DNA from: a virus
Length of the DNA stretch: 41,875 nucleotides
Virus record (IMG/VR): IMGVR_UViG_3300049032_000032
Coordinates: 1 to 41,875 of that record
Strand: one strand, 5' to 3'
Both the position numbers and the translations under genes were made by a program. Below, piece after piece: positions 1 through 41,875 of the stretch. The notes under the pieces were generated by a model, which searched no databases, was not told the DNA's origin, and saw nothing but the letters and a program-made list of their open reading frames with translations. How positions within the stretch are numbered: the first letter of the stretch is position 1; every line of letters begins with the position of its first letter.

Positions 1-127
1 ACGGCCCAGAAGACTCGCCCGCAACAACCAGGCCCTCAAAATTAACGCGCCGGTCAAGGATGTCAACAGCCTTCGCCGGCCACCCCATCACAGTCTCCAA
101 CGCATCAAACTGAGGCGGCACAGCAAT
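1..127. repeat. Terminal direct repeat, left copy (contig-closure overlap)
   Basis: These bases are identical to positions 41749-41875. The length equals a common maximal assembly k-mer. The repeat lies inside the portal gene, and joining the two copies restores an uninterrupted reading frame. It is therefore best read as the overlap of a circularised assembly rather than a biological terminal repeat. Confidence 0.95.
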
Positions 128-268
128 ACCAAGCTGCTGCACAATCTGCTTCGCGTCATAATACTTACGCCGCAACACATTCCGCCGCTGCTTACCCTCA
201 AGCTGCACCAACATCTCGTTGACGGCATCATTCTCGCCCTCAGACAGCCCAGGAACAGTGATACTCAC
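1..268 (-). CDS. Portal protein, N-terminal part (continues at the right end of the window)
   Basis: This is the first part of the portal gene. The start is GTG at 268-266, overlapping the terminase TGA as GTGA, so the two genes are translationally coupled. The protein begins VSITVPGLSEGEN. Its first 49 residues are charged and helical, then it runs in frame through position 1 into the sequence at 41748. Across the closed circle the gene is 1437 nt and encodes 478 residues. Read only from the right end of the window, it would look as if it started at a downstream GTG, which is an artefact of the linear ends. Confidence 0.9.
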   Translation of the reverse strand, partial: MSITVPGLSEGENDAVNEMLVQLEGKQRRNVLRRKYYDAKQIVQQLGIAVPPQFDALETVMGWPAKAVDILDRRVNFEGLVVAGESSGP

Positions 269-1704
269 AGAACCAACACCTTCCCCTGACCACCCTCCGC
301 AGAACGGGCCTTAGCAAATTTCACAACCCCAAAGTGCGCGCACGTAGCGGCCATCAATGGGGTCAGGTCAACTTCAAGCGACTTACGCGACCACTTCCAG
401 CCGCCTGCATCGCCCAAGCTATGTTTTTTTGCACCAGCCAACGAGGCGTTTAGTTGGTGCTGATCGAAGTGAGTAACCGACGCGTCTTTGGTGGCAGCGT
501 CATAGAACCCGCCACAGGCTTGCAGCAACTCGTTGCCGGTCAGAGCGAACACTTTAACTCCGCGCTTCTTCAGCGCTGGTTCAAGTGACCGGGCGGGGCT
601 GTAGGCATCCATCACCACGGGAATCCGCCGACCAGCACGCTTCACGATCCACTCAACGAGCGCATCAGTGTTTTCTGCGGCGTCTTCGAGATCGACAAGC
701 TCCACATGCACACCAGGCTCAGCCTTGAGACCAACGGAAACCGAAGCGGTTGTCCGTTCCGGGTTCATGTCGATTCCGAAGGCGGAAACCGGGACATCAT
801 CGACCGATGACACCGCACGCGCCGCCCACGCTGACGCAGGGATTACCGAAAGCTGTTCATCGGAAGACCATAGACCAAGACGTTCCCTAGCGAACGTCTC
901 CTCAGACATCGCCCCGAACTCATCCTCAATCGTGGTCGAATTCAGACGAAGCCCAAGGCTCGGATTCGTGGCAGCCCACAGAGACCTGTCCGACACGTCA
1001 ATATCTCCGGTCACAGACCACTCAACCCATGCGAGGCGCTTGTCCTTACCCTCAACACCAGCGGTACGCATACGCGTGAACACATCGCCGTCCATGTTCG
1101 GCGCCGGCGGAGTGCCAAGGAGTATCTGCAACGGATCGCCAGAAGGGGCAGAGGAAATGGTTGGCAACAGAGCCGCTTGTGCGTCCTCGCCATATTCCTG
1201 CGCCTCGTCACAGACCAGCACGTCTACGGTAAATCCGCGACCGGACCCCTTTGACCTGGCTATGAACTCCACCGAGCCGCCATTGTGCAAGACGATGGCT
1301 TCCTGCCCGTTCGTCTTCCGGATCTCCTTGACCAACTCGGCAAGCTCCGGATACTTACGCTCATTCTCGAAGAACGAAGCGATACGCAGGAATGCCTTGC
1401 GGGCCGTCTTCACCTCATGGGCGGTATGGAGGATCCGCAGACCAAGTTGAGCCATGAAGAACAGTTCGACCATCTCGAGGATGCCATTTTTTCCGTTCTG
1501 TCTGGCCACTGCTATGCCCCAGCGACCAGCAGCCCACTTACCCGCCTTGTCGCGGTTCATCCAGGCTTTCAAAACGTTCAACTGCCACTCATCAGGCTTC
1601 AATCCGTAAGCCTCAGCCAAGAAAGCGCAATCATCGGCGTCGGACCAACGAGTCTTTGGATGGTTGGCCACACGAGGTTCCTGAACCCCAACGAGTGCAG
1701 CCAC
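265..1704 (-). CDS. terL: Terminase large subunit (packaging ATPase and nuclease)
   Basis: This is the ATP-driven motor and headful or cos nuclease of DNA packaging, 479 residues. The N-terminal ATPase shows a Walker A-like loop VARQNGKN at residues 66-73, Walker B VLVCDE at 162-167 and coupling motif LLGTPP at 195-200. The C-terminal RNase H-like nuclease shows FGIDMNPE with Asp312, VVMDAY with Asp366, and a late acidic site near Asp446 (LEVDLTP). The start is GTG at 1704, preceded by AGGTGA. The stop overlaps the portal start. The small protein at 1713-1952 sits 8 nt upstream. Length and gene order are typical of siphoviral TerL. Confidence 0.95.
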   Translation of the reverse strand: MAALVGVQEPRVANHPKTRWSDADDCAFLAEAYGLKPDEWQLNVLKAWMNRDKAGKWAAGRWGIAVARQNGKNGILEMVELFFMAQLGLRILHTAHEVKTARKAFLRIASFFENERKYPELAELVKEIRKTNGQEAIVLHNGGSVEFIARSKGSGRGFTVDVLVCDEAQEYGEDAQAALLPTISSAPSGDPLQILLGTPPAPNMDGDVFTRMRTAGVEGKDKRLAWVEWSVTGDIDVSDRSLWAATNPSLGLRLNSTTIEDEFGAMSEETFARERLGLWSSDEQLSVIPASAWAARAVSSVDDVPVSAFGIDMNPERTTASVSVGLKAEPGVHVELVDLEDAAENTDALVEWIVKRAGRRIPVVMDAYSPARSLEPALKKRGVKVFALTGNELLQACGGFYDAATKDASVTHFDQHQLNASLAGAKKHSLGDAGGWKWSRKSLEVDLTPLMAATCAHFGVVKFAKARSAEGGQGKVLVL

Positions 1705-1712
1705 AACATCAC

Positions 1713-1952
1713 CTATCCAGTTTTCTTAGCCCGCGCCTCACGCCTCTTGTTCAACTCATCTAGAGCGGTCAACGGCTTCTCAATGAGCGGCGCCTGAAGC
1801 TCATCAATCTGTAAAAGCACATCCGAGAATTGACGCGAGAGCGCCGCGACATCCCTAGACTGCTCAGCAGTATCGATCTCCCGCGCTAGGCGGTCACGGA
1901 GCGCCACAAGGCCCGCCAAACGCCCCCGTGGGGCAGCTTCGGACAGCGACAT
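1713..1952 (-). CDS. Putative terminase small subunit
   Basis: A 79-residue, highly charged, all-helical protein. It begins MSLSEAAPRGRLAG and contains an LRDRLAREI heptad region, then RDVAALSRQFSDVL. Short proteins of this RDVAALSRQ type lie directly upstream of terL in many actinophages and probably serve as the DNA-recognition subunit. I see no canonical HTH, so the call rests mainly on position. A strong GGAGG lies 5 nt before the ATG. The stop is 8 nt before the TerL GTG. Confidence 0.6.
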   Translation of the reverse strand: MSLSEAAPRGRLAGLVALRDRLAREIDTAEQSRDVAALSRQFSDVLLQIDELQAPLIEKPLTALDELNKRREARAKKTG

Positions 1953-2044
1953 CGAACCTCCAAACGTGGAAAACGGAACTCGGGGGGATACGCAGCCCTA
2001 CGCCGATGGCGGGCTAAGGGGCGGGGAGGACCGGGTCTCCCGGC
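1953..2044. other. Non-coding gap between HNH and TerS genes; candidate cos/pac region
   Basis: These 92 bp are G/C-rich and non-coding, with a G-run block (GGGGCGGGGAGGACCGGG) and a small hairpin CCGGG-TCT-CCCGG near 2030-2042. In HK97-like phages the HNH gene and the small terminase gene flank the cos site. By analogy this is the best place for the packaging start. No overhang can be identified from sequence alone. Confidence 0.3.
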
Positions 2045-2341
2045 CTACCACTTGCGAGAGGTTTTGAGCTTCGGAACTTGTGGTTTCGGTGCTCGGTCGC
2101 CGTTCCCGCGCCTCTGATTGCAAAGCCTGTGCGTGAGCCTGCAATTCTTACGGTCGTAAGGATCGCCGCCTTTTGAAACAGGGATGATCTCGTCTACCTC
2201 AGGAGACTCCGGAAAGCCATGAGGCAAAGTAACATCAACGGGTTTGAAGCAGATGCCGCAAGTATCTTCCTCGCGTAGTACGCGCTTACGTAGGGCGTTA
2301 CGCTTCGTACTGTTAGTGCGCCGAGGATTGGGCTTAGACAT
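2045..2341 (-). CDS. HNH endonuclease (packaging-associated)
   Basis: A 98-residue protein. Residues from about 35 form a beta-beta-alpha metal fold: CGICFKPV zinc knuckle, then EVDEIIPVSKGG, then NCRLTHRLCNQRRGN. The first core residue is Glu (VDE) where the classical motif has His (VDH). This substitution is common in phage HNH proteins beside terminases. HNH partners of this kind support cos cleavage in HK97-like phages. The start was chosen at 2341 because ATG overlaps the upstream TAA as TAATG; an in-frame upstream extension to 2431 lies inside the neighbouring gene and lacks support. Confidence 0.8.
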   Translation of the reverse strand: MSKPNPRRTNSTKRNALRKRVLREEDTCGICFKPVDVTLPHGFPESPEVDEIIPVSKGGDPYDRKNCRLTHRLCNQRRGNGDRAPKPQVPKLKTSRKW

Positions 2342-3111
2342 TAGGCTGCTTCTAGGTGCATGGCTGTTGCCCTTGCGATCAGTACATCCTTGGCCATGTT
2401 CGACCCATCTCCTCGTGCAGAGTTGCACCATGAATGGGCAAGCCTGAGATTAGACGGGGAATGGTCGGGGATGAGAGCTGCTGACTGGGGTTCGATATGG
2501 TCTAGCGTTGGCGCCCATTTACTGGGGTGCCTTGCGGTACGGTCTACTGGGTGTGCGCATATCTGGCAGGTCCACCTATCCCGGGCGTATATCTCTTGAC
2601 GCACCTTGGGGGATACCGAAAAGGAGGTGCCGCTAGAACGGCGTTTGAACTTGGCCGCGGTCTTGCAGTTATCCGAACAGTAGACACCAGCGGGAGCAAC
2701 AAAATGTTTACCGCACCAGGCGCAGCCGCCTACCACAAACACCCGGTTGCCGCCGTCACTACCTTGCGCGATGCGTTCTATCTTCGCTTCAAACATTCGG
2801 CGTATAAGACTCTTGCCCGTTGGGCGACACTTCGCGTGCCTTGGGTTCGCAGATTCGCCGAAACGTTCTAGATCCTCGCCGCACACGGTGCATGGCTGCC
2901 CGATGGACTTCCTCGGCCTGATCTTTTGCGTTGGGCTTATGCCGTCTCGCTCTTTGACCATCGCGTTATATGCGCGCATCTTGATCCGCTTATCCGTGCG
3001 GTTACACTCTACGGTGTAGCAGTAAGTGCGCCGCACGTTCTTGGGGATGAATGACTCGCCGCAGTACTTGCAGGGCATTGCCTCGTGACGCACGGATGGT
3101 ACGCTAGACAT
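2341..3111 (-). CDS. HNH endonuclease with multiple zinc-ribbon motifs
   Basis: A 256-residue protein. The N-terminal two-thirds contain several Cys pairs: CKYCGESF, a following YC..EC, CTVCGEDL, CAWCGKHF and YCSDNCK. These suggest two or three zinc ribbons for DNA binding. The C-terminus is a canonical HNH nuclease: RWTCQICAHPV, then PTLDHIEPQS, then NLRLAHSWCNSARGD. Unlike its downstream neighbour it keeps the DH dyad. ATG at 3111 follows AGAGGAG at good spacing. The two tandem HNH genes are coupled (TAATG). It could be a homing-type or packaging nuclease. Confidence 0.8.
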   Translation of the reverse strand: MSSVPSVRHEAMPCKYCGESFIPKNVRRTYCYTVECNRTDKRIKMRAYNAMVKERDGISPTQKIRPRKSIGQPCTVCGEDLERFGESANPRHAKCRPTGKSLIRRMFEAKIERIAQGSDGGNRVFVVGGCAWCGKHFVAPAGVYCSDNCKTAAKFKRRSSGTSFSVSPKVRQEIYARDRWTCQICAHPVDRTARHPSKWAPTLDHIEPQSAALIPDHSPSNLRLAHSWCNSARGDGSNMAKDVLIARATAMHLEAA

Positions 3112-3139
3112 ATCAGCACTCCTCTAAAGTGTTGGTCAC

Positions 3140-3170
3140 GCTCCCGGTTGTTGACGCAACGCGGGAGCTT
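3140..3170. other. Strong hairpin in the intergenic region upstream of the HNH genes
   Basis: A long imperfect hairpin: GCTCCCG-GTTG-TTGACG-CAAC-G-CGGGAGC followed on the plus strand by TTTTCT. It could be a plus-strand intrinsic terminator guarding against antisense read-through, or an RNA structure in the leader of the HNH gene. The surrounding interval 3112-3373 has no convincing gene. An open minus-strand frame there has a good AGGAGG but no start codon. Confidence 0.45.
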
Positions 3171-3341
3171 TTCTCTGTGAAGTTTGGGGTGGCCGCGTCT
3201 CTCGACGAGGGCCGTGCTGCGTGACGGTGCAGCCCGAGATATGCGACCTCCTCAGATCGTTATCTTTGGTTGCCTGCTTTCACCAGGCGTTTTGCCCCGG
3301 CGGCGTAAGGTAGCGAATCTCTGCCCGGCGCAAATCAAAAT

Positions 3342-3366
3342 CGGCTTAGATTTTTTTCTAAACCGA
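3342..3366 (-). terminator. Terminator-like hairpin after the 61-aa gene
   Basis: Read leftward, CGGTTTAGA-AAAAAA-TCTAAGCCG forms a nine-pair stem with one G:U, followed by ATTTTGATTT. It sits 8 nt downstream of the stop at 3374 and is placed to separate the early operon from the packaging operon. Confidence 0.5.
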
Positions 3367-3373
3367 AAGTGTC

Positions 3374-3559
3374 TTAGTCGTCTTCGTCTTCTTCTTCGCC
3401 GCCCACGTAGACGATTTCGGCGCCTTCCATGAGGTCGGCTTGTCCCTCTTTGTATCCGCGTGCCCAGGTTCCGAGGCTGACCGTGGCGGTGACTTCGCGG
3501 ACGTGTTCGGCCTTGGCTTCGATGTATTCGGCGATGGCGTTGTAGAGACGTAGCTTCAT
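3374..3559 (-). CDS. Small acidic-tailed hypothetical protein
   Basis: A 61-residue protein that I do not recognise. It has a helical N-terminus (KLRLYNAIAEYIEAK) and ends in an acidic run GGEEEDEDD. ATG at 3559 overlaps the exonuclease TGA (ATGA), so it is translationally coupled to the DEDDy exonuclease and is the last gene before the terminator-like hairpin. An acidic tail could mimic DNA or bind a replication protein, but this is only a suggestion. Confidence 0.7.
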   Translation of the reverse strand: MKLRLYNAIAEYIEAKAEHVREVTATVSLGTWARGYKEGQADLMEGAEIVYVGGEEEDEDD

Positions 3560-4350
3560 CGTGTCGCCCTTGTCCTCGTCGGGTCCTGGAGCTTGGTGTT
3601 GCCGCGTACCCAGCCCTTGCAGTTAGTGCAGGAGTAGAGCCGATATGAGGTGACGTTCGTGTGCGTGGTGCCGTCGCGCTTGAGCTTCGTGGACCCGCAG
3701 TACGGACAAGAGTGCTCATCACCGCTGAACATGCCATGATGAGGCGCGTTGGTGATCCAAGGCAGTAGCCGAAGATAGGCCTTCTCAGTGATGACCACAT
3801 CGCCGCGGTTGTATTTTTCCATCGTCGCCCAGGCCTTTTCGGAACCTGCGATGCAGTCCAACCACAGATCGAAGCCTTGGTGCTTGACCTTCGCGCCAAC
3901 ACCGGATTGCTGCACCAGGTAGTCGAGTTTCCGTGATGGGAGGTCGAAGCGGTTCTTGTTGGTCTTGATGAGGTCGATGCTCTTGAATGGCTTTGGTGGT
4001 GCCATGCCGGCGAGCATGAAGGCGTTGTTCAGCTTTTTAACGTCGTATCGGTCACCGTTGTAAGTGACGACCACATCAGCTTCTGATAGGAGCTTGTGCG
4101 CGGCTTCAACCATCGGGAGGTAGTCGTCTTTGTGTTCGCTGTAGAACATGACTTCTTTGGATCCGAGCCACTTGGCGGCGAAGCACATCATGCCGCCGTG
4201 GTCGACGATCTGGTTGATGCCGATGTTCTGATCCCAGAGGCCCCAGGTGAAAACTTGTAGGGGCTTCGATTCGATGTCGAGGACCAAGACTTTCGTGTTC
4301 TTGGTTTCGGGGGCGAGTTTGGTGCGTACCTTCTTGGCGAACTGTCCCAT
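3556..4350 (-). CDS. DnaQ-like DEDDy 3'-5' exonuclease with C-terminal zinc ribbon
   Basis: A 264-residue RNase H-fold exonuclease. Exo I is LVLDIESKP (Asp25, Glu27). Exo II is VTYNGDRYDVKKLN (Asp100/Asp103). Exo III is KYNRGDVV, with Tyr180 and Asp184 in YxxxD spacing, which marks the DEDDy subclass. Residues 215-244 add a zinc ribbon (CPYCGS and CTNCKGW). The role is probably 3'-5' trimming or proofreading in phage replication and recombination. The start overlaps the upstream TAA (TAATG) and the stop overlaps the next ATG. Confidence 0.85.
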   Translation of the reverse strand: MGQFAKKVRTKLAPETKNTKVLVLDIESKPLQVFTWGLWDQNIGINQIVDHGGMMCFAAKWLGSKEVMFYSEHKDDYLPMVEAAHKLLSEADVVVTYNGDRYDVKKLNNAFMLAGMAPPKPFKSIDLIKTNKNRFDLPSRKLDYLVQQSGVGAKVKHQGFDLWLDCIAGSEKAWATMEKYNRGDVVITEKAYLRLLPWITNAPHHGMFSGDEHSCPYCGSTKLKRDGTTHTNVTSYRLYSCTNCKGWVRGNTKLQDPTRTRATR

Positions 4351-4544
4351 TACGCAGCCACCCGTTCACACATACAGTCTGACTTTTTGTGCCGACGCAC
4401 CGTATGTTCCGACATTGGATACCCAGCCCCGGTCATGATGCGGGCGACGCTGATGTGGGATGAGGTGTTGAGGAGTTGTTCGAGTGCGGCGTTGTCTTCC
4501 GCGTCGAACTGCTCACGTATGCGATGGAAGATACAGCGGCTCAT
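4350..4544 (-). CDS. Small HTH DNA-binding protein
   Basis: A 64-residue protein. Residues about 30-55 (SVARIMTGAGYPMSEHTVRRHK) look like a helix-turn-helix whose recognition helix is followed by His/Lys and a C-terminal Cys pair (CMC). Short proteins ending TVRRHKK..C.C are common in actinophage early regions and are presumed regulators. AGGGGA lies 8 nt upstream of the ATG. The stop is coupled to the exonuclease gene (TAATG). The upstream leader is the structured region 4583-4760. Confidence 0.65.
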   Translation of the reverse strand: MSRCIFHRIREQFDAEDNAALEQLLNTSSHISVARIMTGAGYPMSEHTVRRHKKSDCMCERVAA

Positions 4545-4582
4545 GGTGGTTTCCCCTGCTCATTGGGTGTTTTAAAAGGGTG

Positions 4583-4760
4583 TTGACGGTTACTTGCGAG
4601 GCCCGCTATGGGCCGCTCTTGGCGGCTGGTTGGTGTCGGGTAGTGTTCACCGTCAAGTGAATCGGTGGGCTGGCAGCTCATGAGATGAGCGGCTCAATGA
4701 GCTTGCACTGCGGGGAAACACGAAAGTGACGTCCCGTCTTACACGCTTAACCAGCCCACC
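4583..4760 (-). ncRNA. Candidate structured non-coding block (two stem-bounded elements)
   Basis: No gene fits here, although neighbouring genes are packed edge to edge. Element A (4664-4760) is bounded by a perfect 10-bp inverted repeat, GGTGGGCTGG/CCAGCCCACC. On the minus strand it contains GCTCAT-CTC-ATGAGC and further short stems. Element B (4583-4656) is bounded by a perfect 8-bp inverted repeat, TTGACGGT/ACCGTCAA, and encloses GGCCC-GCTAT-GGGCC. The arrangement resembles two consecutive folded RNA domains, or an origin-like DNA structure. It is not a recognisable tRNA: no T-loop consensus and no anticodon arm are visible. Strand is inferred from the operon. Confidence 0.4.
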
Positions 4761-4764
4761 AAAC

Positions 4765-4953
4765 TTAGTTGCGGAGGTTTTTGGATGCTCCGCGGAGGAT
4801 GGTGACTGCGTGGGTGAGTGCTGCACGGGCGGGAACTGTTTGGGTATCGTCCATCCCGGCGTCGAGGTCGTCTGCGATGCGTGAGAGGAGAGACGCGTCG
4901 TTGAGGAGGGCCACCGCAACTGGGTGCCTGACACGTTTTGCCGGGTCGTACAT
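4765..4953 (-). CDS. Small hypothetical protein
   Basis: A 62-residue helical protein beginning MYDPAKRVRHPVAVALLN. It has a central LSRIADDLDAG and a C-terminal AALTHAVTILRGASKNLRN. No family is recognised. The ATG at 4953 was preferred over one 30 nt upstream because GAAGGAGG lies at ideal spacing. It follows a promoter and a terminator-like hairpin, and precedes the structured non-coding block. Confidence 0.7.
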   Translation of the reverse strand: MYDPAKRVRHPVAVALLNDASLLSRIADDLDAGMDDTQTVPARAALTHAVTILRGASKNLRN

Positions 4954-4989
4954 GCCGCCTCCTTCGCTAAGTTTTTTGGGCAAAAGGAA

Positions 4990-5017
4990 AGGCCCCGAAC
5001 TTGTCGGAGCCTTTCGC
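4990..5017 (-). terminator. Intrinsic terminator or attenuator just downstream of a promoter
   Basis: On the minus strand AAAGGC-T-CCGA-CAAGT-TCGG-G-GCCTTT forms a strong stem followed by CCTTTTG. It lies between the promoter at 5037-5080 and the first gene (4953), so transcripts starting there would meet it within about 15-20 nt. Possible roles are attenuation, an antitermination target, or insulation from upstream transcription. Confidence 0.6.
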
Positions 5018-5036
5018 CTTCTTCTACCTATTAAAA

Positions 5037-5080
5037 ACGATACAGGACAAACTGTGTATCGTCAAGTACCTTTAAGTACC
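5037..5080 (-). promoter_or_regulatory. Leftward promoter with direct-repeat element and inverted repeat
   Basis: On the minus strand, GGTACTT-AAA-GGTACTT (5080-5064) runs into -35 TTGACG (5065-5060), a 17-bp spacer and -10 TATCGT (5042-5037). The spacer and -10 together contain a perfect inverted repeat CGATACA-N10-TGTATCG, a likely operator. The direct-repeat element recurs upstream of other operons in this genome. Confidence 0.65.
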
Positions 5081-5087
5081 TGCCTGC

Positions 5088-5165
5088 CTAAAAGTTAAGC
5101 GGCCCGGCCTTACAGCCAGGGGAATAGTTGGTGCAACCAGTACAGTCGCCGACTGCGCCTCGCAT
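5088..5165 (-). CDS. Possible 25-aa Cys-rich peptide
   Basis: A short frame, ATG at 5165 to TAG at 5088, encodes 25 residues with CTGC and a third Cys in a CxxC-x5-C pattern (DCTGCTNYSPGCKAG). It overlaps the end of the 57-aa gene in another frame and has a purine-rich GAGGAAAGAG upstream. The Cys spacing suggests metal binding. It is too short to be sure it is expressed. Confidence 0.3.
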   Translation of the reverse strand: MRGAVGDCTGCTNYSPGCKAGPLNF

Positions 5166-5283
5166 GCTTTGCTCTTTCCTCAGCTTTGGCAAGGTACTCG
5201 GCGAACACTTTATCGTCTGAAAGGTCAGGCAGCACTGCGGGCTTGGGAAGCTTGTAGGGAACGCCTGGTCGGGAGGCTTTCAC
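5110..5283 (-). CDS. Small basic hypothetical protein
   Basis: A 57-residue protein. It begins MKASRPGVPYKLPKPA, has an acidic DLSDDKVFAEYLAKAEE helix, then a basic ARRSRR stretch and ends in aromatic/hydrophobic WLHQLFPWL. GTG at 5283 overlaps the upstream TGA (GTGA). No family is recognised. It is the last gene of the transcription unit before the promoter and operator at 5037-5080. Confidence 0.65.
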   Translation of the reverse strand: MKASRPGVPYKLPKPAVLPDLSDDKVFAEYLAKAEERAKHARRSRRLYWLHQLFPWL

Positions 5284-5465
5284 GGCTTTTCCTCAACCCA
5301 TTCATCCAGTCGGCGCTCATACAATCGCTGGAAAGTCACCCCCCGCTTCCCGATCAACTCCAAGGTTTCAAAGTCTTCTGGGTCGCTTGTTTCAGCCAGC
5401 ACTTTCCCGTCCGCATCGATGGCCCTCCACCATTTTGTCGGCTTGCAGTAATCCGCATCAGTCAT
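5280..5465 (-). CDS. Small hypothetical protein
   Basis: A 61-residue protein beginning MTDADYCKPTKWWRAIDADG. It then reads as beta-rich (KVLAETSDPEDF) followed by a basic helix (TFQRLYERRLDEWVEEK). The start overlaps the upstream TGA (ATGA) and the stop overlaps the next GTG, so it is internal to a coupled operon. Its function is unknown; the Trp-rich N-terminus resembles small phage proteins that read 'WWRAID.DG..W.ET'. Confidence 0.7.
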   Translation of the reverse strand: MTDADYCKPTKWWRAIDADGKVLAETSDPEDFETLELIGKRGVTFQRLYERRLDEWVEEKP

Positions 5466-5605
5466 GCTGCGTCCAGCCTGTGGATTCTTGCCTGAATAAC
5501 CTCCCAGTCGTCCCCAGCCCTTGCGCACATGGCCTTGGCTGCGGCCTCAATCGCTTGATCAAATAAGTTCATAGCTGGCTCCCCTGCTTCATTGATCACG
5601 TTCAT
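5462..5605 (-). CDS. Small hypothetical protein, diverged ISDEAVEAA-like family
   Basis: A 47-residue protein. ATG at 5605 overlaps the upstream TGA. An internal ATG (MNLFDQAIEAAAKAM) has its own AGGGGAG and may be the true start, giving 36 residues. The core FDQAIEAAAKAMCARAGDDW resembles the N-terminal half of the DEAVEAA small-protein family found three more times in this genome, but lacks the AAAPYIA half. Confidence 0.6.
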   Translation of the reverse strand: MNVINEAGEPAMNLFDQAIEAAAKAMCARAGDDWEVIQARIHRLDAA

Positions 5606-6399
5606 GCTGCTCCGTTGATCGGGTGTTTGTGGCGGCGGGCGGTGATTTGGTCGAGTACGTCGCCGAGCCTGTATGCCGGCGGGATTGGGTTGCCAGCTTC
5701 GTCGTGTTCGGGGTTGGCCCTGGTGATTTTGTCCCGTAAGGCCCATTTGCGGATTTGGTCGGCGGTAACAGTGTGTCCGTACTGCGGCGCACTGAGTTTC
5801 CGTGAGAGGTCGGTTGCGGTGCCGATGTAGTAGTCTTTGGCGGTTGTTGCATGCGCCCGCCATTTGAGGACTTCGTAGGTAGTGCCGCAGGTTCGGCATT
5901 GGGCTTCCTGGTCACCTTTTGCCGCGTAGAGGTCGCTCTGGCATTCGGCGCATTGTCCTGCGAACACGCGGCCCTCGGTGCGGTGGGCGTGGTCTTGTCC
6001 GTGGCGTAGGTGGGTGCGCAGTTCGGGCTCAACCGTGTGTGCCCAGTCTTGCCGGCGGAGTGTGTCGAGGTGGGTGATGAGGTACGCGGCGATACCCTGG
6101 CTGGTGCGTGAGCTTATAGGGCCGGTGATATAAGCTAATTTTAGGCCCGTGCGCATGAGGTACGTGTGGAGTGCGTGTCGTGCGTCGAATACGTGTTCGT
6201 TGATGGGTAGGGGCGCGTGCAACGGGCCCGAGGACGATACCCTCTCTCCATAGCCCGCTGTCAGCGAGGTTCGTGCAACACCCGCGTCCAACACCTCAAC
6301 GACCCCATCAACCTCCGCCAACGCATAAGCCAGGCTCTCACCACAGGTCGTGCAGACGTAGAAGCCGTCCGGCGTTTCAGAACCACACTTGCAAATCAA
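5602..6399 (-). CDS. Zinc-finger/HTH DNA-binding protein
   Basis: A 265-residue protein. The N-terminus has a zinc ribbon (CKCGSE and CTTCGES). A second follows near residues 150-172 (CAECQSD and CRTCGTT). The C-terminal third (YYIGTATDLSRKLS, then TADQIRKWALRDKI, then YRLGDVLDQI) reads as a MerR-like winged helix that pairs a condition with a row-name 'YRLGDV' strand. This points to a sequence-specific regulator. The start is TTG at 6399 with GAGAGGGA at 5-nt spacing. The stop overlaps the next ATG. Confidence 0.75.
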   Translation of the reverse strand: MICKCGSETPDGFYVCTTCGESLAYALAEVDGVVEVLDAGVARTSLTAGYGERVSSSGPLHAPLPINEHVFDARHALHTYLMRTGLKLAYITGPISSRTSQGIAAYLITHLDTLRRQDWAHTVEPELRTHLRHGQDHAHRTEGRVFAGQCAECQSDLYAAKGDQEAQCRTCGTTYEVLKWRAHATTAKDYYIGTATDLSRKLSAPQYGHTVTADQIRKWALRDKITRANPEHDEAGNPIPPAYRLGDVLDQITARRHKHPINGAA

Positions 6400-6418
6400 T
6401 TGCTATCCCTCTCATTCT

Positions 6419-6586
6419 TCATCCGCCGTGTATCTGGCAAGCGGGGTTTGTCGGTCTGGGGTGGCGTGGGTTGTACCGCCACGGTGGACAGGAGCATCCG
6501 GGGTAACGGTTGGTTGGGCGGCTCCATGATGATGCGGCGCCGGTTCCAACGTCGGGGTGGTCGTTCCCTTCGCTGTCTTTCGCCAT
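6419..6586 (-). CDS. Small Pro/Cys-rich hypothetical protein
   Basis: A 55-residue protein. It begins MAKDSEGNDHPDVGTGAASS, then has RYPGCSCPPWRYNPRHPR and ends NPACQIHGG. Three Cys and several His could bind metal. GAAGGAGCC precedes the ATG at 6586. Its TGA overlaps an 8-codon ATG frame that runs into the TTG start of the zinc/HTH gene. Unrecognised. Confidence 0.6.
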   Translation of the reverse strand: MAKDSEGNDHPDVGTGAASSWSRPTNRYPGCSCPPWRYNPRHPRPTNPACQIHGG

Positions 6587-6621
6587 CGGAGGCTCCTTCG
6601 CCTATCGTTTGCTTTCACGGT

Positions 6622-6789
6622 TCATGGGGTGCCTCCTGTGCCGAGGTTCCAGCGGACGTCGGCGCGTTGTTGGGGTGTGAGCTGGTTCCAGGTTTGTTCG
6701 GTGTGTCCTGAGCGGCTGATGATGATCGCCTCGGACGGGGTTAGACGCTCTACGGGGTGCGGGGCCGGCTTACGACGAAACCAGGTCAT
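6622..6789 (-). CDS. Small hypothetical protein
   Basis: A 55-residue protein beginning MTWFRRKPAPHPVERLTPSE. It has an IIISRSGHTEQTW segment and a TPQQRADVRWNLG helix. ATG at 6789 overlaps the upstream TGA. The reading 'LTPQQRADVRWNLG' resembles small actinophage proteins of unknown role. Its stop is followed by a 7-codon frame before the next gene. Confidence 0.65.
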   Translation of the reverse strand: MTWFRRKPAPHPVERLTPSEAIIISRSGHTEQTWNQLTPQQRADVRWNLGTGGTP

Positions 6790-6995
6790 GACAGCTCCTC
6801 ATCGAAGTGCTTAGCGGATCCAAATCGGAGGAAGGCTACTGCGTGGTAGTTCGACGTGGAGTGCCAGTACTCAGCGGCGAGTTCTGCGTCACTGAATCGC
6901 TTCTCCGTTGCGACGAGGCAGTAGGGCGAGTAGAACCCGCCCATCCGGTAAGCATCCGCTTCGGGGTGCTTCTGGTAGATGGTTAGGTGTTCCAT
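6786..6995 (-). CDS. Small hypothetical protein
   Basis: A 69-residue protein rich in aromatic residues (YQKHPEADAYRMGGFYSPY, then EYWHSTSNYHAVAFLRFG). It is predicted as mixed alpha/beta. ATG at 6995 is preceded by CGAGGAAA and lies inside the end of the upstream gene. The stop overlaps the next ATG. No family is recognised. Confidence 0.7.
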   Translation of the reverse strand: MEHLTIYQKHPEADAYRMGGFYSPYCLVATEKRFSDAELAAEYWHSTSNYHAVAFLRFGSAKHFDEELS

Positions 6996-7204
6996 GTTTT
7001 TTCCTCGAGGGCCCGGAGTTTCGCTTGGCATTGTTTGACGATGATGTGGGCTTGTTGGACGTAGGCCCAGTCGCCGTGGTTGGCTACGGCGGCTTGTAAC
7101 GCGGCGGTCCATGCTTCTTCCGCGGCAACGTATGCGTCGAGGGCTTGCTCGCGGTCGAGGATGCCGGCTGCGAGTTCGCGGCCTTCTTCGTGGATCGTGC
7201 TCAT
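6983..7204 (-). CDS. Small helical hypothetical protein
   Basis: A 73-residue, almost entirely helical protein (REQALDAYVAAEEAWTAAL, then YVQQAHIIVKQCQAKLRALEEK). A short coiled coil is likely, so it may act as an oligomeric partner of a replication protein. ATG at 7204 overlaps the upstream TGA, and its 3' end overlaps the next gene by 13 nt. Confidence 0.7.
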   Translation of the reverse strand: MSTIHEEGRELAAGILDREQALDAYVAAEEAWTAALQAAVANHGDWAYVQQAHIIVKQCQAKLRALEEKTWNT

Positions 7205-7338
7205 GCCATTGCTTCCTGGTCCTTGAGGAGCGCCCGGAGCTGGACTTTCAGTTCGCGTACGACTGCGTAGTTCTGTACGTCTTCGTCCAGTGATTCGGCG
7301 AGCTGCAATGCTTCGCGGATGGAGTGGTGGTGTGTCAT
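7201..7338 (-). CDS. Small hypothetical protein, first gene of its unit
   Basis: A 45-residue helical protein that begins with a four-His segment (MTHHHS) and continues IREALQLAESLDEDVQNYA. GGGGGC precedes the ATG. It lies about 35 nt downstream of the TTAGCA/TATTGT promoter and is therefore the first cistron of a coupled run down to 5.1 kb. Function unknown. Confidence 0.65.
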   Translation of the reverse strand: MTHHHSIREALQLAESLDEDVQNYAVVRELKVQLRALLKDQEAMA

Positions 7339-7378
7339 TTTGTTGCCCCCAGTGTTTGGGTCCCGCGCTCAAAACGGG

Positions 7379-7422
7379 ACAATACTCAATTGTACCGCGG
7401 ATGCTAAGTATTTTTAAGTACC
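7379..7422 (-). promoter_or_regulatory. Leftward promoter with direct-repeat element
   Basis: On the minus strand, GGTACTT-AAA-AATACTT (7422-7406) leads into -35 TTAGCA (7407-7402), a 17-bp spacer and -10 TATTGT (7384-7379). The element overlaps the last codons of the RusA gene. It heads the 7.3-5.1 kb operon. Confidence 0.6.
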
Positions 7423-7772
7423 TGCTCGAACAAAAAAAGGATGCCTGGTTCGCCGATTCCACCATGTCTGTGGTCGGGCCCGATGACATGATTCCAGTCA
7501 TCGTCTACCAAAATTCCTGCATCGACGAAGCCATCGATACACGACTTGGTTGTCAAATTTAGGTTGTTCGGGTCGTACCTGCCGCGGCGGGGTTTGTAGA
7601 TGTGCGCCTCGATCCTGACCGGCCCATCGAACGGATCCCAACCAGCGACCGCCACCCTTGCTGCTTCACGCCACGCCTTAACCCGGTTCGCCTTCACCAT
7701 CCTATGCAGCCGCATATTGCTGTTCAGCCAATCGTCAGCCTTCGGAACGAACAGAGACTGTTGGGCGCTCAT
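7404..7772 (-). CDS. rusA: RusA-like Holliday junction resolvase
   Basis: A 122-residue endodeoxyribonuclease of the RusA type. It forms a homodimer that resolves four-way junctions during replication and recombination. The signature is the acidic block after a basic beta-hairpin: PRRGRYDPNNLNLTTKS, then DGFVDAGILVDDDWNHV, supplying the metal-binding aspartates. ATG at 7772 overlaps the upstream TGA and has support from the coupled arrangement. An in-frame extension upstream is not needed. The stop lies inside the next operon's promoter element. Confidence 0.85.
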   Translation of the reverse strand: MSAQQSLFVPKADDWLNSNMRLHRMVKANRVKAWREAARVAVAGWDPFDGPVRIEAHIYKPRRGRYDPNNLNLTTKSCIDGFVDAGILVDDDWNHVIGPDHRHGGIGEPGILFLFEQVLKNT

Positions 7773-7885
7773 GCTTGTTCTGTCCTGTCGTCGTAGTAGG
7801 TAATGGTCTGATGCTCGTGAACACCGCAAGTGGTTTCACCGTCCTCGTTGAACCGGCAGGTGCAGTGGTGAGGATGAGGATTCAT
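7769..7885 (-). CDS. 38-aa Cys/His-rich protein
   Basis: A 38-residue protein, MNPHPHHCTCRFNEDGETTC followed by GVHEHQTITYY. Three Cys and several His in a compact sequence suggest a single zinc site. An AAAGG lies 8 nt before the ATG at 7885. The stop overlaps the RusA ATG. Short proteins of this HHCTC form precede RusA genes in some actinophages. Confidence 0.6.
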   Translation of the reverse strand: MNPHPHHCTCRFNEDGETTCGVHEHQTITYYDDRTEQA

Positions 7886-7986
7886 GCTGTGCGCCTTTCT
7901 GCGGGGCTGGTTTTTGTTGGGTGGGTACTTGGATCACTAAGTGCCTTTAAGTGCCTCAGTGGGCAGCAGGAGGCCGTTGGGGTCAT
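7882..7986 (-). CDS. Possible 34-aa leader peptide overlapping an operator
   Basis: A frame from ATG 7986 to TGA 7882 fits the coupled pattern at both ends (ATGA). It encodes a 34-residue unstructured Thr/Pro-rich peptide, and the direct-repeat element 7939-7955 lies inside it. It may be translated only by coupling, or may be chance. It could equally be treated as intergenic. Confidence 0.3.
   Translation of the reverse strand: MTPTASCCPLRHLKALSDPSTHPTKTSPAERRTA
7939..7955 (-). promoter_or_regulatory. Direct-repeat element (GGCACTT variant)
   Basis: On the minus strand, GGCACTT-AAA-GGCACTT: both half-sites carry the same T-to-C change relative to the consensus GGTACTT, so the repeat symmetry is kept. 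No good -10 follows at 17 bp, so it may be an operator rather than a promoter part. Confidence 0.5.
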
Positions 7987-8399
7987 GCTGCGGGCCATTC
8001 GTCTCGGTACTGGTTGCCGTTACGGCGTTCCGTGGCGAGTCGGCGTTCTTCGTTACCCTGCCGGCGGCCTTCCTCGAACAACGCCATGAACTCCGGTGTT
8101 TCGCGGATCTTGCGCCGGTAGTCAGCCTCGGTCTTCACGGGCCTCGGTGATGCGTCGATGGCCCGCTGACCGGCATCACGGCTGGCCTTGATATAACCCG
8201 CACGCTTCGAGATAGCCCCTGGTGTCGCGGCGATGCTCTCGTGCTGCTTGTAATGCTCGAGGATCGCCTGCTTAGCAACCGCCGGGTCAACGGTGCGTAG
8301 AGCATAGTGCCAGACCTCGACGGCGGCTTCCGTGAACATCACCCGCGGATCTGTCTCGTTCACCCATCGGAGCATTGAGATAACTTCCTGTACCTGCAT
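7983..8399 (-). CDS. Replication-associated protein, possible helicase loader
   Basis: A 138-residue protein. The N-terminal domain (VISMLRWVNETDPR, then VEVWHYALRTV, then AKQAILEHYKQ..IAATPGAISKRAG) matches a small helical domain seen next to replication initiators in actinophages. The C-terminus is basic and Arg/Glu-rich (EEGRRQGNEERRLATERRNG). It begins 2 nt after the initiator-like gene and is probably its partner in loading the host helicase. The family name is uncertain. Confidence 0.6.
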   Translation of the reverse strand: MQVQEVISMLRWVNETDPRVMFTEAAVEVWHYALRTVDPAVAKQAILEHYKQHESIAATPGAISKRAGYIKASRDAGQRAIDASPRPVKTEADYRRKIRETPEFMALFEEGRRQGNEERRLATERRNGNQYRDEWPAA

Positions 8400-8401
8400 G
8401 G

Positions 8402-9196
8402 TTAGCCTTCAATCTCTAGGAATGGTTGTTCTTGTGCTGCGTTGAACCTGGCGAGCATGTCCGCTTCCTTGGCCCTGGCTCGTGCGCTGTGGTCCATGCG
8501 CTGCGGCTGGATGATGCCGTTACGGGACGGTAGGGGCCCGTCTTCCCAGCAGTCGGCGTTGAGCCATGATGCCGGGAGTTTGGTGAACTGGTCTTCGCGG
8601 TTCGGGTCCGTTGCGTACCGTTCGGCGCCGGCGAGGAGTTCTTCGGCGGTGGCTTTTTTCCTGGCCTTGGCGTAAGCCTTCTCCGCTAGGCCCCTAGAGG
8701 CTTTCCGTGGATAGGCTGTGTACCAGTCGATGAACTCATCGCGTTCTTTAGATATAGAAGCTTTAGCTTCTATATCTGTATCTGTATCTGTATCTGTATC
8801 TGTATCTGCTACAGGTTTGCTAGCCGTTTGCTCTGGCATTTGCTTAGCACTTGCTAGGGTACTTGCTTTAGCTTTGCCACCCTTGGAGCCGGCCATAATC
8901 CGCTTGTTTCTGCGGTTTTCGACCTCTTCAGCGGACTGCTGATGCTCCAAATAGTCGTGCATTTCGTAGCCAAAGTCGGTCGCCTTCACGAAGCCTACTT
9001 GCAGCAACTCTTTTCGGGATTTTGCTGAAAAAAGCTTCAAAAACTGTGCTTTGGTGAGCTTCCCGTCGTTCAGATTCCTCGAGCAGTAGCACCAGGCTTC
9101 GATGAGTTGACGGAACGCTTTGTCGCTCAGCTCGAACGCTTTGGGGTGCTCGGGGAATCCGTTGTGTAGCTTGAAGAACAGTCGGTCGCTGCTCAT
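8402..9196 (-). CDS. Replication initiation / replisome organiser protein
   Basis: A 264-residue protein. An N-terminal winged-helix domain (ELSDKAFRQLIEAWCYCSRN, then GYEMHDYLEHQQS) is joined by a low-complexity linker with five Asp-Thr pairs. The C-terminal domain carries the FIDWYTAYPRK, KAYAKARKKA and KLPASWLNADCWED signatures of phage primosome or initiator proteins. It probably binds the phage origin and recruits helicase with the 138-aa neighbour. ATG at 9196 follows GAGGAGGG; an upstream in-frame extension overlaps the zinc-repeat gene and was rejected. Confidence 0.75.
   Translation of the reverse strand: MSSDRLFFKLHNGFPEHPKAFELSDKAFRQLIEAWCYCSRNLNDGKLTKAQFLKLFSAKSRKELLQVGFVKATDFGYEMHDYLEHQQSAEEVENRRNKRIMAGSKGGKAKASTLASAKQMPEQTASKPVADTDTDTDTDTDIEAKASISKERDEFIDWYTAYPRKASRGLAEKAYAKARKKATAEELLAGAERYATDPNREDQFTKLPASWLNADCWEDGPLPSRNGIIQPQRMDHSARARAKEADMLARFNAAQEQPFLEIEG
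8773..8808. repeat. Six perfect TATCTG hexamer repeats
   Basis: Six uninterrupted TATCTG units encode the Asp-Thr repeat in the linker of the replication protein. Because the unit is 6 bp, slippage changes linker length by two residues without shifting frame. Confidence 0.95.
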
Positions 9197-9206
9197 GGCA
9201 CCCTCC

Positions 9207-9866
9207 TCATGCTGCGAGGTCCCAGGGTGTGAAGATGCGGTTGATGAGGTCGGTGCGGTTTGCGCGTTGGAGGCGGCGTGTGAGGGATGAGCGTTTGATG
9301 CCGAGTGCTTGGAGGATGCGTGCTTCTCCTTCGCCGCAGCGGAGGAGAAACTCAATTTCGGTGGTGAGCTCTTCGTGGGTGAGGATGTCGCGGGGTGGGA
9401 TGCCTTGTTTGCGGCGTTGTTTTTCTTTGCCGGCACGGTAGGCGATGGTGCAGGGTTCGCAGGGGGTTTCGTTGGCGCGTTGGTGGCGTCGGTAGGCTGC
9501 TGAGGTGCCGCATGGTTGGGGTTTGTAGGCGCCGGCGCAAACATCGCAGTTGGGTTCGCCGCGTCGTCTGTGGCGTTTGCGGGCTTGTGCGGTTCCGCAG
9601 GGTGCGAGTGGTAGTCCGCCTTGGGGGTTGGGGTTTACGTCCGGGTTTTTCTTGTCGCGGTAGGTTGCGGCCCTGACTCGCTGGTCTTCCCGGTGCGCGG
9701 TGGTGCAGGGTTCGCACCGGCAACCACGCTTGTAGGAGGCGCGTGTCCCGCACGGCTGCACGGGCCGGGGTGCAGGCTTGCAGGCTTCGCAGGTTTCGTT
9801 GCGGCGTTTGTGGCGGCTGCGGGCTGTTTTTGTGCCGCAGGGGGCGACGGGGCGGTGTCCACTCAT
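9207..9866 (-). CDS. Zinc-repeat protein with C-terminal HTH
   Basis: A 219-residue protein. Residues 1 to about 140 hold four copies of a CGT-(x)-H/R-rich-C..C module: APCGTKTARSRHKRRNETCE, PCGTRASYKRGCRCEPC, APCGTAQARKRHRRRGEPNC and QPCGTSAAYRRHQRANETPC. The C-terminus (LTTEIEFLLRCGEGE, then ILQALGIKRSSLTRRLQR) is a helix-turn-helix. Proteins like this are widespread in actinophage early regions and presumably bind DNA through zinc knuckles. ATG at 9866 is coupled to the 31-aa gene (ATGA). The start 231 nt further upstream would cover two other genes and was rejected. Confidence 0.75.
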   Translation of the reverse strand: MSGHRPVAPCGTKTARSRHKRRNETCEACKPAPRPVQPCGTRASYKRGCRCEPCTTAHREDQRVRAATYRDKKNPDVNPNPQGGLPLAPCGTAQARKRHRRRGEPNCDVCAGAYKPQPCGTSAAYRRHQRANETPCEPCTIAYRAGKEKQRRKQGIPPRDILTHEELTTEIEFLLRCGEGEARILQALGIKRSSLTRRLQRANRTDLINRIFTPWDLAA

Positions 9867-9958
9867 TTGTTTTTCCTTGCTTGTGCTTGTGCTTCTTTGC
9901 GGGCCCGGTCTGCTTCGGCGCGGGCCCGTTTGCGTTCCTGGTGCGCGGCGACGGTCAT
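9863..9958 (-). CDS. 31-aa basic helical peptide
   Basis: This frame fills the gap between two larger genes exactly: ATG at 9958 overlaps the upstream TGA and its own TGA overlaps the next ATG. The product is MTVAAHQERKRARAEADR plus a KEAQAQARKNK tail, a single amphipathic Arg/Lys/Glu helix. It may bind nucleic acid, or may serve only to carry ribosomes across the junction. Confidence 0.5.
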   Translation of the reverse strand: MTVAAHQERKRARAEADRARKEAQAQARKNK

Positions 9959-10488
9959 GCTGCGAGTCCGTGGCGTTTCGCGTATGCCTTGGCTGATTCG
10001 GCGGTTTTCCATGCTCGGCATTCGTCGCAGCGGCATTCGTGTTTGCGGTACATCGTCCAGGTGCCGTGGATTGGTTCGACGGGTTTGGGGGCGACACGTT
10101 TAACGCTTACCGGTTTGGGGCGTCGGCGTGTGCGGGCTTCGTATGCGGCGACCTCGTCAGCGGCTGCTAGTAGTCCTGCCCGGCCTCCGTGGACAGGCTC
10201 GGGCATGTCGGCCACTGGTTCGCATCCGGCTGCGATGAGTGCGGCCTGCACCCGGACGGCGTCACGGCGGCGGACCTGCCGGGTCAGGTGCTTGTGAGCT
10301 ACTGACAGTTTCCGTGTGGCCTCAGCACTCTCAGCCTCAAGAGCAGCCAGTTCAGCCTCGACCTTCGCCTCGAGATCCTTCCGTGCCTGAACGAGTTGCA
10401 TCAGCTCAATGCGGGCCTGCGCGAGACGGCGGCGCTCCTGCTCAACACTCAACGCCGTCGCAGGCTTCGGGTTATGCCGGTAACTCAT
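9955..10488 (-). CDS. Coiled-coil protein with C-terminal HGT..CRC..C zinc module
   Basis: A 177-residue protein. Residues about 15-75 form a coiled coil (EQERRRLAQARIELMQLV, then LEAKVEAELAALEAESAEA). A middle basic region follows. Near residue 143 comes EPIHGTWTMYRKHECRCDEC, the same HGT-Y-CRC-x2-C pattern found in the HNH protein at 21362-21796. ATG at 10488 was preferred over a GTG 18 nt upstream because it overlaps the upstream TGA (ATGA). Role unknown; DNA binding through the zinc module is likely. Confidence 0.65.
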   Translation of the reverse strand: MSYRHNPKPATALSVEQERRRLAQARIELMQLVQARKDLEAKVEAELAALEAESAEATRKLSVAHKHLTRQVRRRDAVRVQAALIAAGCEPVADMPEPVHGGRAGLLAAADEVAAYEARTRRRPKPVSVKRVAPKPVEPIHGTWTMYRKHECRCDECRAWKTAESAKAYAKRHGLAA

Positions 10489-10634
10489 CGCACGTCCTGC
10501 CAGCACTTACGGAACTCAGGTTCAAGGTGGTTGCACGGTTCTGCGGGACAATCAGCCCAGGTCAGGAGGTGCTTGGTCTGATGCCAGTCGCGCAACCGGC
10601 CAATATTGTCGCCCACGGTCAGAAAGAAGCTCAT
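10485..10634 (-). CDS. Small hypothetical protein
   Basis: A 49-residue protein (MSFFLTVGDNIGRLRDWHQ, then CPAEPCNHLEPEFRKCWQDV). CxxxxC-N-H and a later Cys suggest metal binding. ACAGGAG sits 6 nt before the ATG at 10634. The stop is coupled to the coiled-coil protein. It is the first gene after the operator pair at 10697-10738. Confidence 0.65.
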   Translation of the reverse strand: MSFFLTVGDNIGRLRDWHQTKHLLTWADCPAEPCNHLEPEFRKCWQDVR

Positions 10635-10666
10635 CGTTTACTCCTGTGGTGGTGGTTTGGGGTGGC

Positions 10667-10693
10667 GCGGCCCGTGGGTGGTCAACGGGCCGC
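10667..10693 (-). other. Perfect 9-bp hairpin in the leader of the 10.6 kb operon
   Basis: GCGGCCCGT-(9 nt)-ACGGGCCGC is a perfect inverted repeat between the SSB stop and the next gene. No U-tract follows on either strand, so it is more likely an operator or an RNA stabiliser than a terminator. Confidence 0.5.
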
Positions 10694-10696
10694 ACC

Positions 10697-10738
10697 GGTA
10701 CTTCAGGGTACTTCATTCGGTGGGTATTTTTAAGTACC
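10697..10738. promoter_or_regulatory. Two inverted direct-repeat elements
   Basis: Plus strand GGTACTT-CAG-GGTACTT at 10697-10713 faces minus strand GGTACTT-AAA-AATACCC at 10738-10722. This is the only place where two copies of the element face each other. I see no good -10 for either orientation. Confidence 0.55.
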
Positions 10739-10752
10739 CTGTACGGCGTGGC

Positions 10753-11235
10753 TTAGAAAGGTACGGCCTGCTGGTTCCAAGAAGGATCAGGCACGTTACC
10801 GGCTCCGGGCTGCGGCTGGTTCCACGTACCCTGCTGCGGACGCTGGGCCTGCTGCTGACCCTGGCCGTTGCGCTGGGTGCGGTTGACCTTGGCGTTGGCG
10901 TACTTCAACGACGGCGCTACCTCGTCAGCTTCAAGCTCTATAGCAACGCGCTTCTGCCCGTCCTTTTCGTACTCGCGCTGCGTGAGTCGACCCGTCACAA
11001 CAACGCGCATACCTTTCTGGTCCAGCGTCTCAGCTATGTTCTCGGCCATCTCACGCCAGGCGGAGCAACGCATGAACAGGGTAGCTCCATCTTTCCACTC
11101 ATTCGCGTTCTTATCGAACGTCCGCGGGGTAGAAGCAACCGTGAAGTTGACTACCGCCGCTCCGGCTGGCGTGAACCGAAGCTCTGCCGGGGCGGTGGTG
11201 TTGCCGATGACGGTGATGGTGGTTTCGTTAGCCAT
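10753..11235 (-). CDS. ssb: Single-stranded DNA-binding protein
   Basis: A 160-residue protein with an N-terminal OB fold: [18 protein letters not shown], then [13 protein letters not shown], then [19 protein letters not shown], then [20 protein letters not shown]. These are the standard bacterial-type SSB strands. The tail is Gln/Pro-rich and ends SWNQQAVPF, keeping the terminal PF but not the acidic run of host SSB tails. It protects ssDNA in phage replication and works with the YqaJ nuclease and RusA. ATG at 11235 comes 2 nt after the NrdH stop. Confidence 0.92.
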
Positions 11236-11237
11236 GT

Positions 11238-11498
11238 TTATGCTGCTGCTTTCTCTAGGGTGTACTTGGTGAGGTTGTCTACATGCAGGCCCTGCCAATG
11301 GATATCGGTTTCTGCGTCGCCGTTGGACACGATCACGACCGGGGCCGCATTGTAACCGAGTTCCTTCAACGCTTCCAAATCCGCTGGGGACTGGGAGACA
11401 TCGACGGTCTGGTACTCGACGCCGCGCTTATCCAGCCAGCGCTTCGTCGCCTTGCACGGCTGGCATCCTGGGGACGTGTAAACAGTGATGTGTTTCAA
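11238..11498 (-). CDS. nrdH: NrdH-like glutaredoxin
   Basis: An 86-residue thioredoxin-fold redoxin. The active site [18 protein letters not shown] carries CxxC at residues 11-14, then [20 protein letters not shown], the cis-Pro segment APVV and a WQGLHVDNL tail typical of NrdH. It would reduce ribonucleotide reductase or other thiol enzymes to boost dNTP supply. The start is TTG at 11498, overlapping the upstream TGA (TTGA), with AGGAAG nearby. An in-frame extension to 11558 lies inside the neighbour and was rejected. Confidence 0.85.
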
Positions 11499-11680
11499 GG
11501 GGCGGTTCTTCCTATCGGTATTACTCGGGATGTGAGGTGCTGGAAGCCGCAACCGCATCGATACGATCTAAACGGCTTCCCCCACACGCGGGAACTGTTC
11601 AAAGCCTTTTTGAAGACCTGCTCGTCCGTGTACGCCTTCTTATGCGGCGTGGGGCAGTTAGGACGCGGCTGGGGTTTCAC
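11495..11680 (-). CDS. Conserved small Cys-rich actinophage protein
   Basis: A 61-residue protein with CPTPHKKAYTDEQVFKKAL near the start and YRCGCGFQHLTSR near the end. The pattern CPTPHK.AY...C.CG.WHLTS is a familiar small actinophage family, probably a compact zinc ribbon of unknown role. The start is assigned to GTG at 11680, which overlaps the upstream gene by 23 nt and has no clear SD, so it is likely coupled. Confidence 0.65.
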   Translation of the reverse strand: MKPQPRPNCPTPHKKAYTDEQVFKKALNSSRVWGKPFRSYRCGCGFQHLTSRVIPIGRTAP

Positions 11681-12206
11681 GGGTGACCGCGAGGGCTCGG
11701 ATCTGGTCAAGGACATCCGTGGGGGCGCCGGACTTCTTGGCGTCGGTCCAGATGGCGCGCAGGGTGTCAGGGTCACCCTCAGCCTGGGCTGCGATTGCCA
11801 GCCAGTCCTGCTGTACGGGTTCGGCTAGGGGTGCGACGGTGAAGTTCTTCCGCTTACCCCTCGTGGCCGTAAGTGCGACGGTGAGCGGCTTGGCAAGGTG
11901 GGACATCTCCGCGATCTCAATCCCGCCGACCTTATCCCGGCCAAAGGTGATCTCAGGGTTACGGACGAGGGTCAGCCGGCGCCCAGCGAACGCGGACGCT
12001 TCCTTCCCCCACGCAGCGACCAGGATCCTTCGCATCGACTTAGACGGCTTGTACGGCCTGCCCGGATACTCGACCAGGTGAACGTCCACGGGCTGCTCAG
12101 GGGTGCCCTCAGTGACTTCCTGAATGGTGACAGTGACGGGACCGGCCATGAGGTCGTCAGCGTTGAGCTGGTCCGAGCGGGGTGCGATTGATTGGGTGAG
12201 GTCCAT
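11658..12206 (-). CDS. Conserved phage protein of unknown function (early operon)
   Basis: A 182-residue protein. It begins MDLTQSIAPRSDQLNADDLM, continues VTVTIQEVTEGTPEQPVDVH and EYPGRPYKPSKSMRRILVAAWG, and ends with a helical EPVQQDWLAIAAQAEGD region. The beta-rich N-terminal half with KPSKSMRR recurs in actinophage replication modules next to SSB or redoxin genes. I know of no assigned function. ATG at 12206 is 2 nt after the RHH stop. An upstream in-frame extension would cover the RHH gene. Confidence 0.75.
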   Translation of the reverse strand: MDLTQSIAPRSDQLNADDLMAGPVTVTIQEVTEGTPEQPVDVHLVEYPGRPYKPSKSMRRILVAAWGKEASAFAGRRLTLVRNPEITFGRDKVGGIEIAEMSHLAKPLTVALTATRGKRKNFTVAPLAEPVQQDWLAIAAQAEGDPDTLRAIWTDAKKSGAPTDVLDQIRALAVTRETPAAS

Positions 12207-12208
12207 AC

Positions 12209-12355
12209 TTAGGACTCGCTTTCTTTGATGTATGCCTCGAGGGCTTTGCGGATGATGTCGGATAGGTTGTCGCCCCGTACAGCGGCGACCTCCTGGGCTT
12301 TCTCCCAAAGCTCCTCGTCTATGCGGACACTACGGCGGGTTGTTCCTTGGCTCAT
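12209..12355 (-). CDS. Ribbon-helix-helix regulator (lytic-strand copy)
   Basis: A 48-residue RHH/CopG-type protein: TTRRSVRIDEELWEKAQ forms the N-terminal strand and helix A, then GDNLSDIIRKALEAYIKES forms helix B. RHH proteins bind DNA as dimers through the paired strand. It closely resembles the 51-aa RHH protein on the plus strand at 18795-18950 (shared RRS-R core, KAQEVA/QAQEVA and GDNLSD.IR.AL). ATG at 12355 overlaps the upstream TGA. A candidate ligand is the palindrome in the twin promoters. Confidence 0.8.
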   Translation of the reverse strand: MSQGTTRRSVRIDEELWEKAQEVAAVRGDNLSDIIRKALEAYIKESES

Positions 12356-12633
12356 GCGGTGGCGTCCTTGTGGTGTCGAAACCCCGCGCCCCAGCCACGC
12401 TCGTAGGCATCCTTTACCATCGGGTTGGGAGAGTCCTTGTTGAATAGAAGCGGAGTTTCGAGCTCATGAGCGATTGCCCTGAGATTCCCTTCTCGGATGA
12501 ATCCCGCGAGCATGTGCGGTGCCGCAGCCTCAACCGCTTTGACGCACTTACCGCGCCAGTCGAGGCAATACTCTAGGTCGTCTTCGCAGATCGCCCGGTG
12601 CGCTGCTTCTACTGCTTCGTCACTGATCTGCAT
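12352..12633 (-). CDS. ISDEAVEAA-family small protein (lytic-strand copy)
   Basis: A 93-residue protein. The N-terminus ISDEAVEAAHRAICEDDLEY and the later KAVEAAAPHMLAGFI match the small proteins at 17970 and 18947, with DEAVEAA at the start and AAAPxh in the middle. The C-terminal extension (VKDAYERGWGAGFRHHKD) is unique to this copy. GGGGAGAACA precedes the ATG at 12633. The family is common in actinophages and its function is unknown. Confidence 0.75.
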   Translation of the reverse strand: MQISDEAVEAAHRAICEDDLEYCLDWRGKCVKAVEAAAPHMLAGFIREGNLRAIAHELETPLLFNKDSPNPMVKDAYERGWGAGFRHHKDATA

Positions 12634-12835
12634 TGTTCTCCCCAAGTAGTGGCATTAGCTCGATTGCCTGATGCGCGGCTAAGGTTCTTGCGTCGTCGGC
12701 ACGTGTGGCACCATCAAGTCGCATCTCTAATCCACATCGACATACGACGAAGCCGATACCCGACCTGTCTGTGTTGTATGACTTGGCGTGCTTGGCCAAG
12801 ACTTCCGCGATGGCGACTTTCGATGGGTGATTCAC
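12620..12835 (-). CDS. Small hypothetical protein
   Basis: A 71-residue protein beginning MNHPSKVAIAEVLAKHAKSY, with a central beta segment GFVVCRCGLEMRLDGATRAD and a helical C-terminus. The VAEVLAKH...C.CG.......R.DDA..LAAHQA..L pattern is recognisable as a small actinophage zinc-ribbon-like family of unknown function. GTG at 12835 overlaps the upstream TGA (GTGA). Confidence 0.7.
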   Translation of the reverse strand: MNHPSKVAIAEVLAKHAKSYNTDRSGIGFVVCRCGLEMRLDGATRADDARTLAAHQAIELMPLLGENNADQ

Positions 12836-12999
12836 TTCTGGTATCCGTTGCTGATAAGCCAGCCTGCGATGTACTCCTCAACTGGGGCAACTTCCTCGCC
12901 GTAGCCGATTTCGAGGTTGCGGTTTGCGATGGCCATTTCGATCATGTCTTGCATCTCTGCGATTGCTGCGTTCATGGCCCGGATTTCGTTGATGTTCAT
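12832..12999 (-). CDS. Small Met-rich helical protein, first gene after the twin promoter
   Basis: A 55-residue protein (MNINEIRAMNAAIAEMQDMI, then ANRNLEIGYGEEVAPVEEYI). Five Met residues fall in the first helix, spaced 3-4 apart on one face. AAGGGGAAGG lies upstream of the ATG at 12999. It starts about 35 nt downstream of the -10 at 13045-13040, so it is the first cistron of that operon. Unrecognised. Confidence 0.65.
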   Translation of the reverse strand: MNINEIRAMNAAIAEMQDMIEMAIANRNLEIGYGEEVAPVEEYIAGWLISNGYQK

Positions 13000-13039
13000 T
13001 GTCTTCGCCTTCCCCTTATCGGCTTGTTCCGATGCACTA

Positions 13040-13106
13040 AGTCTAGGTGTCTTGACACCATCTGTCTACTTAAAAGTACCCAATCTACAAAGTATTTTTA
13101 AGTACC
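13040..13106 (-). promoter_or_regulatory. Leftward twin promoter with palindromic operator in the spacer
   Basis: On the minus strand the order is GGTACTT-AAA-AATACTT (13106-13090), then GGGTACTTTTAAGTA overlapping -35 TAGACA (13068-13063), a 17-bp spacer containing GGTGTCAAGACACC (13059-13046), and -10 TAGACT (13045-13040). The whole block aligns base for base with the rightward promoter at 18363-18429. The palindrome would let a dimeric repressor block both hexamers. Confidence 0.75.
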
Positions 13107-13137
13107 TACATCAGCAAGGAACAACGAACCCCTGAGA

Positions 13138-13827
13138 TTAGAAGCTGATCTCCTCGAAGTGGTTGATGCGTTCGGTTGCGGGCCTGCCTTTGACGGCGGT
13201 GGCGTAGTTTTCGAGCATGACCTTGGCGGCGTCCTCGAAGGTTTGGACGGCTTCGGTGATAGCGGCGAACCACTTCTGATCCGGGTACACGCGCTTCACA
13301 AACAACGGCATACCGCCTGAGTAACTGACATAGTCGAGCCAGGATCGTCCGGTGACAAGCAGGCCCGTCTGAATCTGTGCCATGTTCTCGAGCGGCACCT
13401 CATCAGCCAGGATCGTGGCGAGGTGCTTCTTCTGCCGGCGCGACTTGATCTCAATGAGGCCGTCGTCATCAACCAGGCCGTCGGGGGAGTATCCGAGTTT
13501 GAACCCTAGGTCGTCTCGGACCATGAACCCAACCTCCGCGGCGGGTGCGTAATGCTCTGAGTAAATGTCGCGGGCGTACGGCTCATCCAACGTGCCACGC
13601 AGCATGTCAGCATTCTCGTGGATGGGTTCAACATGCCCTGTGATCCGCTCAGCAACCAACGTGGTTGTGAGTGCCCGTGAGTAGTCGTTGCTGGCGGGCT
13701 TCACAGTCTTAGGTGTGATCAACTGCCCAACAACCGAGGCCGTCACAATCCCGCAACGAGCCGCCAACCACTCGTCGGTGCCCTGAACCAGGTCATCAAA
13801 AACCTGCAAACTAATCGTCGCGCTCAT
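13138..13827 (-). CDS. YqaJ-family viral recombinase/exonuclease
   Basis: A 229-residue lambda-exonuclease-like PD-(D/E)xK nuclease. It shows GTDEWLAARCGIVTAS (residues 16-31), MLRGTLDEPYAR (75-86), the active-site pair GYSPDGLV (Asp116) with LIEIKSR (Glu126, Lys128), and MAQIQTGLLVTGR (149-161). It resects double-strand ends for phage recombination, normally with an annealing protein; none is obvious in this window. ATG overlaps the upstream TGA. It ends just before the twin promoter, so that promoter serves the genes downstream of it. Confidence 0.88.
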   Translation of the reverse strand: MSATISLQVFDDLVQGTDEWLAARCGIVTASVVGQLITPKTVKPASNDYSRALTTTLVAERITGHVEPIHENADMLRGTLDEPYARDIYSEHYAPAAEVGFMVRDDLGFKLGYSPDGLVDDDGLIEIKSRRQKKHLATILADEVPLENMAQIQTGLLVTGRSWLDYVSYSGGMPLFVKRVYPDQKWFAAITEAVQTFEDAAKVMLENYATAVKGRPATERINHFEEISF

Positions 13828-14342
13828 GCTGCTTGCTCTCCTTCTGCTTCGATGAAGCGGCTGATCTTTTCGATATGAGAACGGGTTAGACCGTGGGTTG
13901 TGTTGGGGCTGATGACAAGTCCTCCACCTTCTGACTTGACCCAGTTCAGCGCCTCGGGTTCCGCTGAAATGTCGTCATCGACCCATATGAACCGGTCATT
14001 GTTTGACGCCACGTCTTCGCGGATCGCTTGGAGCTTCCACCAGTCCCGCCCATGCCATGCGTGCTGGTCGCCGTGAAGCACTTCCCACTCTTGACCGTTG
14101 AGGCCGGTTGCAGGGCTAAGTTCGTTCGCGGCTTCGTCTTCCCAAGTTGTGAGCCACTTGAAAGTGACACTGGGAAGTTCAGCTAGACGGTTCAGCTCAT
14201 CGATAAGTTCCGGTGAGTATAGGATCTGCCAGCCGCTAATCTTCTTTGTCGCCCATTTCTGCCAGCCCGTTATCTTTAGAGCCGGGCTGTTCTTGGACAC
14301 GGCGTTAATCACCCCGTCTACGTCTAGGTAGATAGTGCTCAT
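13824..14342 (-). CDS. HAD-like hydrolase
   Basis: A 172-residue protein with HAD motif I IYLDVDGVIN (Asp7, Asp9), motif II FKWLTTW, and a late motif RFIWVDDDIS. It lacks a large cap domain. Actinophage proteins of this type, often labelled HAD-like or polynucleotide-kinase-phosphatase-like, may remove phosphates from DNA or RNA ends or from nucleotides. It is coupled at both ends (ATGA) between a 42-aa Cys protein and the YqaJ nuclease, which favours a role in DNA metabolism. Confidence 0.75.
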   Translation of the reverse strand: MSTIYLDVDGVINAVSKNSPALKITGWQKWATKKISGWQILYSPELIDELNRLAELPSVTFKWLTTWEDEAANELSPATGLNGQEWEVLHGDQHAWHGRDWWKLQAIREDVASNNDRFIWVDDDISAEPEALNWVKSEGGGLVISPNTTHGLTRSHIEKISRFIEAEGEQAA

Positions 14343-14467
14343 TCGAGGTCGTCCTTCGTGAGGGTGGATTCGATTACTGGGTCACAACCGCAGATGTCGC
14401 ATTCGCAGTGGTTGCTCTTGGGTCGGCGTGGTACCAGGGGCTCGTCGTCCTCGGGGGAGTAGCTCAC
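14339..14467 (-). CDS. 42-aa Cys-rich protein
   Basis: A 42-residue protein beginning MSYSPEDDEPLVPRRPKSNH, with the zinc-binding cluster CECDICGC in the middle and an acidic tail. GTG at 14467 overlaps the upstream TGA, and its TGA overlaps the HAD gene ATG. The CxC-x2-CxC cluster resembles small actinophage proteins of unknown function. Confidence 0.65.
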   Translation of the reverse strand: MSYSPEDDEPLVPRRPKSNHCECDICGCDPVIESTLTKDDLE

Positions 14468-14634
14468 AGGACGTGGCCCATGATGACGCCAATCAAATCC
14501 GGGGCCTTCTTGTCCAAGTAGCGGAGGGCGAGGCGTTCGTCTTCCTCGTTCCTGGGCACATGGTTCAACACGCGCTGCTTACCGAACGTGTGCGTCGACG
14601 CGAACTGGTTATTGCTCGGCTGATCGTTGTTCAT
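14464..14634 (-). CDS. Small hypothetical protein
   Basis: A 56-residue protein (MNNDQPSNNQFASTHTFGKQ, then NHVPRNEEDERLALRYLDKK). It is hydrophilic with a charged central helix. AAGGAG lies 7 nt before the ATG at 14634. A four-codon frame (ATG AGC AAG GAG TAA, 14653-14639) covers that SD and could couple translation. It is the first gene below the element at 14685-14701. Confidence 0.6.
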   Translation of the reverse strand: MNNDQPSNNQFASTHTFGKQRVLNHVPRNEEDERLALRYLDKKAPDLIGVIMGHVL

Positions 14635-14684
14635 GGGGTTACTCCTTGCTCATGGGGGTAATACTCAAAGATACTGCACGCGCC

Positions 14685-14701
14685 GGGTAGTTCTAAGTAC
14701 C
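14685..14701 (-). promoter_or_regulatory. Degenerate direct-repeat element
   Basis: On the minus strand, GGTACTT-AGA-ACTACCC: the first half-site is perfect and the second is degenerate. Possible -10s (TATCTT or TATTAC) lie downstream, but spacing to a -35 is poor. Confidence 0.45.
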
Positions 14702-14714
14702 GACACGGACAAAA

Positions 14715-14795
14715 CTATTTACGGTTTGGCTGGGTGATGAGGCGGGCCGACTGGATGCCCGCGGCTACGGTCGCGACAAGAAGAACGAGGATCAC
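14715..14795 (-). CDS. Possible 26-aa membrane peptide
   Basis: GTG at 14795 overlaps the upstream TGA (GTGA). The frame encodes a short hydrophobic peptide (VILVLLVATVAAGIQSARLI) with one possible membrane helix, then a polar tail. It is the last frame before the operator at 14701. The coupling and the hydrophobic character support expression, but the size makes the call tentative. Confidence 0.4.
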   Translation of the reverse strand: MILVLLVATVAAGIQSARLITQPNRK

Positions 14796-15151
14796 GCCGC
14801 CACCATCTTCCCGAAGCCGGCGTTGGTGAGGAGCGCCGTGGTTTCGCGCCCGATCCTGCCGACCAGGTAGTCGCGGACAAGGTCGGTGTTATCAACCGTG
14901 CCGGCGAGGTTCGTCACCAACTCCGGGTGCGTGCCATGCTCGACCGAATCGAGCTCTTCAAAGGACGTCACGAGTTCCTCGATGTCGTAATGGCTGGGCG
15001 TGACACCCAGGATCCGGCCCAGACTGGCCTGCAGCTTGAGGGCCCGAGTGACAAACGCGTTCGGCTCCTCGTTATACGGTGTCGCATCCACAAACGACCG
15101 CACCAACTGCTGCACCATAATCCGTGCGCCATCCTCAGTAATCCGCATCAT
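14792..15151 (-). CDS. Hypothetical helical protein
   Basis: A 119-residue protein. It reads MMRITEDGARIMVQQLVRSF, then ATPYNEEPNAFVTRALKLQA, then VTPSHYDIEELVTSFEELDS, ending LLTNAGFGKMVAA. It is mostly helical and acidic. ATG at 15151 overlaps the upstream TGA. An upstream in-frame Met at 15193 lies inside the preceding gene. No family is recognised. Confidence 0.7.
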   Translation of the reverse strand: MMRITEDGARIMVQQLVRSFVDATPYNEEPNAFVTRALKLQASLGRILGVTPSHYDIEELVTSFEELDSVEHGTHPELVTNLAGTVDNTDLVRDYLVGRIGRETTALLTNAGFGKMVAA

Positions 15152-15306
15152 GCTCCCTGCTCCTTCATGCTCGCTTCGATAGCTTCGTTCCAAACATCCA
15201 CGGTGATGCGCTCGCCCAACTCGAGAGTCGCCTTGAGATAGCCGAGCATGTGGAACGGATTAACATCCGCTTCCGCCGGGCTTGCGACCTTTATGCGTTC
15301 GTTCAT
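15148..15306 (-). CDS. Small hypothetical protein
   Basis: A 52-residue protein (MNERIKVASPAEADVNPFHM, then YLKATLELGERITVDVWNEA). Helical with a beta start. ATG at 15306 overlaps the excisionase-like TGA and its own TGA overlaps the next ATG. Function unknown; a partner of the excisionase-like protein is possible from position. Confidence 0.65.
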   Translation of the reverse strand: MNERIKVASPAEADVNPFHMLGYLKATLELGERITVDVWNEAIEASMKEQGA

Positions 15307-15533
15307 TGCTTGTTCCTCCGTGCTGCTCGTGTGCCGACTCTTGGTGTGCGGCGGGGTTCAGGCGGGGCCTGCTGATACTTCGCCCGGATAGCCTCAATGT
15401 CCTCCGACGAGAACCGAAGCTCAGTACCGAAACGATGACAGGGCCACAGGTCTTGCTTCTTCAACCGGTAAGCAGTCGAACGGCTAATGCCGAACAACTC
15501 CGCAACCTCACCGATAGTCTTCAACGGCTCCAT
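15303..15533 (-). CDS. Excisionase-like / MerR-type HTH protein
   Basis: A 76-residue protein with a single winged helix: TIGEVAELFGISRSTAYRLK, then QDLWPCHRFGTELRFSSEDI, then a basic Arg/Pro tail. This layout (HTH, short wing with FGTELRFS, E-x2-I) is that of phage excisionases and small MerR-like regulators. With an integrase in the genome, control of excision is plausible, although the gene is in the early lytic operon and 4.7 kb from int. The ATG at 15533 lies 2 nt after the upstream TAG. Confidence 0.7.
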   Translation of the reverse strand: MEPLKTIGEVAELFGISRSTAYRLKKQDLWPCHRFGTELRFSSEDIEAIRAKYQQAPPEPRRTPRVGTRAARRNKQ

Positions 15534-15535
15534 GA

Positions 15536-16021
15536 CTAGGCCGCGCGGGCAGTTAGTTCGCTGATGTAGATCTTCAGTTCGGGGCCATTGTTGAACCACT
15601 CGCCGGCGACTCGTAGGTGAGCGAACTGTCGGTGCAGTTCCTGTTCCCGTCGCTGGCCTCCTGGTTCAGTCGCGAGCAGTTTGGCGTTCGACGGGTCGAG
15701 GCCTTTAGGCATCTGGACGGACCCGCTACGGATACTTTTGACCCGAAGCTCTGGATCGAGTGACTGGCCGATTTTGATTCGGCGTCCTGCCTTGACGAAG
15801 TAGACAAGTGCAGCGTCGCGGCGGTCCTGAGCTTCTACGACCTTCGAGTCGATGTACTTAGACATTGCGTTCCGGAGTCCTCTGTCCTCTGCGGCGCGGA
15901 TGTTCCGCTGGAAGGTATCCAAGTGGGACTTGCAGAGAGGGATGATGTCCAGCGCCATTTTCTTGGACTGGCGTCCGCATCGAACGGTGCCGTAGCGGTA
16001 TGCGCCGCACTGCTCGCTCAT
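15536..16021 (-). CDS. GIY-YIG superfamily nuclease-like protein (T5orf172/Mug113 type)
   Basis: A 161-residue protein. An N-terminal segment has CGAYRYGTVRCG and PLCKSH, possibly metal-binding. The C-terminal domain reads LVYFVKAGRRIKIGQS, then LLATEPGGQRREQELHRQFA, then VAGEWFNNGPE, the hallmark of the T5orf172 branch of GIY-YIG nucleases (YFV, IKIG, E..LH..F, GEWF). ATG at 16021 overlaps the Cro-like TGA. An upstream extension would cover the Cro-like gene and was rejected. Possible roles are recombination or host DNA attack. Confidence 0.75.
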   Translation of the reverse strand: MSEQCGAYRYGTVRCGRQSKKMALDIIPLCKSHLDTFQRNIRAAEDRGLRNAMSKYIDSKVVEAQDRRDAALVYFVKAGRRIKIGQSLDPELRVKSIRSGSVQMPKGLDPSNAKLLATEPGGQRREQELHRQFAHLRVAGEWFNNGPELKIYISELTARAA

Positions 16022-16305
16022 GCCGCGACCTTGATTCGTGAGTGGGGGTTGCGGACCATGCGTGCGTGGGCGGGGTCTGTGACGAGGATGAGGGTTTCGA
16101 CTTCGTAGGTGATGTCTTCGGATGAGATGCCGAGGCCGATGCAGATGAGGTGCAGTGCGTCTTCGGTCGGCTGGCGTTCGCCGGTCTCGATTCGCTGCAA
16201 GTGGGAGGGGGAGATACCTGCTTGCAGGGCGAGTGCGTCCTGGGTGATTCCTTTGGCTTTGCGGATGACCCTGATGGCCTTTCCGACTACTTTTCGTTCG
16301 TTCAT
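16018..16305 (-). CDS. Cro-like XRE-family regulator (leaderless)
   Basis: A 95-residue protein. After a short basic N-terminus comes an XRE HTH: GKAIRVIRKAKGITQDALA, then LQAGISPSHLQRIETGERQ, then TEDALHLICIGLGI. A C-terminal segment (DPAHARMVRNPHSRIKVAA) has no clear domain. It is divergent from the repressor gene, the classic cro position. The ATG at 16305 lies 7 nt after a -10 (CATACT), has no SD, and so is probably translated from a leaderless mRNA. An in-frame extension to 16557 through the operator region was rejected. Confidence 0.8.
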   Translation of the reverse strand: MNERKVVGKAIRVIRKAKGITQDALALQAGISPSHLQRIETGERQPTEDALHLICIGLGISSEDITYEVETLILVTDPAHARMVRNPHSRIKVAA

Positions 16306-16653
16306 AGGAACCAGTATGCAGACATGCGCAGGAATGCGCAAGTCCACGCACGCACTTTCCGGAAGGAACGCGCAAGTACCAGAAATCCGCGCCAACACTG
16401 GGAAGCAGGGGTGAATTACAAGGGGTGCATGCCGGGAACGTGCGCGAAAATTGCCACAAAAGAATTTTGGACTTGCGCGGTTTCGCCGTGGGACGCTTTC
16501 ACCCAGACGCAGTAAGAGGAAACAACTGGAACCAGCCGGAACCAAGTAGCGACTCACGAAAAAACTGCGTACACATACGCAGAACTAGGTAGTTACACAG
16601 CCGGACTCAGCCGGCCCACTACCTATAGACAGATACGCAGTTGGGGGAAGAAA
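16306..16653. promoter_or_regulatory. Immunity intergenic region between cro-like and repressor genes
   Basis: This 348-bp stretch carries no gene. Besides the cro promoter it holds a perfect operator palindrome CTGCGTA-CACA-TACGCAG (16565-16582), a further TACGCAG half-site (16634-16640) just upstream of the repressor start, an ACGCAG half-site at 16507, and TAGGTAGT/ACTACCTA (inverted, about 16586-16624) around two CAGCCGG copies. A TATAGA at 16624-16629 is a possible -10 for the repressor, without a good -35. Confidence 0.6.
16313..16341 (-). promoter_or_regulatory. Early leftward (cro) promoter with repeated ATGCGCA operators
   Basis: On the minus strand, -35 TTGCGC (16341-16336), 17-bp spacer, -10 CATACT (16318-16313); the expected transcript start coincides with the ATG at 16305. 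Two ATGCGCA heptamers on the plus strand at 16324 and 16334 are exactly 10 bp apart and cover the spacer and -35, making them likely repressor sites. Confidence 0.65.
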
Positions 16654-17325
16654 GTGGAAGCTATGAGCAACATCTCGGCAGAAGACATCAGGAATGGAAG
16701 GGAGCGGAAAATGATGACCCAGCAGGAACTAGCGGATGAGGTTGGTGTTTCGCTCCGCACGGTCAGCTCTTGGGAGCGCGGCGAGACGGTGCCCCGGAAT
16801 CGGTTAGGTGTCATAGCTGAAGTCCTCGGGCTTGAGGGCGCTAGGGAGTTCGGTCGCGAGGCTCTACTTCGCCAGCTCGGACGCCTTGCTAAGCAGCGGA
16901 GGGAAGAAATTGGCTTGGGGAGGCCTGCGTTCGCTAAGGAAGCGGGTCTAGGGTCAGACAAGACCGTGGCCTCCTTCGAATTTGGGCGGGTACTTCCCTC
17001 TGGCGTCTCTCAAAGGAAGATCGAGAAGGCCCTTGGTTGGAGGCTCGGCATTATTGACGAGTGCATGAGGATGGTTGACCGCAAAGCTTCCACGATTGAC
17101 ATGACCGAACTCGACGCGGAAGACAGCCTCTACATCCAGTCCCAGGGTGGCATCTCTTCGCTGGCCCTTGTCTCTGATGATGACCTGCTCGCGGAGGTGC
17201 GCCGGCGGATGACTTCGCGCACGGGCCGGAACTTGTCTAGGGAGGCGCAGGATATCTATGGGCTGGCGGCTTCGACTAACGCTGAGCACATCGAGGACGA
17301 GGACCACGACGATACCGCGGAGTAG
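16654..17325 (+). CDS. Immunity repressor with two tandem HTH domains
   Basis: A 223-residue protein. The first XRE domain (residues about 10-60) reads MMTQQELADEVGVSLRTVSS then WERGETVPRNRLGVIAEVLG. A second HTH-like region (75-135) reads LAKQRREEIGLGRPAFAKEA, GSDKTVASFEFGR and RKIEKALGW. The C-terminus is acidic (EHIEDEDHDDTAE) and lacks a LexA-type protease domain. This suits a CI-like repressor that is inactivated by a partner protease rather than by self-cleavage. Start is GTG at 16654 after GGGGGAAG, or ATG at 16663. The ImmA-like gene follows. Confidence 0.85.
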   Translation: MEAMSNISAEDIRNGRERKMMTQQELADEVGVSLRTVSSWERGETVPRNRLGVIAEVLGLEGAREFGREALLRQLGRLAKQRREEIGLGRPAFAKEAGLGSDKTVASFEFGRVLPSGVSQRKIEKALGWRLGIIDECMRMVDRKASTIDMTELDAEDSLYIQSQGGISSLALVSDDDLLAEVRRRMTSRTGRNLSREAQDIYGLAASTNAEHIEDEDHDDTAE

Positions 17326-17462
17326 GTTACGGTCTCGTGATTAAGGACACGCGTCAACTTTCCATTAATAGGACGTTTTCTTCTGAAACTGTCACAGGTC
17401 TCGTTTAGCTTTAACGGGTTGGTTTCGATTGAGGCCGACACGGGTTCCGGTTCTGGGGGTTT

Positions 17463-17870
17463 TTGGTTTTGTTCGTGTATAGGGTGCGTATGACTGATGG
17501 TGTGGCAGCTCGTACGGATGGGGTGGATATTTGGATTGATGACAGGCTGAACGAGGTTCAGGAGAAGTGCGCGATAGTCCATGAGGAAATCCATATCGAG
17601 CGCGGCCACAGCACGGTTCAACCCGAGGCGGTGGAGATGGGCGTCAGGTATGAGGCAGCGCGTCGGCTGCTACCGGACTCCGGCATCGGTTCGTGCAGCG
17701 GGTCTACGTTGGCTCAGGTGGCTCGTAACTTGGGTGTGACGCGCCAGGTTTTGATGGATCGGGCCGCGACGTTGACGGACGAGGAAACAGAGCGTGCCGG
17801 CTGCCTATCCTGCCGACTCTGCCCGATCATCGACGCTAGGTACCCAGCGAAACAGTACGCCAACGCTTAG
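17463..17870 (+). CDS. ImmA/IrrE-family metallopeptidase
   Basis: Up to 135 residues. It contains the zinc protease motif VHEEIHIERGH (HExxH near residues 39-43), with YEAARRLLPDSGI downstream and a Cys pair near the C-terminus (CLSCRLC). In ICEBs1-like and many actinophage immunity systems such a protease cleaves the adjacent repressor to trigger induction. The start is uncertain: TTG at 17463 or 17469, or ATG at 17490. The 137-bp gap after the repressor has no clear gene. A strong terminator follows the stop. Confidence 0.8.
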   Translation: MVLFVYRVRMTDGVAARTDGVDIWIDDRLNEVQEKCAIVHEEIHIERGHSTVQPEAVEMGVRYEAARRLLPDSGIGSCSGSTLAQVARNLGVTRQVLMDRAATLTDEETERAGCLSCRLCPIIDARYPAKQYANA

Positions 17871-17882
17871 TCTGCACCTTTT

Positions 17883-17907
17883 AGCCCCCGTTAGCGCGGG
17901 GGCTTTC
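17883..17907 (+). terminator. Intrinsic terminator after the ImmA-like gene
   Basis: AGCCCCC-GTTAGCGC-GGGGGCT followed by TTC. The same core (CCCGTTAGCGCGGGGGCTTT) recurs at 18328-18352, where it lies inside an open reading frame. Confidence 0.85.
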
Positions 17908-17919
17908 TGGTGGGCTGGT

Positions 17920-17963
17920 GGTACGCGGAAGTACTTACGCCGTTGAGTCTTTCGGGGTATCGT
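17920..17963 (+). promoter_or_regulatory. Rightward promoter with direct-repeat element; leaderless start
   Basis: GGTACGC-GGA-AGTACTT (17920-17936) leads into -35 TTACGC (17935-17940), a 17-bp spacer and -10 TATCGT (17958-17963). The ATG of the next gene is 6 nt further, where transcription should start. Confidence 0.65.
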
Positions 17964-17969
17964 TGGGGT

Positions 17970-18173
17970 ATGAGCGACAATAAACCAATGATCAGTGACG
18001 AAGCAGTAGAAGCGGTGTACGACAAGTTCTTTCACTTGGGACTTAGCGCAACCCAGATTGAGGGGATCCTTGAGGCGGCGGCGCCGTACATCGCGGCTCA
18101 GGCTTGGGATGAGGGCCGGGAATCGGTCGACTTCGACAGCTGCGGCATTAACCCGTATAGGAGCCAGGCGTGA
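17970..18173 (+). CDS. ISDEAVEAA-family small protein (leaderless copy)
   Basis: A 67-residue protein (MSDNKPMISDEAVEAVYDKF, then GILEAAAPYIAAQAWDEG, ending GINPYRSQA). It shares DEAVEAx and EAAAPYIAAQxWDE with the protein at 18947-19195, and more weakly with 12352-12633. No SD is present; the ATG falls at the predicted transcript start. Its last codons belong to the 24-nt junction repeat that also starts the next gene. Function unknown. Confidence 0.75.
   Translation: MSDNKPMISDEAVEAVYDKFFHLGLSATQIEGILEAAAPYIAAQAWDEGRESVDFDSCGINPYRSQA
18150..18173 (+). repeat. Junction repeat copy 1 (stop + SD + start cassette)
   Basis: AACCCGTATAGGAGCCAGGC followed by GTGA. It encodes the C-terminal NPYRSQA and stop of the upstream gene, contains the SD (TAGGAG) and supplies the GTG start of the next gene. 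Confidence 0.9.
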
Positions 18174-18382
18174 ACGATATGACATGGTACTTGGTCGGCG
18201 CCGGGCTGTGGATCTTCGCCACTGGCTTCAATCACGCCCTGTATCGGAGTAAGTGGACGGCGCGTGCTTTCTTCGCGTTCCCTGTCTGGCCTGTTGCGCT
18301 AGTCGTGTTCGCGGGCATGGGGCTCGTGCCCCCGTTAGCGCGGGGGCTTTTTGGTGGGGGGGGGTGCTTAAAGAAACTTTGA
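18170..18382 (+). CDS. Small membrane protein whose frame runs through a terminator
   Basis: A 70-residue frame from GTG 18170, with the SD in the junction repeat. Residues about 5-22 (TWYLVGAGLWIFATGF) and 36-58 (FPVWPVALVVFAGMGLV) are probable membrane helices. From residue about 53 the frame reads through the terminator at 18328-18352, and its stop (18380-18382) lies inside the next promoter's direct-repeat element. If termination is efficient, the mRNA has no stop codon. The last 17 codons may therefore be an accident of a truncated gene. Confidence 0.6.
   Translation: MNDMTWYLVGAGLWIFATGFNHALYRSKWTARAFFAFPVWPVALVVFAGMGLVPPLARGLFGGGGCLKKL
18328..18352 (+). terminator. Intrinsic terminator (second copy of the 17.9 kb hairpin)
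   Basis: GCCCCC-GTTAGCGC-GGGGGC followed by TTTTT. The core is identical to the terminator after the ImmA-like gene but here has a better U-tract. It lies inside the 3' end of the membrane-protein frame. Confidence 0.85.
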
Positions 18383-18429
18383 TGATTGGGTGCTTTTGGG
18401 TAGACAAGCGGTGTCAAGACACCTAGACT
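18363..18429 (+). promoter_or_regulatory. Rightward twin promoter with palindromic operator in the spacer
   Basis: GGTGCTT-AAA-GAAACTT (18363-18379), then GGGTGCTTTTGGGTA overlapping -35 TAGACA (18401-18406), a 17-bp spacer with GGTGTCAAGACACC (18410-18423), and -10 TAGACT (18424-18429). It is the counterpart of the leftward promoter at 13040-13106. Confidence 0.75.
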
Positions 18430-18469
18430 AGATACATAAGCAAGGAACACCAACCAAGGAGAGATTCAA

Positions 18470-18652
18470 ATGATCGCAGTAGAAAACCTCGAAGTCGGAA
18501 TGATGATCATCCCCGAAGGCCGCAAGCTCGCCGTAGAGGTCATGAGCGTTGACAACTGGGGCAACGAGAGCCTCTACAAGATCGGCCACTATGGCAAGGG
18601 CTTCAACGTAACCGCCGTTCCCGCCGGCGCAATGGTCCGGCTCGCAGCATGA
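18470..18652 (+). CDS. Small beta-rich hypothetical protein
   Basis: A 60-residue protein (MIAVENLEVGMMIIPEGRKL, then MSVDNWGNESLYKIGHYGKG). The 'L.VGM.I' opening followed by short strands resembles small SH3/OB-like beta proteins, also seen in intein-like or SAF folds, but no family can be named. AAGGAGA precedes the ATG, about 40 nt after the -10 of the twin promoter. Its TGA overlaps the next ATG. Confidence 0.7.
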   Translation: MIAVENLEVGMMIIPEGRKLAVEVMSVDNWGNESLYKIGHYGKGFNVTAVPAGAMVRLAA

Positions 18653-18798
18653 ACAACCGGGCGGAGGCCCTCGCAATCGCGAGGGCCGCTGTTCCCTACT
18701 ACCAGGAACAGTATGAAGCTAAACCGAACTGGTATACGGAGTCACGGCTAGCCTTAGCGCAACGAGCGGTAGAAGTGCTGGAAGGGGAGCCCGCATGA
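18649..18798 (+). CDS. 49-aa helical protein
   Basis: A 49-residue protein beginning MNNRAEALAIARAAVPYYQE and ending RLALAQRAVEVLEGEPA. Two helices are joined by a Trp/Tyr-containing linker. Both ends overlap neighbours by ATGA, so it lies inside a coupled operon between the beta-rich protein and the RHH regulator. Its AEALAIARAAVPYY resembles helices in small actinophage proteins of unknown role. Confidence 0.65.
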   Translation: MNNRAEALAIARAAVPYYQEQYEAKPNWYTESRLALAQRAVEVLEGEPA

Positions 18799-18950
18799 GT
18801 AAGGGAACTATCCGCCGCAGCATCCGGGTTGGCGAGCTATGGGACCAAGCGCAGGAAGTCGCCAACCAGAACGGCGACAACCTATCCGACGTAATCCGGC
18901 AAGCACTTGCACAATACGTGCGAGACAAGCAGGAAGGCCCCCCAGAATGA
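18795..18950 (+). CDS. Ribbon-helix-helix regulator (lysogeny-strand copy)
   Basis: A 51-residue RHH protein: TIRRSIRVGELWDQAQEVA, then GDNLSDVIRQALAQYVRDKQ. It is a paralogue of the 48-aa protein at 12209-12355. Both operons carry the same promoter palindrome, so one or both RHH proteins are good candidates to bind it. ATG at 18795 and TGA at 18948-18950 both overlap neighbours. Confidence 0.8.
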   Translation: MSKGTIRRSIRVGELWDQAQEVANQNGDNLSDVIRQALAQYVRDKQEGPPE

Positions 18951-19195
18951 TCAGTGACGAAGCAGTAGAAGCAGCGGCGCGTGCTCAGTTCGAGAAATGG
19001 CACCCCGAAAAGAAATGGGACGATAGGCCTGACATTCAGAGGATCTTCCGGCGAGATGCGCTGGTCTCCCTTGAGGCGGCGGCACCGTACATCGCCGCTC
19101 AGGTTTGGGACGAGGCAGCCGCCAGCATCATCGACGAACACGGCAACCCCATCCAACCAACCAACATCAACAACCCGTATAGGAGCCAGGCATGA
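18947..19195 (+). CDS. ISDEAVEAA-family small protein (lysogeny-strand copy)
   Basis: An 82-residue protein (MISDEAVEAAARAQFEKWHP, then SLEAAAPYIAAQVWDEA, ending NNPYRSQA). ATG at 18947 overlaps the RHH stop; a longer in-frame reading from 18839 would cover the RHH gene. The linker between the two conserved halves is 19 residues longer than in the 17970 copy. The 3' end is the second junction repeat. Confidence 0.75.
   Translation: MISDEAVEAAARAQFEKWHPEKKWDDRPDIQRIFRRDALVSLEAAAPYIAAQVWDEAAASIIDEHGNPIQPTNINNPYRSQA
19172..19195 (+). repeat. Junction repeat copy 2
   Basis: AACCCGTATAGGAGCCAGGC followed by ATGA; the only copy giving an ATG start to the next gene. Confidence 0.9.
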
Positions 19196-19341
19196 GCGCT
19201 GTAGCGAAGTGCAACGAGCCGATGCGGACCCAGAACGGCAACACGTACAAATGCACCAAGCCGTTAGGGCATAGGGGCCAGCACGTAGACAGCCGCCACC
19301 CAATCAGACGATGGACCAACCCGTATAGGAGCCAGGCGTGA
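19192..19341 (+). CDS. 49-aa Cys/His protein
   Basis: A 49-residue protein (MSAVAKCNEPMRTQNGNTYK, then CTKPLGHRGQHVDSRHP, ending NPYRSQA). The C-N-E-P...Y-x-C-x3-LGHxGxH pattern fits a compact zinc knuckle seen in small phage proteins. Start and stop both fall in junction repeats, so it looks like a cassette inserted between two identical boundaries. Confidence 0.65.
   Translation: MSAVAKCNEPMRTQNGNTYKCTKPLGHRGQHVDSRHPIRRWTNPYRSQA
19318..19341 (+). repeat. Junction repeat copy 3
   Basis: AACCCGTATAGGAGCCAGGC followed by GTGA, giving the GTG start of the 87-aa gene. Confidence 0.9.
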
Positions 19342-19601
19342 ATGAGATAAGGCGGCAGTGCAAGGACATCCTGGATGGCCCATTGCTTGGACTCATCGCC
19401 CGCAAGCAGCGCGAGAAGGGCATGTGGGTAAACACGTGGGACTTCGAGCCGCCATACTCCGAACTGCCTGACAATCTGTTCCGAGCCAAGATGGGACAAC
19501 TCATGAAGCGCGGGCTGATCGACGGGTGCAACTGCGGATGCCGAGGCGACTACGAGTTGACCGACAAGGGCAGAGAGTTCCTAGCTAACGCGACGGCCTA
19601 A
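19338..19601 (+). CDS. Winged-helix-like small protein
   Basis: An 87-residue protein (MNEIRRQCKDILDGPLLGLI, then PDNLFRAKMGQLMKRGLIDG, then CNCGCRGDYELTDKGREFL). The LxxRGLI-C-x-CGCRGDYELTxKGxEF core is a winged helix with a wing strand of the 'y.LT.kG' type and a CxCxC turn. It resembles small DNA-binding proteins of actinophages. GTG start from junction repeat 3. A terminator follows the stop. Confidence 0.7.
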   Translation: MNEIRRQCKDILDGPLLGLIARKQREKGMWVNTWDFEPPYSELPDNLFRAKMGQLMKRGLIDGCNCGCRGDYELTDKGREFLANATA

Positions 19602-19605
19602 TGAA

Positions 19606-19636
19606 GGCCCTTCACCTGTCCGGGTGGGGGCTTTTT
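19606..19636 (+). terminator. Intrinsic terminator
   Basis: GCCC-TT-CACC-TGTCC-GGTG-GG-GGC followed by TTTTT, directly after the 87-aa gene. Confidence 0.75.
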
Positions 19637-19683
19637 GGTGGGTGCGACCATACGTAGTCGCCTCGGGCTATGGACTCTTCACC

Positions 19684-19707
19684 AACCCGTATAGGAGCCA
19701 GGCGTGA
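19684..19707 (+). repeat. Junction repeat copy 4
   Basis: AACCCGTATAGGAGCCAGGC followed by GTGA. The upstream frame that would end in NPYRSQA is only 21 codons (GTG 19642), starting inside the tail of the preceding terminator, so the repeat here seems to have been acquired together with its gene. Confidence 0.9.
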
Positions 19708-19901
19708 GGATCTACCAGCCCGTTGATGGCCCTGACCGTCTGCCGCAAGCGATGATCGAGGGCTCGACGGAATACGACTGGGCTGAACTGCCTGAGTACC
19801 TGAAGGAAATCATGCGCCAAGCCGCAAGAGATTTCACGAGATGGGCCGAGACGGAAGCGAAGCCGATCCAAGGGGAACTCGCCAACGAACTGAACGAGTA
19901 G
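19704..19901 (+). CDS. Small acidic hypothetical protein
   Basis: A 65-residue protein (MRIYQPVDGPDRLPQAMIEG, then TEYDWAELPEYLKEIMRQAA). Mostly helical, with an acidic C-terminal half. GTG at 19704 and its SD come from junction repeat 4. A terminator follows at 19911. No family recognised. Confidence 0.65.
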   Translation: MRIYQPVDGPDRLPQAMIEGSTEYDWAELPEYLKEIMRQAARDFTRWAETEAKPIQGELANELNE

Positions 19902-19910
19902 CGACAGCAT

Positions 19911-19937
19911 GGCCCTCACCTTCGGGTGGGGGCCTTT
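19911..19937 (+). terminator. Intrinsic terminator ending the lysogeny operon
   Basis: GGCCC-T-CACC-TTC-GGGTG-GGGGCC followed by TTTT, 10 nt after the stop at 19901. Confidence 0.8.
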
Positions 19938-20245
19938 TGCGTGGGGGGTGACTGTTGGTTAATCTTGTGAGTTTGGTGAGGCTTTCACCGTTGTCGAGGT
20001 GTTGGCGGCGACAACGGATCCCGATAAACGTAGACAATCGTACGCATTCGTATGGACTCTAAACCCTTGATTTCTAGGGGTTTTCCGCTTGTTCTCAAGG
20101 GTGCGTAAGGAATTCGAATCTCCCTTAACTCCACTAGAATAAAGGGATCTAAGCCCGAATGTTGTCGTAGGTAGGGTTTCGGTTGGCGGCGATTCATGGG
20201 ATGATTGAAGTGAAGCAATACTTTCAATCTCCGTGAGGGACAAAT
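19938..20245. other. Candidate attP region upstream of the integrase
   Basis: This 308-bp stretch has no gene. It contains AATTCGAATCTCCC (around 20111-20124), which resembles the T-loop and 3' half of a tRNA or tmRNA gene, followed by TTAACTCCA. Such sequence is a typical attachment core for a tyrosine integrase. Nearby is an inverted pair CCCTTGA/TCAAGGG (about 20065-20101) that could be an arm-type site. The exact core needs the host junction. Confidence 0.4.
20203..20229 (+). promoter_or_regulatory. Inverted repeat in the integrase leader
   Basis: GATTGAA-(13 nt)-TTCAATC just upstream of the integrase SD (GAGGGA). It overlaps a possible -10 (CAATAC, with TTCATG 17 bp upstream), so it could be an operator or an mRNA hairpin controlling integrase expression. 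Confidence 0.5.
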
Positions 20246-21415
20246 ATGGCCTCCATCCGTACCCGCCAACGTAAAGATGGCAGTGAGTACTACACCATCA
20301 CGTGGCGGGAGGATGGTCAGCAGCGGGCGCACTCGTTCGACACGATGCGCGAAGCCGAAACCTGGAAGCGGCTACTCGACGCTAACGGCCAGTCGATGAC
20401 GAAAGCCGTTGACATGTACGAGGCCAGTGAGCACGAGGGCCCGACCGTTGCCGAGGCCATGACGGACCACATCGACCAGCTCGTCGGGACCACGCCGTAC
20501 ACCATCAAGCGTTACCGCAGCGCCGTGCGACTTCACTTCTCCGGGCCCCTCGGTAGAATGAAGATCAAAGCCGTCACCCATGACCACATCATCGAGTGGA
20601 TCAAATGGATGCAGGACCGGGACAAGGGTGCCAAGACGATAGCCCTACAGCACGGTCTACTCTCCGCAACAATGGAGACGGCAGAGCGTAAGGGGATCAT
20701 CGAGAAGAACCCTTGCAGGGGCGTGAGGCTCCCTAAGAAGGCCCGTGTCGGCGCGGATGGGGACGACATTGACCTTGATGACTTCCGCGCCATACGTGAC
20801 CGTACAGAGCCGCACTTCCAGCCCTTCCTAGACTTCCTTGTTGGCACTGGTTGCCGGTTCAGTGAAGCCACGCCGCTACTGGCGTCCGACTTCGCACTGG
20901 AAGCTAACCCGCCGATGGTGTTCATCACGAAGGCGCACAAACTTGGCGGCGATGAGGATCCTGCCCGGTATGTGGGAGAACCAAAGTCAAGGAAGTCGCG
21001 CCGGCGGGTGTCGCTAGCCCCGTCCACAGTCGCGTCCATCCGCCCATTGGTGGAGCAAGCCGCGCAGGATGGCGGGCCCGTGTTCCGAATGAAGGAAGGC
21101 GGAGTCTTTACCAGTCAGTCGTTTTACAATCACAGCTGGGAGCGGGCCAGGCGTGAGGCGGGGCTCGGCATCGGATCCTCCAAGCACGTCACGGTCCACT
21201 CGATTAGACATCTCCATGCGGCGATCATGCTCCACGCAGGCATGAGCCTCTATGAGTTGTCCACGCGCCTCGGGCACACGTCGATTCAGATCACCGCGGA
21301 CCTTTATGCCAGCCTTGTGCCGGACGCCCACTTTAGGGGCGCCCAGCACGCGGCAAAAGCTCTAGGCGGCGTCTCGTTCGGTGATACGGGGATGGAACTC
21401 GACGAGGTCGGCTAG
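20246..21415 (+). CDS. int: Tyrosine recombinase integrase
   Basis: A 389-residue integrase. The N-terminus (MASIRTRQRKDGSEYYTITW) is an arm-binding AP2-like strand domain. A SAM-like core-binding domain spans about 65-165. The catalytic domain has Arg204 in GTGCRFSEA, a Lys near 247-249, HSIRHLHA (His318, Arg321), LGHTS (His344) and the nucleophile Tyr354 in ADLYASL. All RKHRH(Y) residues are visible. It recombines attP with a host attB. The GAGGGA SD precedes the ATG. The 3' end overlaps the convergent HNH gene by 54 bp. Confidence 0.95.
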   Translation: MASIRTRQRKDGSEYYTITWREDGQQRAHSFDTMREAETWKRLLDANGQSMTKAVDMYEASEHEGPTVAEAMTDHIDQLVGTTPYTIKRYRSAVRLHFSGPLGRMKIKAVTHDHIIEWIKWMQDRDKGAKTIALQHGLLSATMETAERKGIIEKNPCRGVRLPKKARVGADGDDIDLDDFRAIRDRTEPHFQPFLDFLVGTGCRFSEATPLLASDFALEANPPMVFITKAHKLGGDEDPARYVGEPKSRKSRRRVSLAPSTVASIRPLVEQAAQDGGPVFRMKEGGVFTSQSFYNHSWERARREAGLGIGSSKHVTVHSIRHLHAAIMLHAGMSLYELSTRLGHTSIQITADLYASLVPDAHFRGAQHAAKALGGVSFGDTGMELDEVG

Positions 21416-21796
21416 CTGCTCCCGTTCCTTCTTACGCGCCCGCAGGATGGATGCCCGGTCTGCGTTGGCTCGCTTACAGAGATCGCACCGGCACTTGTAA
21501 ACCTTCGACGTGTACCTCGAGATGGTCCCATGCTCCGGCTTCGGTCGCTGAGCTAAGGTCTTCTCGAGGTGATGCGCCTTGCAAAGCACCTGGCACTTAG
21601 CCAACTCGGCATCACGGCGGGGGATAGCCCATGACCAAATCCGGTGGGCTACCTTCTGCGTGGGGTCGATGTGGTCAACTTCAAGTTCCTGTGTGGTACC
21701 GCATACGACGCACGATTTGTCGGCCATCCATTCGGCGCGACGCGCGGCGACCCATTCCCTTTTGTATTTGGCCATGTCTGATGTAGCGTTGGTCAT
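21362..21796 (-). CDS. HNH endonuclease with HGT..CRC..C module
   Basis: A 144-residue protein. Residues about 29-80 form the HNH domain (KSCVVCGTTQELEVDHIDPT, then KCQVLCKAHHLEKTLA). It is followed by PEHGTISRYTSKVYKCRCDL then C, the zinc module also found in the 177-aa protein at 9955-10488. AGGAGCCC precedes the ATG. It converges on and overlaps the integrase gene, so expression of one may interfere with the other. Likely a free-standing homing-type nuclease. Confidence 0.8.
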   Translation of the reverse strand: MTNATSDMAKYKREWVAARRAEWMADKSCVVCGTTQELEVDHIDPTQKVAHRIWSWAIPRRDAELAKCQVLCKAHHLEKTLAQRPKPEHGTISRYTSKVYKCRCDLCKRANADRASILRARKKEREQLADLVEFHPRITERDAA

Positions 21797-21872
21797 GTCG
21801 GGCTCCTAGAGAGAGTTCGTCCATAAGCCTCGGGCGCTTGCAGGCGCCGCGAGGTTTGTTTAACCTACCTAC

Positions 21873-21917
21873 AGTACTCGAAAGTACTTAGTTTGTCTCA
21901 GTACTTTTGGGTATGAC
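21873..21917 (+). promoter_or_regulatory. Direct-repeat element and putative rightward promoter
   Basis: AGTACTC-GAA-AGTACTT (21873-21889) followed by TTAGTT as -35, an 18-bp spacer and TATGAC as -10. A second GTACTTTTGGGTA block (21901-21913) matches the inner element of the twin promoters. Transcription would head towards the terminator at 21972. Confidence 0.5.
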
Positions 21918-21971
21918 TGTGCATGGTCTGATACCTGTTAGGATTGTTCCGGCCCCCAGGCCAAAAAGTGA

Positions 21972-22006
21972 CCAGCCCCCTATCTGAGCGGGGCTGGTTT
22001 TCTTTT
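21972..22006 (+). terminator. Intrinsic terminator upstream of the lipoprotein gene
   Basis: CCAGCCCC-(10 nt)-GGGGCTGG followed by TTTTCTTTT. With the promoter-like element at 21873-21917 it would delimit an RNA of roughly 80 nt, either a small RNA or an attenuated leader. Confidence 0.75.
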
Positions 22007-22057
22007 GCCCGGATGGTGTTAATCTGTTTGGACCGTCTAACTCCTGGGGGAATCCAT

Positions 22058-22618
22058 ATGAAGCGTTTGTTGTTGCCTGCTGTTCTTGTTCTTGCGGCTA
22101 CGGGTTGTGCTGCTCAGGCTCCTGCTGCTGAGCCGGCGCCGTCTGAGAGTGTCGTGTCCACGCCGACACCCGCGACCATGAAGCAGGGTACGTACACGTT
22201 TGAGACTGTTGATGGGGCGGCGGGGACGATTGAGATCCCTGGTAAGCCGAACGCCGAGGTTGAAGCGTTGCGGAAGCTCGTGAAGGCCCCCGCTGTGACG
22301 TACCTGACAGCGAGGGTGGACAACCGTAAGGGCACTGAGTACGTCAACATGTACCAGGTCAGTATCTATACCCCGGCTGGTGAGGAGTTGACTTATACGG
22401 GCGCGTCCGAGTTCATCAGCGACATCACCCCGTCGGATGCGCCCTCGGAAACGTACAACAAGTTCATTCATTTGGGGAACAAGCTGAACGACGGCGCCGA
22501 CCCGTTGCAAGTCAAAGAGTTCGTGCTCACCGGACCCGCACTGCCAGCCGAGTTCTCCGGGGTATCCGTCTACCCGACCGGCGGATACAACCCCGTCAAC
22601 GCACTACCCAAACAATAG
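22058..22618 (+). CDS. Predicted lipoprotein of unknown function (lysogenic cargo)
   Basis: A 186-residue protein with a lipoprotein signal peptide: MKRLLLPAVLVLAATGCAAQ, lipobox AATGC with the acylated Cys at 17. A Pro/Ser/Thr linker follows, then a beta-rich domain (TYTFETVDGAAGTIEIPGK, then VDNRKGTEYVNMYQVSIYTP, then EYTGASEF-like strands). It would sit on the outer face of the host membrane. In prophages such proteins often block superinfection, but there is no direct evidence here. ATG at 22058 after CTGGGGG. Strong terminators flank it. Confidence 0.75.
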   Translation: MKRLLLPAVLVLAATGCAAQAPAAEPAPSESVVSTPTPATMKQGTYTFETVDGAAGTIEIPGKPNAEVEALRKLVKAPAVTYLTARVDNRKGTEYVNMYQVSIYTPAGEELTYTGASEFISDITPSDAPSETYNKFIHLGNKLNDGADPLQVKEFVLTGPALPAEFSGVSVYPTGGYNPVNALPKQ

Positions 22619-22630
22619 GCAAACAACAAA

Positions 22631-22667
22631 AACGCCCGTCACCAATGAAGGTGACGGGCGTTTTTCT
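22631..22667 (+). terminator. Strong intrinsic terminator
   Basis: AACGCCCGTCACC-AATGAA-GGTGACGGGCGTT followed by TTTCT. A perfect 13-bp stem that would also work on the minus strand for the 60-aa gene at 22715. Confidence 0.92.
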
Positions 22668-22714
22668 GTTGCGGCACTTAAGGCAACTCAGTTAGTGAAC
22701 AAAACCGGTCGAAA

Positions 22715-22897
22715 CTAGCCGTAAATCAATGGCGCGACGGCGGCTCGGACGGCGGTAATGATGGCATGGATGTGGCCCGAGTACTCGACCTCCACCTCAT
22801 CCCAGTTCCCATAGGCCGCGATGAGTCCGCGTTCTACTGCTTCCCGAACTGCTGGGGGGTCAGTAGCCAATGCGTCTTTTATCTCGCGCTTATCCAT
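22715..22897 (-). CDS. Small hypothetical protein, lone minus-strand gene
   Basis: A 60-residue protein (MDKREIKDALATDPPAVREA, then RGLIAAYGNWDEVEVEY, then IITAVRAAVAPLIYG). The two-helix pattern with a C-terminal AxxAAVAPLI is reminiscent of the DEAVEAA..AAAPYI family. AAGGATG precedes the ATG. A possible promoter (TTGGCA-16-TAAGAC) lies just upstream. It is a one-gene unit facing the shared terminator at 22631. Confidence 0.6.
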   Translation of the reverse strand: MDKREIKDALATDPPAVREAVERGLIAAYGNWDEVEVEYSGHIHAIITAVRAAVAPLIYG

Positions 22898-22964
22898 GGG
22901 TACATCCTTCCGGTCTTATCGGCACGTAGAATGTTGCCAATCACTTCTGTCTTTTGGGGGACTC

Positions 22965-23729
22965 TTGCGCTGTATTCTCACTGCCGTCACGCTTGCTGCC
23001 ACTCTCGCCGTCACGGCTGGTTGCGCGACCGAGCCGCCGCCCGTGTCGGACAGGATCAATCAGGTCTACGCCAGCCAGCAGGCACGGGCAGCGGAGGTGG
23101 GGAAACTGCCAACATCTGCCGCCACTGCGAAGCCGGTCAAGCTACCCAAGAGTGTCCTTGCGCCGGGAACGAAGGCTGTCTTCTTCGGTGATTCTTGGAC
23201 GGGCGGTTACGCTGCCGCACCTAATCGCGGGTTCGCGCACGTCACTGCGGAGATGCTCGGCTGGGAAGCTGACATTCAGGGCCTGAGCGGGACCGGATAC
23301 ATCAGGGCCGAGGACAAGCCGACGTATCCTAAGCGCGCCGCGTCTCTCCCGGCTGATCCCTCTGTGGGTGTCGTCATTGTGCAGGGCGGGTCAAACGACG
23401 AGGGGCAGAACCTCATCGATCTGAAGGCCACGGCGAAGAACACCTACGCCGCTCTCAGAAAGCAGTACCCGAAAGCTGCGCTGGTCGTCCTCGCGCCTGC
23501 ACCATCGACCATGCCAGTGTCGAGCACTCTCATGCGCATTGATGAAGTCCTAGCAGAGGCAGCATCTGAATCGAAAGTCGCGTTCGTGTCACCCATCAAG
23601 GAACAGTGGGTCACGGAGAAGAACGTCGGCACGGTCATTGATGTCGTGAAGGATCTCCACCCAGGCACGGAGGGCCACAAGTATATTGCTGAGCGTCTTG
23701 TGAAGTCCCTCCGCGCACTGGCTGCTTAG
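22965..23729 (+). CDS. SGNH-hydrolase lipoprotein (lysogenic cargo)
   Basis: A 254-residue protein. Its signal peptide (MRCILTAVTLAATLAVTAGC) ends in a lipobox. The SGNH/GDSL domain shows block I FFGDSWTGGY, block II GLSGTGY, block III VQGGSNDEG and block V DLHPGTEGHKY, so the catalytic Ser, Gly, Asn and Asp/His are present. It is a predicted surface esterase or deacetylase. Start is TTG at 22965 with GGGGGA 4 nt upstream. The gene converges with the tail-fibre gene; the two stops share TTAG. Confidence 0.8.
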   Translation: MRCILTAVTLAATLAVTAGCATEPPPVSDRINQVYASQQARAAEVGKLPTSAATAKPVKLPKSVLAPGTKAVFFGDSWTGGYAAAPNRGFAHVTAEMLGWEADIQGLSGTGYIRAEDKPTYPKRAASLPADPSVGVVIVQGGSNDEGQNLIDLKATAKNTYAALRKQYPKAALVVLAPAPSTMPVSSTLMRIDEVLAEAASESKVAFVSPIKEQWVTEKNVGTVIDVVKDLHPGTEGHKYIAERLVKSLRALAA

Positions 23730-25555
23730 GCGAGGCCCATCCGGGTTAGGTTGACGAGACGCACGGCACCGAACTGCGCGTAGCCGGCCCCGCCGCTGGC
23801 GCCGGCGTATGTGCCGGGCGTGAGGACGAACTGGACGCTGGTGACGAAGATGCCGTCACGGGCAACGAACCGTTGCCCCAGCACGACGCGCTCGTGCTTG
23901 ACGACGCCTGATGCGCGGCCTGGGAAGATGCCCACGGTGAGGGATGCGAGGTGGTCAGCGAACGCGGGTGCGCCGCCTTCCACAACCTTCAATTGCAAGC
24001 GAAGGTTCTTACCGACCGTGAGCGCCGTGTCTTCCAACGTGACCACCGCGTAGACGCCCAGCACGTCGCCGGCTGTGTAGAAGTCCGGTGCGGTGGTGTT
24101 GACTTCCTGCCGGAGTTGCGCGAAGTTCGAGCCGGTTTCGTTGATGGTGATGCGCTGCATTTTGCCCGGCACGTTCGGGTCAGTGACCAGCGAGTAGGCC
24201 CGTGACGTTGCTGTGGGTGAGTTGAACTCCACCCAGCTGTCGGCTAGGCCGTCCGCGTTGGTGTCGTTGAGCATGAGCGCGTTCAGCAGGTAATTGTTCG
24301 GGTCAGCCTGCGTTACCGCTGTCCGCTTGACAGCAGGCCACGCCGGAAGCGCGGAAACTATCGTCTCGGCTATCTTCTTATAGCCAATGGGCAGCGGGTG
24401 AGTGCCATCCGGAAGTCCAGTCGCGCCGTCGTTGGTCCAGTCGTTCGAGGGCCAGGCGTTCGCGGTTGTGCTGACGAGCGCCGTCCAGAGGTCAACGCAC
24501 ACAATGTTCCGGACCTTGCAATAGCCGCGCAGCCAGTTATCGAACTTGGCGTTTTCCAGCTTCTCCGCCGCCGAAGCGTTGGAGACGGGGGGCGTGGTCG
24601 CCATGATCGGAACAGCGCCGATGGCAGCACATTTGGCGATCAGCGCCTCGTGGTTGGCCTTCGACGTAGCGAAAGATACCGGAGCCCCGCTGCCACCGCT
24701 GTAGTCGTTCGTCCGGGCCATAATGAACACGACGCCGGGATTGTGAGGAGTCACGTCCGTATCGAACCGAGCAAGGATCAGGGTGGAGCTTTGCCCGGCC
24801 ACGCCGGCGTTCTTGATTAGTTCCAGTTTGCCGCCCGAGTATGCGGAAAGCATGTGCTGGATGGAGTCGCCGTAGTTCAGTCCCAGCCCGTCGCCGGCTG
24901 CGATCAGGGAGTGCCCGAGGGCCACCATGCGCGGGGACTTTGGCACCTGCACTGCAGTGGCAATAGCCGCGTCGATAGCTGCTTTGGGAGCCTTCCCGGA
25001 GGTGGATACCTGGTCCAGAATCGTGGCATTTAGTGCCGTTTTTGTTGCGCCGTTGCCGTTGACTGCTGCGGCGATGGCCGTGTCTGCCGGGGCCCCAACG
25101 AGGGCGGCGGCGTTGGCTGCGGCGGTAGCGCTAGCAGACGCGTTAGACGCCGCTGTTTCGGCTGCGGATTTCGCTGCTGTAGCTTCAGCGGTCGCGTCAC
25201 CGATAGCTGCGTCTGCTACGGCTGCTGCTTCGGCCCCGGCTGACGCGGCTGCCGCTTCTGCGGCTTCCCTCGCTGCGACGGCTTCGTCTTTCATGCCCTC
25301 ATACGAGGTGAAGAACCCTGTGAACCCGCCACCAGACCAAGCAACACGGTCGAGGGTGGCGTGCTGGAACGCGGACCCGAACCCGTTGGCGTTGACCTGG
25401 ATCGGGTTAGTCAGTGCGCCGCCGCTGGGGTCGGTCAGGGTCAGCGGCGTCATGGTCACGTCGCCGGGCGCGTAAATGGTGATCGCGGCGTTCTGCGCGA
25501 TGTTAGCGGGGTTAGCGGGATCAGCCGCGAACACTTGATCGTACGAGTAGGCCAA
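23726..25555 (-). CDS. Tail fibre / tail spike with SGNH hydrolase domain
   Basis: A 609-residue protein. The N-terminus (DQVFAADPANPANIAQNAAI, YAPGDVTMTPLTL) is a tail-attachment domain. Residues about 85-200 are an Ala-rich, coiled-coil trimer stalk. From about 205 an SGNH domain shows VALGHSLIAAGD (GDSL-like Ser), NAGVAGQSS, IMARTNDYSGG (Asn) and LPDGTHPLPIGY (Asp/His). A beta-rich C-terminal domain follows (about 430-609). It probably binds and deacylates a host surface glycan. The start is TTG at 25555 with AGGAGCC. It is the last gene of the late arc. Confidence 0.85.
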   Translation of the reverse strand: MAYSYDQVFAADPANPANIAQNAAITIYAPGDVTMTPLTLTDPSGGALTNPIQVNANGFGSAFQHATLDRVAWSGGGFTGFFTSYEGMKDEAVAAREAAEAAAASAGAEAAAVADAAIGDATAEATAAKSAAETAASNASASATAAANAAALVGAPADTAIAAAVNGNGATKTALNATILDQVSTSGKAPKAAIDAAIATAVQVPKSPRMVALGHSLIAAGDGLGLNYGDSIQHMLSAYSGGKLELIKNAGVAGQSSTLILARFDTDVTPHNPGVVFIMARTNDYSGGSGAPVSFATSKANHEALIAKCAAIGAVPIMATTPPVSNASAAEKLENAKFDNWLRGYCKVRNIVCVDLWTALVSTTANAWPSNDWTNDGATGLPDGTHPLPIGYKKIAETIVSALPAWPAVKRTAVTQADPNNYLLNALMLNDTNADGLADSWVEFNSPTATSRAYSLVTDPNVPGKMQRITINETGSNFAQLRQEVNTTAPDFYTAGDVLGVYAVVTLEDTALTVGKNLRLQLKVVEGGAPAFADHLASLTVGIFPGRASGVVKHERVVLGQRFVARDGIFVTSVQFVLTPGTYAGASGGAGYAQFGAVRLVNLTRMGLA

Positions 25556-25587
25556 GGTGGCTCCTAAGTTGTGCGGGAGGTATTTTA

Positions 25588-25610
25588 GGTCTTGACACGC
25601 GTGCTAGACC
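25588..25610. promoter_or_regulatory. 23-bp near-perfect palindrome upstream of the tail-fibre gene
   Basis: GGTCTTGACACGCGTGCTAG then ACC: a palindrome with mismatches at only two symmetric pairs. On the minus strand it contains TGTCAAGAC, the core of the twin-promoter operator, directly followed by TAAAAT, a good -10. A -35 (TTGGTC) is present at 19-bp spacing. It is probably an operator-controlled late promoter. Confidence 0.5.
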
Positions 25611-25637
25611 AAGAAGATTACGCGACTAGTTTGAGTG

Positions 25638-25826
25638 TTACGCTTCGTGGTCGCCTTTGGAACCGTCCGCGCTGGTCAGGTAGCCGGCGGTGAACACGAG
25701 GATCGTGGTGATCGCGCCCTGAACCTCGTTCGGCAACACGATCCCGGCCAAGGTGAGGAGCCAGGCGATGAGGGTTGTCACGGCGGCGGCGAGAACCGCG
25801 GCGGTGACCTTCGGATTAACGTGCAT
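25638..25826 (-). CDS. Holin
   Basis: A 62-residue protein with two predicted membrane helices (VTAAVLAAAVTTLIAWLLTL and VQGAITTILVFTAGYL), a short turn containing VLPNEV, and a charged C-terminal tail (SKGDHEA). Size and topology fit a class II holin that opens the membrane so the endolysin can reach the wall. ATG overlaps the endolysin TAA (TAATG). Confidence 0.8.
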   Translation of the reverse strand: MHVNPKVTAAVLAAAVTTLIAWLLTLAGIVLPNEVQGAITTILVFTAGYLTSADGSKGDHEA

Positions 25827-26689
25827 TACTGAGCTCCGTTCACGTTGACATCGACGGTCACTGTGCCGCCTTCGATTCCTGCTTTGACGCCAGCTTCAGC
25901 CGCGGCCTGGACCCCGGCGAGGAGCTTGGCTTCGTCGAACTTTTCGCCCTTAGCGACGGCAGCGAGTGCGGACACGAGGGACTTGATCTGGGCTGCGTCT
26001 GCGGATGCGCGGCGCTGGGACTCGGCCACGATGGGCAGGATCCCGTAGTTGTACTTCTTGCCGTCCACGTTCGTGCCGCCTGTCCAGACCCCGGCCCAGG
26101 TGTTGCGGGAGTCCTTTCCGATGGCGGTGAGCTTGTCCATGATTGCTTCGTATTGGCCCATAGTGAATGGCTCCTTCGGTGCGGTGGCTGTGGATTGGGG
26201 GGTGATGGCGCCGGGTCGGATGTACTGTGCCGGGTTGACCCTGCCGAACATGCCGTTGTTGAAGTCCCAACCATCGGGGAGGACTTCGAAGTGGAGGTGC
26301 GGGCCGGTTGAGCCGCCTGTGTTGCCTGATTGGGCGACTACCTGGCCTTCGACGACTCGTTGCCCGGCGGTCACGTTTGAGCCGCTCAGGTGGGCGTATA
26401 TGCCCACAAACGAGCCGTGGTCGATGACGAGGCAGAACCCCGCGAAACTAGGGCTGATCCAATACGGGTTATCCGAATACGACCCCGAGTACCAGCCGAC
26501 ATGCTTCACCACACCAGTAGCCGCAGCACGAACCGGCGTCCCAACAGGCACCGGGAAATCAACGCCCGTGTGCCCATTCGGCTGATAATTCCCGAACGTC
26601 TGAATCAACCAAGAGTTCGAGGGCAGATCCCGTGTAGGGTTCGACCCGTACGGTTGCGAAACATCACTATCAACAGGCCAAACAGTCAT
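25826..26689 (-). CDS. M23 peptidase endolysin
   Basis: A 287-residue protein. Residues 1-160 form a LytM/M23 metallopeptidase: NGHTGVDFPVPVG (His40, Asp44), IYAHLSG (His100) and STGPHLHFEV (His131, His133). This enzyme class cuts peptidoglycan cross-bridges. The C-terminal half (about 165-287) is helical with a DSRNTWAGVW segment and may anchor or oligomerise the enzyme. It has no N-terminal signal peptide. It lies between the collagen-like membrane gene and the holin. Confidence 0.85.
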   Translation of the reverse strand: MTVWPVDSDVSQPYGSNPTRDLPSNSWLIQTFGNYQPNGHTGVDFPVPVGTPVRAAATGVVKHVGWYSGSYSDNPYWISPSFAGFCLVIDHGSFVGIYAHLSGSNVTAGQRVVEGQVVAQSGNTGGSTGPHLHFEVLPDGWDFNNGMFGRVNPAQYIRPGAITPQSTATAPKEPFTMGQYEAIMDKLTAIGKDSRNTWAGVWTGGTNVDGKKYNYGILPIVAESQRRASADAAQIKSLVSALAAVAKGEKFDEAKLLAGVQAAAEAGVKAGIEGGTVTVDVNVNGAQ

Positions 26690-27630
26690 GGGGTTCCTAA
26701 CGGTGGTGCTATGGTTGCGCGGCAGTTGCCGCCGTCGGTGGTGGTGCCGTCCGTGTAGGAGATCGCCCAGCGTCCGTTATCGAGGCATTGCGAGTCGAGG
26801 ATCCCGCGCCCGTCAGCCCCGTTCACGCCGGGTGCTCCCGGTACCCCGTCAGCGCCGGCAGGTCCGGCAGGTCCGACAGCACCCGCGGGCCCCATCGGAC
26901 CCACGCAGGCGTTATCAGCGCAGACCTGCTGCACCGCCGCCAGGACAACCTCGGACGTGGGCGGCGGTCCGGCAGGACCAGCGGGGCCTACGCACGCGCC
27001 AGTCGCCGCGCAGAAGCTTGTGACAGCAGCGAGGACCATCTCACCCGAAGGCGGCAACGATGCCCCGTCCTTACCATCAACACCGTCAGCGCCGTCCTTG
27101 CCGTTCAACGCCGGTGCGCCGTCCTGACCCGCGGGACCGGTGCAGCGACCGTCAGCGCAGAACCGCACGAATGCCGCCGCTATATCGTCCGCGGTCGGTG
27201 TCGCCCCGTCCTGACCCTTGCAGTTGCCCTGGTCGCAGTAGTCGCGGAAGGCTTGCACGAGCTCCTCCCGTGTTGGGCCTTCAGCGGGCACAGGCTCGGG
27301 GGGTGGCGGCGCGGGTTCCTGAGCGGCGTGCGCCAACTTCTCACAGATCGCCTTGTCATAAATCTCAGAATCCTTCGTCCCACACAGGGCCTTCTGAGCT
27401 TCCTTCGCGATGGTCTGCTTTTCCTGCGCCTGCTCCTGCCCGTACTGGGCATTCACCTCAGCGAGCCGCTGGTTATCGTACGCAAGCCAACCGCACACCA
27501 CACCGAAGATCACCGCGAGGACAGCAAACAACGCCATCAACATGTTCCGGCGCCGGGCGGCACGGTTCAACCGGTCGAGGTCCGCTTCCTCCGCCTCAAT
27601 GGCAAGATCAAACTCAGCCTCTTTACTCAT
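26686..27630 (-). CDS. Membrane-anchored collagen-like Cys-repeat protein
   Basis: A 314-residue protein. Residues 1-28 are charged, and a membrane helix follows (about 30-50: MLMALFAVLAVIFGVVCGWL). Next come a coiled coil (QEQAQEKQTIAKEAQ), a Pro-rich hinge, and about 170 residues with four repeats of an F/V-C-x4-C-x-G unit (RDYCDQGNCKGQ, RFCADGRCTGPAG, SFCAATGACVGPAG, QVCADNACVGPMG) interleaved with collagen Gly-x-y triplets (GKDGADGVDGKDG). A short C-terminal domain follows. It could be a spanin-like or host-surface structure; placement in the lysis cassette suggests envelope action. Confidence 0.7.
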   Translation of the reverse strand: MSKEAEFDLAIEAEEADLDRLNRAARRRNMLMALFAVLAVIFGVVCGWLAYDNQRLAEVNAQYGQEQAQEKQTIAKEAQKALCGTKDSEIYDKAICEKLAHAAQEPAPPPPEPVPAEGPTREELVQAFRDYCDQGNCKGQDGATPTADDIAAAFVRFCADGRCTGPAGQDGAPALNGKDGADGVDGKDGASLPPSGEMVLAAVTSFCAATGACVGPAGPAGPPPTSEVVLAAVQQVCADNACVGPMGPAGAVGPAGPAGADGVPGAPGVNGADGRGILDSQCLDNGRWAISYTDGTTTDGGNCRATIAPPLGTP

Positions 27631-27904
27631 CGTCAGCGTCCTCCGGCCACTCAGCAGGGTCAGGCTTTATATGGTTCTCAACCAACTGCTCCCGCCACCG
27701 ATCACCAGCACGGGTCCGCTTCTCAAGCTTCCGACGCAACGCAGCAATCGTCTTCTTCAGTTCCTCGATGCGGTCCTTCAGTGTTTGGATCACTTGCGCC
27801 TCCCGTGCGTCACGTTTCCGGTCAGCCCGGTTAACCAGGAACGCGATCCCGCCACCGAGGACGGTGAGGAAACCACCGAGGGGCGCAAGCCATTGGAGAT
27901 CCAC
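27623..27904 (-). CDS. Small membrane protein with coiled coil
   Basis: A 93-residue protein. A membrane helix near the N-terminus (LAPLGGFLTVLGGGIAFLV) is followed by a long basic coiled coil (QVIQTLKDRIEELKKTIAAL) and an acidic C-terminus. Start is GTG at 27904. It overlaps the collagen-like gene by 8 nt. The layout resembles accessory lysis proteins (holin-like or spanin-like), but the family is not recognised. Confidence 0.65.
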   Translation of the reverse strand: MDLQWLAPLGGFLTVLGGGIAFLVNRADRKRDAREAQVIQTLKDRIEELKKTIAALRRKLEKRTRAGDRWREQLVENHIKPDPAEWPEDADDE

Positions 27905-27922
27905 ACTGGGGTGCCCCTTCGG

Positions 27923-28882
27923 TTAGATGTAGTACGTGACGTTGATGCTGATTAGCGCGTTCGTGTTCCACGCGTGGGAGCCTTCGACGCTTCGCACAGT
28001 GAGGGCACCAGCCGGGTTGAGCGCTGCCGAGGCGAGGATATGGTTACCGCCGCCCGTGATAACAACTGGCAGGTACTTGACCTGACCAACAGACTGAAGC
28101 GCAACGGGGATGACCGGGGCGCACGGCTCCCATTCGGTAGCGTCAAGGGTGAACGCCGCACCCGTGCGCTTCACCGTGACATCGACCGTGACACGCCGCT
28201 TCGTGCCGGCAGGCTCGGAGATGATGTCACCCGTAACCGACCAGCCCGTAGCGCCCAGCGGCGTGTGCGTGGTGATGTCATTAGCAGCGATCCACTGGGG
28301 CACGTTGTTCGCGCCTACGATGTACCGCCACTCAACACCGTTGATGTACAGTTCGGTGCCGACCTGGTTGAGGTAGCCCTTCACGAGTTCGTCGTTGGCT
28401 GTGACGCCGCCGTTGTTCGCGAAACAGCGCAGGTCAACAATCGCGGTCGGCTGCGTCTGCCCGGCGGTAACCTGCACCAGAGCGAGCGGCTGGTCGTCAA
28501 TGCCGCCCGGGGTCAGGAGCCTGCCGCCGGGGATGGCTTTGGTGGATCCGCCGTTGATCTTCATGAACTTGGTTTCGCCCGCGGTGGGGGTCCAGTCACG
28601 ACGGGCAACGATCAGATCCCAGCGCGAACCCGAACTGATGGTGTCGAGCTGGATTGTCTCGTTCTCAACCGTCTGGTCAGTGACGCCGGACCCGAAACCA
28701 AAACCCGGAGCGATTGACACGGTACGGTCAGCGTTCGGGACAGCCGACACAGCCCAGTCACCAGCAGACCGGACCCCATACCGGGCCGAACCGATCAAAG
28801 GGTGAGCTGTAGCCCACGCGAGTTCGGTGTACGGGTTGCCCGTGGTCGTGTCGTACCCGTAAGACGTGAAAGTAACGGCCAT
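27923..28882 (-). CDS. Minor tail / baseplate protein
   Basis: A 319-residue beta-rich protein (MAVTFTSYGYDTTTGNPYTE, then RSAGDWAVSAVPNADRTVSI, then SRWDLIVARRDW, then GGIDDQPLALVQVTAGQTQP). The middle domain with WDLIVARRD and LALVQV is a familiar actinophage minor tail protein that follows the Gp37-like hub. The C-terminus is a jelly-roll-like receptor or assembly domain. ATG overlaps the upstream stop. Confidence 0.7.
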   Translation of the reverse strand: MAVTFTSYGYDTTTGNPYTELAWATAHPLIGSARYGVRSAGDWAVSAVPNADRTVSIAPGFGFGSGVTDQTVENETIQLDTISSGSRWDLIVARRDWTPTAGETKFMKINGGSTKAIPGGRLLTPGGIDDQPLALVQVTAGQTQPTAIVDLRCFANNGGVTANDELVKGYLNQVGTELYINGVEWRYIVGANNVPQWIAANDITTHTPLGATGWSVTGDIISEPAGTKRRVTVDVTVKRTGAAFTLDATEWEPCAPVIPVALQSVGQVKYLPVVITGGGNHILASAALNPAGALTVRSVEGSHAWNTNALISINVTYYI

Positions 28883-30324
28883 TAGTATGTCCCCTGGTTC
28901 CTGGCGCTCTTAGCTAGAGCGGCGATTCGTTTGGCGGTGATCCGCTCTGGTGCGTTTGTGATTTCACCCGCGACAGGCTCGACACTGGCGTAGGTTGGGC
29001 TGACCCATTTGAGGGTGCATTCCCGGATGACTTCGGTGACGATGACGCCTTCCGCGATTTCCACGGGGACACGGTCGCCTACATGGAATCCGCCGGGCCC
29101 GTACTGGAAGATCCCGGTACCAGCGAGGGTTAGGCTGACGCCGTTCTTGGGCCCGTTCTCAACGAGTGACTTGGTTCCGGAGCCGTCCATCGTCGCCTGA
29201 TACGTCGCCAACGCCGCCGGCAACTGTGCGTTCAGGTTGTTGTACGCGGTCTGCTTCGTGTTCCGGTCAGCCAACGCAGCGTTGTAATCCGTTGTCCGCG
29301 CCGTGACCTTGTCGTTAGCGGCGAACAGGTTACTCTGCGCCTTCGACGCAGCCGCCGTGTTGCCGCTGTTCTGCGCGAGGTCGAACGCCATGTCCGCGTT
29401 CGTTTGCGCGTTCTTCGCGGAGTCGAGCGCCCGGTCGGCTTCCTTGAGTTCAAGGTTCGCTTCTTTGAGGGCGGCGTTCGCGTCGGCAACGTCCTTCACC
29501 AGCGCGAGGTAGTCGGATCCTGCTTGCCGGTCGTCCACGAACGTCTCAGCCCGCATCCCGTACAGGCTTTCCCTGGCGCTGTCGGTGAGTGACCTGAAGT
29601 ACCGGGCCTTACCCTCACCCGAGCCGCCCACGACCGCACGTGACGCTGTTGGGCGGGTGCGTGTCATGGTCGCCTGCTGCAACGTCCGACCCTTAACACT
29701 CAGCGTGCGCGGGAACGTGACAGGCTCATGCACATCAAGTACCAGACTGGTACCATCCTGCTTGACCGTCACACCCAACCCGGCATCCTCAACCGCCGGA
29801 AACAGAATGTCAGCGAGCGGATGCATACGGAACGCAACCCCACCAGGCACCACAGACCCGCGGTTCAAGTTCGGCGCCACCGTCAACCCAGGAACCCCAA
29901 GACGCGTCACACCATTCTCAGTGACCGCCGCCTTAACAATCGCCTCAGCGTTCGTCGTGTAGTACTTGTACTCACGCGACCCCTGGTTACTGATCGGCTC
30001 CCACGGAACAGGCCAACCCAGGATCTCCCGGAGGATCCTGAAGTCGTCCTCAACCGTGATCGTATAAAGCCCCGTCACACCGTCAGTCACCAGTTCGTCA
30101 GACACGACGGGGCCCGAGATGAGGTGCTCGCCCTTAAACGACACCTTCAACCGGGCCCCATCAGCCATCAACGCAGGCAGCCGCTCATGATCCAACGACA
30201 CCGACATCTTGAGCGTGCTAACAAGGTTGTGCCGGATCGTTGCTTCCAAAGAAACAGGGCTCCCAATCTGACATTGGAAAACCCTGTTCTTGTCATACAC
30301 CGCGACACGGAAAACGTTACTCAC
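28882..30324 (-). CDS. Gp37-like tail protein (baseplate hub) with coiled-coil insertion
   Basis: A 480-residue protein. N-terminal domain (VAVYDKNRVFQCQIGSPVSL, then ISGPVVSDELVTDGVTGLYT) and a central YKYYTTNAEAIVKAAV segment match siphoviral Gp37-like hub proteins. Residues about 285-370 are a long heptad coiled coil (NAALKEANLELKEADRALDS and following). The C-terminal GDRVPVEIAEGVIVTEVIRE is a beta clamp seen in this family. It sits after Dit, as expected. ATG overlaps the Dit stop. Confidence 0.75.
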   Translation of the reverse strand: MSNVFRVAVYDKNRVFQCQIGSPVSLEATIRHNLVSTLKMSVSLDHERLPALMADGARLKVSFKGEHLISGPVVSDELVTDGVTGLYTITVEDDFRILREILGWPVPWEPISNQGSREYKYYTTNAEAIVKAAVTENGVTRLGVPGLTVAPNLNRGSVVPGGVAFRMHPLADILFPAVEDAGLGVTVKQDGTSLVLDVHEPVTFPRTLSVKGRTLQQATMTRTRPTASRAVVGGSGEGKARYFRSLTDSARESLYGMRAETFVDDRQAGSDYLALVKDVADANAALKEANLELKEADRALDSAKNAQTNADMAFDLAQNSGNTAAASKAQSNLFAANDKVTARTTDYNAALADRNTKQTAYNNLNAQLPAALATYQATMDGSGTKSLVENGPKNGVSLTLAGTGIFQYGPGGFHVGDRVPVEIAEGVIVTEVIRECTLKWVSPTYASVEPVAGEITNAPERITAKRIAALAKSARNQGTY

Positions 30325-31313
30325 CAGGGTCTCCGATACAGTGTGGGCAGCAGCGCCTCAACCTTCCCCAACCCAACAAGGGTCAGGGACAAGGGGACTT
30401 GCTTGCCTGCAGGGATGGGTGCGAAGTCAGCTTCACCCAATGCCGCGGTCTTATCGACCGGGTTGACCAGGTCAACGCCGAGGACACGCTCAGACGGCTT
30501 CTTACCCACGCCAGACGGCGCGATGTCATAGAGGGTCGCGCCGATCACGTCAGGGTCAGACTCAATCACCAGCGTCTGCCCCTCAGCCACAGTGAACGGA
30601 ACATCCACAACAACCCCGCCAACACCAACAACCGCAGACTCAGCAGGGCCCTCAATGAACCAGCGCGGGTACGACTCGACATCGCCTGGGTTATCCATCG
30701 TCGCGTTCGACACCGAATAGCCCGGTGCGATGTTCACGATCTCACCATCAACAGTGGGCGCGTCAGGGAAGAACGGGGGCGGCGGGGTCGTGCCGGCAAA
30801 CGCCTTCACAACCGGGTCGCCCTCCCAATACGGCGACTCAGCCACAAGGGTTATCCCGTACGTCTCCCAGCCACGAAGGACGGGATCACCGTTTGAAGTG
30901 TGATCCCCGTCCGACGTGAACCTGAGAGTAAGCGACCGGTGCGCACCATCAGGATGCGTCACCCGCCACACACCCGTATCAGCCGGATCCATCCCAGCCC
31001 AAAACGCCCTGTCCCGAAGCATCCAATCAATCGAGCTGGAGTCGTGGTAGACGTGGATCGGCCAAAACACCTCCCGATCCAGAACACTCACGCCCTCAAA
31101 CCGGGAACCCGCAGCAGCAGGCGAACGAGTCGAATGCCTATCAGTCCGCACCGACCCCAAACCCCGCACACCAGGCAAAAGGAAAAGGCCGCTCTCCGGA
31201 TTAGAAAGCGACCACTCAACACCCTTAGCCGTCCACGTCATCGGCAACCTAGACCAAGCAGGCGGCGACGGTGCAGGCGGCAAATAAGGGGTGCCATAAA
31301 CAAGATTTGCCAC
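30321..31313 (-). CDS. Distal tail (Dit-like) protein
   Basis: A 330-residue protein (PPAPSPPAWSRLPMTWTAKG near the start, VLDREVFWPIHVYHDSSSID, GWETYGITLVAESPYWEGDP, FPDAPTVDGEIVNI). The W.G-rich N-terminal domain and the YWEGDP strand are typical of actinophage Dit/minor tail proteins that cap the tail tube. Start is GTG with AAGGAGCC. It lies directly after the tape measure, the canonical Dit position. Confidence 0.75.
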   Translation of the reverse strand: MANLVYGTPYLPPAPSPPAWSRLPMTWTAKGVEWSLSNPESGLFLLPGVRGLGSVRTDRHSTRSPAAAGSRFEGVSVLDREVFWPIHVYHDSSSIDWMLRDRAFWAGMDPADTGVWRVTHPDGAHRSLTLRFTSDGDHTSNGDPVLRGWETYGITLVAESPYWEGDPVVKAFAGTTPPPPFFPDAPTVDGEIVNIAPGYSVSNATMDNPGDVESYPRWFIEGPAESAVVGVGGVVVDVPFTVAEGQTLVIESDPDVIGATLYDIAPSGVGKKPSERVLGVDLVNPVDKTAALGEADFAPIPAGKQVPLSLTLVGLGKVEALLPTLYRRPW

Positions 31314-31322
31314 AAAGGCTCC

Positions 31323-34300
31323 TTAGAATCCGTAAGCCGCTTGGGCATCCCGCTGACGGGTAGTGATGATCCGCGCCATCTCTTCCTCGTCGCGGACATG
31401 AATGGGACCGGTAAACGTCACACCAGCGCCGCGGGAGTTATCCGCAATCCGGGTCATCGTCTCCCACTGACTCGATGACAGAACCGCGTCAGGCTTCCGC
31501 TTGTTATGCTGCACAAGCTGCGCCCCACCCGTGTTCTCCAACCAACCACCACCGTCATACAAGGTAGGCACGCCAAGAGCGTTACCCTCCGAATGACCGC
31601 CGAGCTTGTCAGTGACCCACTTAGTCGTGCTGTCGAGGATCTTCTTGCCAACCCCGATAGCCATGTCAGCGACGATCCCGCCGCCAGGGAACGACCCCTT
31701 GAACTTCGACACGAGCCCGTTGACGATCCCCTCAAGCGGGTTCCATGCAGTACCACCAGCGGGAATATCCCCGCCGCCAGCAAGGAACCCTGACGGGTTC
31801 ACATAGTTCGGCCATCCACCATTGAGCACCATGTAGTGAAGGTGAGGGCCCGTCGAGTTACCAGTCGAACCAACCGCGCCGATCCGGTTCCCCGCACGCA
31901 CCATCTGACCCGCCTGCACAGCAAACGACGAAAGGTGCGCGTACCAGGTTTGCAAGCCGTTCGGGTGGTCGATGTGGACCTCGTTACCGCCACCAAACGG
32001 CGAGTACGACGCCTGCGACACCCGGCCCGGACCAGCAGCCCTAACCGGCGTACCAGTCGGGGCAGCGAAGTCGATGCCGTTGTGGAACCCGCCAGTGCGA
32101 GGGCCGAAGCCGGAAGACACCACGCTGTTAGGCAGTGGGTGAACAAGCCCGCCCTTCGCATAACCCGTCAGGCTTGAAGCGAGAGCCTGAAGGTTCCCAA
32201 CACCAGCCTTACGAGTCTGCTCCTTCGTGAACACATACTCGCCCGCATGCACGATACCCGCCGGCGTGTACTTGCCGCCAGGGCCTGTGTAGCCACCATC
32301 AGCGAAACCCTTGGGTAGTGCCACGCGAGGCAGCTTGTCAATCCCCGGCAGGAACCCGGCAACCGTGTTGAACGCGTTGATAAGGCCATCGTTAATGACC
32401 GTGTCCACAACGAACTTGACCGGCGCCTTAGCGATGTTCTGAAGGTTGTCCCAGTGCTTCTTAACCAGCCGCACGCCAAGCTCGAACGCCGCCGGGATCG
32501 TCTTGTTCACGAACTTTCCGAGCGCTTCGAAGATCGGCTTGACCTTCGAGTTCCACACGGTCCCGATAGCAAGGCCGATACGATCCCACACCGGCTTAAC
32601 AACACTGTTGTAGAACCAGGTGAACGCCGGCCCAAGAACGTTCCGAACGAACCCCGCAACAGCATCAAATACTGGCCTAGCCGTTACGTTCCACCAACGC
32701 CCAACAAGGAGCCCGATCGCAGCGAACACGCCCCCAATAACGTCGCGCACCCAAGTGAAAGCGTTCGCGACATTCGTGCGGATGAACTTAATCGCCACAT
32801 TGAACACGGCGCTAATCGCAGCCCACGAAAGCCTAATCGTGTCCGAGATCGACTTCCAAACAGGACGAATCACAGCAACCAAGAACCACGTGAAAACCGC
32901 AGCGACACGAGTACGGATGAAAGTAACCACCACGCCGAACAACGCCGACATCGCAGCCCACCACAAACTAATCGCGGAACCGATACCCTCAAACGCCTCA
33001 ACCGCACGATCCCAGAACGCCCGAACCAAAGGCATCAGCAAATACGTGATCACCGATGCGAAAAGCTGGAACACACCACGGGCGCCGAGGTAGAAACCAT
33101 TCAGCACCACGCCGATAGAATCGAACGTCGGCTTCATGACCGCGTAAATACCAGCGAACGTCGCAACCAAACCATCAACAGCGATACGGATACCGTCAGC
33201 AACAGGCAGAACAACATTCCGGTGCAGCCAAGTGAAAACATCCCCGATGCCCTTGAACACCGAGTCCACAGCCGGGGCGACCGTTCCCTCAAAGAACGAC
33301 ACCATCCCGCCAACACCCGACCGGACACCCTCAACCGCCGGCGCGGCAGTATCACCAAGATCCTCAAAGAACCCCACGATACCGCCGAAGAACGACCGCA
33401 TAGCAGGCAGGGCGTCCTTCGTGAACCAGTCAACGACCCCGCCAACAACCTTCTGAATACCCTCCCAAGCAGCCGCAACAATCGCCCGGCCAGCCTCAGT
33501 CTGCGTAAAGAAGTAAGCCAGCCCAGACACGAGCCCGATAACCGCAAGCGCGATGATCCCGAACAAGTTAGCCTTGATCGCAGTGTTGAGTGCGGTCATG
33601 CCAAGTGCGGCGGTAAACGCGGCACCAGCAAAGAACGCCTGGGCACCCCCAGCAGCCGTCGCCACAGTCGCGTAAATAGCAATCGCGGCAGTATGAACAG
33701 CCATCGCCGCCGTATACGTCTTGTAAGCAGCAACAGTCGAACCGACAGCCACCGCCAGCGTCAGCAGCCAATCCTTATTCTTAACAACCCAGTCACCGGC
33801 ATCAACGAGCGCGTCCTTCGCCGCGATAACCCCATCACGAAGGTCAAGCAGGAAGTCCACAATGGGAGAGTCTTCTTCCCAGCCGAACGCCGTCCGCAAC
33901 AGGCCCCGGTAATCGCCCTTGATGAGCAGATCATGCAGGCCACGAGCGCCCGCCGCCATCCGCTCCATGAAACCAGGGAACCCGTTCGACGTAATGTCAC
34001 CGTCAGCGGCCTTGAACGCGGCACCGAAAGCCCGCACCCCGCCAACACCCTCAGTGAAAACCGGGATGACCTTCTCAGAGATGAACGAAAACACTGTTGT
34101 CATCGTGGGCAGAAACAACTCACCCATCTTCGTCGTCAGGTTCCCCCACTCAGCAGCCATAACCTGCTGCTTATGAGCGAACGTGTCCGACTCTTTGGCG
34201 AAGTTCCCGTGGGCGTCCGTGGTCTGCTTCATGATGAGCGACATCGTTGCGGCCTGGGTAGCCTCAGCCGACAGGGCCCCGCCGACCTTCTCGAACCCGA

Positions 34301-34892
34301 GCGCCGCGGCCTCAGCGTCAATCTTCGCCTGATTCAGCGAGACGCCGTACTTCTCGATGGGATCCCGCTCGCCCTTCAACGCGCTAGAAAGCGCATCAAC
34401 GGCATCCTTCGTCGTGCCACCAAACATTGAAGACAGGTCAGCACCAAGCCCGATCAGGCTCTTAGTCTTCGGCGCCAACTCATCCATAGCGGTGCCGCCA
34501 TTTTTAAGCTGAGCACCAATCAACGTCCCAAGCTCATTGAACTCGTTAGACGTCAGCCCAACATCCCTAGCCGCATTCCGCGACCACTTACGCATCTCAC
34601 CAGACGAGCCCTTGAACACCGAATCCAGAGCGCCGAAGCTCTGCTCTATCTCCCCGGCGCCCTTAATCGCATCCTTCAAGAACGAGCCGATGCCCACCGC
34701 AGCAAACGCCCCGGCGATACCCGCCATCGAACCCTTAAACGCAGCCGAAAACTTACTACCCGAAGCCTTACCGACAGACTCAGCCTCACGACCAACCCCC
34801 GCAAACTCACGAGCAATTTCCTTACCCATGCGCCCCTTCGGGCCCATAGAGGGGATGATGTCAATGTAGGCGGTGGCTAGATTCATTGCCAT
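31323..34892 (-). CDS. Tape measure protein with M23 peptidase domain
   Basis: A 1189-residue protein. The N-terminal region (YIDIIPSMGPKGRMGKEIAR, AIKGAGEIEQSFGALDSVFK) is the standard TMP opening, followed by multiple hydrophobic helices around 370-480 and repeated Trp-rich helical segments. Residues about 916-1037 are a LytM/M23 peptidase (FHNGIDFAAP with His937/Asp941, YAHLSS with His986, STGPHLHYMV with His1017/His1019). It sets tail length and, on ejection, probably cuts the wall locally. AAGGGGA lies 8 nt before the ATG. Confidence 0.95.
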   Translation of the reverse strand: MAMNLATAYIDIIPSMGPKGRMGKEIAREFAGVGREAESVGKASGSKFSAAFKGSMAGIAGAFAAVGIGSFLKDAIKGAGEIEQSFGALDSVFKGSSGEMRKWSRNAARDVGLTSNEFNELGTLIGAQLKNGGTAMDELAPKTKSLIGLGADLSSMFGGTTKDAVDALSSALKGERDPIEKYGVSLNQAKIDAEAAALGFEKVGGALSAEATQAATMSLIMKQTTDAHGNFAKESDTFAHKQQVMAAEWGNLTTKMGELFLPTMTTVFSFISEKVIPVFTEGVGGVRAFGAAFKAADGDITSNGFPGFMERMAAGARGLHDLLIKGDYRGLLRTAFGWEEDSPIVDFLLDLRDGVIAAKDALVDAGDWVVKNKDWLLTLAVAVGSTVAAYKTYTAAMAVHTAAIAIYATVATAAGGAQAFFAGAAFTAALGMTALNTAIKANLFGIIALAVIGLVSGLAYFFTQTEAGRAIVAAAWEGIQKVVGGVVDWFTKDALPAMRSFFGGIVGFFEDLGDTAAPAVEGVRSGVGGMVSFFEGTVAPAVDSVFKGIGDVFTWLHRNVVLPVADGIRIAVDGLVATFAGIYAVMKPTFDSIGVVLNGFYLGARGVFQLFASVITYLLMPLVRAFWDRAVEAFEGIGSAISLWWAAMSALFGVVVTFIRTRVAAVFTWFLVAVIRPVWKSISDTIRLSWAAISAVFNVAIKFIRTNVANAFTWVRDVIGGVFAAIGLLVGRWWNVTARPVFDAVAGFVRNVLGPAFTWFYNSVVKPVWDRIGLAIGTVWNSKVKPIFEALGKFVNKTIPAAFELGVRLVKKHWDNLQNIAKAPVKFVVDTVINDGLINAFNTVAGFLPGIDKLPRVALPKGFADGGYTGPGGKYTPAGIVHAGEYVFTKEQTRKAGVGNLQALASSLTGYAKGGLVHPLPNSVVSSGFGPRTGGFHNGIDFAAPTGTPVRAAGPGRVSQASYSPFGGGNEVHIDHPNGLQTWYAHLSSFAVQAGQMVRAGNRIGAVGSTGNSTGPHLHYMVLNGGWPNYVNPSGFLAGGGDIPAGGTAWNPLEGIVNGLVSKFKGSFPGGGIVADMAIGVGKKILDSTTKWVTDKLGGHSEGNALGVPTLYDGGGWLENTGGAQLVQHNKRKPDAVLSSSQWETMTRIADNSRGAGVTFTGPIHVRDEEEMARIITTRQRDAQAAYGF

Positions 34893-34907
34893 CGTGGGAT
34901 CCCCTTA

Positions 34908-35177
34908 TTAGTCTCGGCCAGCATCCATCGATTTCGTCAGGAGGCCATATTTCGCTTCGGCATAAGCTGCCTGGTTCGTCGCAGTCACCACAGACCCACG
35001 CGCACGGGTGGAATGAACATTCGAATGCGCGACGAACCCCTCACCCTCACCCCGATACTCAGCGTTCGCAGCCGCGGCGATAGCTTCGGCCCGCTTCGTG
35101 ACCTCAGCGAGCATTTCCGGGGAACGCATAATCTCGACCATCGACCTGTTATGAACCTTGACCCGCGGCTTAGCCAT
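34908..35177 (-). CDS. Tail-region protein (minor capsid gp10-like)
   Basis: An 89-residue protein (MAKPRVKVHNRSMVEIMRSP, then AIAAAANAEYRGEGEGFVAH, then ATNQAAYAEAKYGLLTKSMD). The VKVHN..V..ilrSPeml..v..rA..Ia..A opening is that of HK97 gp10-like or actinophage neck proteins, normally found before the tail tube. Here it lies between the tail chaperones and the tape measure. ATG at 35177 with AAAGGGG. A longer in-frame reading to 35432 would cover the chaperone gene and was rejected. Confidence 0.65.
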   Translation of the reverse strand: MAKPRVKVHNRSMVEIMRSPEMLAEVTKRAEAIAAAANAEYRGEGEGFVAHSNVHSTRARGSVVTATNQAAYAEAKYGLLTKSMDAGRD

Positions 35178-35223
35178 GCGGCACCCCTTTAAATAGCAAG
35201 GGGGCCACATGGCCCCGTGAGTT

Positions 35224-35580
35224 TTACTTCTTCGCGTGCTTACGTAGGAACGCTTCGGCCCGCGACACCGCATAGTTATCTTTCTCGGCCTGCTCAGCCA
35301 CTCCGAGCGGGTACTCACGCATCTCAGGCGCCTTACCCTTACCGCCAGCCTGACCGTGCGCGATCCGGTACAACGCAGCCTCGATGAGCCATGACCCTTC
35401 GACTTCCTCCGAGATCGCCGCGGCGCCGCCAATGCGGACGCCCACAGCGCCGCCCCTTGGCAGGTTCGCGGCCAGCACGGACACCTTACGGACGCTAACC
35501 TTGCCCCGGTACATGTCCGCTAGGTCAAGGTTGTAATAGCGCTGCAGATCGGCTTCTAAGGCCTCGCCGTGATTAGCCAA
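35224..35580 (-). CDS. Tail assembly chaperone T, expressed mainly by -1 frameshift
   Basis: A 118-residue frame (ANHGEALEADLQRYYNLDLA, then MYRGKVSVRKVSVLAANLPR, then SWLIEAALYRIAHGQAGGKG). The RYYxLDLADMYRGxxSxRxxxxL core is the actinophage gpT-like domain. It has no independent SD. Its reading frame is entered from gene G by a -1 slip at 35607-35601, giving ITALLWLLANHGEALEA across the join. It keeps the tape measure soluble and helps tube assembly. Confidence 0.8.
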   Translation of the reverse strand: MANHGEALEADLQRYYNLDLADMYRGKVSVRKVSVLAANLPRGGAVGVRIGGAAAISEEVEGSWLIEAALYRIAHGQAGGKGKAPEMREYPLGVAEQAEKDNYAVSRAEAFLRKHAKK

Positions 35581-35597
35581 CAGCCAGAGGAGCGCGG

Positions 35598-35915
35598 TTA
35601 TTTTCCCCGCTGCGCCTCAGCCATGTACTCCTCAAGGAACGCCTGAGTCGTCGCCAGAGACACGCGGCCCTCAGTAGCCTTGACCTGGTCCTTGAACTTG
35701 TCGTACTGGTCGCCCAGCATCTTCCGCACAGCCGTCGCGAACGCATTGTTCTCAAGCGCCTCGAAGAACTCAAGGTCGTCAATGAGGTCCGGGTCAACAA
35801 CGTAGTCGGTGCCGCGCCATTCAAACGCTGACTTGCTGGTTACAACGTCAGACTTCGCGGTCTGACGGTCCTGGGGCTTCTTAGCGCCAGCGGGAATAGT
35901 CTTGGTCTCTGCCAT
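35598..35915 (-). CDS. Tail assembly chaperone G
   Basis: A 105-residue protein (MAETKTIPAGAKKPQDRQTA, then SAFEWRGTDYVVDPDLIDDL, then ATAVRKMLGDQYDKFKDQVK, ending EYMAEAQRGK). The 'D.DLIDDLEFFEALENN..A...MLG..QY..F' core is a familiar gpG-like family. Start at ATG 35915 with AAGGAAACC. The stop TAA (35598) directly follows the slippery site. The fusion G-T would be 105 plus about 124 residues. Confidence 0.85.
   Translation of the reverse strand: MAETKTIPAGAKKPQDRQTAKSDVVTSKSAFEWRGTDYVVDPDLIDDLEFFEALENNAFATAVRKMLGDQYDKFKDQVKATEGRVSLATTQAFLEEYMAEAQRGK
35601..35607 (-). promoter_or_regulatory. Programmed -1 frameshift site GGGAAAA
   Basis: In frame the codons read CGG GGA AAA TAA; G-GGA-AAA is a canonical X-XXY-YYZ heptamer placed on the last sense codons of G. 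Slippage by -1 enters the T frame without a stop. This is the conserved siphoviral G/GT arrangement. Confidence 0.88.
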
Positions 35916-35925
35916 GGTGGTTTCC

Positions 35926-36135
35926 TTACTTAGTGGTGGTTTCGGCGTCATCAGCCGGGATTACTTCGATGGAGTCCGCAAATATCGTGAACGTCAGGGC
36001 GGGGACCGCGTCACGGGCACCAAGTCCGCTGACCTGAATGCCGTCCTCGCTTATGTACCAAGGGAACTCTGCGCCGTCGATGTAGAGTTTGTCGCAGCGC
36101 AGATCGAGCACCGCTTTTTTAGGTAATGAGGGCAT
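35926..36135 (-). CDS. Small beta protein after the major tail protein
   Basis: A 69-residue protein (MPSLPKKAVLDLRCDKLYID, then PWYISEDGIQVSGLGARDA, then FTIFADSIEVIP). Short strands and the WYISEDG segment mark small actinophage proteins between the tube and chaperone genes, function unknown. GAGGAG precedes the ATG with an AAACCACC leader also used by the chaperone gene. Confidence 0.7.
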   Translation of the reverse strand: MPSLPKKAVLDLRCDKLYIDGAEFPWYISEDGIQVSGLGARDAVPALTFTIFADSIEVIPADDAETTTK

Positions 36136-36177
36136 GGTGGTTTCTCCTCAAAAAGTCATGGTGGTTTAGGTTTGAAT

Positions 36178-36218
36178 GGTGGGCGGGGGAAACCACCACA
36201 GAAAACACCCCGCCCACC
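36178..36218. other. Perfect 11-bp inverted repeat after the major tail gene
   Basis: GGTGGGCGGGG-(19 nt)-CCCCGCCCACC lies 8 nt past the tail-tube stop. No U-tract follows, so it is more likely an mRNA 3'-end stabiliser or processing stop that sets the high tail-tube output than a simple terminator. Confidence 0.6.
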
Positions 36219-36225
36219 GGTCTAG

Positions 36226-36783
36226 CTACGCGGCGGTGTAAGCCGGCGCGTCAGTCAGGATGTAGCTGTCGCCCAGGATGTCCAGGGTGAAGCCGTACAT
36301 CGTCAGGCCGCTGTTCGTGTGAGCCAGCTCTTCGCGGTCAGTGACCTCGACCTTTTCGCAGCACAGGAACTTCGTAACGCCGCCATCAACGAACTTGAAC
36401 ACAGCAGCGCGGGCAACAGACGGAACACCCTCGGGCAGATCAACACGGGCAACCGCGTCAACCCCGACACCCGTAACAACCGGATCGCCGTGACCGAAGT
36501 ACAGCTCAGTCACACCCGGAGTTTCCTCAAGGCACTGAATCGAGATCGTCTTCTCAGTGCCAGTGACCTTCGTGCGGAGAGTCGAACCGCCCTGCCAGCC
36601 CTTGAACTTCTCCACGTCAGTAGAGACAGCCAGCGAAACGCCGTCCTCAGAAAGCCAACCCACAGCCGCGAAAGGCGCAATCGGATCCGTGAGCGTCGTC
36701 GGAAGAGTCGAGCCGACCGGAGCGAAGAACACTTCGCTGTCAAGATCGCCGTACGCCCGGATGTTGTCGTAATTCTTAGCCAT
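36226..36783 (-). CDS. Major tail protein (tube)
   Basis: A 185-residue protein (NYDNIRAYGDLDSEVFFAPV, then AVGWLSEDGVSLAVSTDVEK, then AWQGG-like FKGWQGGSTLR, EKTISIQCLEETPGV, YGFTLDILGD). The GWLSEDGVsl.....v.k....G strand order and WQGG signature are typical of siphoviral tube proteins. It is placed between the connectors and the chaperones, followed by a long inverted repeat. Confidence 0.85.
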   Translation of the reverse strand: MAKNYDNIRAYGDLDSEVFFAPVGSTLPTTLTDPIAPFAAVGWLSEDGVSLAVSTDVEKFKGWQGGSTLRTKVTGTEKTISIQCLEETPGVTELYFGHGDPVVTGVGVDAVARVDLPEGVPSVARAAVFKFVDGGVTKFLCCEKVEVTDREELAHTNSGLTMYGFTLDILGDSYILTDAPAYTAA

Positions 36784-36786
36784 GGT

Positions 36787-36966
36787 CTATTCGGCCCCTT
36801 CATTCGTTTCAGTCTCGGCAGGAGCCGAATGGGTTACTTCAGCCCGGCGAGCTTTACCCCGGACAATCAGCGAACGAGCATCAGCATCGTTCACCTCAGC
36901 AGTCGTCCCGGCGTTGTACGTGCGCCCGCCAGGAGTCGTGTAGTTATTAGCGAAAGTGATCCTCAA
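36787..36966 (-). CDS. Small connector-region protein
   Basis: A 59-residue protein (MRITFANNYTTPGGRTYNAG, then NDADARSLIVRGKARRAEVT) with an acidic Glu/Thr-rich tail. The 'V....y.YxxG..v.v.da.A..Li..G.A..v' pattern matches short head-tail or tail-associated proteins. TTG start at 36966 with an excellent AGGAGGT SD. Confidence 0.7.
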   Translation of the reverse strand: MRITFANNYTTPGGRTYNAGTTAEVNDADARSLIVRGKARRAEVTHSAPAETETNEGAE

Positions 36967-36974
36967 CGGACCTC

Positions 36975-37373
36975 CTAGAGTGAGTCCGTAGCAACGCCAC
37001 GGAAATGCAGTACAAAGGTTTGCCGGTAACGAGGTACACGGGCGTCAGGGTCAGGGATATAAACGGGCCGGCCAGCCTCGCTGACGGCCTTGCAGTACTC
37101 GCCTTGGATGGTCACACCCGGCGCGGCGTTCACGAGGGCCCGGACCTTAGCCGCGAGCCGCTCAGCCTTCGGGTTCGTCGTCTCCCACGAACCAACCAGC
37201 AACTGCCCGCCGTCCGTGACCTTACTGACGAGCGAACCGCCGCCGTTCTCAACCAAAACGAAACTCGCCGGGCGCGTGGAAGGAACCTCACCAACAACCG
37301 GAATATCAAGATGCTGGTCAAGGTAACGAATCAACCAAATCGCAGGATTAGGGAACGTCAGAAACTCAGCCAT
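36975..37373 (-). CDS. Tail terminator / neck protein
   Basis: A 132-residue protein (LTFPNPAIWLIRYLDQHLDI, then VPSTRPASFVLVENGGGSLV, then LLVGSWETTNPKAERLAAKV, ending YRQTFVLHFRG). The layout, an N-terminal helix, R-P-x-F/L-V-x-V strand and a late A.....A.I.......G helix, fits siphoviral tail terminators that close the tail before joining the head. ATG at 37373 overlaps the previous stop region by 8 nt. Confidence 0.7.
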   Translation of the reverse strand: MAEFLTFPNPAIWLIRYLDQHLDIPVVGEVPSTRPASFVLVENGGGSLVSKVTDGGQLLVGSWETTNPKAERLAAKVRALVNAAPGVTIQGEYCKAVSEAGRPVYIPDPDARVPRYRQTFVLHFRGVATDSL

Positions 37374-37746
37374 CAAAGCGCCCTAACTGAACGACAACGC
37401 CCGCACGCTTACCCGTGAACGGGTTGCGGCCCCAATCCCTACCCGGACCGCGAACCTCAAAAGGATCCGCATGACCCGGCAAAGTGATCCGGTCACGAGC
37501 ACGAACCGTAGTACCAGGCGGCATGTAAAGCGTGAACTCCACACCCACACCCTCACGATTAGCCTCGAAATCCTCGACCACATCACCAGGCGCCAAAGCA
37601 CAACCCGGCACAGGAATAGGAGCGAGCCATGTATCCGGCTCCTCATACCCATCCACCACAGCACCAGGAGAATGCCTCAACAGCTCCACCGTGATGCCAT
37701 ACGGATGCCGACGCCACGGCAAATAGCTAGCGAACGCAACAGCCAT
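37366..37746 (-). CDS. Head closure / stopper protein
   Basis: A 126-residue, small beta-barrel-like protein (YLPWRRHPYGITVELLRHSP, then PGCALAPGDVVEDFEANREG, then VGVEFTLYMPPGTTVRARDR, then GHADPFEVRGPGRDW, NPFTGKRAGVVVQL). The 'v......G......d.i......f.V.G....w.nP.tG.....v' pattern is that of stopper proteins. ATG at 37746 overlaps the connector stop (TGATG). Confidence 0.75.
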   Translation of the reverse strand: MAVAFASYLPWRRHPYGITVELLRHSPGAVVDGYEEPDTWLAPIPVPGCALAPGDVVEDFEANREGVGVEFTLYMPPGTTVRARDRITLPGHADPFEVRGPGRDWGRNPFTGKRAGVVVQLGRFDG

Positions 37747-38180
37747 CACCAACCACCAATCGGCGGCACATAAAAAGGGCTAAAAGGCGACGTAACCGGG
37801 ATCGTGTCAACCGCCACAGTAAACGGACCCAGACTCGAAGGCGGACTAATCCGCTTCAACTCGTCATCAGTGATCCACAACTCGCCCGGCTGATCCCCGC
37901 CCATCGTTACAGACCCCGAGAACGGGCCGGTGGACTCTTGACGAGTCCTGACACCTTCAGGGTTGCGGAACTTGCGTTCCACCATCGCAACAACAACGTC
38001 TCGAACATCGTCCGAGAGGTCAGGCTCGAGCCCGCTATCAATCCTTGCCTGCAAGCCAGGGACGGACGACCGCACTAGACGCTCAGCACGGCCAACCCAA
38101 TAGGTCACGGACGCGGTATTAAAAGGAGCGCCCTCGCCAATCCAGGCGTCAAGTACATCCTGTGCAACAGCCCAAGCCAT
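37746..38180 (-). CDS. Head-tail connector (adaptor) protein
   Basis: A 144-residue, mainly helical protein (AVAQDVLDAWIGEGAPFNTA, then VTYWVGRAERLVRSSVPGLQ, then DVVVAMVERKFRNPEGVRTR, then FSGSVTMGGDQPGELWITDD). Helical bundle followed by a beta-hairpin and D.E...... tail are typical of gp15/gp6-like adaptors bound under the portal. TTAGGAGC precedes the ATG. Confidence 0.8.
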   Translation of the reverse strand: MAWAVAQDVLDAWIGEGAPFNTASVTYWVGRAERLVRSSVPGLQARIDSGLEPDLSDDVRDVVVAMVERKFRNPEGVRTRQESTGPFSGSVTMGGDQPGELWITDDELKRISPPSSLGPFTVAVDTIPVTSPFSPFYVPPIGGW

Positions 38181-38192
38181 GACCGCTCCTAA

Positions 38193-38366
38193 CTAGTTCT
38201 TACGGGCACGACGCGCACGAGGCGCGGGCTTCTCAACAGGCTTCTCCGAAGGCACCTGCTCCTGCTCGGCTGATTCCTCAGCCCAGCCCGCGGCACGGTA
38301 GCGATCCTCAAGGTTTCCCTCAAGAGTCACCACCGTGCCAGCGGTCGGGTGAATCAAACGAGCCAA
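38193..38366 (-). CDS. Small capsid-adjacent protein with basic tail
   Basis: A 57-residue protein (MARLIHPTAGTVVTLEGNLE, then DRYRAAGWAEESAEQEQVPS) ending in a basic RARRARKN segment. The opening 'm..l.hp..gt.v...g...e.y.aaGw' is a common small protein between capsid and adaptor genes. Start is TTG at 38366, 1 nt after the capsid stop; no clear SD, so coupled to capsid translation. Confidence 0.7.
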   Translation of the reverse strand: MARLIHPTAGTVVTLEGNLEDRYRAAGWAEESAEQEQVPSEKPVEKPAPRARRARKN

Positions 38367-38367
38367 A

Positions 38368-39267
38368 TTAGACAGCGTCGACGTACTTGACGAAGCTGTT
38401 CACGTCGTTGATGAGGACGCCGAACTCGGCCTCCGCACGGATCGCAACAAGGTTGTGCTCCCACAGGGAAGTCAGGGTGCCGCCGATGGTCACAGCGGTC
38501 TGAGTGGAAACGTCGTAGCTGATGCCGCCAACGGAGCCCCACACAAGCTGCGACCAGTCGCCACCGTAACCAACGATGCCGGCCTCAGTGCTGATACCGT
38601 CGCCCAGGAACGCCGGACGACCGATCAGACGGCCCGGCGTGATAACCGAAGTCGTATCAGCAAGCGGGGTGTCAATGAACAGCGGACGACCCGTGGTGTC
38701 AACGGAACCAAGGAAAGTCGGCTCAACAACGGAATCGAAAGCGAAGCCAGTCAGCTTCTTCTTGTCATCAGCGAGGAGCTTCAGGCCGGCAACGATGTCG
38801 CCGTAGGTGCCGCCAGCAGCAGCAGCCGTGGTGCCCAGCTCGACAGACTTGGTGGTCTGGTCGATGTAGGCGCCGAACGGGGTGGACGTACCGTGAAGAA
38901 CAGCAGCGTCGAACGCCTCAGCGAACGCAACCGCGATCTCGTCCTTCAGGATCTCCATGTAGTTGCCGGGGTTCGCACGCACAACCTCAGCGGAAACCAC
39001 GGAGATAGCGGCGATCTTGTGCGGCTTGAAGGACTTCAGACCAAGGCTGGTCTCAGTCGTCGGCTTCAGGCCGGTTTCAGCAACCCACGAAGCCGTGGCC
39101 TTGCCGGTGGAGAAAGTGATCTCCTGACCGTTGATGCCGAGCGGCACCTTACGGGCAAGCTGCATCACGGAAGAGTTGTACTTCGCCTTGCGGAAGTAGT
39201 CCTCAGCCGCTTCGGGCTTGAGGAACCCGGCGAAATCGCCGGTAACAGTGGAATTGGCCTGAGCCAT
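38368..39267 (-). CDS. Major capsid protein (HK97 fold)
   Basis: A 299-residue protein. N-arm and E-loop region (FLKPEAAEDYFRKAKYNSSV, then KVPLGINGQEITFSTGKATA, then AETGLKPTTETSLGLKSFK), spine helix (NYMEILKDEIAVAFAEAFDA), and P-domain strands near the C-terminus (LWEHNLVAIRAEAEFGVLIN) match the HK97 fold. It lacks the long N-terminal delta domain because scaffold is separate. AGGAGACTGAC precedes the ATG. Confidence 0.92.
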   Translation of the reverse strand: MAQANSTVTGDFAGFLKPEAAEDYFRKAKYNSSVMQLARKVPLGINGQEITFSTGKATASWVAETGLKPTTETSLGLKSFKPHKIAAISVVSAEVVRANPGNYMEILKDEIAVAFAEAFDAAVLHGTSTPFGAYIDQTTKSVELGTTAAAAGGTYGDIVAGLKLLADDKKKLTGFAFDSVVEPTFLGSVDTTGRPLFIDTPLADTTSVITPGRLIGRPAFLGDGISTEAGIVGYGGDWSQLVWGSVGGISYDVSTQTAVTIGGTLTSLWEHNLVAIRAEAEFGVLINDVNSFVKYVDAV

Positions 39268-39284
39268 GTCAGTCTCCTAAAGAG

Positions 39285-39752
39285 TTAGTTGATTTTCAGC
39301 GCGTTACGGAGGGCGTCTTCCAGCCCGTCACCGTTCAGCGCCAACGCCTGCGGCCTGCGGCCCTCGGCGGGAACGTAAGGGCCTGTTTCCGGTTCAGCCG
39401 GAACACCCTTGAATGCAATGAGCTTCTCCGCGTACGCCTGAAGGTCTTCCGCGGAAGACGAAGCAGGACCATCGAGCAGATCAGCCGGGACACCAGCAGC
39501 GCCGGCAACCTCAGCCTTAGTGGCCTTAGCCTCCAACTCAGCAGCGCGCCGCTCAGCAGCCTCAAGCCGCTCATTAGCCTTCTGCTCAGCCGTCTTATTG
39601 GCTTCCTCAAGCTCCGCAAGCCGGGCAGCAGCAGCCTTGTTCTCCTTGGCCCGCTCCTCCCACTTACGCGCCTGCGCCTTCCAGTCGGTCTCCTGTGCAG
39701 GAGCCTCAGCGGGGGCGGTCTCAGTCGTGGCCTCAGCCGTTGATTCACTCAT
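39285..39752 (-). CDS. Scaffolding protein
   Basis: A 155-residue, Ala/Glu-rich protein: an acidic N-terminus (TAEATTETAPAEAPAQETDW), a long coiled coil about residues 25-80 (KAQARKWEERAKENKAAAAR then LAELEEANKTAEQKANERLE), a GVPADLLDG turn and a short basic-hydrophobic C-terminus that would bind capsid. Composition and position just before the capsid gene are characteristic. GAGAGGAAAT precedes the ATG. Confidence 0.85.
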   Translation of the reverse strand: MSESTAEATTETAPAEAPAQETDWKAQARKWEERAKENKAAAARLAELEEANKTAEQKANERLEAAERRAAELEAKATKAEVAGAAGVPADLLDGPASSSAEDLQAYAEKLIAFKGVPAEPETGPYVPAEGRRPQALALNGDGLEDALRNALKIN

Positions 39753-39841
39753 CGCGTATTTCCTCTCCCATGCGGGAACGTCCCCAAAGCCGTGCGGCCC
39801 ATTAGGGGAATGAAATGGTCAAGCACCCGAAACCGGGCACT

Positions 39842-39863
39842 AAAAAACCACCCGAAGGTGGTT
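39842..39863 (-). terminator. Terminator between MuF and scaffold genes
   Basis: On the minus strand AACCACC-TTCG-GGTGGTT then TTTT. A UUCG-type loop with a seven-pair stem sits just after the MuF stop. It would lower transcription into scaffold and capsid unless a promoter follows or the polymerase is antiterminated; a TTGACC without a good -10 lies about 30 nt downstream. Confidence 0.7.
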
Positions 39864-39866
39864 GGT

Positions 39867-40580
39867 CTATTTGATGCCGTACTCCTGGCGGAGCGCGGCG
39901 GCGGTTTCTTTAGCCGTCATCCCCGGATCATGGACAGCGGCGTACTTTTCGTACAACGCCTCCGGGTCGTAACCCTCGGGGACATCAGCCTCAGACCGCA
40001 TAGGCACCACAGCGCAATCGCACTTGGTGTGAAACTTGTTCATGCCGTAACCAGCAGCCTGCTTCGATGAATAGACGGCGCCGCGGGAAGCCGTCATCAG
40101 GCAAAACGCGCAAGTAGTCGTGCCAGACGGGACACGGGCGAACCCAGTCCGCACCGGATCCCGGAACGTACTGTTCACCACCGTGTTCCGTGCCGGCTGC
40201 AACACAAGCCGCTGCGTAGCGTCAGTGATGAGAGTCAACGCCGCCAACGGGTCAGGGTTAGCGCTGAAGATCGGACCCAACGCCCACCGCGACACCGACT
40301 GCGCCTGCTCAACATCAACAGGCTCATCCATGACAGCCCGGAAACGAGCCGCAGACGGGGCAACATCGCGTAGCTCGTCATAATAGTCAGCCGCCAGGAG
40401 CGCCGCCGTAGACCCGTACGTCTGCACAAGATCCGGGTAGAACTCCTCCAACATGATCCGCGCAAACGCAGCATCCGTCGTGTCCAGCGACCGCCAAAAG
40501 TCCGCCAAATCCCGCTGAGCCAACGTCACCAACGCCGCCGTGTTAGTACGGAACGCCTCAACCTGCACGAGCGTAGCCAT
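39867..40580 (-). CDS. MuF-like minor head protein
   Basis: A 237-residue protein. The N-terminal helical region (FRTNTAALVTLAQRDLADFW, then TYGSTAALLAADYYDELRD) is followed by a MuF-like core with VPSGTTTCAFCLMTASRGAV and MNKFHTKCDCAVVPM, where two Cys pairs and a His probably bind zinc. MuF proteins bind portal and procapsid and may be ejected with DNA. ATG overlaps the portal stop (TGATG). Confidence 0.85.
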   Translation of the reverse strand: MATLVQVEAFRTNTAALVTLAQRDLADFWRSLDTTDAAFARIMLEEFYPDLVQTYGSTAALLAADYYDELRDVAPSAARFRAVMDEPVDVEQAQSVSRWALGPIFSANPDPLAALTLITDATQRLVLQPARNTVVNSTFRDPVRTGFARVPSGTTTCAFCLMTASRGAVYSSKQAAGYGMNKFHTKCDCAVVPMRSEADVPEGYDPEALYEKYAAVHDPGMTAKETAAALRQEYGIK

Positions 40581-41875
40581 CAGGCAACCTCGGGCGCGGT
40601 CTCCACAGGCGCAGGAGCCGCAGGAACCTGGCTAGTGGCCTGCCGTGCGGCGTCCACCAACTGAGCCAACCTATCGCCCGCCTGAGCCCGCCTACGGTCG
40701 GCAACAATCCGCTGAATCGTCACATCGTCATAACCAAGAGCCTCGAGCGTCACCTCAGAATCAGCCGGCAGGATCCCATGCTTAACCTGCTCAACAACAG
40801 CCTGAGAAGCAGCAGCCTTCGTGCCCGTCGAAGCGTCCCGGAACTTAGCCCGCATCCGCTTCAAATCATCAGGCACAGCATCAAGATTGTCCCGAACCAT
40901 AACCGCGAACTGGCCGGCAGACACATAGCCCGCACCAAACGTCGTATGGCAGCGCTCAGCGTCCTGCACCAAGTCAAGGTACGCGGTCTGCATCGCCGCA
41001 TCCGACGCTGGATTCTCATGAATGATGCCAAGAGAGTTCACCGGGATGTTAGCCTCACCAGCAAAGTTCGCCGCGATCTGCCTCAGCATGTCCGTATGCG
41101 GCTGCATCGTCATCTGCGGGAACTGCATCGCAGACGGAGGCGGTGTGCCATCCTCATTCGGGCCGAACACCAGAGCCTTAGAGATCGCCGTCTCAAACCC
41201 GGTCTTCACAGAACCATCCGCAGCCTGAAACGCCTCAGCAACCACGTTGAAGTAAGCCCGCTGCGGAGACGAATAGAACTCCGCAGACAACTCCGTACGC
41301 AGCATCGTCCGTACTGCCTGGTCAGTCAACGACATCACCGTACGACTAATCTTCGACTTACCAAACGGGCGATCCAGATCCGGCTTATACGGCAACAACG
41401 CCACAGGAACACGCCGCAAACGATGCTTCACAGGAGCGTCAGAAACCCACCCGCGCTGCGTCTTACGAGCCGTCACAACCCTGTCAGGCAGATACAGCAC
41501 AAACTCCGAAACCTGCCCATCAGCACGCCCAGTAACAGACAACGCAGACGCAAGCATCCGGCGCCGCGAATCCCACAACCCCGTCATATCCAGCGCCGAC
41601 CGCGGAGTGATCAGCACCTCAGGCTCACCCGACTGCACATCACCACGAGTCACCGGCAGAAACGAACACGCATACTTGAACGCCGCCGTATGAGCCTGCG
41701 AGGACTCAATCTCAATCGAGTTATCCGCGAACACCTCATCCAAACCAAACGGCCCAGAAGACTCGCCCGCAACAACCAGGCCCTCAAAATTAACGCGCCG
41801 GTCAAGGATGTCAACAGCCTTCGCCGGCCACCCCATCACAGTCTCCAACGCATCAAACTGAGGCGGCACAGCAAT
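40580..41875 (-). CDS. Portal protein (main part; N-terminus at 1-268)
   Basis: This is the dodecameric DNA gate at the capsid vertex. The visible portion contains MGWPAKAVDILDRRVNFEGL, YLPDRVVTARKTQRGWVSDA, DRPFGKSKISRTVMSLTDQA, RTMLRTELSAEFYSSPQRAY, and a helical DMLRQIAANFAGEANIPVNS wing region, all typical of SPP1/HK97-type portals of actinophages. The gene continues across the contig end to 268, for 478 residues in total. It ends in a Pro/Ala-rich tail coupled to MuF. Confidence 0.93.
   Translation of the reverse strand: MAVPPQFDALETVMGWPAKAVDILDRRVNFEGLVVAGESSGPFGLDEVFADNSIEIESSQAHTAAFKYACSFLPVTRGDVQSGEPEVLITPRSALDMTGLWDSRRRMLASALSVTGRADGQVSEFVLYLPDRVVTARKTQRGWVSDAPVKHRLRRVPVALLPYKPDLDRPFGKSKISRTVMSLTDQAVRTMLRTELSAEFYSSPQRAYFNVVAEAFQAADGSVKTGFETAISKALVFGPNEDGTPPPSAMQFPQMTMQPHTDMLRQIAANFAGEANIPVNSLGIIHENPASDAAMQTAYLDLVQDAERCHTTFGAGYVSAGQFAVMVRDNLDAVPDDLKRMRAKFRDASTGTKAAASQAVVEQVKHGILPADSEVTLEALGYDDVTIQRIVADRRRAQAGDRLAQLVDAARQATSQVPAAPAPVETAPEVA
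41749..41875. repeat. Terminal direct repeat, right copy
   Basis: Exact repeat of positions 1-127. Removing one copy gives a 41,748-bp circle. Confidence 0.95.

Follow-up and report, generated by a model that had tools for sequence, protein, structure and literature searches.

Which protein controls the early promoters of this phage, and does it do so in the manner of lambda CII? Early gene control in temperate actinophages is poorly known beyond a few model phages. The window (the whole stretch of viral DNA that was analysed, 41,875 nucleotides in length) has a short direct repeat at about nine promoters, and its spacing to the start signal is in many cases constant. The DNA is that of a virus of soil bacteria.

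Direct repeats in the window

The preliminary description had given ten coordinates, each as two RGTACTT half-sites of the form RGTACTT-N3-RGTACTT. It was found that all ten have a direct-repeat-like element, although only two (5064 and 10697) match exactly. One mismatch is present at 7406, 13090, and 21873, two at 7939 and 17920, and three at 10722, 14685, and 18363; at 10722 and 14685, one half is good and the second half is TACCC. When up to three mismatches were allowed, the window had 33 matches (several sites being counted on both strands) compared with 3.4 ± 1.6 in 100 shuffles, and with up to two mismatches it had 11 matches compared with none for the reversed pattern. A scoring matrix was also built from 11 elements, all from relatives and none from the window. 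At a score of at least 12, this matrix finds 12 matches in the window, compared with a mean of 0.3 (maximum 2) in 20 random sequences having the dinucleotide make-up of the window. The ten listed sites score from 11.7 to 30.3, all far above chance by this relatives-trained matrix, and 10697 and 10722 form a single compound site. Are these sites intergenic, as was proposed? At a score of at least 10, 12 of 15 matches lie outside genes in a hand-made gene list that leaves 9.7% of the window non-coding. The remaining three are intragenic: 7406 falls in the last codons of an RusA-like ORF, 18363 lies where a 70-aa ORF ends, and 29587 is a coding match of doubtful worth. Thus, 7406 and 18363 overlap ORF ends, while the motif is far rarer in shuffled sequences and lies mostly outside genes. 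It is strongly supported that the repeats are real and make up a phage-wide regulon.

Two elements fit the proposed arrangement in which the second half-site abuts or overlaps the −35 and the −10 follows at 17 bp. With positions counted from the first repeat base, GGTACTTAAAGGTACTT (5064-5080, minus strand) has the promoter TTGACG-17-TATCGT with the −10 at 5042-5037 (position 38), and GGTACGCGGAAGTACTT (17920-17936, plus strand) has TTACGC-17-TATCGT with the −10 at 17958-17963 (position 38). At 7406, 13090, and 14685, the better score is that of a −10 one helical turn nearer to the element, which places the −35 astride the repeats. The element GGTACTTAAAAATACTT (7406-7422, minus strand), at the 3′ end of the RusA-like ORF, has a −10 TACAAT at 7394-7389 (position 28), a second −10 TATTGT ten bases further, and an inverted partner at 7381-7397(+). 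The element at 13090-13106 and its inverted partner at 13065-13081(+) (together 13064-13106, minus strand) have a −10 TACTTT at 13078-13073, and that at 14685-14701 with its partner at 14660-14676(+) (14660-14701, minus strand) has a −10 TATCTT at 14673-14668. The element GGTGCTTAAAGAAACTT (18363-18379, plus strand) resembles the 13090 promoter, and a palindrome, GGTGTCAAGACACC, follows both.

Such an inverted half-site commonly lies 8-9 bp beyond the repeats. It is also found at 21899-21915(−), as the partner of AGTACTCGAAAGTACTT upstream of a lipoprotein-like ORF (21873-21915 in all, plus strand), where no convincing −10 was found. At GGCACTTAAAGGCACTT (7939-7955, minus strand), again without a convincing −10, both halves are altered alike. 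The compound element (10697-10738) lies downstream of an ssb-like gene and consists of 10697-10713(+) facing 10722-10738(−) with 8 bp between them.

Two element classes in related phages

Searches by the motif alone brought up relatives that share the early genes of the window: one gave 21 stretches, L019 and L026 among them, and another gave nine, which included the contigs of L019 and L035. Class A relatives have the same element as the window. Class B relatives have TCACTG-N4-TCACTG, of equal geometry but different sequence, at orthologous promoters, where the core sequence is kept and the element is swapped; the promoters orthologous to that of 5064 in L166, L184, L185, L186, and L187 have TCACTG repeats instead. 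An element lies just behind the ssb-like gene in the window and in all ten relatives checked, four of class A (L035, L036, L132, and L026) and six of class B (L009, L010, L135, L145, L184, and L186). In L009 and L135, a compound element is located about 200 bp upstream of the integrase gene. The TCACTG half-site gave 43 matches in seven loci compared with a mean of 0.8 (maximum 7) for 40 permuted half-sites; the reversed-pattern control is not independent for this half-site, since all 26 control matches in the seven loci are the same sites shifted by about one base. The element is thus conserved, recurring in relatives that were found by the motif.

A possible third class, TTCCGC-N4-TTCCGC, was considered for the Arthrobacter phages Seahorse (two exact sites) and Tiff81 (none). 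Because the exact sites are few and a similar repeat occurs in the repressor-cro regions of several class B relatives, it was not assigned to the system.

Register to the −10 hexamer

Does the element keep a fixed distance to the promoter? In each class separately, −10-like hexamers peak at positions 28 and 38. Among 2000 shuffles, the peaks of class A (16 distinct elements) were reached by 0 at position 28 and 6 at position 38, and those of class B (26 distinct elements) by 0 and 11, respectively. At position 28, the hexamer scores above 3 in seven of the 16 elements of class A and in five of the 26 of class B, compared with means of 0.3 and 0.5 at other offsets, and six class A and 18 class B elements have no such hexamer at either position. 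Since GTAC is its own inverse, the −10 peaks of class A coincide with the inverted half-sites, and the clean case for the register therefore comes from class B. In the five class B elements with a good hexamer at position 28, the −35 place has only one of the six bases of TTGACA, which suits activator-dependent promoters.

When the −10 is at position 28, the −35 is spanned by the repeats, which is the layout of lambda pRE, and the comparison with CII made in the preliminary description therefore fits geometrically; this CII-type geometry (10-bp direct repeats across the −35, −10 at 28) is present as a group peak. In lambda (L190), positions 5-10 are GTTTGT and positions 28-33 are AAGTAT, which I take to be the −35 and the −10 of pRE. 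The −10 matrix of this analysis places AAGTAT outside the best four hexamers of lambda. The recurrence in relatives, the −10 register, and the swap of elements at orthologous promoters together support the earlier idea of a regulon under one regulator.

HTH17 as the candidate reader

The third gene of the cro-led operon (15306-15533, minus strand) encodes HTH17, a winged-HTH protein of 76 aa belonging to the HTH_17/excisionase family. It matches PF12728 (E=1e-8; 35.7 bits, cut-off 27), TIGR01764 (excisionase; 29.3 bits, cut-off 28.8), and phrog_66 (E=1e-8); at E≤0.01, PF12728 is found in 11 of 12 HTH17 members and TIGR01764 in 9 of 12. Among 43 unfiltered ORF families common to both classes, HTH17 has the widest sense-strand split by element class, with identities of 66-85% and 75-97% within the classes and 32-38% between them. 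In its recognition-helix segment, 10-12 of 12 residues are identical within class A, 6-12 within class B, and only 1-4 between the classes. Of the distinct records behind 30 stretches, 18 were tested whole, leaving out short or low-GC loci and contigs already included. HTH17 is present in five of the seven whole records with at least two class B sites (the other two being 4-kb and 11-kb fragments) and in none of the 11 with a single class B site. Judged by these comparisons, the element class tracks best with HTH17 and less well with the two-HTH repressor. HTH17 is likely, if unproven, to be the reader of the elements.

The structure model of HTH17 (pLDDT 78, pTM 0.55) has Z values of 5.8-7.5 in comparisons with RacA, BldC, Xis, and RdfS, which a common fold alone might explain. 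Its fold neighbours are 6ama and 6amk on the BldC side and 4j2n and 8dgl on the excisionase/RDF side. A PDB sequence search with the HTH17 profile gave no match at E≤0.01, and Foldseek with the model gave none reaching E≤0.001. Head-to-tail DNA binding has been described for two HTH_17 proteins, BldC (PMC5859096) and RdfS (PMC11963761). I infer that HTH17 binds the elements, whose direct repeats are consistent with cooperative head-to-tail binding.

Several observations speak against this assignment. Classes A and B are two lineages, so linked genes (the repressor and ImmA) co-vary with the element too. In L224 and L225, which are chromosomal relatives of HTH17, the recognition helix (ISRSTAFRMKK) is near that of class A, and no class A array was found within about 10 kb of them (at a score of at least 12, no match in L225 and one in L224); these loci have no other homologue of the phage proteins compared. 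L229, L233, L235, and L239 have HTH17 homologues and early phage genes, and no period-10 family above random sequences was found there by a weak test that misses the L036 elements too. In L185, the helix is altered (6-7 of 12 identical to other class B members) and the elements are still of class B. Relatives also have element-like matches close to cro or the repressor: L035 has one at 8216 and a weak one at 8530, L145, L184, and L186 have matches with one mismatch within the first cro codons, and L135 has matches with two mismatches.

Proposed mechanism and its alternatives

The elements would be upstream or −35-spanning parts of about nine promoters under one phage protein. Made from the cro-led operon, HTH17 would appear after expression of that operon, and several copies would occupy the 10-bp direct repeats, all from the same side of the helix. 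Some promoters have the repeats across a weak −35, the −10 being at position 28 like that of lambda CII promoters; in others the repeats are farther upstream by one helical turn (−10 at position 38), and a third, inverted half-site 8-9 bp on is common. Bound HTH17 would then aid RNA polymerase and switch on replication and other operons. The conservation, the promoter register, and the switching of the element class together with HTH17 are observed; the binding, its stoichiometry, and the activation are what I infer. The whole model, in which HTH17 reads the repeats and activates about nine early/middle promoters together, has in my estimate an even chance of being right.

An unlikely reading is that the elements are operators or stoperator-like sites through which the candidate immunity repressor (16654-17325, plus strand) silences promoters in the lysogen. 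The repressor of the window has two XRE-type HTH stretches (PF01381 in one, PF13560 in two), the repeats overlap −35 places, L035 has an element at the cro end of its repressor-cro region, and a two-domain mycobacteriophage repressor reads many asymmetric sites (PMC9283540). Repressor identity splits by element class, but narrowly (53-89% and 52-97% within, 37-50% between). An initial model had the second HTH as the reader, because it looked to go with the element class across four phages; L135 and its kin broke this pattern. The L135-type class B repressors (L135, L184, L185, and L186) are without the first HTH domain, and their second recognition helix is identical to class A at 8-10 of 12 residues and to class B L009/L010 at only 5-6, so the repressor helix does not follow the element class. 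The first HTH was rejected because its identity and the element type do not go together: L009/L010 share that of the window with the other element, and L035/L036 differ in it with the same element. Nor do the repressor-cro regions of the window, L009, and L010 have an element, except for one three-mismatch match (16364-16380) in that of the window (16306-16653), which has GCGCAAGT/ACTTGCGC repeats. The operator-like repeats of these regions vary by eye within one element class, as between L035 and L036. HTH17 itself might read the elements and yet mainly repress or time these promoters, or it might bend DNA for excision and have many additional sites; both are quite unlikely. The half-sites cover the −35 place in register 1, HTH17 scores as an excisionase, compound sites lie upstream of the integrase gene in L009 and L135 as noted above, and RdfS, a related RDF, increases the activity of one promoter and decreases that of a second (PMC11963761). 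However, class B promoters with a −35 place so far from TTGACA would have little basal activity to repress, and in the window no match of score 6 or higher lies near the start of the integrase gene (20246-21415, plus strand; tyrosine integrase, phrog_1, E=1e-54).

It is very improbable that the repeats are read by some unrelated factor of phage or host. For BldC, binding sites with 9-bp direct repeats are described (PMC5859096), and the same host family has small HTH_17 proteins of host-like type (L236-L238) that may or may not be BldC; however, a host factor would keep its specificity regardless of the phage lineage. On the phage side, requiring at least three class A loci leaves no sense-strand ORF family that is specific to class A. 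The cro-like XRE protein (16021-16305, minus strand), the first gene product of the operon with HTH17, was ruled out as the reader because it varies inside class A, that of L035 and L036 differing from that of the window. An ImmA/IrrE-like metalloprotease (17463-17870, plus strand; phrog_87) adjoins the repressor. Among ten proteins, only the repressor and the cro-like protein matched phrog_4836, "CII-like", amid many generic HTH families. Functionless repeats arising by chance or drift are scarcely credible: several sites are degenerate, but the shuffle and matrix counts, the conservation, the −10 register, the element swap, and the ssb-linked elements all contradict this.

Comparison with known systems

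The element promoters resemble the pRE-type promoters that CII activates in lambda, where a pair of direct 4-base cores, spaced by 10 bp, flanks the −35 and the −10 is at position 28. In contrast, the cores here are GTAC or TCAC rather than TTGC, the sites number about nine and belong for the most part to lytic early operons, there are also a second register and inverted half-sites, and the proposed reader is an HTH_17 winged-HTH protein, apparently not a CII homologue. Unlike CII promoters, the window elements are not at lysogeny genes; no match of score 6 or higher lies directly upstream of the repressor gene or the integrase gene. BldC is likewise a small HTH_17 (MerR-like) protein described as binding head-to-tail on direct repeats (PMC5859096), whereas here the period is 10 bp, the half-site has six defined bases, and the protein is phage-encoded and a proposed activator of a phage regulon. 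HTH_17-type excisionases/RDFs (Pukovnik Xis, RdfS) share the TIGR01764 family match and are fold neighbours, and RdfS also acts on promoters (PMC11963761); their sites form one att-site cluster, compared with a phage-wide promoter array here. Cluster A mycobacteriophage stoperators (TipsytheTRex/L5) are also many sites in a temperate actinophage with a two-domain repressor (PMC9283540). However, stoperators are 13-bp asymmetric sites that stop transcription elongation, whereas the direct repeats here are in register with a −10 and the repressor helices seem not to track them.

How widespread is the system? When host genomes were searched with the A4 profile, one genome among 394 from a class and 56 among 395 from a family had matches, and no new array was found around the matches in 18 of these 56 genomes, examined with their flanks. 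A scan of genome contigs gave only generic HTH matches (80 loci kept), and the plasmids searched had no repressor match. In the phage collection, the repressor query found only partial matches below 60% identity (24 records), the class A HTH17 query four weak Bacillus matches, and the class B query none. Among the titles listed by a literature search, none dealt with such an element.

It is conceivable, though somewhat short of an even chance, that in a family of temperate actinophages an excisionase/BldC-type protein has become a global early/middle activator through promoters of CII geometry, and that the regulon and the protein have changed specificity in concert one or more times (GGTACTT to TCACTG or the reverse), the promoter positions and geometry being kept. 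If this is true, a DNA-binding protein of an unrelated kind would have come to use promoters with the geometry of CII, and proteins whose usual annotation in phages is "excise" could act as global regulators. The two classes at orthologous promoters would be a natural specificity swap, in which helix residues may be matched to half-site bases. Period-10 repeats with a −10 at 28 or 38 would then give a computable rule by which such regulons could be found in other temperate actinophages.

Direct-repeat elements in the window and its relatives

It was found that the direct repeat RGTACTT-N3-RGTACTT (the class A element) occurs in the window, a complete IMG/VR virus record (41,875 bases long), far above chance and mostly between genes, contrary to what is expected of a meaningless motif. 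Ten such pairs had been listed in the preliminary description. All ten score 11.7-30.3 with a matrix trained on 11 elements from other phages, to which the window contributed none, but only two are exact; three have one mismatch, two have two and three have three. When up to three mismatches are allowed, the window has 33 matches against 3.4 ± 1.6 by chance, and with up to two it has 11, against none for the reversed pattern. The matrix gives 12 matches at a score of at least 12, against a mean of 0.3 in 20 random sequences. At a score of at least 10, 12 of 15 matches lie outside genes (the non-coding share is about 10%, from a hand-made gene list), although the site at 7406, listed as intergenic, falls within the final codons of a RusA-like ORF. 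The sites at 10697 and 10722, formerly counted separately, form a single compound site. The promoters at 13090-13025 (minus strand) and 18363-18440 (plus strand) are similar, and each is followed by a 14-bp palindrome, GGTGTCAAGACACC, a putative further operator, perhaps for an RHH or cro-like protein.

The virus is temperate and siphophage-like. Its genes include those for portal, head, tail and terminase proteins, and its minus strand has a replication/recombination block. The immunity region consists of a cro-like gene (16305-16021, minus strand) and the genes for a repressor with two HTH domains (16654-17325), for an ImmA-like protease (17463-17870) and for a tyrosine integrase (20246-21415). 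Its closest matches in the phage collection are Arthrobacter phages, in short pieces only; the sole stretch resembling Arthrobacter phage Hum25 is around 19905-19944. Terminator-like hairpins, seen by eye, separate the plus-strand small-gene operons (17881-17912, 18327-18355 and 19905-19944). Two Arc/RHH-type small proteins of one PHROG family are encoded on opposite strands (12209-12355, minus; 18795-18950, plus), and the replication-initiator-like ORF has an internal short tandem repeat of TATCTG/CTGTAT units (8770-8810).

A pattern scan of viral contigs with the class A element gave 21 stretches. L019 and L026 encode relatives of several early proteins of the window phage, while L022 and L034 gave matches to HNH-type ORFs only. 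A second scan gave nine stretches, including the contigs of L019 and L035; L036 and L019 are the same contig. Class A comprises the window and the loci L036, L035, L132 and L026, and the element is conserved in related phages. The loci L009 and L010, whose repressor is 50% identical to that of the window, have no GTACTT elements and carry TCACTG-N4-TCACTG (class B) instead, likewise with a period of 10 bp. The latter is also present in L135, and a scan with it alone gave 30 stretches. When 18 records were tested whole, seven had at least two class B sites and 11 had a single site. A class B HTH17, the small winged-HTH protein discussed below, is present in five of the seven (the remaining two records being fragments, 4 and 11 kb long) and in none of the 11. 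In seven class B loci, the true half-site has 43 matches, while 40 permuted half-sites have a mean of 0.8 and a maximum of 7.

Shared promoters and their geometry

The promoter at 5064 and its counterparts in L166, L184, L185, L186 and L187 have TGTCCTGTA in common, either ahead of the -10 or within it, while their repeats differ; in L186, much sequence downstream of the -10 is also common. Similarly, the promoter behind rusA has kept its core with differing repeats in eight phages. Elements also sit immediately behind an ssb-like gene, both in the window and in four class A and six class B relatives.

To look for a -10, 21 elements of class A and 49 of class B were lined up on the first base of the 16-mer, and each offset was scored with a -10 matrix. 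The two highest-scoring offsets begin at position 28 and position 38 in both classes. With near-duplicates discarded (16 class A and 26 class B elements left), the maximum taken across 69 offsets never reached the position-28 mean in 2000 shuffles of either class, and reached the position-38 mean 6 (A) and 11 (B) times. A -10 at position 28 (register 1) and a 17-bp spacer leave the -35 hexamer between the repeats, at positions 5-10. The lambda record has GTTTGT at positions 5-10 of the pRE repeats and AAGTAT at 28-33, presumably the pRE -35 and -10; thus, the register-1 spacing is that of CII promoters, and the proposed likeness to them holds as regards geometry. However, the matrix places AAGTAT outside lambda's top four hexamers. 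Since a score above 3 at position 28 or 38 was found in 10 of the 16 elements of class A and in 8 of the 26 of class B, many elements, especially of class B, have no recognisable -10. In all five class B register-1 promoters, TTGACA is matched at only one of six bases. Class A calls for care here: GTAC is self-inverse and inverted half-sites recur where the -10s sit. In class B, whose inverted half-site and -10 are distinct, 12 of 26 elements are followed at a distance of 8 or 9 bp by the inverted CAGTGA. These matches, the relatives of both classes, the preferred -10 register and the element swap at shared promoters bear out the claim of a phage-wide regulon.

Which protein reads the elements

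HTH17 (76 aa; 15306-15533, minus strand) is encoded by the third gene in the operon headed by cro. It scores 35.7 bits against PF12728 (cut-off 27) and 29.3 bits against TIGR01764 (cut-off 28.8), and matches phrog_66, 'excisionase and transcriptional regulator'. Its AlphaFold model (pLDDT 78) is similar, at modest statistics, to RacA, BldC, Pukovnik Xis and RdfS. BldC is reported to bind head-to-tail to 9-bp direct repeats (PMC5859096), and RdfS, an RDF, to form head-to-tail oligomers and change promoter activity (PMC11963761).

Among 43 ORF families compared across both classes (sense and antisense, unfiltered), HTH17 has the widest sense-strand split by class (66-85% and 75-97% within, 32-38% between). 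ImmA (74-86% and 76-94% within, 51-60% between), the cro-like family of L035/L036 and class B, which excludes the window's cro (61% and 47-100% within, 30-36% between), and, narrowly, the repressor (53-89% and 52-97% within, 37-50% between) likewise divide by class, which places the determinant within this linked module. Linkage by itself cannot choose between HTH17 and the repressor as the reader. The recognition helices favour HTH17: its segment is identical at 10-12 of 12 residues within class A, 6-12 within class B and 1-4 between, while in L135-type class B phages the repressor's second helix shares 8-10 of 12 residues with class A and just 5-6 with class B L009 and L010. It also counts against the repressor that those of the L135 type (L135, L184, L185 and L186) lack the first, N-terminal HTH domain that is present in the window, L009, L010, L035 and L036; in nature, an immunity repressor has here lost or gained a DNA-binding domain. 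Between repressor and cro, the window, L009 and L010 hold other repeats and no elements save one three-mismatch match in the window. On the other side, L035 has an element at its cro end (8216) and a weak one before the repressor (8530), and in L145, L184 and L186 the first codons of cro contain matches with one mismatch.

A second period-10 repeat, TTCCGC-N4-TTCCGC, exact or degenerate, lies between repressor and cro in several phages (L184, L185, L186, L009 and L010), and also at L127:9325-9340, L127:6170-6185, L129:6239-6254 and L130:5350-5365. In Seahorse and Tiff81, it is beside a tRNA-end-like sequence (possible attP); it may be a host factor site or an integrase arm site. LexA-box-like TTCGAACAT-type sequences were seen by eye in the rep-cro regions of L035, L036, L185 and L186 and not in that of the window, which suggests that SOS control differs among these phages. 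L135:6927-6967 and L009:11335-11375, each some 200 bp ahead of the integrase gene, have four half-sites (two direct, two inverted) adjoining a common sequence, TTGTTGACGCCGTCAACA.

The presence of HTH17 relatives alone does not predict such elements. No class A array was found in the 20-kb loci of L224 and L225, which stand apart from the other phage proteins compared, despite a nearly class A HTH17 helix. L229 has relatives of the repressor, ImmA and HTH17; L229, L233, L235 and L239 have no arrays above random sequences in a test that also misses the L036 elements. Thus, other element classes may be too degenerate for the scan used, or the regulon may be peculiar to a single phage lineage. 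In my judgement, the elements are very probably cis-parts of a phage-wide promoter regulon, and HTH17 is their predicted reader with somewhat better than even prospects; if it is the reader, it likely activates. Taken whole, the statement that HTH17 reads the repeats and activates the promoters of a phage-wide regulon is evenly poised.

Follow-up and report, generated by a model that had tools for sequence, protein, structure and literature searches.

The virus genome described here raises the question of why two pairs of small genes, each encoding a ribbon-helix-helix (RHH) protein and a protein of the DEAVEAA family, lie on opposite strands under closely similar promoters. The record of 41,875 bases constitutes the whole window analysed; family searches find SSB, YqaJ, and HTH genes among those of its minus strand, and a Cro/C1-type repressor, a metallo-protease-like gene (PHROG 87), and a tyrosine integrase on its plus strand. 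The original prediction held that a regulatory cassette of RHH and DEAVEAA genes had long ago been duplicated in inverted form, perhaps providing each arm with its own regulator of the same operator. The second part of this interpretation stands, with two RHH regulators, one per arm, and the same predicted operator, but the first part does not. We propose instead, with a probability of about 0.78, that the window carries two copies of a mobile, autorepressed, pulse-expressed cargo operon, similar in organisation to acr-aca operons except that the proposed repressor is of the RHH type.

All four RHH and DEAVEAA open reading frames are present at their predicted positions (Table 1). The two RHH proteins are clear paralogues (27/47 residues identical, E 1e-19; 101/135 bases identical), and the promoter block is common to both operons, in inverted orientation and with 56 of 67 positions identical. 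The DEAVEAA proteins had likewise been described as clear if diverged paralogues, and although the first 28 bases of their genes are the same (28/28), their overall likeness is weak (E 3e-5). The two predicted operators are identical at 14/14 positions and both RHH proteins have the recognition residues R7-S9-R11, consistent with each arm having its own regulator for a common site. In both arms the RHH and DEAVEAA genes do overlap by the 4 nt ATGA, although 4-nt overlaps occur at ten of the 15 listed junctions between same-strand genes of the window, and because such overlaps are the rule here we have dropped them as a mark of a special RHH-DEAVEAA pair.

Table 1. Features of the minus- and plus-strand operons in the window.
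Feature	Position	Strand	Remarks
Promoter block, minus copy	13040-13106	-	56/67 identical to 18363-18429
Minus promoter elements	13068-13063 (-35); 13045-13040 (-10)	-	upstream GTACTT; -35 TAGACA; 17-nt spacer; -10 TAGACT
Predicted RHH operator, minus promoter	13046-13059	.	GGTGTCAAGACACC; promoter location same as in related cassettes
Leader, type A	13000-13039	-	ATCGGAACAAGCCGATAAGGGGAAGGCGAAGACA; common to other contigs
Cargo 1, 55 aa	12832-12999	-	no family match
Cargo 2, 71 aa	12620-12835	-	no family match
DEAVEAA-family protein, 93 aa	12352-12633	-	predicted helical hairpin family
RHH protein, 48 aa	12209-12355	-	recognition residues R7-S9-R11; PHROG 6506 Arc-like repressor 1.4e-8; RHH fold, pLDDT 89
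Terminator-like hairpin just upstream of plus operon	18328-18347	+	
Promoter block, plus copy	18363-18429	+	-35 TAGACA (18401-18406); 17-nt spacer; -10 TAGACT (18424-18429)
Predicted RHH operator, plus promoter	18410-18423	.	GGTGTCAAGACACC; identical to minus operator
Leader, type B	18430-18469	+	AGCAAGGAACACCAACC...; same type as L013, MrSmee, L012
Cargo 1, 60 aa	18470-18652	+	no usable family match
Cargo 2, 49 aa	18649-18798	+	no family match
RHH protein, 51 aa	18795-18950	+	recognition residues R7-S9-R11; PHROG 6506 9.5e-9; 57% identical to minus RHH
DEAVEAA-family protein, 82 aa	18947-19195	+	AF2 pLDDT 90, helices 4-18 and 28-59
Two further plus-operon genes	19192-19601	+	49 aa at 19192-19341; 87 aa at 19338-19601, PHROG 5135
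Terminator-like hairpin ending plus operon	19609-19630	+	

The plus operon region also contains four copies of AACCCGTATAGGAGCCAGGC at gene starts, lying within a few nucleotides upstream of them in the manner of the start-associated sequences (SAS) of cluster K mycobacteriophages, whose consensus GGGATAGGAGCCC includes the core ATAGGAGCC of the repeat (PMC3203893). The plus-operon repeat differs from SAS in its longer identical stretch, its outer bases, and its number, with four copies only, and it is not part of RHH control. Searched as exact 20- and 23-mers, the SAS-like motif and the DEAVEAA-start motif have no match in other viral contigs.

How the two copies arose is constrained by their surroundings and by their gene order. 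The minus copy is situated within the early operon and not at its head, with YqaJ on one side and the gene that usually adjoins YqaJ on the other, and because these two genes are directly adjacent in Hestia with no cassette between them (the flanks are 56% and 45% identical to the Hestia exonuclease and its next gene), it looks like an insertion. The promoter blocks and the RHH genes (75% DNA identity) are closer than chance allows, and their inverted orientation is what duplication within the phage of an RHH+DEAVEAA cassette would give. Trees of the RHH proteins, proposed along with the original prediction, group the window pair when 12 sequences are included (bootstrap/SH-aLRT 87/88 and 92/90), but the grouping is no longer resolved with 16. 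The gene order is also reversed relative to transcription, DEAVEAA preceding RHH in the minus copy and following it in the plus copy, and this difference leaves duplication of the pair in one inverted step without support. Moreover, the genes from the promoter to RHH are unrelated between the arms, and the leaders (13/40 identical) are of two types, each seen in other phages: type A is also present in L007, L011, L015, L023, L029, L030, L043, L044, L046, and L047, and in diverged form in L010. L046 has a promoter core identical to that of the minus copy, GTACTTTTAAGTAGACA. We therefore regard inverted duplication of the whole cassette as unlikely. Duplication of the promoter and RHH alone is possible, with the cargo exchanged later, and both this and two acquisitions from one pool fit the comparison.

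The comparison with other soil phages indicates that the recurring unit is an operon composed of a promoter with a spacer palindrome, a leader, cargo, and an RHH gene, and not the RHH+DEAVEAA pair. It is found in 14 other phage contigs, which with the window makes 15 contigs and 16 RHH/operator pairs; a truncated contig that stops short of RHH and a near-identical copy are outside this count. A palindrome is present at the cassette operon in every contig with an intact RHH gene, and the cargo consists of one to six small genes that are mostly unrelated between cassettes. Three partly independent entry points agree on this arrangement. A scan of viral contigs with three RHH sequences gave six contigs, and the cassettes of this RHH-first set, MrSmee and L010-L015, all have the palindrome. 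Scanning with the promoter pattern alone, with its four central bases left free, gave six new contigs in which the operator is present by construction, three of them with RHH (L023, L027, and L029), one ending before it (L030), and two without it (L024 and L026). The leader alone identified six more, of which L043, L044, L046, and L047 have both RHH and the palindrome, while L042 lacks both and the match in L045 is due to chance. A search for close relatives with a single RHH protein gave nothing and it was the alignment-based search that yielded relatives, while the 8.5-kb region as a whole, searched as DNA against isolate phages, returned a terminator match only. The promoter pattern has one match in bacterial genomes, in a Kiritimatiellae MAG, and plasmids contain neither RHH nor promoter matches. 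Neither GGTGTATATACACC, a spacer palindrome described below, nor 'Arthrobacter phage' together with 'ribbon-helix-helix' was found in the literature searched, the scope of which excludes most subscription journals.

The geometry of the operon is well conserved and its location is not. In the cassettes measured, the -35 box and the first cargo ATG are 61-65 nt apart, with the exception of MrSmee, where only a very short open reading frame starts at this distance, and in the cassettes examined the RHH-like gene is on the same strand as the promoter and 0.3-1.6 kb downstream. Some cassettes lie antisense among structural genes (L013, L015, L023, L030, and L047), others beside the integrase (L010, L027, L029, MrSmee, and L012), and one after the repressor (L011), with gene roles in the metagenomic contigs assigned by eye from translations and not by family search.

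The DEAVEAA genes have a different distribution. They form a multi-copy family in Arthrobacter phages, with several each in Hum25, Pitbull, and MrSmee, and Hum25 and Pitbull have DEAVEAA genes but no RHH. A DEAVEAA gene adjoins RHH in both window copies, MrSmee, L012, and L043, is at least one gene away on either side in L010 and L047, and is not nearby in most other cassettes; the window has a third DEAVEAA gene (17970-18173) immediately upstream of the plus operon. Many phages have DEAVEAA without RHH, and most cassettes RHH without an adjacent DEAVEAA; because the two are neighbours in only about five of 16 cassettes we have abandoned the idea of an obligate protein pair, and DEAVEAA is a common multi-copy passenger, not part of the recurring unit. 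Its structural model has no match in the PDB, and tblastn with the protein gave no match, probably as a result of the low-complexity filter.

The predicted operator is closely tied to these promoters. An inverted repeat is present inside the core promoter of the operon, and within the window GGTGTCAAGACACC occurs in two copies only (none expected) and GGTGTCNNGACACC only at the two promoter sites in 41.9 kb (none expected in shuffled sequences). A match to the consensus promoter is likewise confined to these two sites within 8.5 kb, but shuffled sequences average 2.9 matches. In the six RHH-first contigs the spacer of the promoter upstream of RHH is palindromic, with the arrangement TTGACA-n-GGTGTATATACACC-nnn-TAGATT in most and GGTGTCATGACACC as the palindrome in L013. 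The general pattern GTGTMNNKACAC is found once per RHH-bearing contig, at the cassette promoter, with a second match in L029 that overlaps its -35 box. L043, L044, and L047 have variants outside the pattern, those of L043 and L044 being shortened to 10- and 8-bp palindromes; an 8-bp palindrome arises by chance in 4% of random spacers. No GTGTMNNKACAC match is present in five sequenced isolates without RHH, and no operator was found in L009, which has an RHH remnant without the strand.

The RHH proteins are predicted with good confidence to have the Arc/CopG fold. The AF2 model (pLDDT 89) is a strand-helix-helix of about 45 residues with helices at 14-27 and 31-47, its Foldseek matches include 6iya (TMq 0.81) together with Arc, CopG, and RHH antitoxins, and the RHH profile aligns to the omega and AvtR chains. 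Pfam assigns RHH_1 to 11 of 12 members and CopG_antitoxin to one. The modelled fold would thus be the same as in Arc of phage P22, CopG, and omega of pSM19035, although the operators differ. Omega recognises arrays of heptads, Arc controls lysogeny genes in P22, and we know of no Arc, CopG, or omega system with swappable cargo.

Membership of this fold also suggests a type II toxin-antitoxin system, in which RHH would be an autoregulating antitoxin and the neighbouring small gene its toxin, and RHH antitoxins do bind palindromic sites in the promoters that drive them, from genes that overlap those of the toxins, in addition to figuring in the Foldseek and Pfam results above. However, the RHH proteins range from 45 to 105 residues and most are of 45-54, and because these end just after the second helix they have no tail with which to bind a toxin; longer tails are seen in L015 and MrSmee. 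Moreover, in most cassettes the neighbour is unrelated to that found in the others. For the cargo genes of the first cassette set, PHROG, Pfam, and PADLOC gave no usable match and there is no convincing similarity to one another, and the cargo has no match in these collections to any known toxin or counter-defence family. A toxin-antitoxin role thus seems improbable to us, and we favour an RHH repressor of variable cargo.

The RHH protein and the operator also vary together. In Arc- and omega-type structures bases are read by alternate residues of the beta strand, and by alignment to Arc and omega residues 7, 9, and 11 are presumed to be the DNA-facing strand positions. Among the 16 RHH/operator pairs, operator base 6 is C in all five with Arg7, and A in all 11 with His, Val, Ile, or Leu at this position. 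Residue 7 is the only one of 48 columns that separates the two operator classes, with a chance probability of 2.3e-4 for column 7 itself and of 0.003 for a group-uniform separating column anywhere. Residue 7 and the operator also differ together between cassettes with similar cargo, as in L029 and L046 (cargo 1 82% identical, RHH 45%) and in L013 and L044 (60% and 51%); the cargo of L011 and L043 is 72% identical. The Arg7 sequences are disfavoured as a single clade (p-AU 0.035), and the best tree needs four changes at residue 7, but supported branches force only one, and because the RHH tree is poorly resolved the number of independent changes is uncertain. For these reasons we take the match as a strong correlation that falls short of proof, and it suggests that one amino acid of RHH matches one base of its DNA target. 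L047, with Pro at residue 9 and G at operator base 5, hints at a further link of this kind.

These observations bear on whether the palindrome might be bound by a host regulator or by the main phage repressor (16657-17325), with RHH as a passenger. Promoter palindromes are commonly bound by such proteins, and the plus promoter is close to the repressor gene, but the operator accompanies RHH irrespective of which other genes are present, is missing in relatives without RHH, and has a base 6 that follows RHH residue 7, and we give this explanation little credence.

Our preferred reading, that RHH is the repressor of its own cargo operon, leads to the following model. A sigma-70-type promoter would drive a few small variable genes, with RHH made with or after them, and an RHH dimer, or probably two dimers, would occupy the 14-bp palindrome filling the -35/-10 spacer and block RNA polymerase. 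Because the repressor is encoded in its own operon, entry into a repressor-free cell would allow the operon to fire at once, followed by shut-off as RHH builds up. The identical operators and the R7-S9-R11 residues of both proteins predict that either RHH could repress both window operons, and if each does so, RHH from a prophage would also silence the early-operon copy of an incoming phage. Some RHH proteins, AmrZ among them, can both activate and repress, and RHH could instead be an activator or an architectural protein at these promoters. We consider this very improbable, however, as the site fills the -35/-10 spacer, the position from which Aca repressors, bound to inverted repeats in core promoters, exclude polymerase (PMC9410906).

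The likeness to acr-aca operons extends to the small and diverse cargo and the conserved small putative repressor in the same operon, as well as to the inverted repeat in the core promoter (PMC9410906, PMC9765179). However, all 12 known families of Aca repressors (Aca1-12) are helix-turn-helix proteins (PMC9765179), whereas the predicted repressor here is RHH by Pfam, fold model, and structure matches, and because the helix-turn-helix feature of Aca is absent we do not class the window operons as such. They differ also in that the RHH gene does not always close the operon and that the cargo is without anti-CRISPR assignment. A second parallel is with Reg(p576) of the clade II conjugative plasmids of the pLS20 family, an RHH repressor with operators at establishment-gene promoters that confers transient expression on entry, and whose control has been likened to that of phage anti-CRISPRs, with the remark that the phage repressors are helix-turn-helix proteins (PMC8708921). 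Compared by description, both systems have an RHH protein and operators at promoters, those of the window being predicted, although Reg(p576) is from a Bacillus plasmid and its operators flank promoters on one or both sides, whereas the window site is within the spacer. Operons of the window type look like a phage-borne form of such control, with RHH in place of the helix-turn-helix protein.

The cargo probably consists of host-takeover or counter-defence genes, and if RHH does repress these promoters, then the palindrome, leader, and RHH gene would offer bait for phage cargo of unknown function, as Aca genes have for anti-CRISPRs. The match of residue 7 with base 6 would represent a naturally occurring change of specificity, by a single residue, in a protein of the Arc type. 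More tentatively, and we think it doubtful as a whole, phages may have a class of RHH-controlled cargo operons, equivalent to acr-aca operons, that hold new counter-defence genes, with repressors that retarget by swapping residue 7 (Arg against His, Val, Ile, or Leu) together with an operator base, and in this phage with two copies at the same address, one in each arm, tying the early operon and the lysogenic operon together in a single feedback circuit. The presence of two such copies in one genome raises the question of whether the RHH protein of a prophage may control the early operon of an incoming phage.

The three DEAVEAA genes in the window, one of which lies outside the two RHH operons and has a small gene of its own (18170-18382) and a terminator-like hairpin downstream of it, have first codons that are identical in DNA (24-28 nt) and then diverge. 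These DNA-identical starts in otherwise diverged genes, together with the use of GTA for the Val codon in 16 of 20 family members, suggest a constraint acting at the nucleotide level. We also note that the protein of gene 32 of Arthrobacter phage Hum25 (L005:11409-11586) opens with MNISDEAV, after which its sequence is unrelated, as though the start of the gene had been swapped as a block of DNA.

A 20-nt repeat, AACCCGTATAGGAGCCAGGC, is present in four identical window copies, each immediately 5' of a start codon. Three of the four encode an NPYRSQA tail in otherwise different proteins; the other one is apparently non-coding. The conservation of NPYR in these tails thus seems to reflect a ribosome-binding motif that is also translated, similar to the start-associated sequence of cluster K mycobacteriophages.

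Coordinates of the repeated elements and the third DEAVEAA gene in the window
Feature	Positions	Remark
Third DEAVEAA gene	17970-18173	Immediately upstream of plus operon
Identical DEAVEAA gene starts	12601-12628, 17990-18013, 18949-18976	
AACCCGTATAGGAGCCAGGC copies	18150-18173, 19172-19195, 19318-19341, 19684-19707	
Element of ~40 nt	7383-7423, 10699-10739, 13067-13107, 14662-14702	Minus-strand motif GGTACTTAAAAATAC...AGTA

Contig L042 carries the leader of the RHH cassettes (5057-5081, minus strand) with neither palindrome nor RHH gene, and this is possibly a cassette that has lost its control. An RHH remnant at L009:5538-5639 starts at about residue 20 and lacks the DNA-binding strand, and the operator is absent from that contig. 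In L048 (~1480-1737), from a Kiritimatiellae MAG (JAQUCE010000013.1), TTGACAT-GGTGTGCGCACACC-GTC-TATTAT lies immediately 5' of a small ORF that is RHH-like in appearance, as judged by eye, and this is possibly an unrelated RHH gene sharing the promoter design.

The window also holds four copies of the ~40-nt element. Those at 10.7, 13.1 and 14.7 kb occupy gaps between genes of the early operon, and the minus RHH promoter is joined directly to one copy. These elements are possibly early promoters or repressor operators.

What the first reader, a model, noticed from the sequence alone, without database searches (positions are those of the whole stretch)
18150..19707. A 24-nt translational junction repeated four times between unrelated small genes
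AACCCGTATAGGAGCCAGGC plus RTGA occurs at 18150, 19172, 19318 and 19684. Each copy encodes the C-terminal NPYRSQA and stop of the upstream frame, carries the SD, and supplies the start codon of the next gene. The proteins on either side are otherwise unrelated. Identical DNA, not just protein, at four gene borders suggests homologous recombination at boundary sequences, making a swap site for small cargo genes in the lysogeny operon.
Basis: partly seen in the sequence, partly recalled or inferred. Interest (0 to 1): 0.78.

Follow-up and report, generated by a model that had tools for sequence, protein, structure and literature searches.

The report
Reused stop-start junction between phage genes
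In a soil phage related to Arthrobacter viruses, one 20-letter DNA stretch sits at four gene borders and does two jobs at once, coding the end of one small protein and telling the ribosome where to start the next; it comes from an unannotated family of small phage proteins and has been copied onto unrelated genes.

Summary
The repeat is real: four exact 20-nt copies plus RTGA, none expected by chance. Two claims fail. The genes ending at copies 1 and 2 are paralogues, not unrelated. Copy 4 follows a terminator, with no real gene upstream.

Best reading: the junction is the 3' end of an unannotated small-protein family of actinobacterial phages (DEAVEAA…LEAAAP…AWDEG…NPYR). Codons TAY-AGG-AGY for "YRS" also form the Shine-Dalgarno, and the TGA stop overlaps the next start. 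Across phages NPYR stays fixed while the Shine-Dalgarno moves with the start. With three tail residues the Arg codon is AGG in 12/15 cases; with five or more, 0/28.

Near-identical junctions precede different genes elsewhere: Arthrobacter phage Hestia 55|56 (26/27 nt) and contig L013 (same peptide, two silent changes). In this window the junction was also copied onto an unrelated 49-aa gene and an intergenic gap, so small genes are bracketed by perfect direct repeats, like removable cassettes. Copying is inferred from identity; a dedicated swap-site function is not shown.

Closest known: Start-Associated Sequences (criteria not met) and boundary-sequence recombination (Island3 gp67/68). New variant of a known kind.

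The parts
18150..18173 (+). junction copy 1: NPYRSQA* of gene 17970-18173, SD AGGAG, GTGA start of gene 18170
19172..19195 (+). junction copy 2: NPYRSQA* of gene 18947-19195, SD, ATGA start of gene 19192
19318..19341 (+). junction copy 3: NPYRSQA* on the unrelated 49-aa frame 19192-19341, SD, GTGA start of gene 19338
19684..19707 (+). junction copy 4: intergenic, SD and GTGA start of gene 19704; no convincing upstream gene
17970..18173 (+). DEAVEA/AWDEG/NPYR family gene, paralogue 1 (67 aa)
18170..18382 (+). 70-aa frame with a hydrophobic stretch (membrane-like by eye); its 3' end overlaps a terminator
   Evidence: no family
18328..18347 (+). terminator-like hairpin GCCCCCGTTAGCGCGGGGGC-T5
   Evidence: near-identical copy at 17884
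18795..18950 (+). ribbon-helix-helix (Arc-like) protein, overlaps the start of paralogue 2
18947..19195 (+). DEAVEA/AWDEG/NPYR family gene, paralogue 2 (82 aa)
19192..19341 (+). 49-aa Cys/His protein carrying a captured NPYRSQA tail; bracketed by copies 2 and 3
19338..19601 (+). winged-HTH-like protein (phrog_5135), between copies 3 and 4
19609..19630 (+). terminator-like hairpin between copy 3's gene and copy 4
19704..19901 (+). 65-aa frame started by copy 4
20246..21415 (+). tyrosine integrase at the end of the array

Best explanation
The repeat is the dual-purpose end of a small phage gene. In an unannotated family of actinobacterial phage proteins (blocks DEAVEAA, LEAAAP, AWDEG, then NPYR close to the C-terminus), the codons for YRS (TAY-AGG-AGY) also form the Shine-Dalgarno site of the next gene, and the TGA stop overlaps its ATG/GTG start. 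A ribosome finishing the family protein is thereby placed to start the next gene (translational coupling). Shown by sequence: the family, the conserved NPY(R) tail, the overlap, and the shift of the Shine-Dalgarno with the start while NPYR stays put. Inferred: coupling in vivo. In this genome the junction has also been copied by recombination onto an unrelated gene (copy 3) and into an intergenic gap (copy 4), becoming a portable start module, so that small genes between copies are bracketed by perfect direct repeats and could be lost or exchanged without a scar (inferred, not observed).
For: Family alignment with DEAVEAA, LEAAAP, AWDEG and NPYR blocks. A core scan that did not ask for NPYR found 11 complete proteins, all ending in NPY, 9 of them NPYR. 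L013 ends in NPYRSQA with two silent changes. Hestia gene 55 has 26/27 nt of the junction before a different gene. With an RTGA overlap, Arg is AGG in 12/15 when three residues follow NPYR and 0/28 when five or more do; AGG is about 8% of Arg codons in long frames of the same contigs. SD spacing stays about 6-8 nt for the well-sampled tail lengths while the tail length varies. Third positions of N, P and Y codons vary silently. Copies 3 and 4 share all 20 nt though not attached to the family.
Against: No expression data. Sequences are related, so the codon test overstates independent evidence. Three of 15 three-residue tails do not use AGG. Copies 3 and 4 keep the NPY part although no family protein needs it, which needs either recent copying or an extra DNA- or RNA-level role. 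No relative was found that is identical apart from a gained or lost cassette.
Confidence: 0.7

Rival explanations
1. One reading: the 24-mer is primarily a homologous-recombination boundary sequence, a swap site kept identical so that small cargo genes can be exchanged in the lysogeny operon.
For: Perfect identity of four copies with unrelated flanks; different downstream genes in every phage; near-identical junction in Hestia; the phage has a RecE-like exonuclease and an SSB; published precedent in Island3 (PMC3029335).
Against: The sequence is explained by coding plus SD constraints; multi-junction phages other than this one show no clear within-genome homogenisation; 20-24 nt is short for efficient homologous recombination (general knowledge); no exchange event was seen.
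Confidence: 0.2
2. SAS-like element: a conserved ribosome-binding sequence recognised by a phage or host factor (RNA or protein), unrelated to the peptide it happens to encode.
For: Position at the SD, extra conserved bases around AGGAG, ATAGGAGCC core shared with the cluster K SAS, use in an intergenic place at copy 4.
Against: Three mismatches to the SAS consensus, only four copies, three of them in coding sequence, unrelated flanks instead of ESAS; bases outside the SD vary silently in relatives.
Confidence: 0.1
3. NPYRSQA is a functional peptide tag (for binding or turnover) placed on several proteins; the SD use is secondary.
For: NPYR is conserved at protein level together with AWDEG and also occurs on the unrelated 49-aa protein and on a protein without AWDEG in L025.
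Against: Residues after NPYR vary and track the SD; copy 4 ends no real gene; the last residues are the least confident part of the model.
Confidence: 0.1

Closest known systems
Start-Associated Sequences (SAS/ESAS) of cluster K mycobacteriophages and Microbacterium cluster EF phages (PMC3203893, PMC7302621)
   Same: Short, unusually conserved sequence with AGGAG at the RBS of several unrelated small genes in one phage; ATAGGAGCC core shared with the cluster K SAS.
   Different: SAS lie mostly in gaps over 50 bp, number 11-19 per cluster K genome and fit GGGATAGGAGCCC within two mismatches; here four copies, three inside coding sequence, three mismatches, no ESAS-like flank.
Boundary-sequence recombination, Island3 gp67/gp68 (PMC3029335)
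   Same: Neighbouring genes with otherwise different proteins share C-terminal residues and DNA at the border.
   Different: Island3 shares 18 residues / about 50 bp of another peptide (RYQLAHVR.VAGRK.RRR); here 20-24 nt that include the SD and the next start, four copies, spread to an intergenic place.
Overlapping gene pairs with termination-reinitiation (PMC6728339)
   Same: 4-nt stop-start overlap with an SD inside the upstream gene.
   Different: Here the SD is built from codons of a conserved peptide motif and the same junction DNA is reused at four borders.
Arthrobacter phage Hestia gp55 and the AWDEG/NPYR family
   Same: Same protein family; Hestia 55|56 has the junction at 26/27 nt.
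   Different: One such junction in Hestia against four here; different downstream gene.

Membership tests
Start-Associated Sequences (cluster K) | Matches GGGATAGGAGCCC with at most two mismatches | tested here: not met
   CGTATAGGAGCCA has three mismatches (sequence against the criterion)
Start-Associated Sequences (cluster K) | Ends 3-7 bp before a start codon | tested here: met
   The 13-mer is followed by GGC then RTG in all four copies
Start-Associated Sequences (cluster K) | Mostly in intergenic gaps over 50 bp | tested here: not met
   Three of four copies lie inside an overlapping upstream frame
Start-Associated Sequences (cluster K) | 11-19 copies per genome | tested here: not met
   Four copies in 41,875 bases
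Start-Associated Sequences (cluster K) | Extended SAS inverted repeats upstream of about half the copies | tested here: not met
   Flanks of the copies are unrelated
Boundary-sequence recombination | Same short sequence at borders of different genes, in different genomes | tested here: met
   Hestia 55|56, L013
Boundary-sequence recombination | Evidence of an exchange between copies | tested here: inconclusive
   Identity of copies and varied gene content only; no pair of relatives differing by one cassette found
Translationally coupled overlapping gene pair | Stop and start overlap, with an SD in the 3' end of the upstream gene | tested here: met
   RTGA and AGGAG 6 nt before the start in copies 1-3; no upstream gene at copy 4
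Translationally coupled overlapping gene pair | Downstream translation depends on upstream translation | not testable with these tools
   Needs reporter assays or ribosome profiling
DEAVEA/AWDEG/NPYR small phage protein family (defined here) | [IV][SP]DEAVEA, LEAAAP, AWDE, NPYR near the C-terminus | tested here: met
   Upstream genes of copies 1 and 2; the upstream frame of copy 3 has only the NPYR tail
Ribosome modulation factor (PF04957), considered for the A..GY.AG...NPY resemblance | Pfam gathering score reached | tested here: not met
   Best E 0.038 and 0.058, far below the cut-off

The most novel reading that the evidence does not exclude
Some temperate actinophages carry a phage-specific start module: a 20-24 nt stretch combining C-terminal codons, Shine-Dalgarno and overlapping start, which spreads by annealing or gene conversion among small genes of the lysogeny operon and turns them into scar-free, exchangeable expression cassettes without any recombinase-specific site. 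Hum25 and Pitbull would use a second such module (GCGGGGGCnGGGGAATGA).
Probability: 0.25. Interest if true: 0.75.

Novelty: new variant of a known kind. Interest (0 to 1): 0.5.

Why it matters
A conserved peptide motif and a ribosome-binding site share the same bases, with codon choice tracking where the next gene starts. It gives a concrete, testable example of how small-gene arrays of phages could be shuffled without damage to frame or expression, an old question about how mosaicism arises at gene borders. It also names an unannotated actinophage protein family that links these junctions.

Tried and rejected
Chance: excluded. Exact 17-mer in IMG/VR: two hits only, inside other coding sequence of unrelated contigs, judged chance. 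Exact or silent-variant junction in GTDB genomes: none. NPYRS pattern in 395 genomes of the family of Kocuria: one hit, not followed up. Plasmids: none. SAS membership: not met. RMF homology: not met. Fold comparison: no solved relative; the best viral matches include family members (Hestia) and other Arthrobacter phage proteins, none below E 0.001. tRNA genes in the window: none. A first pattern for counting junctions in whole records was too short and was replaced. Counts from the scan that fixed AGGAG were not used for the codon test, because that pattern imposes the result. General homogenisation of junctions within genomes: not supported without the window. Papers naming NPYR: none relevant.

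Full report
What is there. The 20-mer AACCCGTATAGGAGCCAGGC followed by RTGA occurs exactly at 18150, 19172, 19318 and 19684, all on the + strand, with no further match at up to three mismatches and none expected in shuffles. Outside the 24 nt the copies are unrelated. The window is a whole IMG/VR record of 41,875 bases. It is a temperate siphovirus-like phage whose tape-measure protein is closest to Arthrobacter phage ArV2. Terminase, portal, major head, RecE-like exonuclease, SSB, excisionase-like and integrase genes were recognised. The copies lie between the repressor and IrrE-like genes (16666-17870) and the integrase (20246-21415).

Correction to the observation. The genes ending at copies 1 and 2 (17970-18173, 18947-19195) are paralogues: BLASTP E=5e-12, with identical or near-identical DNA at both conserved segments. 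Copy 3 ends an unrelated 49-aa Cys/His frame. Copy 4 follows a terminator-like hairpin, has only a short GTG frame upstream, and serves as ribosome-binding site and start of the 65-aa frame.

Where the sequence comes from. Relatives with a 70-73% identical integrase (L012-L014) include two with the same kind of gene end. L013 4426-4650 ends in NPYRSQA with DNA AACCCCTACAGGAGCCAGGCGTGA, two silent changes from the window. L014 5446-5757 ends in NPYRSNL with AACCCCTACAGGAGCAATCTGTGA. In the cultured Arthrobacter phage Hestia, gene 55 ends AACCCGTATAGGAGCCAGCCGTGA; 26 of 27 nt match, and the downstream gene is different. Aligned members share MI[PS]DEAVEAA, LEAAAP, AWDEG and NPYR (those members were collected by NPYR). 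Pfam and NCBIfam give only scattered sub-threshold hits, and PHROGs only unnamed weak ones. A scan for the AAAP-AQAWDEG core that did not ask for NPYR found 11 complete proteins; all have NPY near the end, 9 of them NPYR, one NPYK and one NPYC. Most family members lacking AWDEG, such as window 12352-12633 on the - strand, lack NPYR, so the two motifs tend to go together.

Dual coding. Among its members with an RTGA overlap, Arg is AGG in 12 of 15 when three residues follow NPYR and in 0 of 28 when five or more follow; AGG is about 8% of Arg codons in long frames of the same contigs. The Shine-Dalgarno stays about 6-8 nt from the start for the well-sampled tail lengths while the tail length varies, and third positions of the N, P and Y codons vary silently. 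The bases of the junction therefore answer to two constraints: a peptide motif and a ribosome-binding site. The sequences are related by descent, so the Fisher value (3e-8) overstates the independent evidence.

What is special in this window. Four copies are identical over 20 nt, including silent positions, and two of them are attached to things that are not the family. That points to copying of DNA within this genome or a recent ancestor. Other phages with two or three NPYRS junctions show no clear excess of within-genome identity (559 of 5000 permutations reach the observed value without the window), although L025 has three similar ones, one on a protein without AWDEG. Phages Hum25 and Pitbull reuse a different junction, GCGGGGGCnGGGGAATGA, at several gene borders. 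As a result, the 49-aa gene (19192-19317), the block 18170-19171 and the block 19338-19683 are each bracketed by direct 20-nt repeats placed so that recombination between copies would leave an intact stop-start junction. Such events were not observed. The junction is absent from the GTDB contigs, and the NPYRS pattern occurs in 1 of 395 genomes of the Kocuria family.

Mechanism proposed. The family protein is translated; the ribosome reaches TGA inside RTGA with AGGAG of its own last codons 6 nt before the new start, and reinitiates. This step is inferred; coupling at such overlaps was tested in other systems (PMC6728339). Because the unit is self-contained, a copy placed before any small gene could express it, which would favour its spread (inferred).

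Comparison. It works like the Start-Associated Sequences of cluster K and EF phages (PMC3203893, PMC7302621) but fails their sequence, location and copy-number criteria. It resembles the shared gene ends of Island3 gp67/gp68, which were read as recombination at short homologous sequences (PMC3029335); that record shows a different peptide. An AlphaFold2 model of 18947-19192 gives two helices (mean pLDDT 92) with no solved relative.

Verdict. New variant of known kinds; interest moderate.

Noticed in passing
window 12209-12355 and 12352-12633 (-); 18795-18950 and 18947-19195 (+): A ribbon-helix-helix gene next to a DEAVEA-family gene occurs twice, on opposite strands and in opposite gene order; the two RHH proteins are 57% identical.
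   Followed up: partly
L010 (Hum25) 3952-4779 and L090 (Pitbull) 4312-6839: Another repeated junction, GCGGGGGCnGGGGAATGA ending proteins in AGAGE, recurs at several small-gene borders of these cultured Arthrobacter phages.
   Followed up: partly
window 17884-17914 and 18328-18358: Terminator hairpin GCCCCCGTTAGCGCGGGGGC duplicated, 97% over 31 nt; the second copy lies inside the 3' end of the 70-aa frame.
   Followed up: no
window 19338-19601: Winged-HTH-like protein with homologues in Brevundimonas, Pseudomonas, Curtobacterium, Arthrobacter and cluster K mycobacteriophages.
   Followed up: no
L022 10179: Junction piece ATAGGAGCGGCACGTGA before a gene whose upstream protein ends HDRSGT, without NPY, sharing AGGAGCGGCACGTGA with an NPYRSGT junction in the same contig.
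   Followed up: no
window 17935-17970: By eye, a possible -10 (TATCGT) 6 nt before ATG 17970, mirrored by TAGGCT before an ATG at 3856 in L013, would fit a leaderless transcript; the promoter scan did not list it.
   Followed up: no
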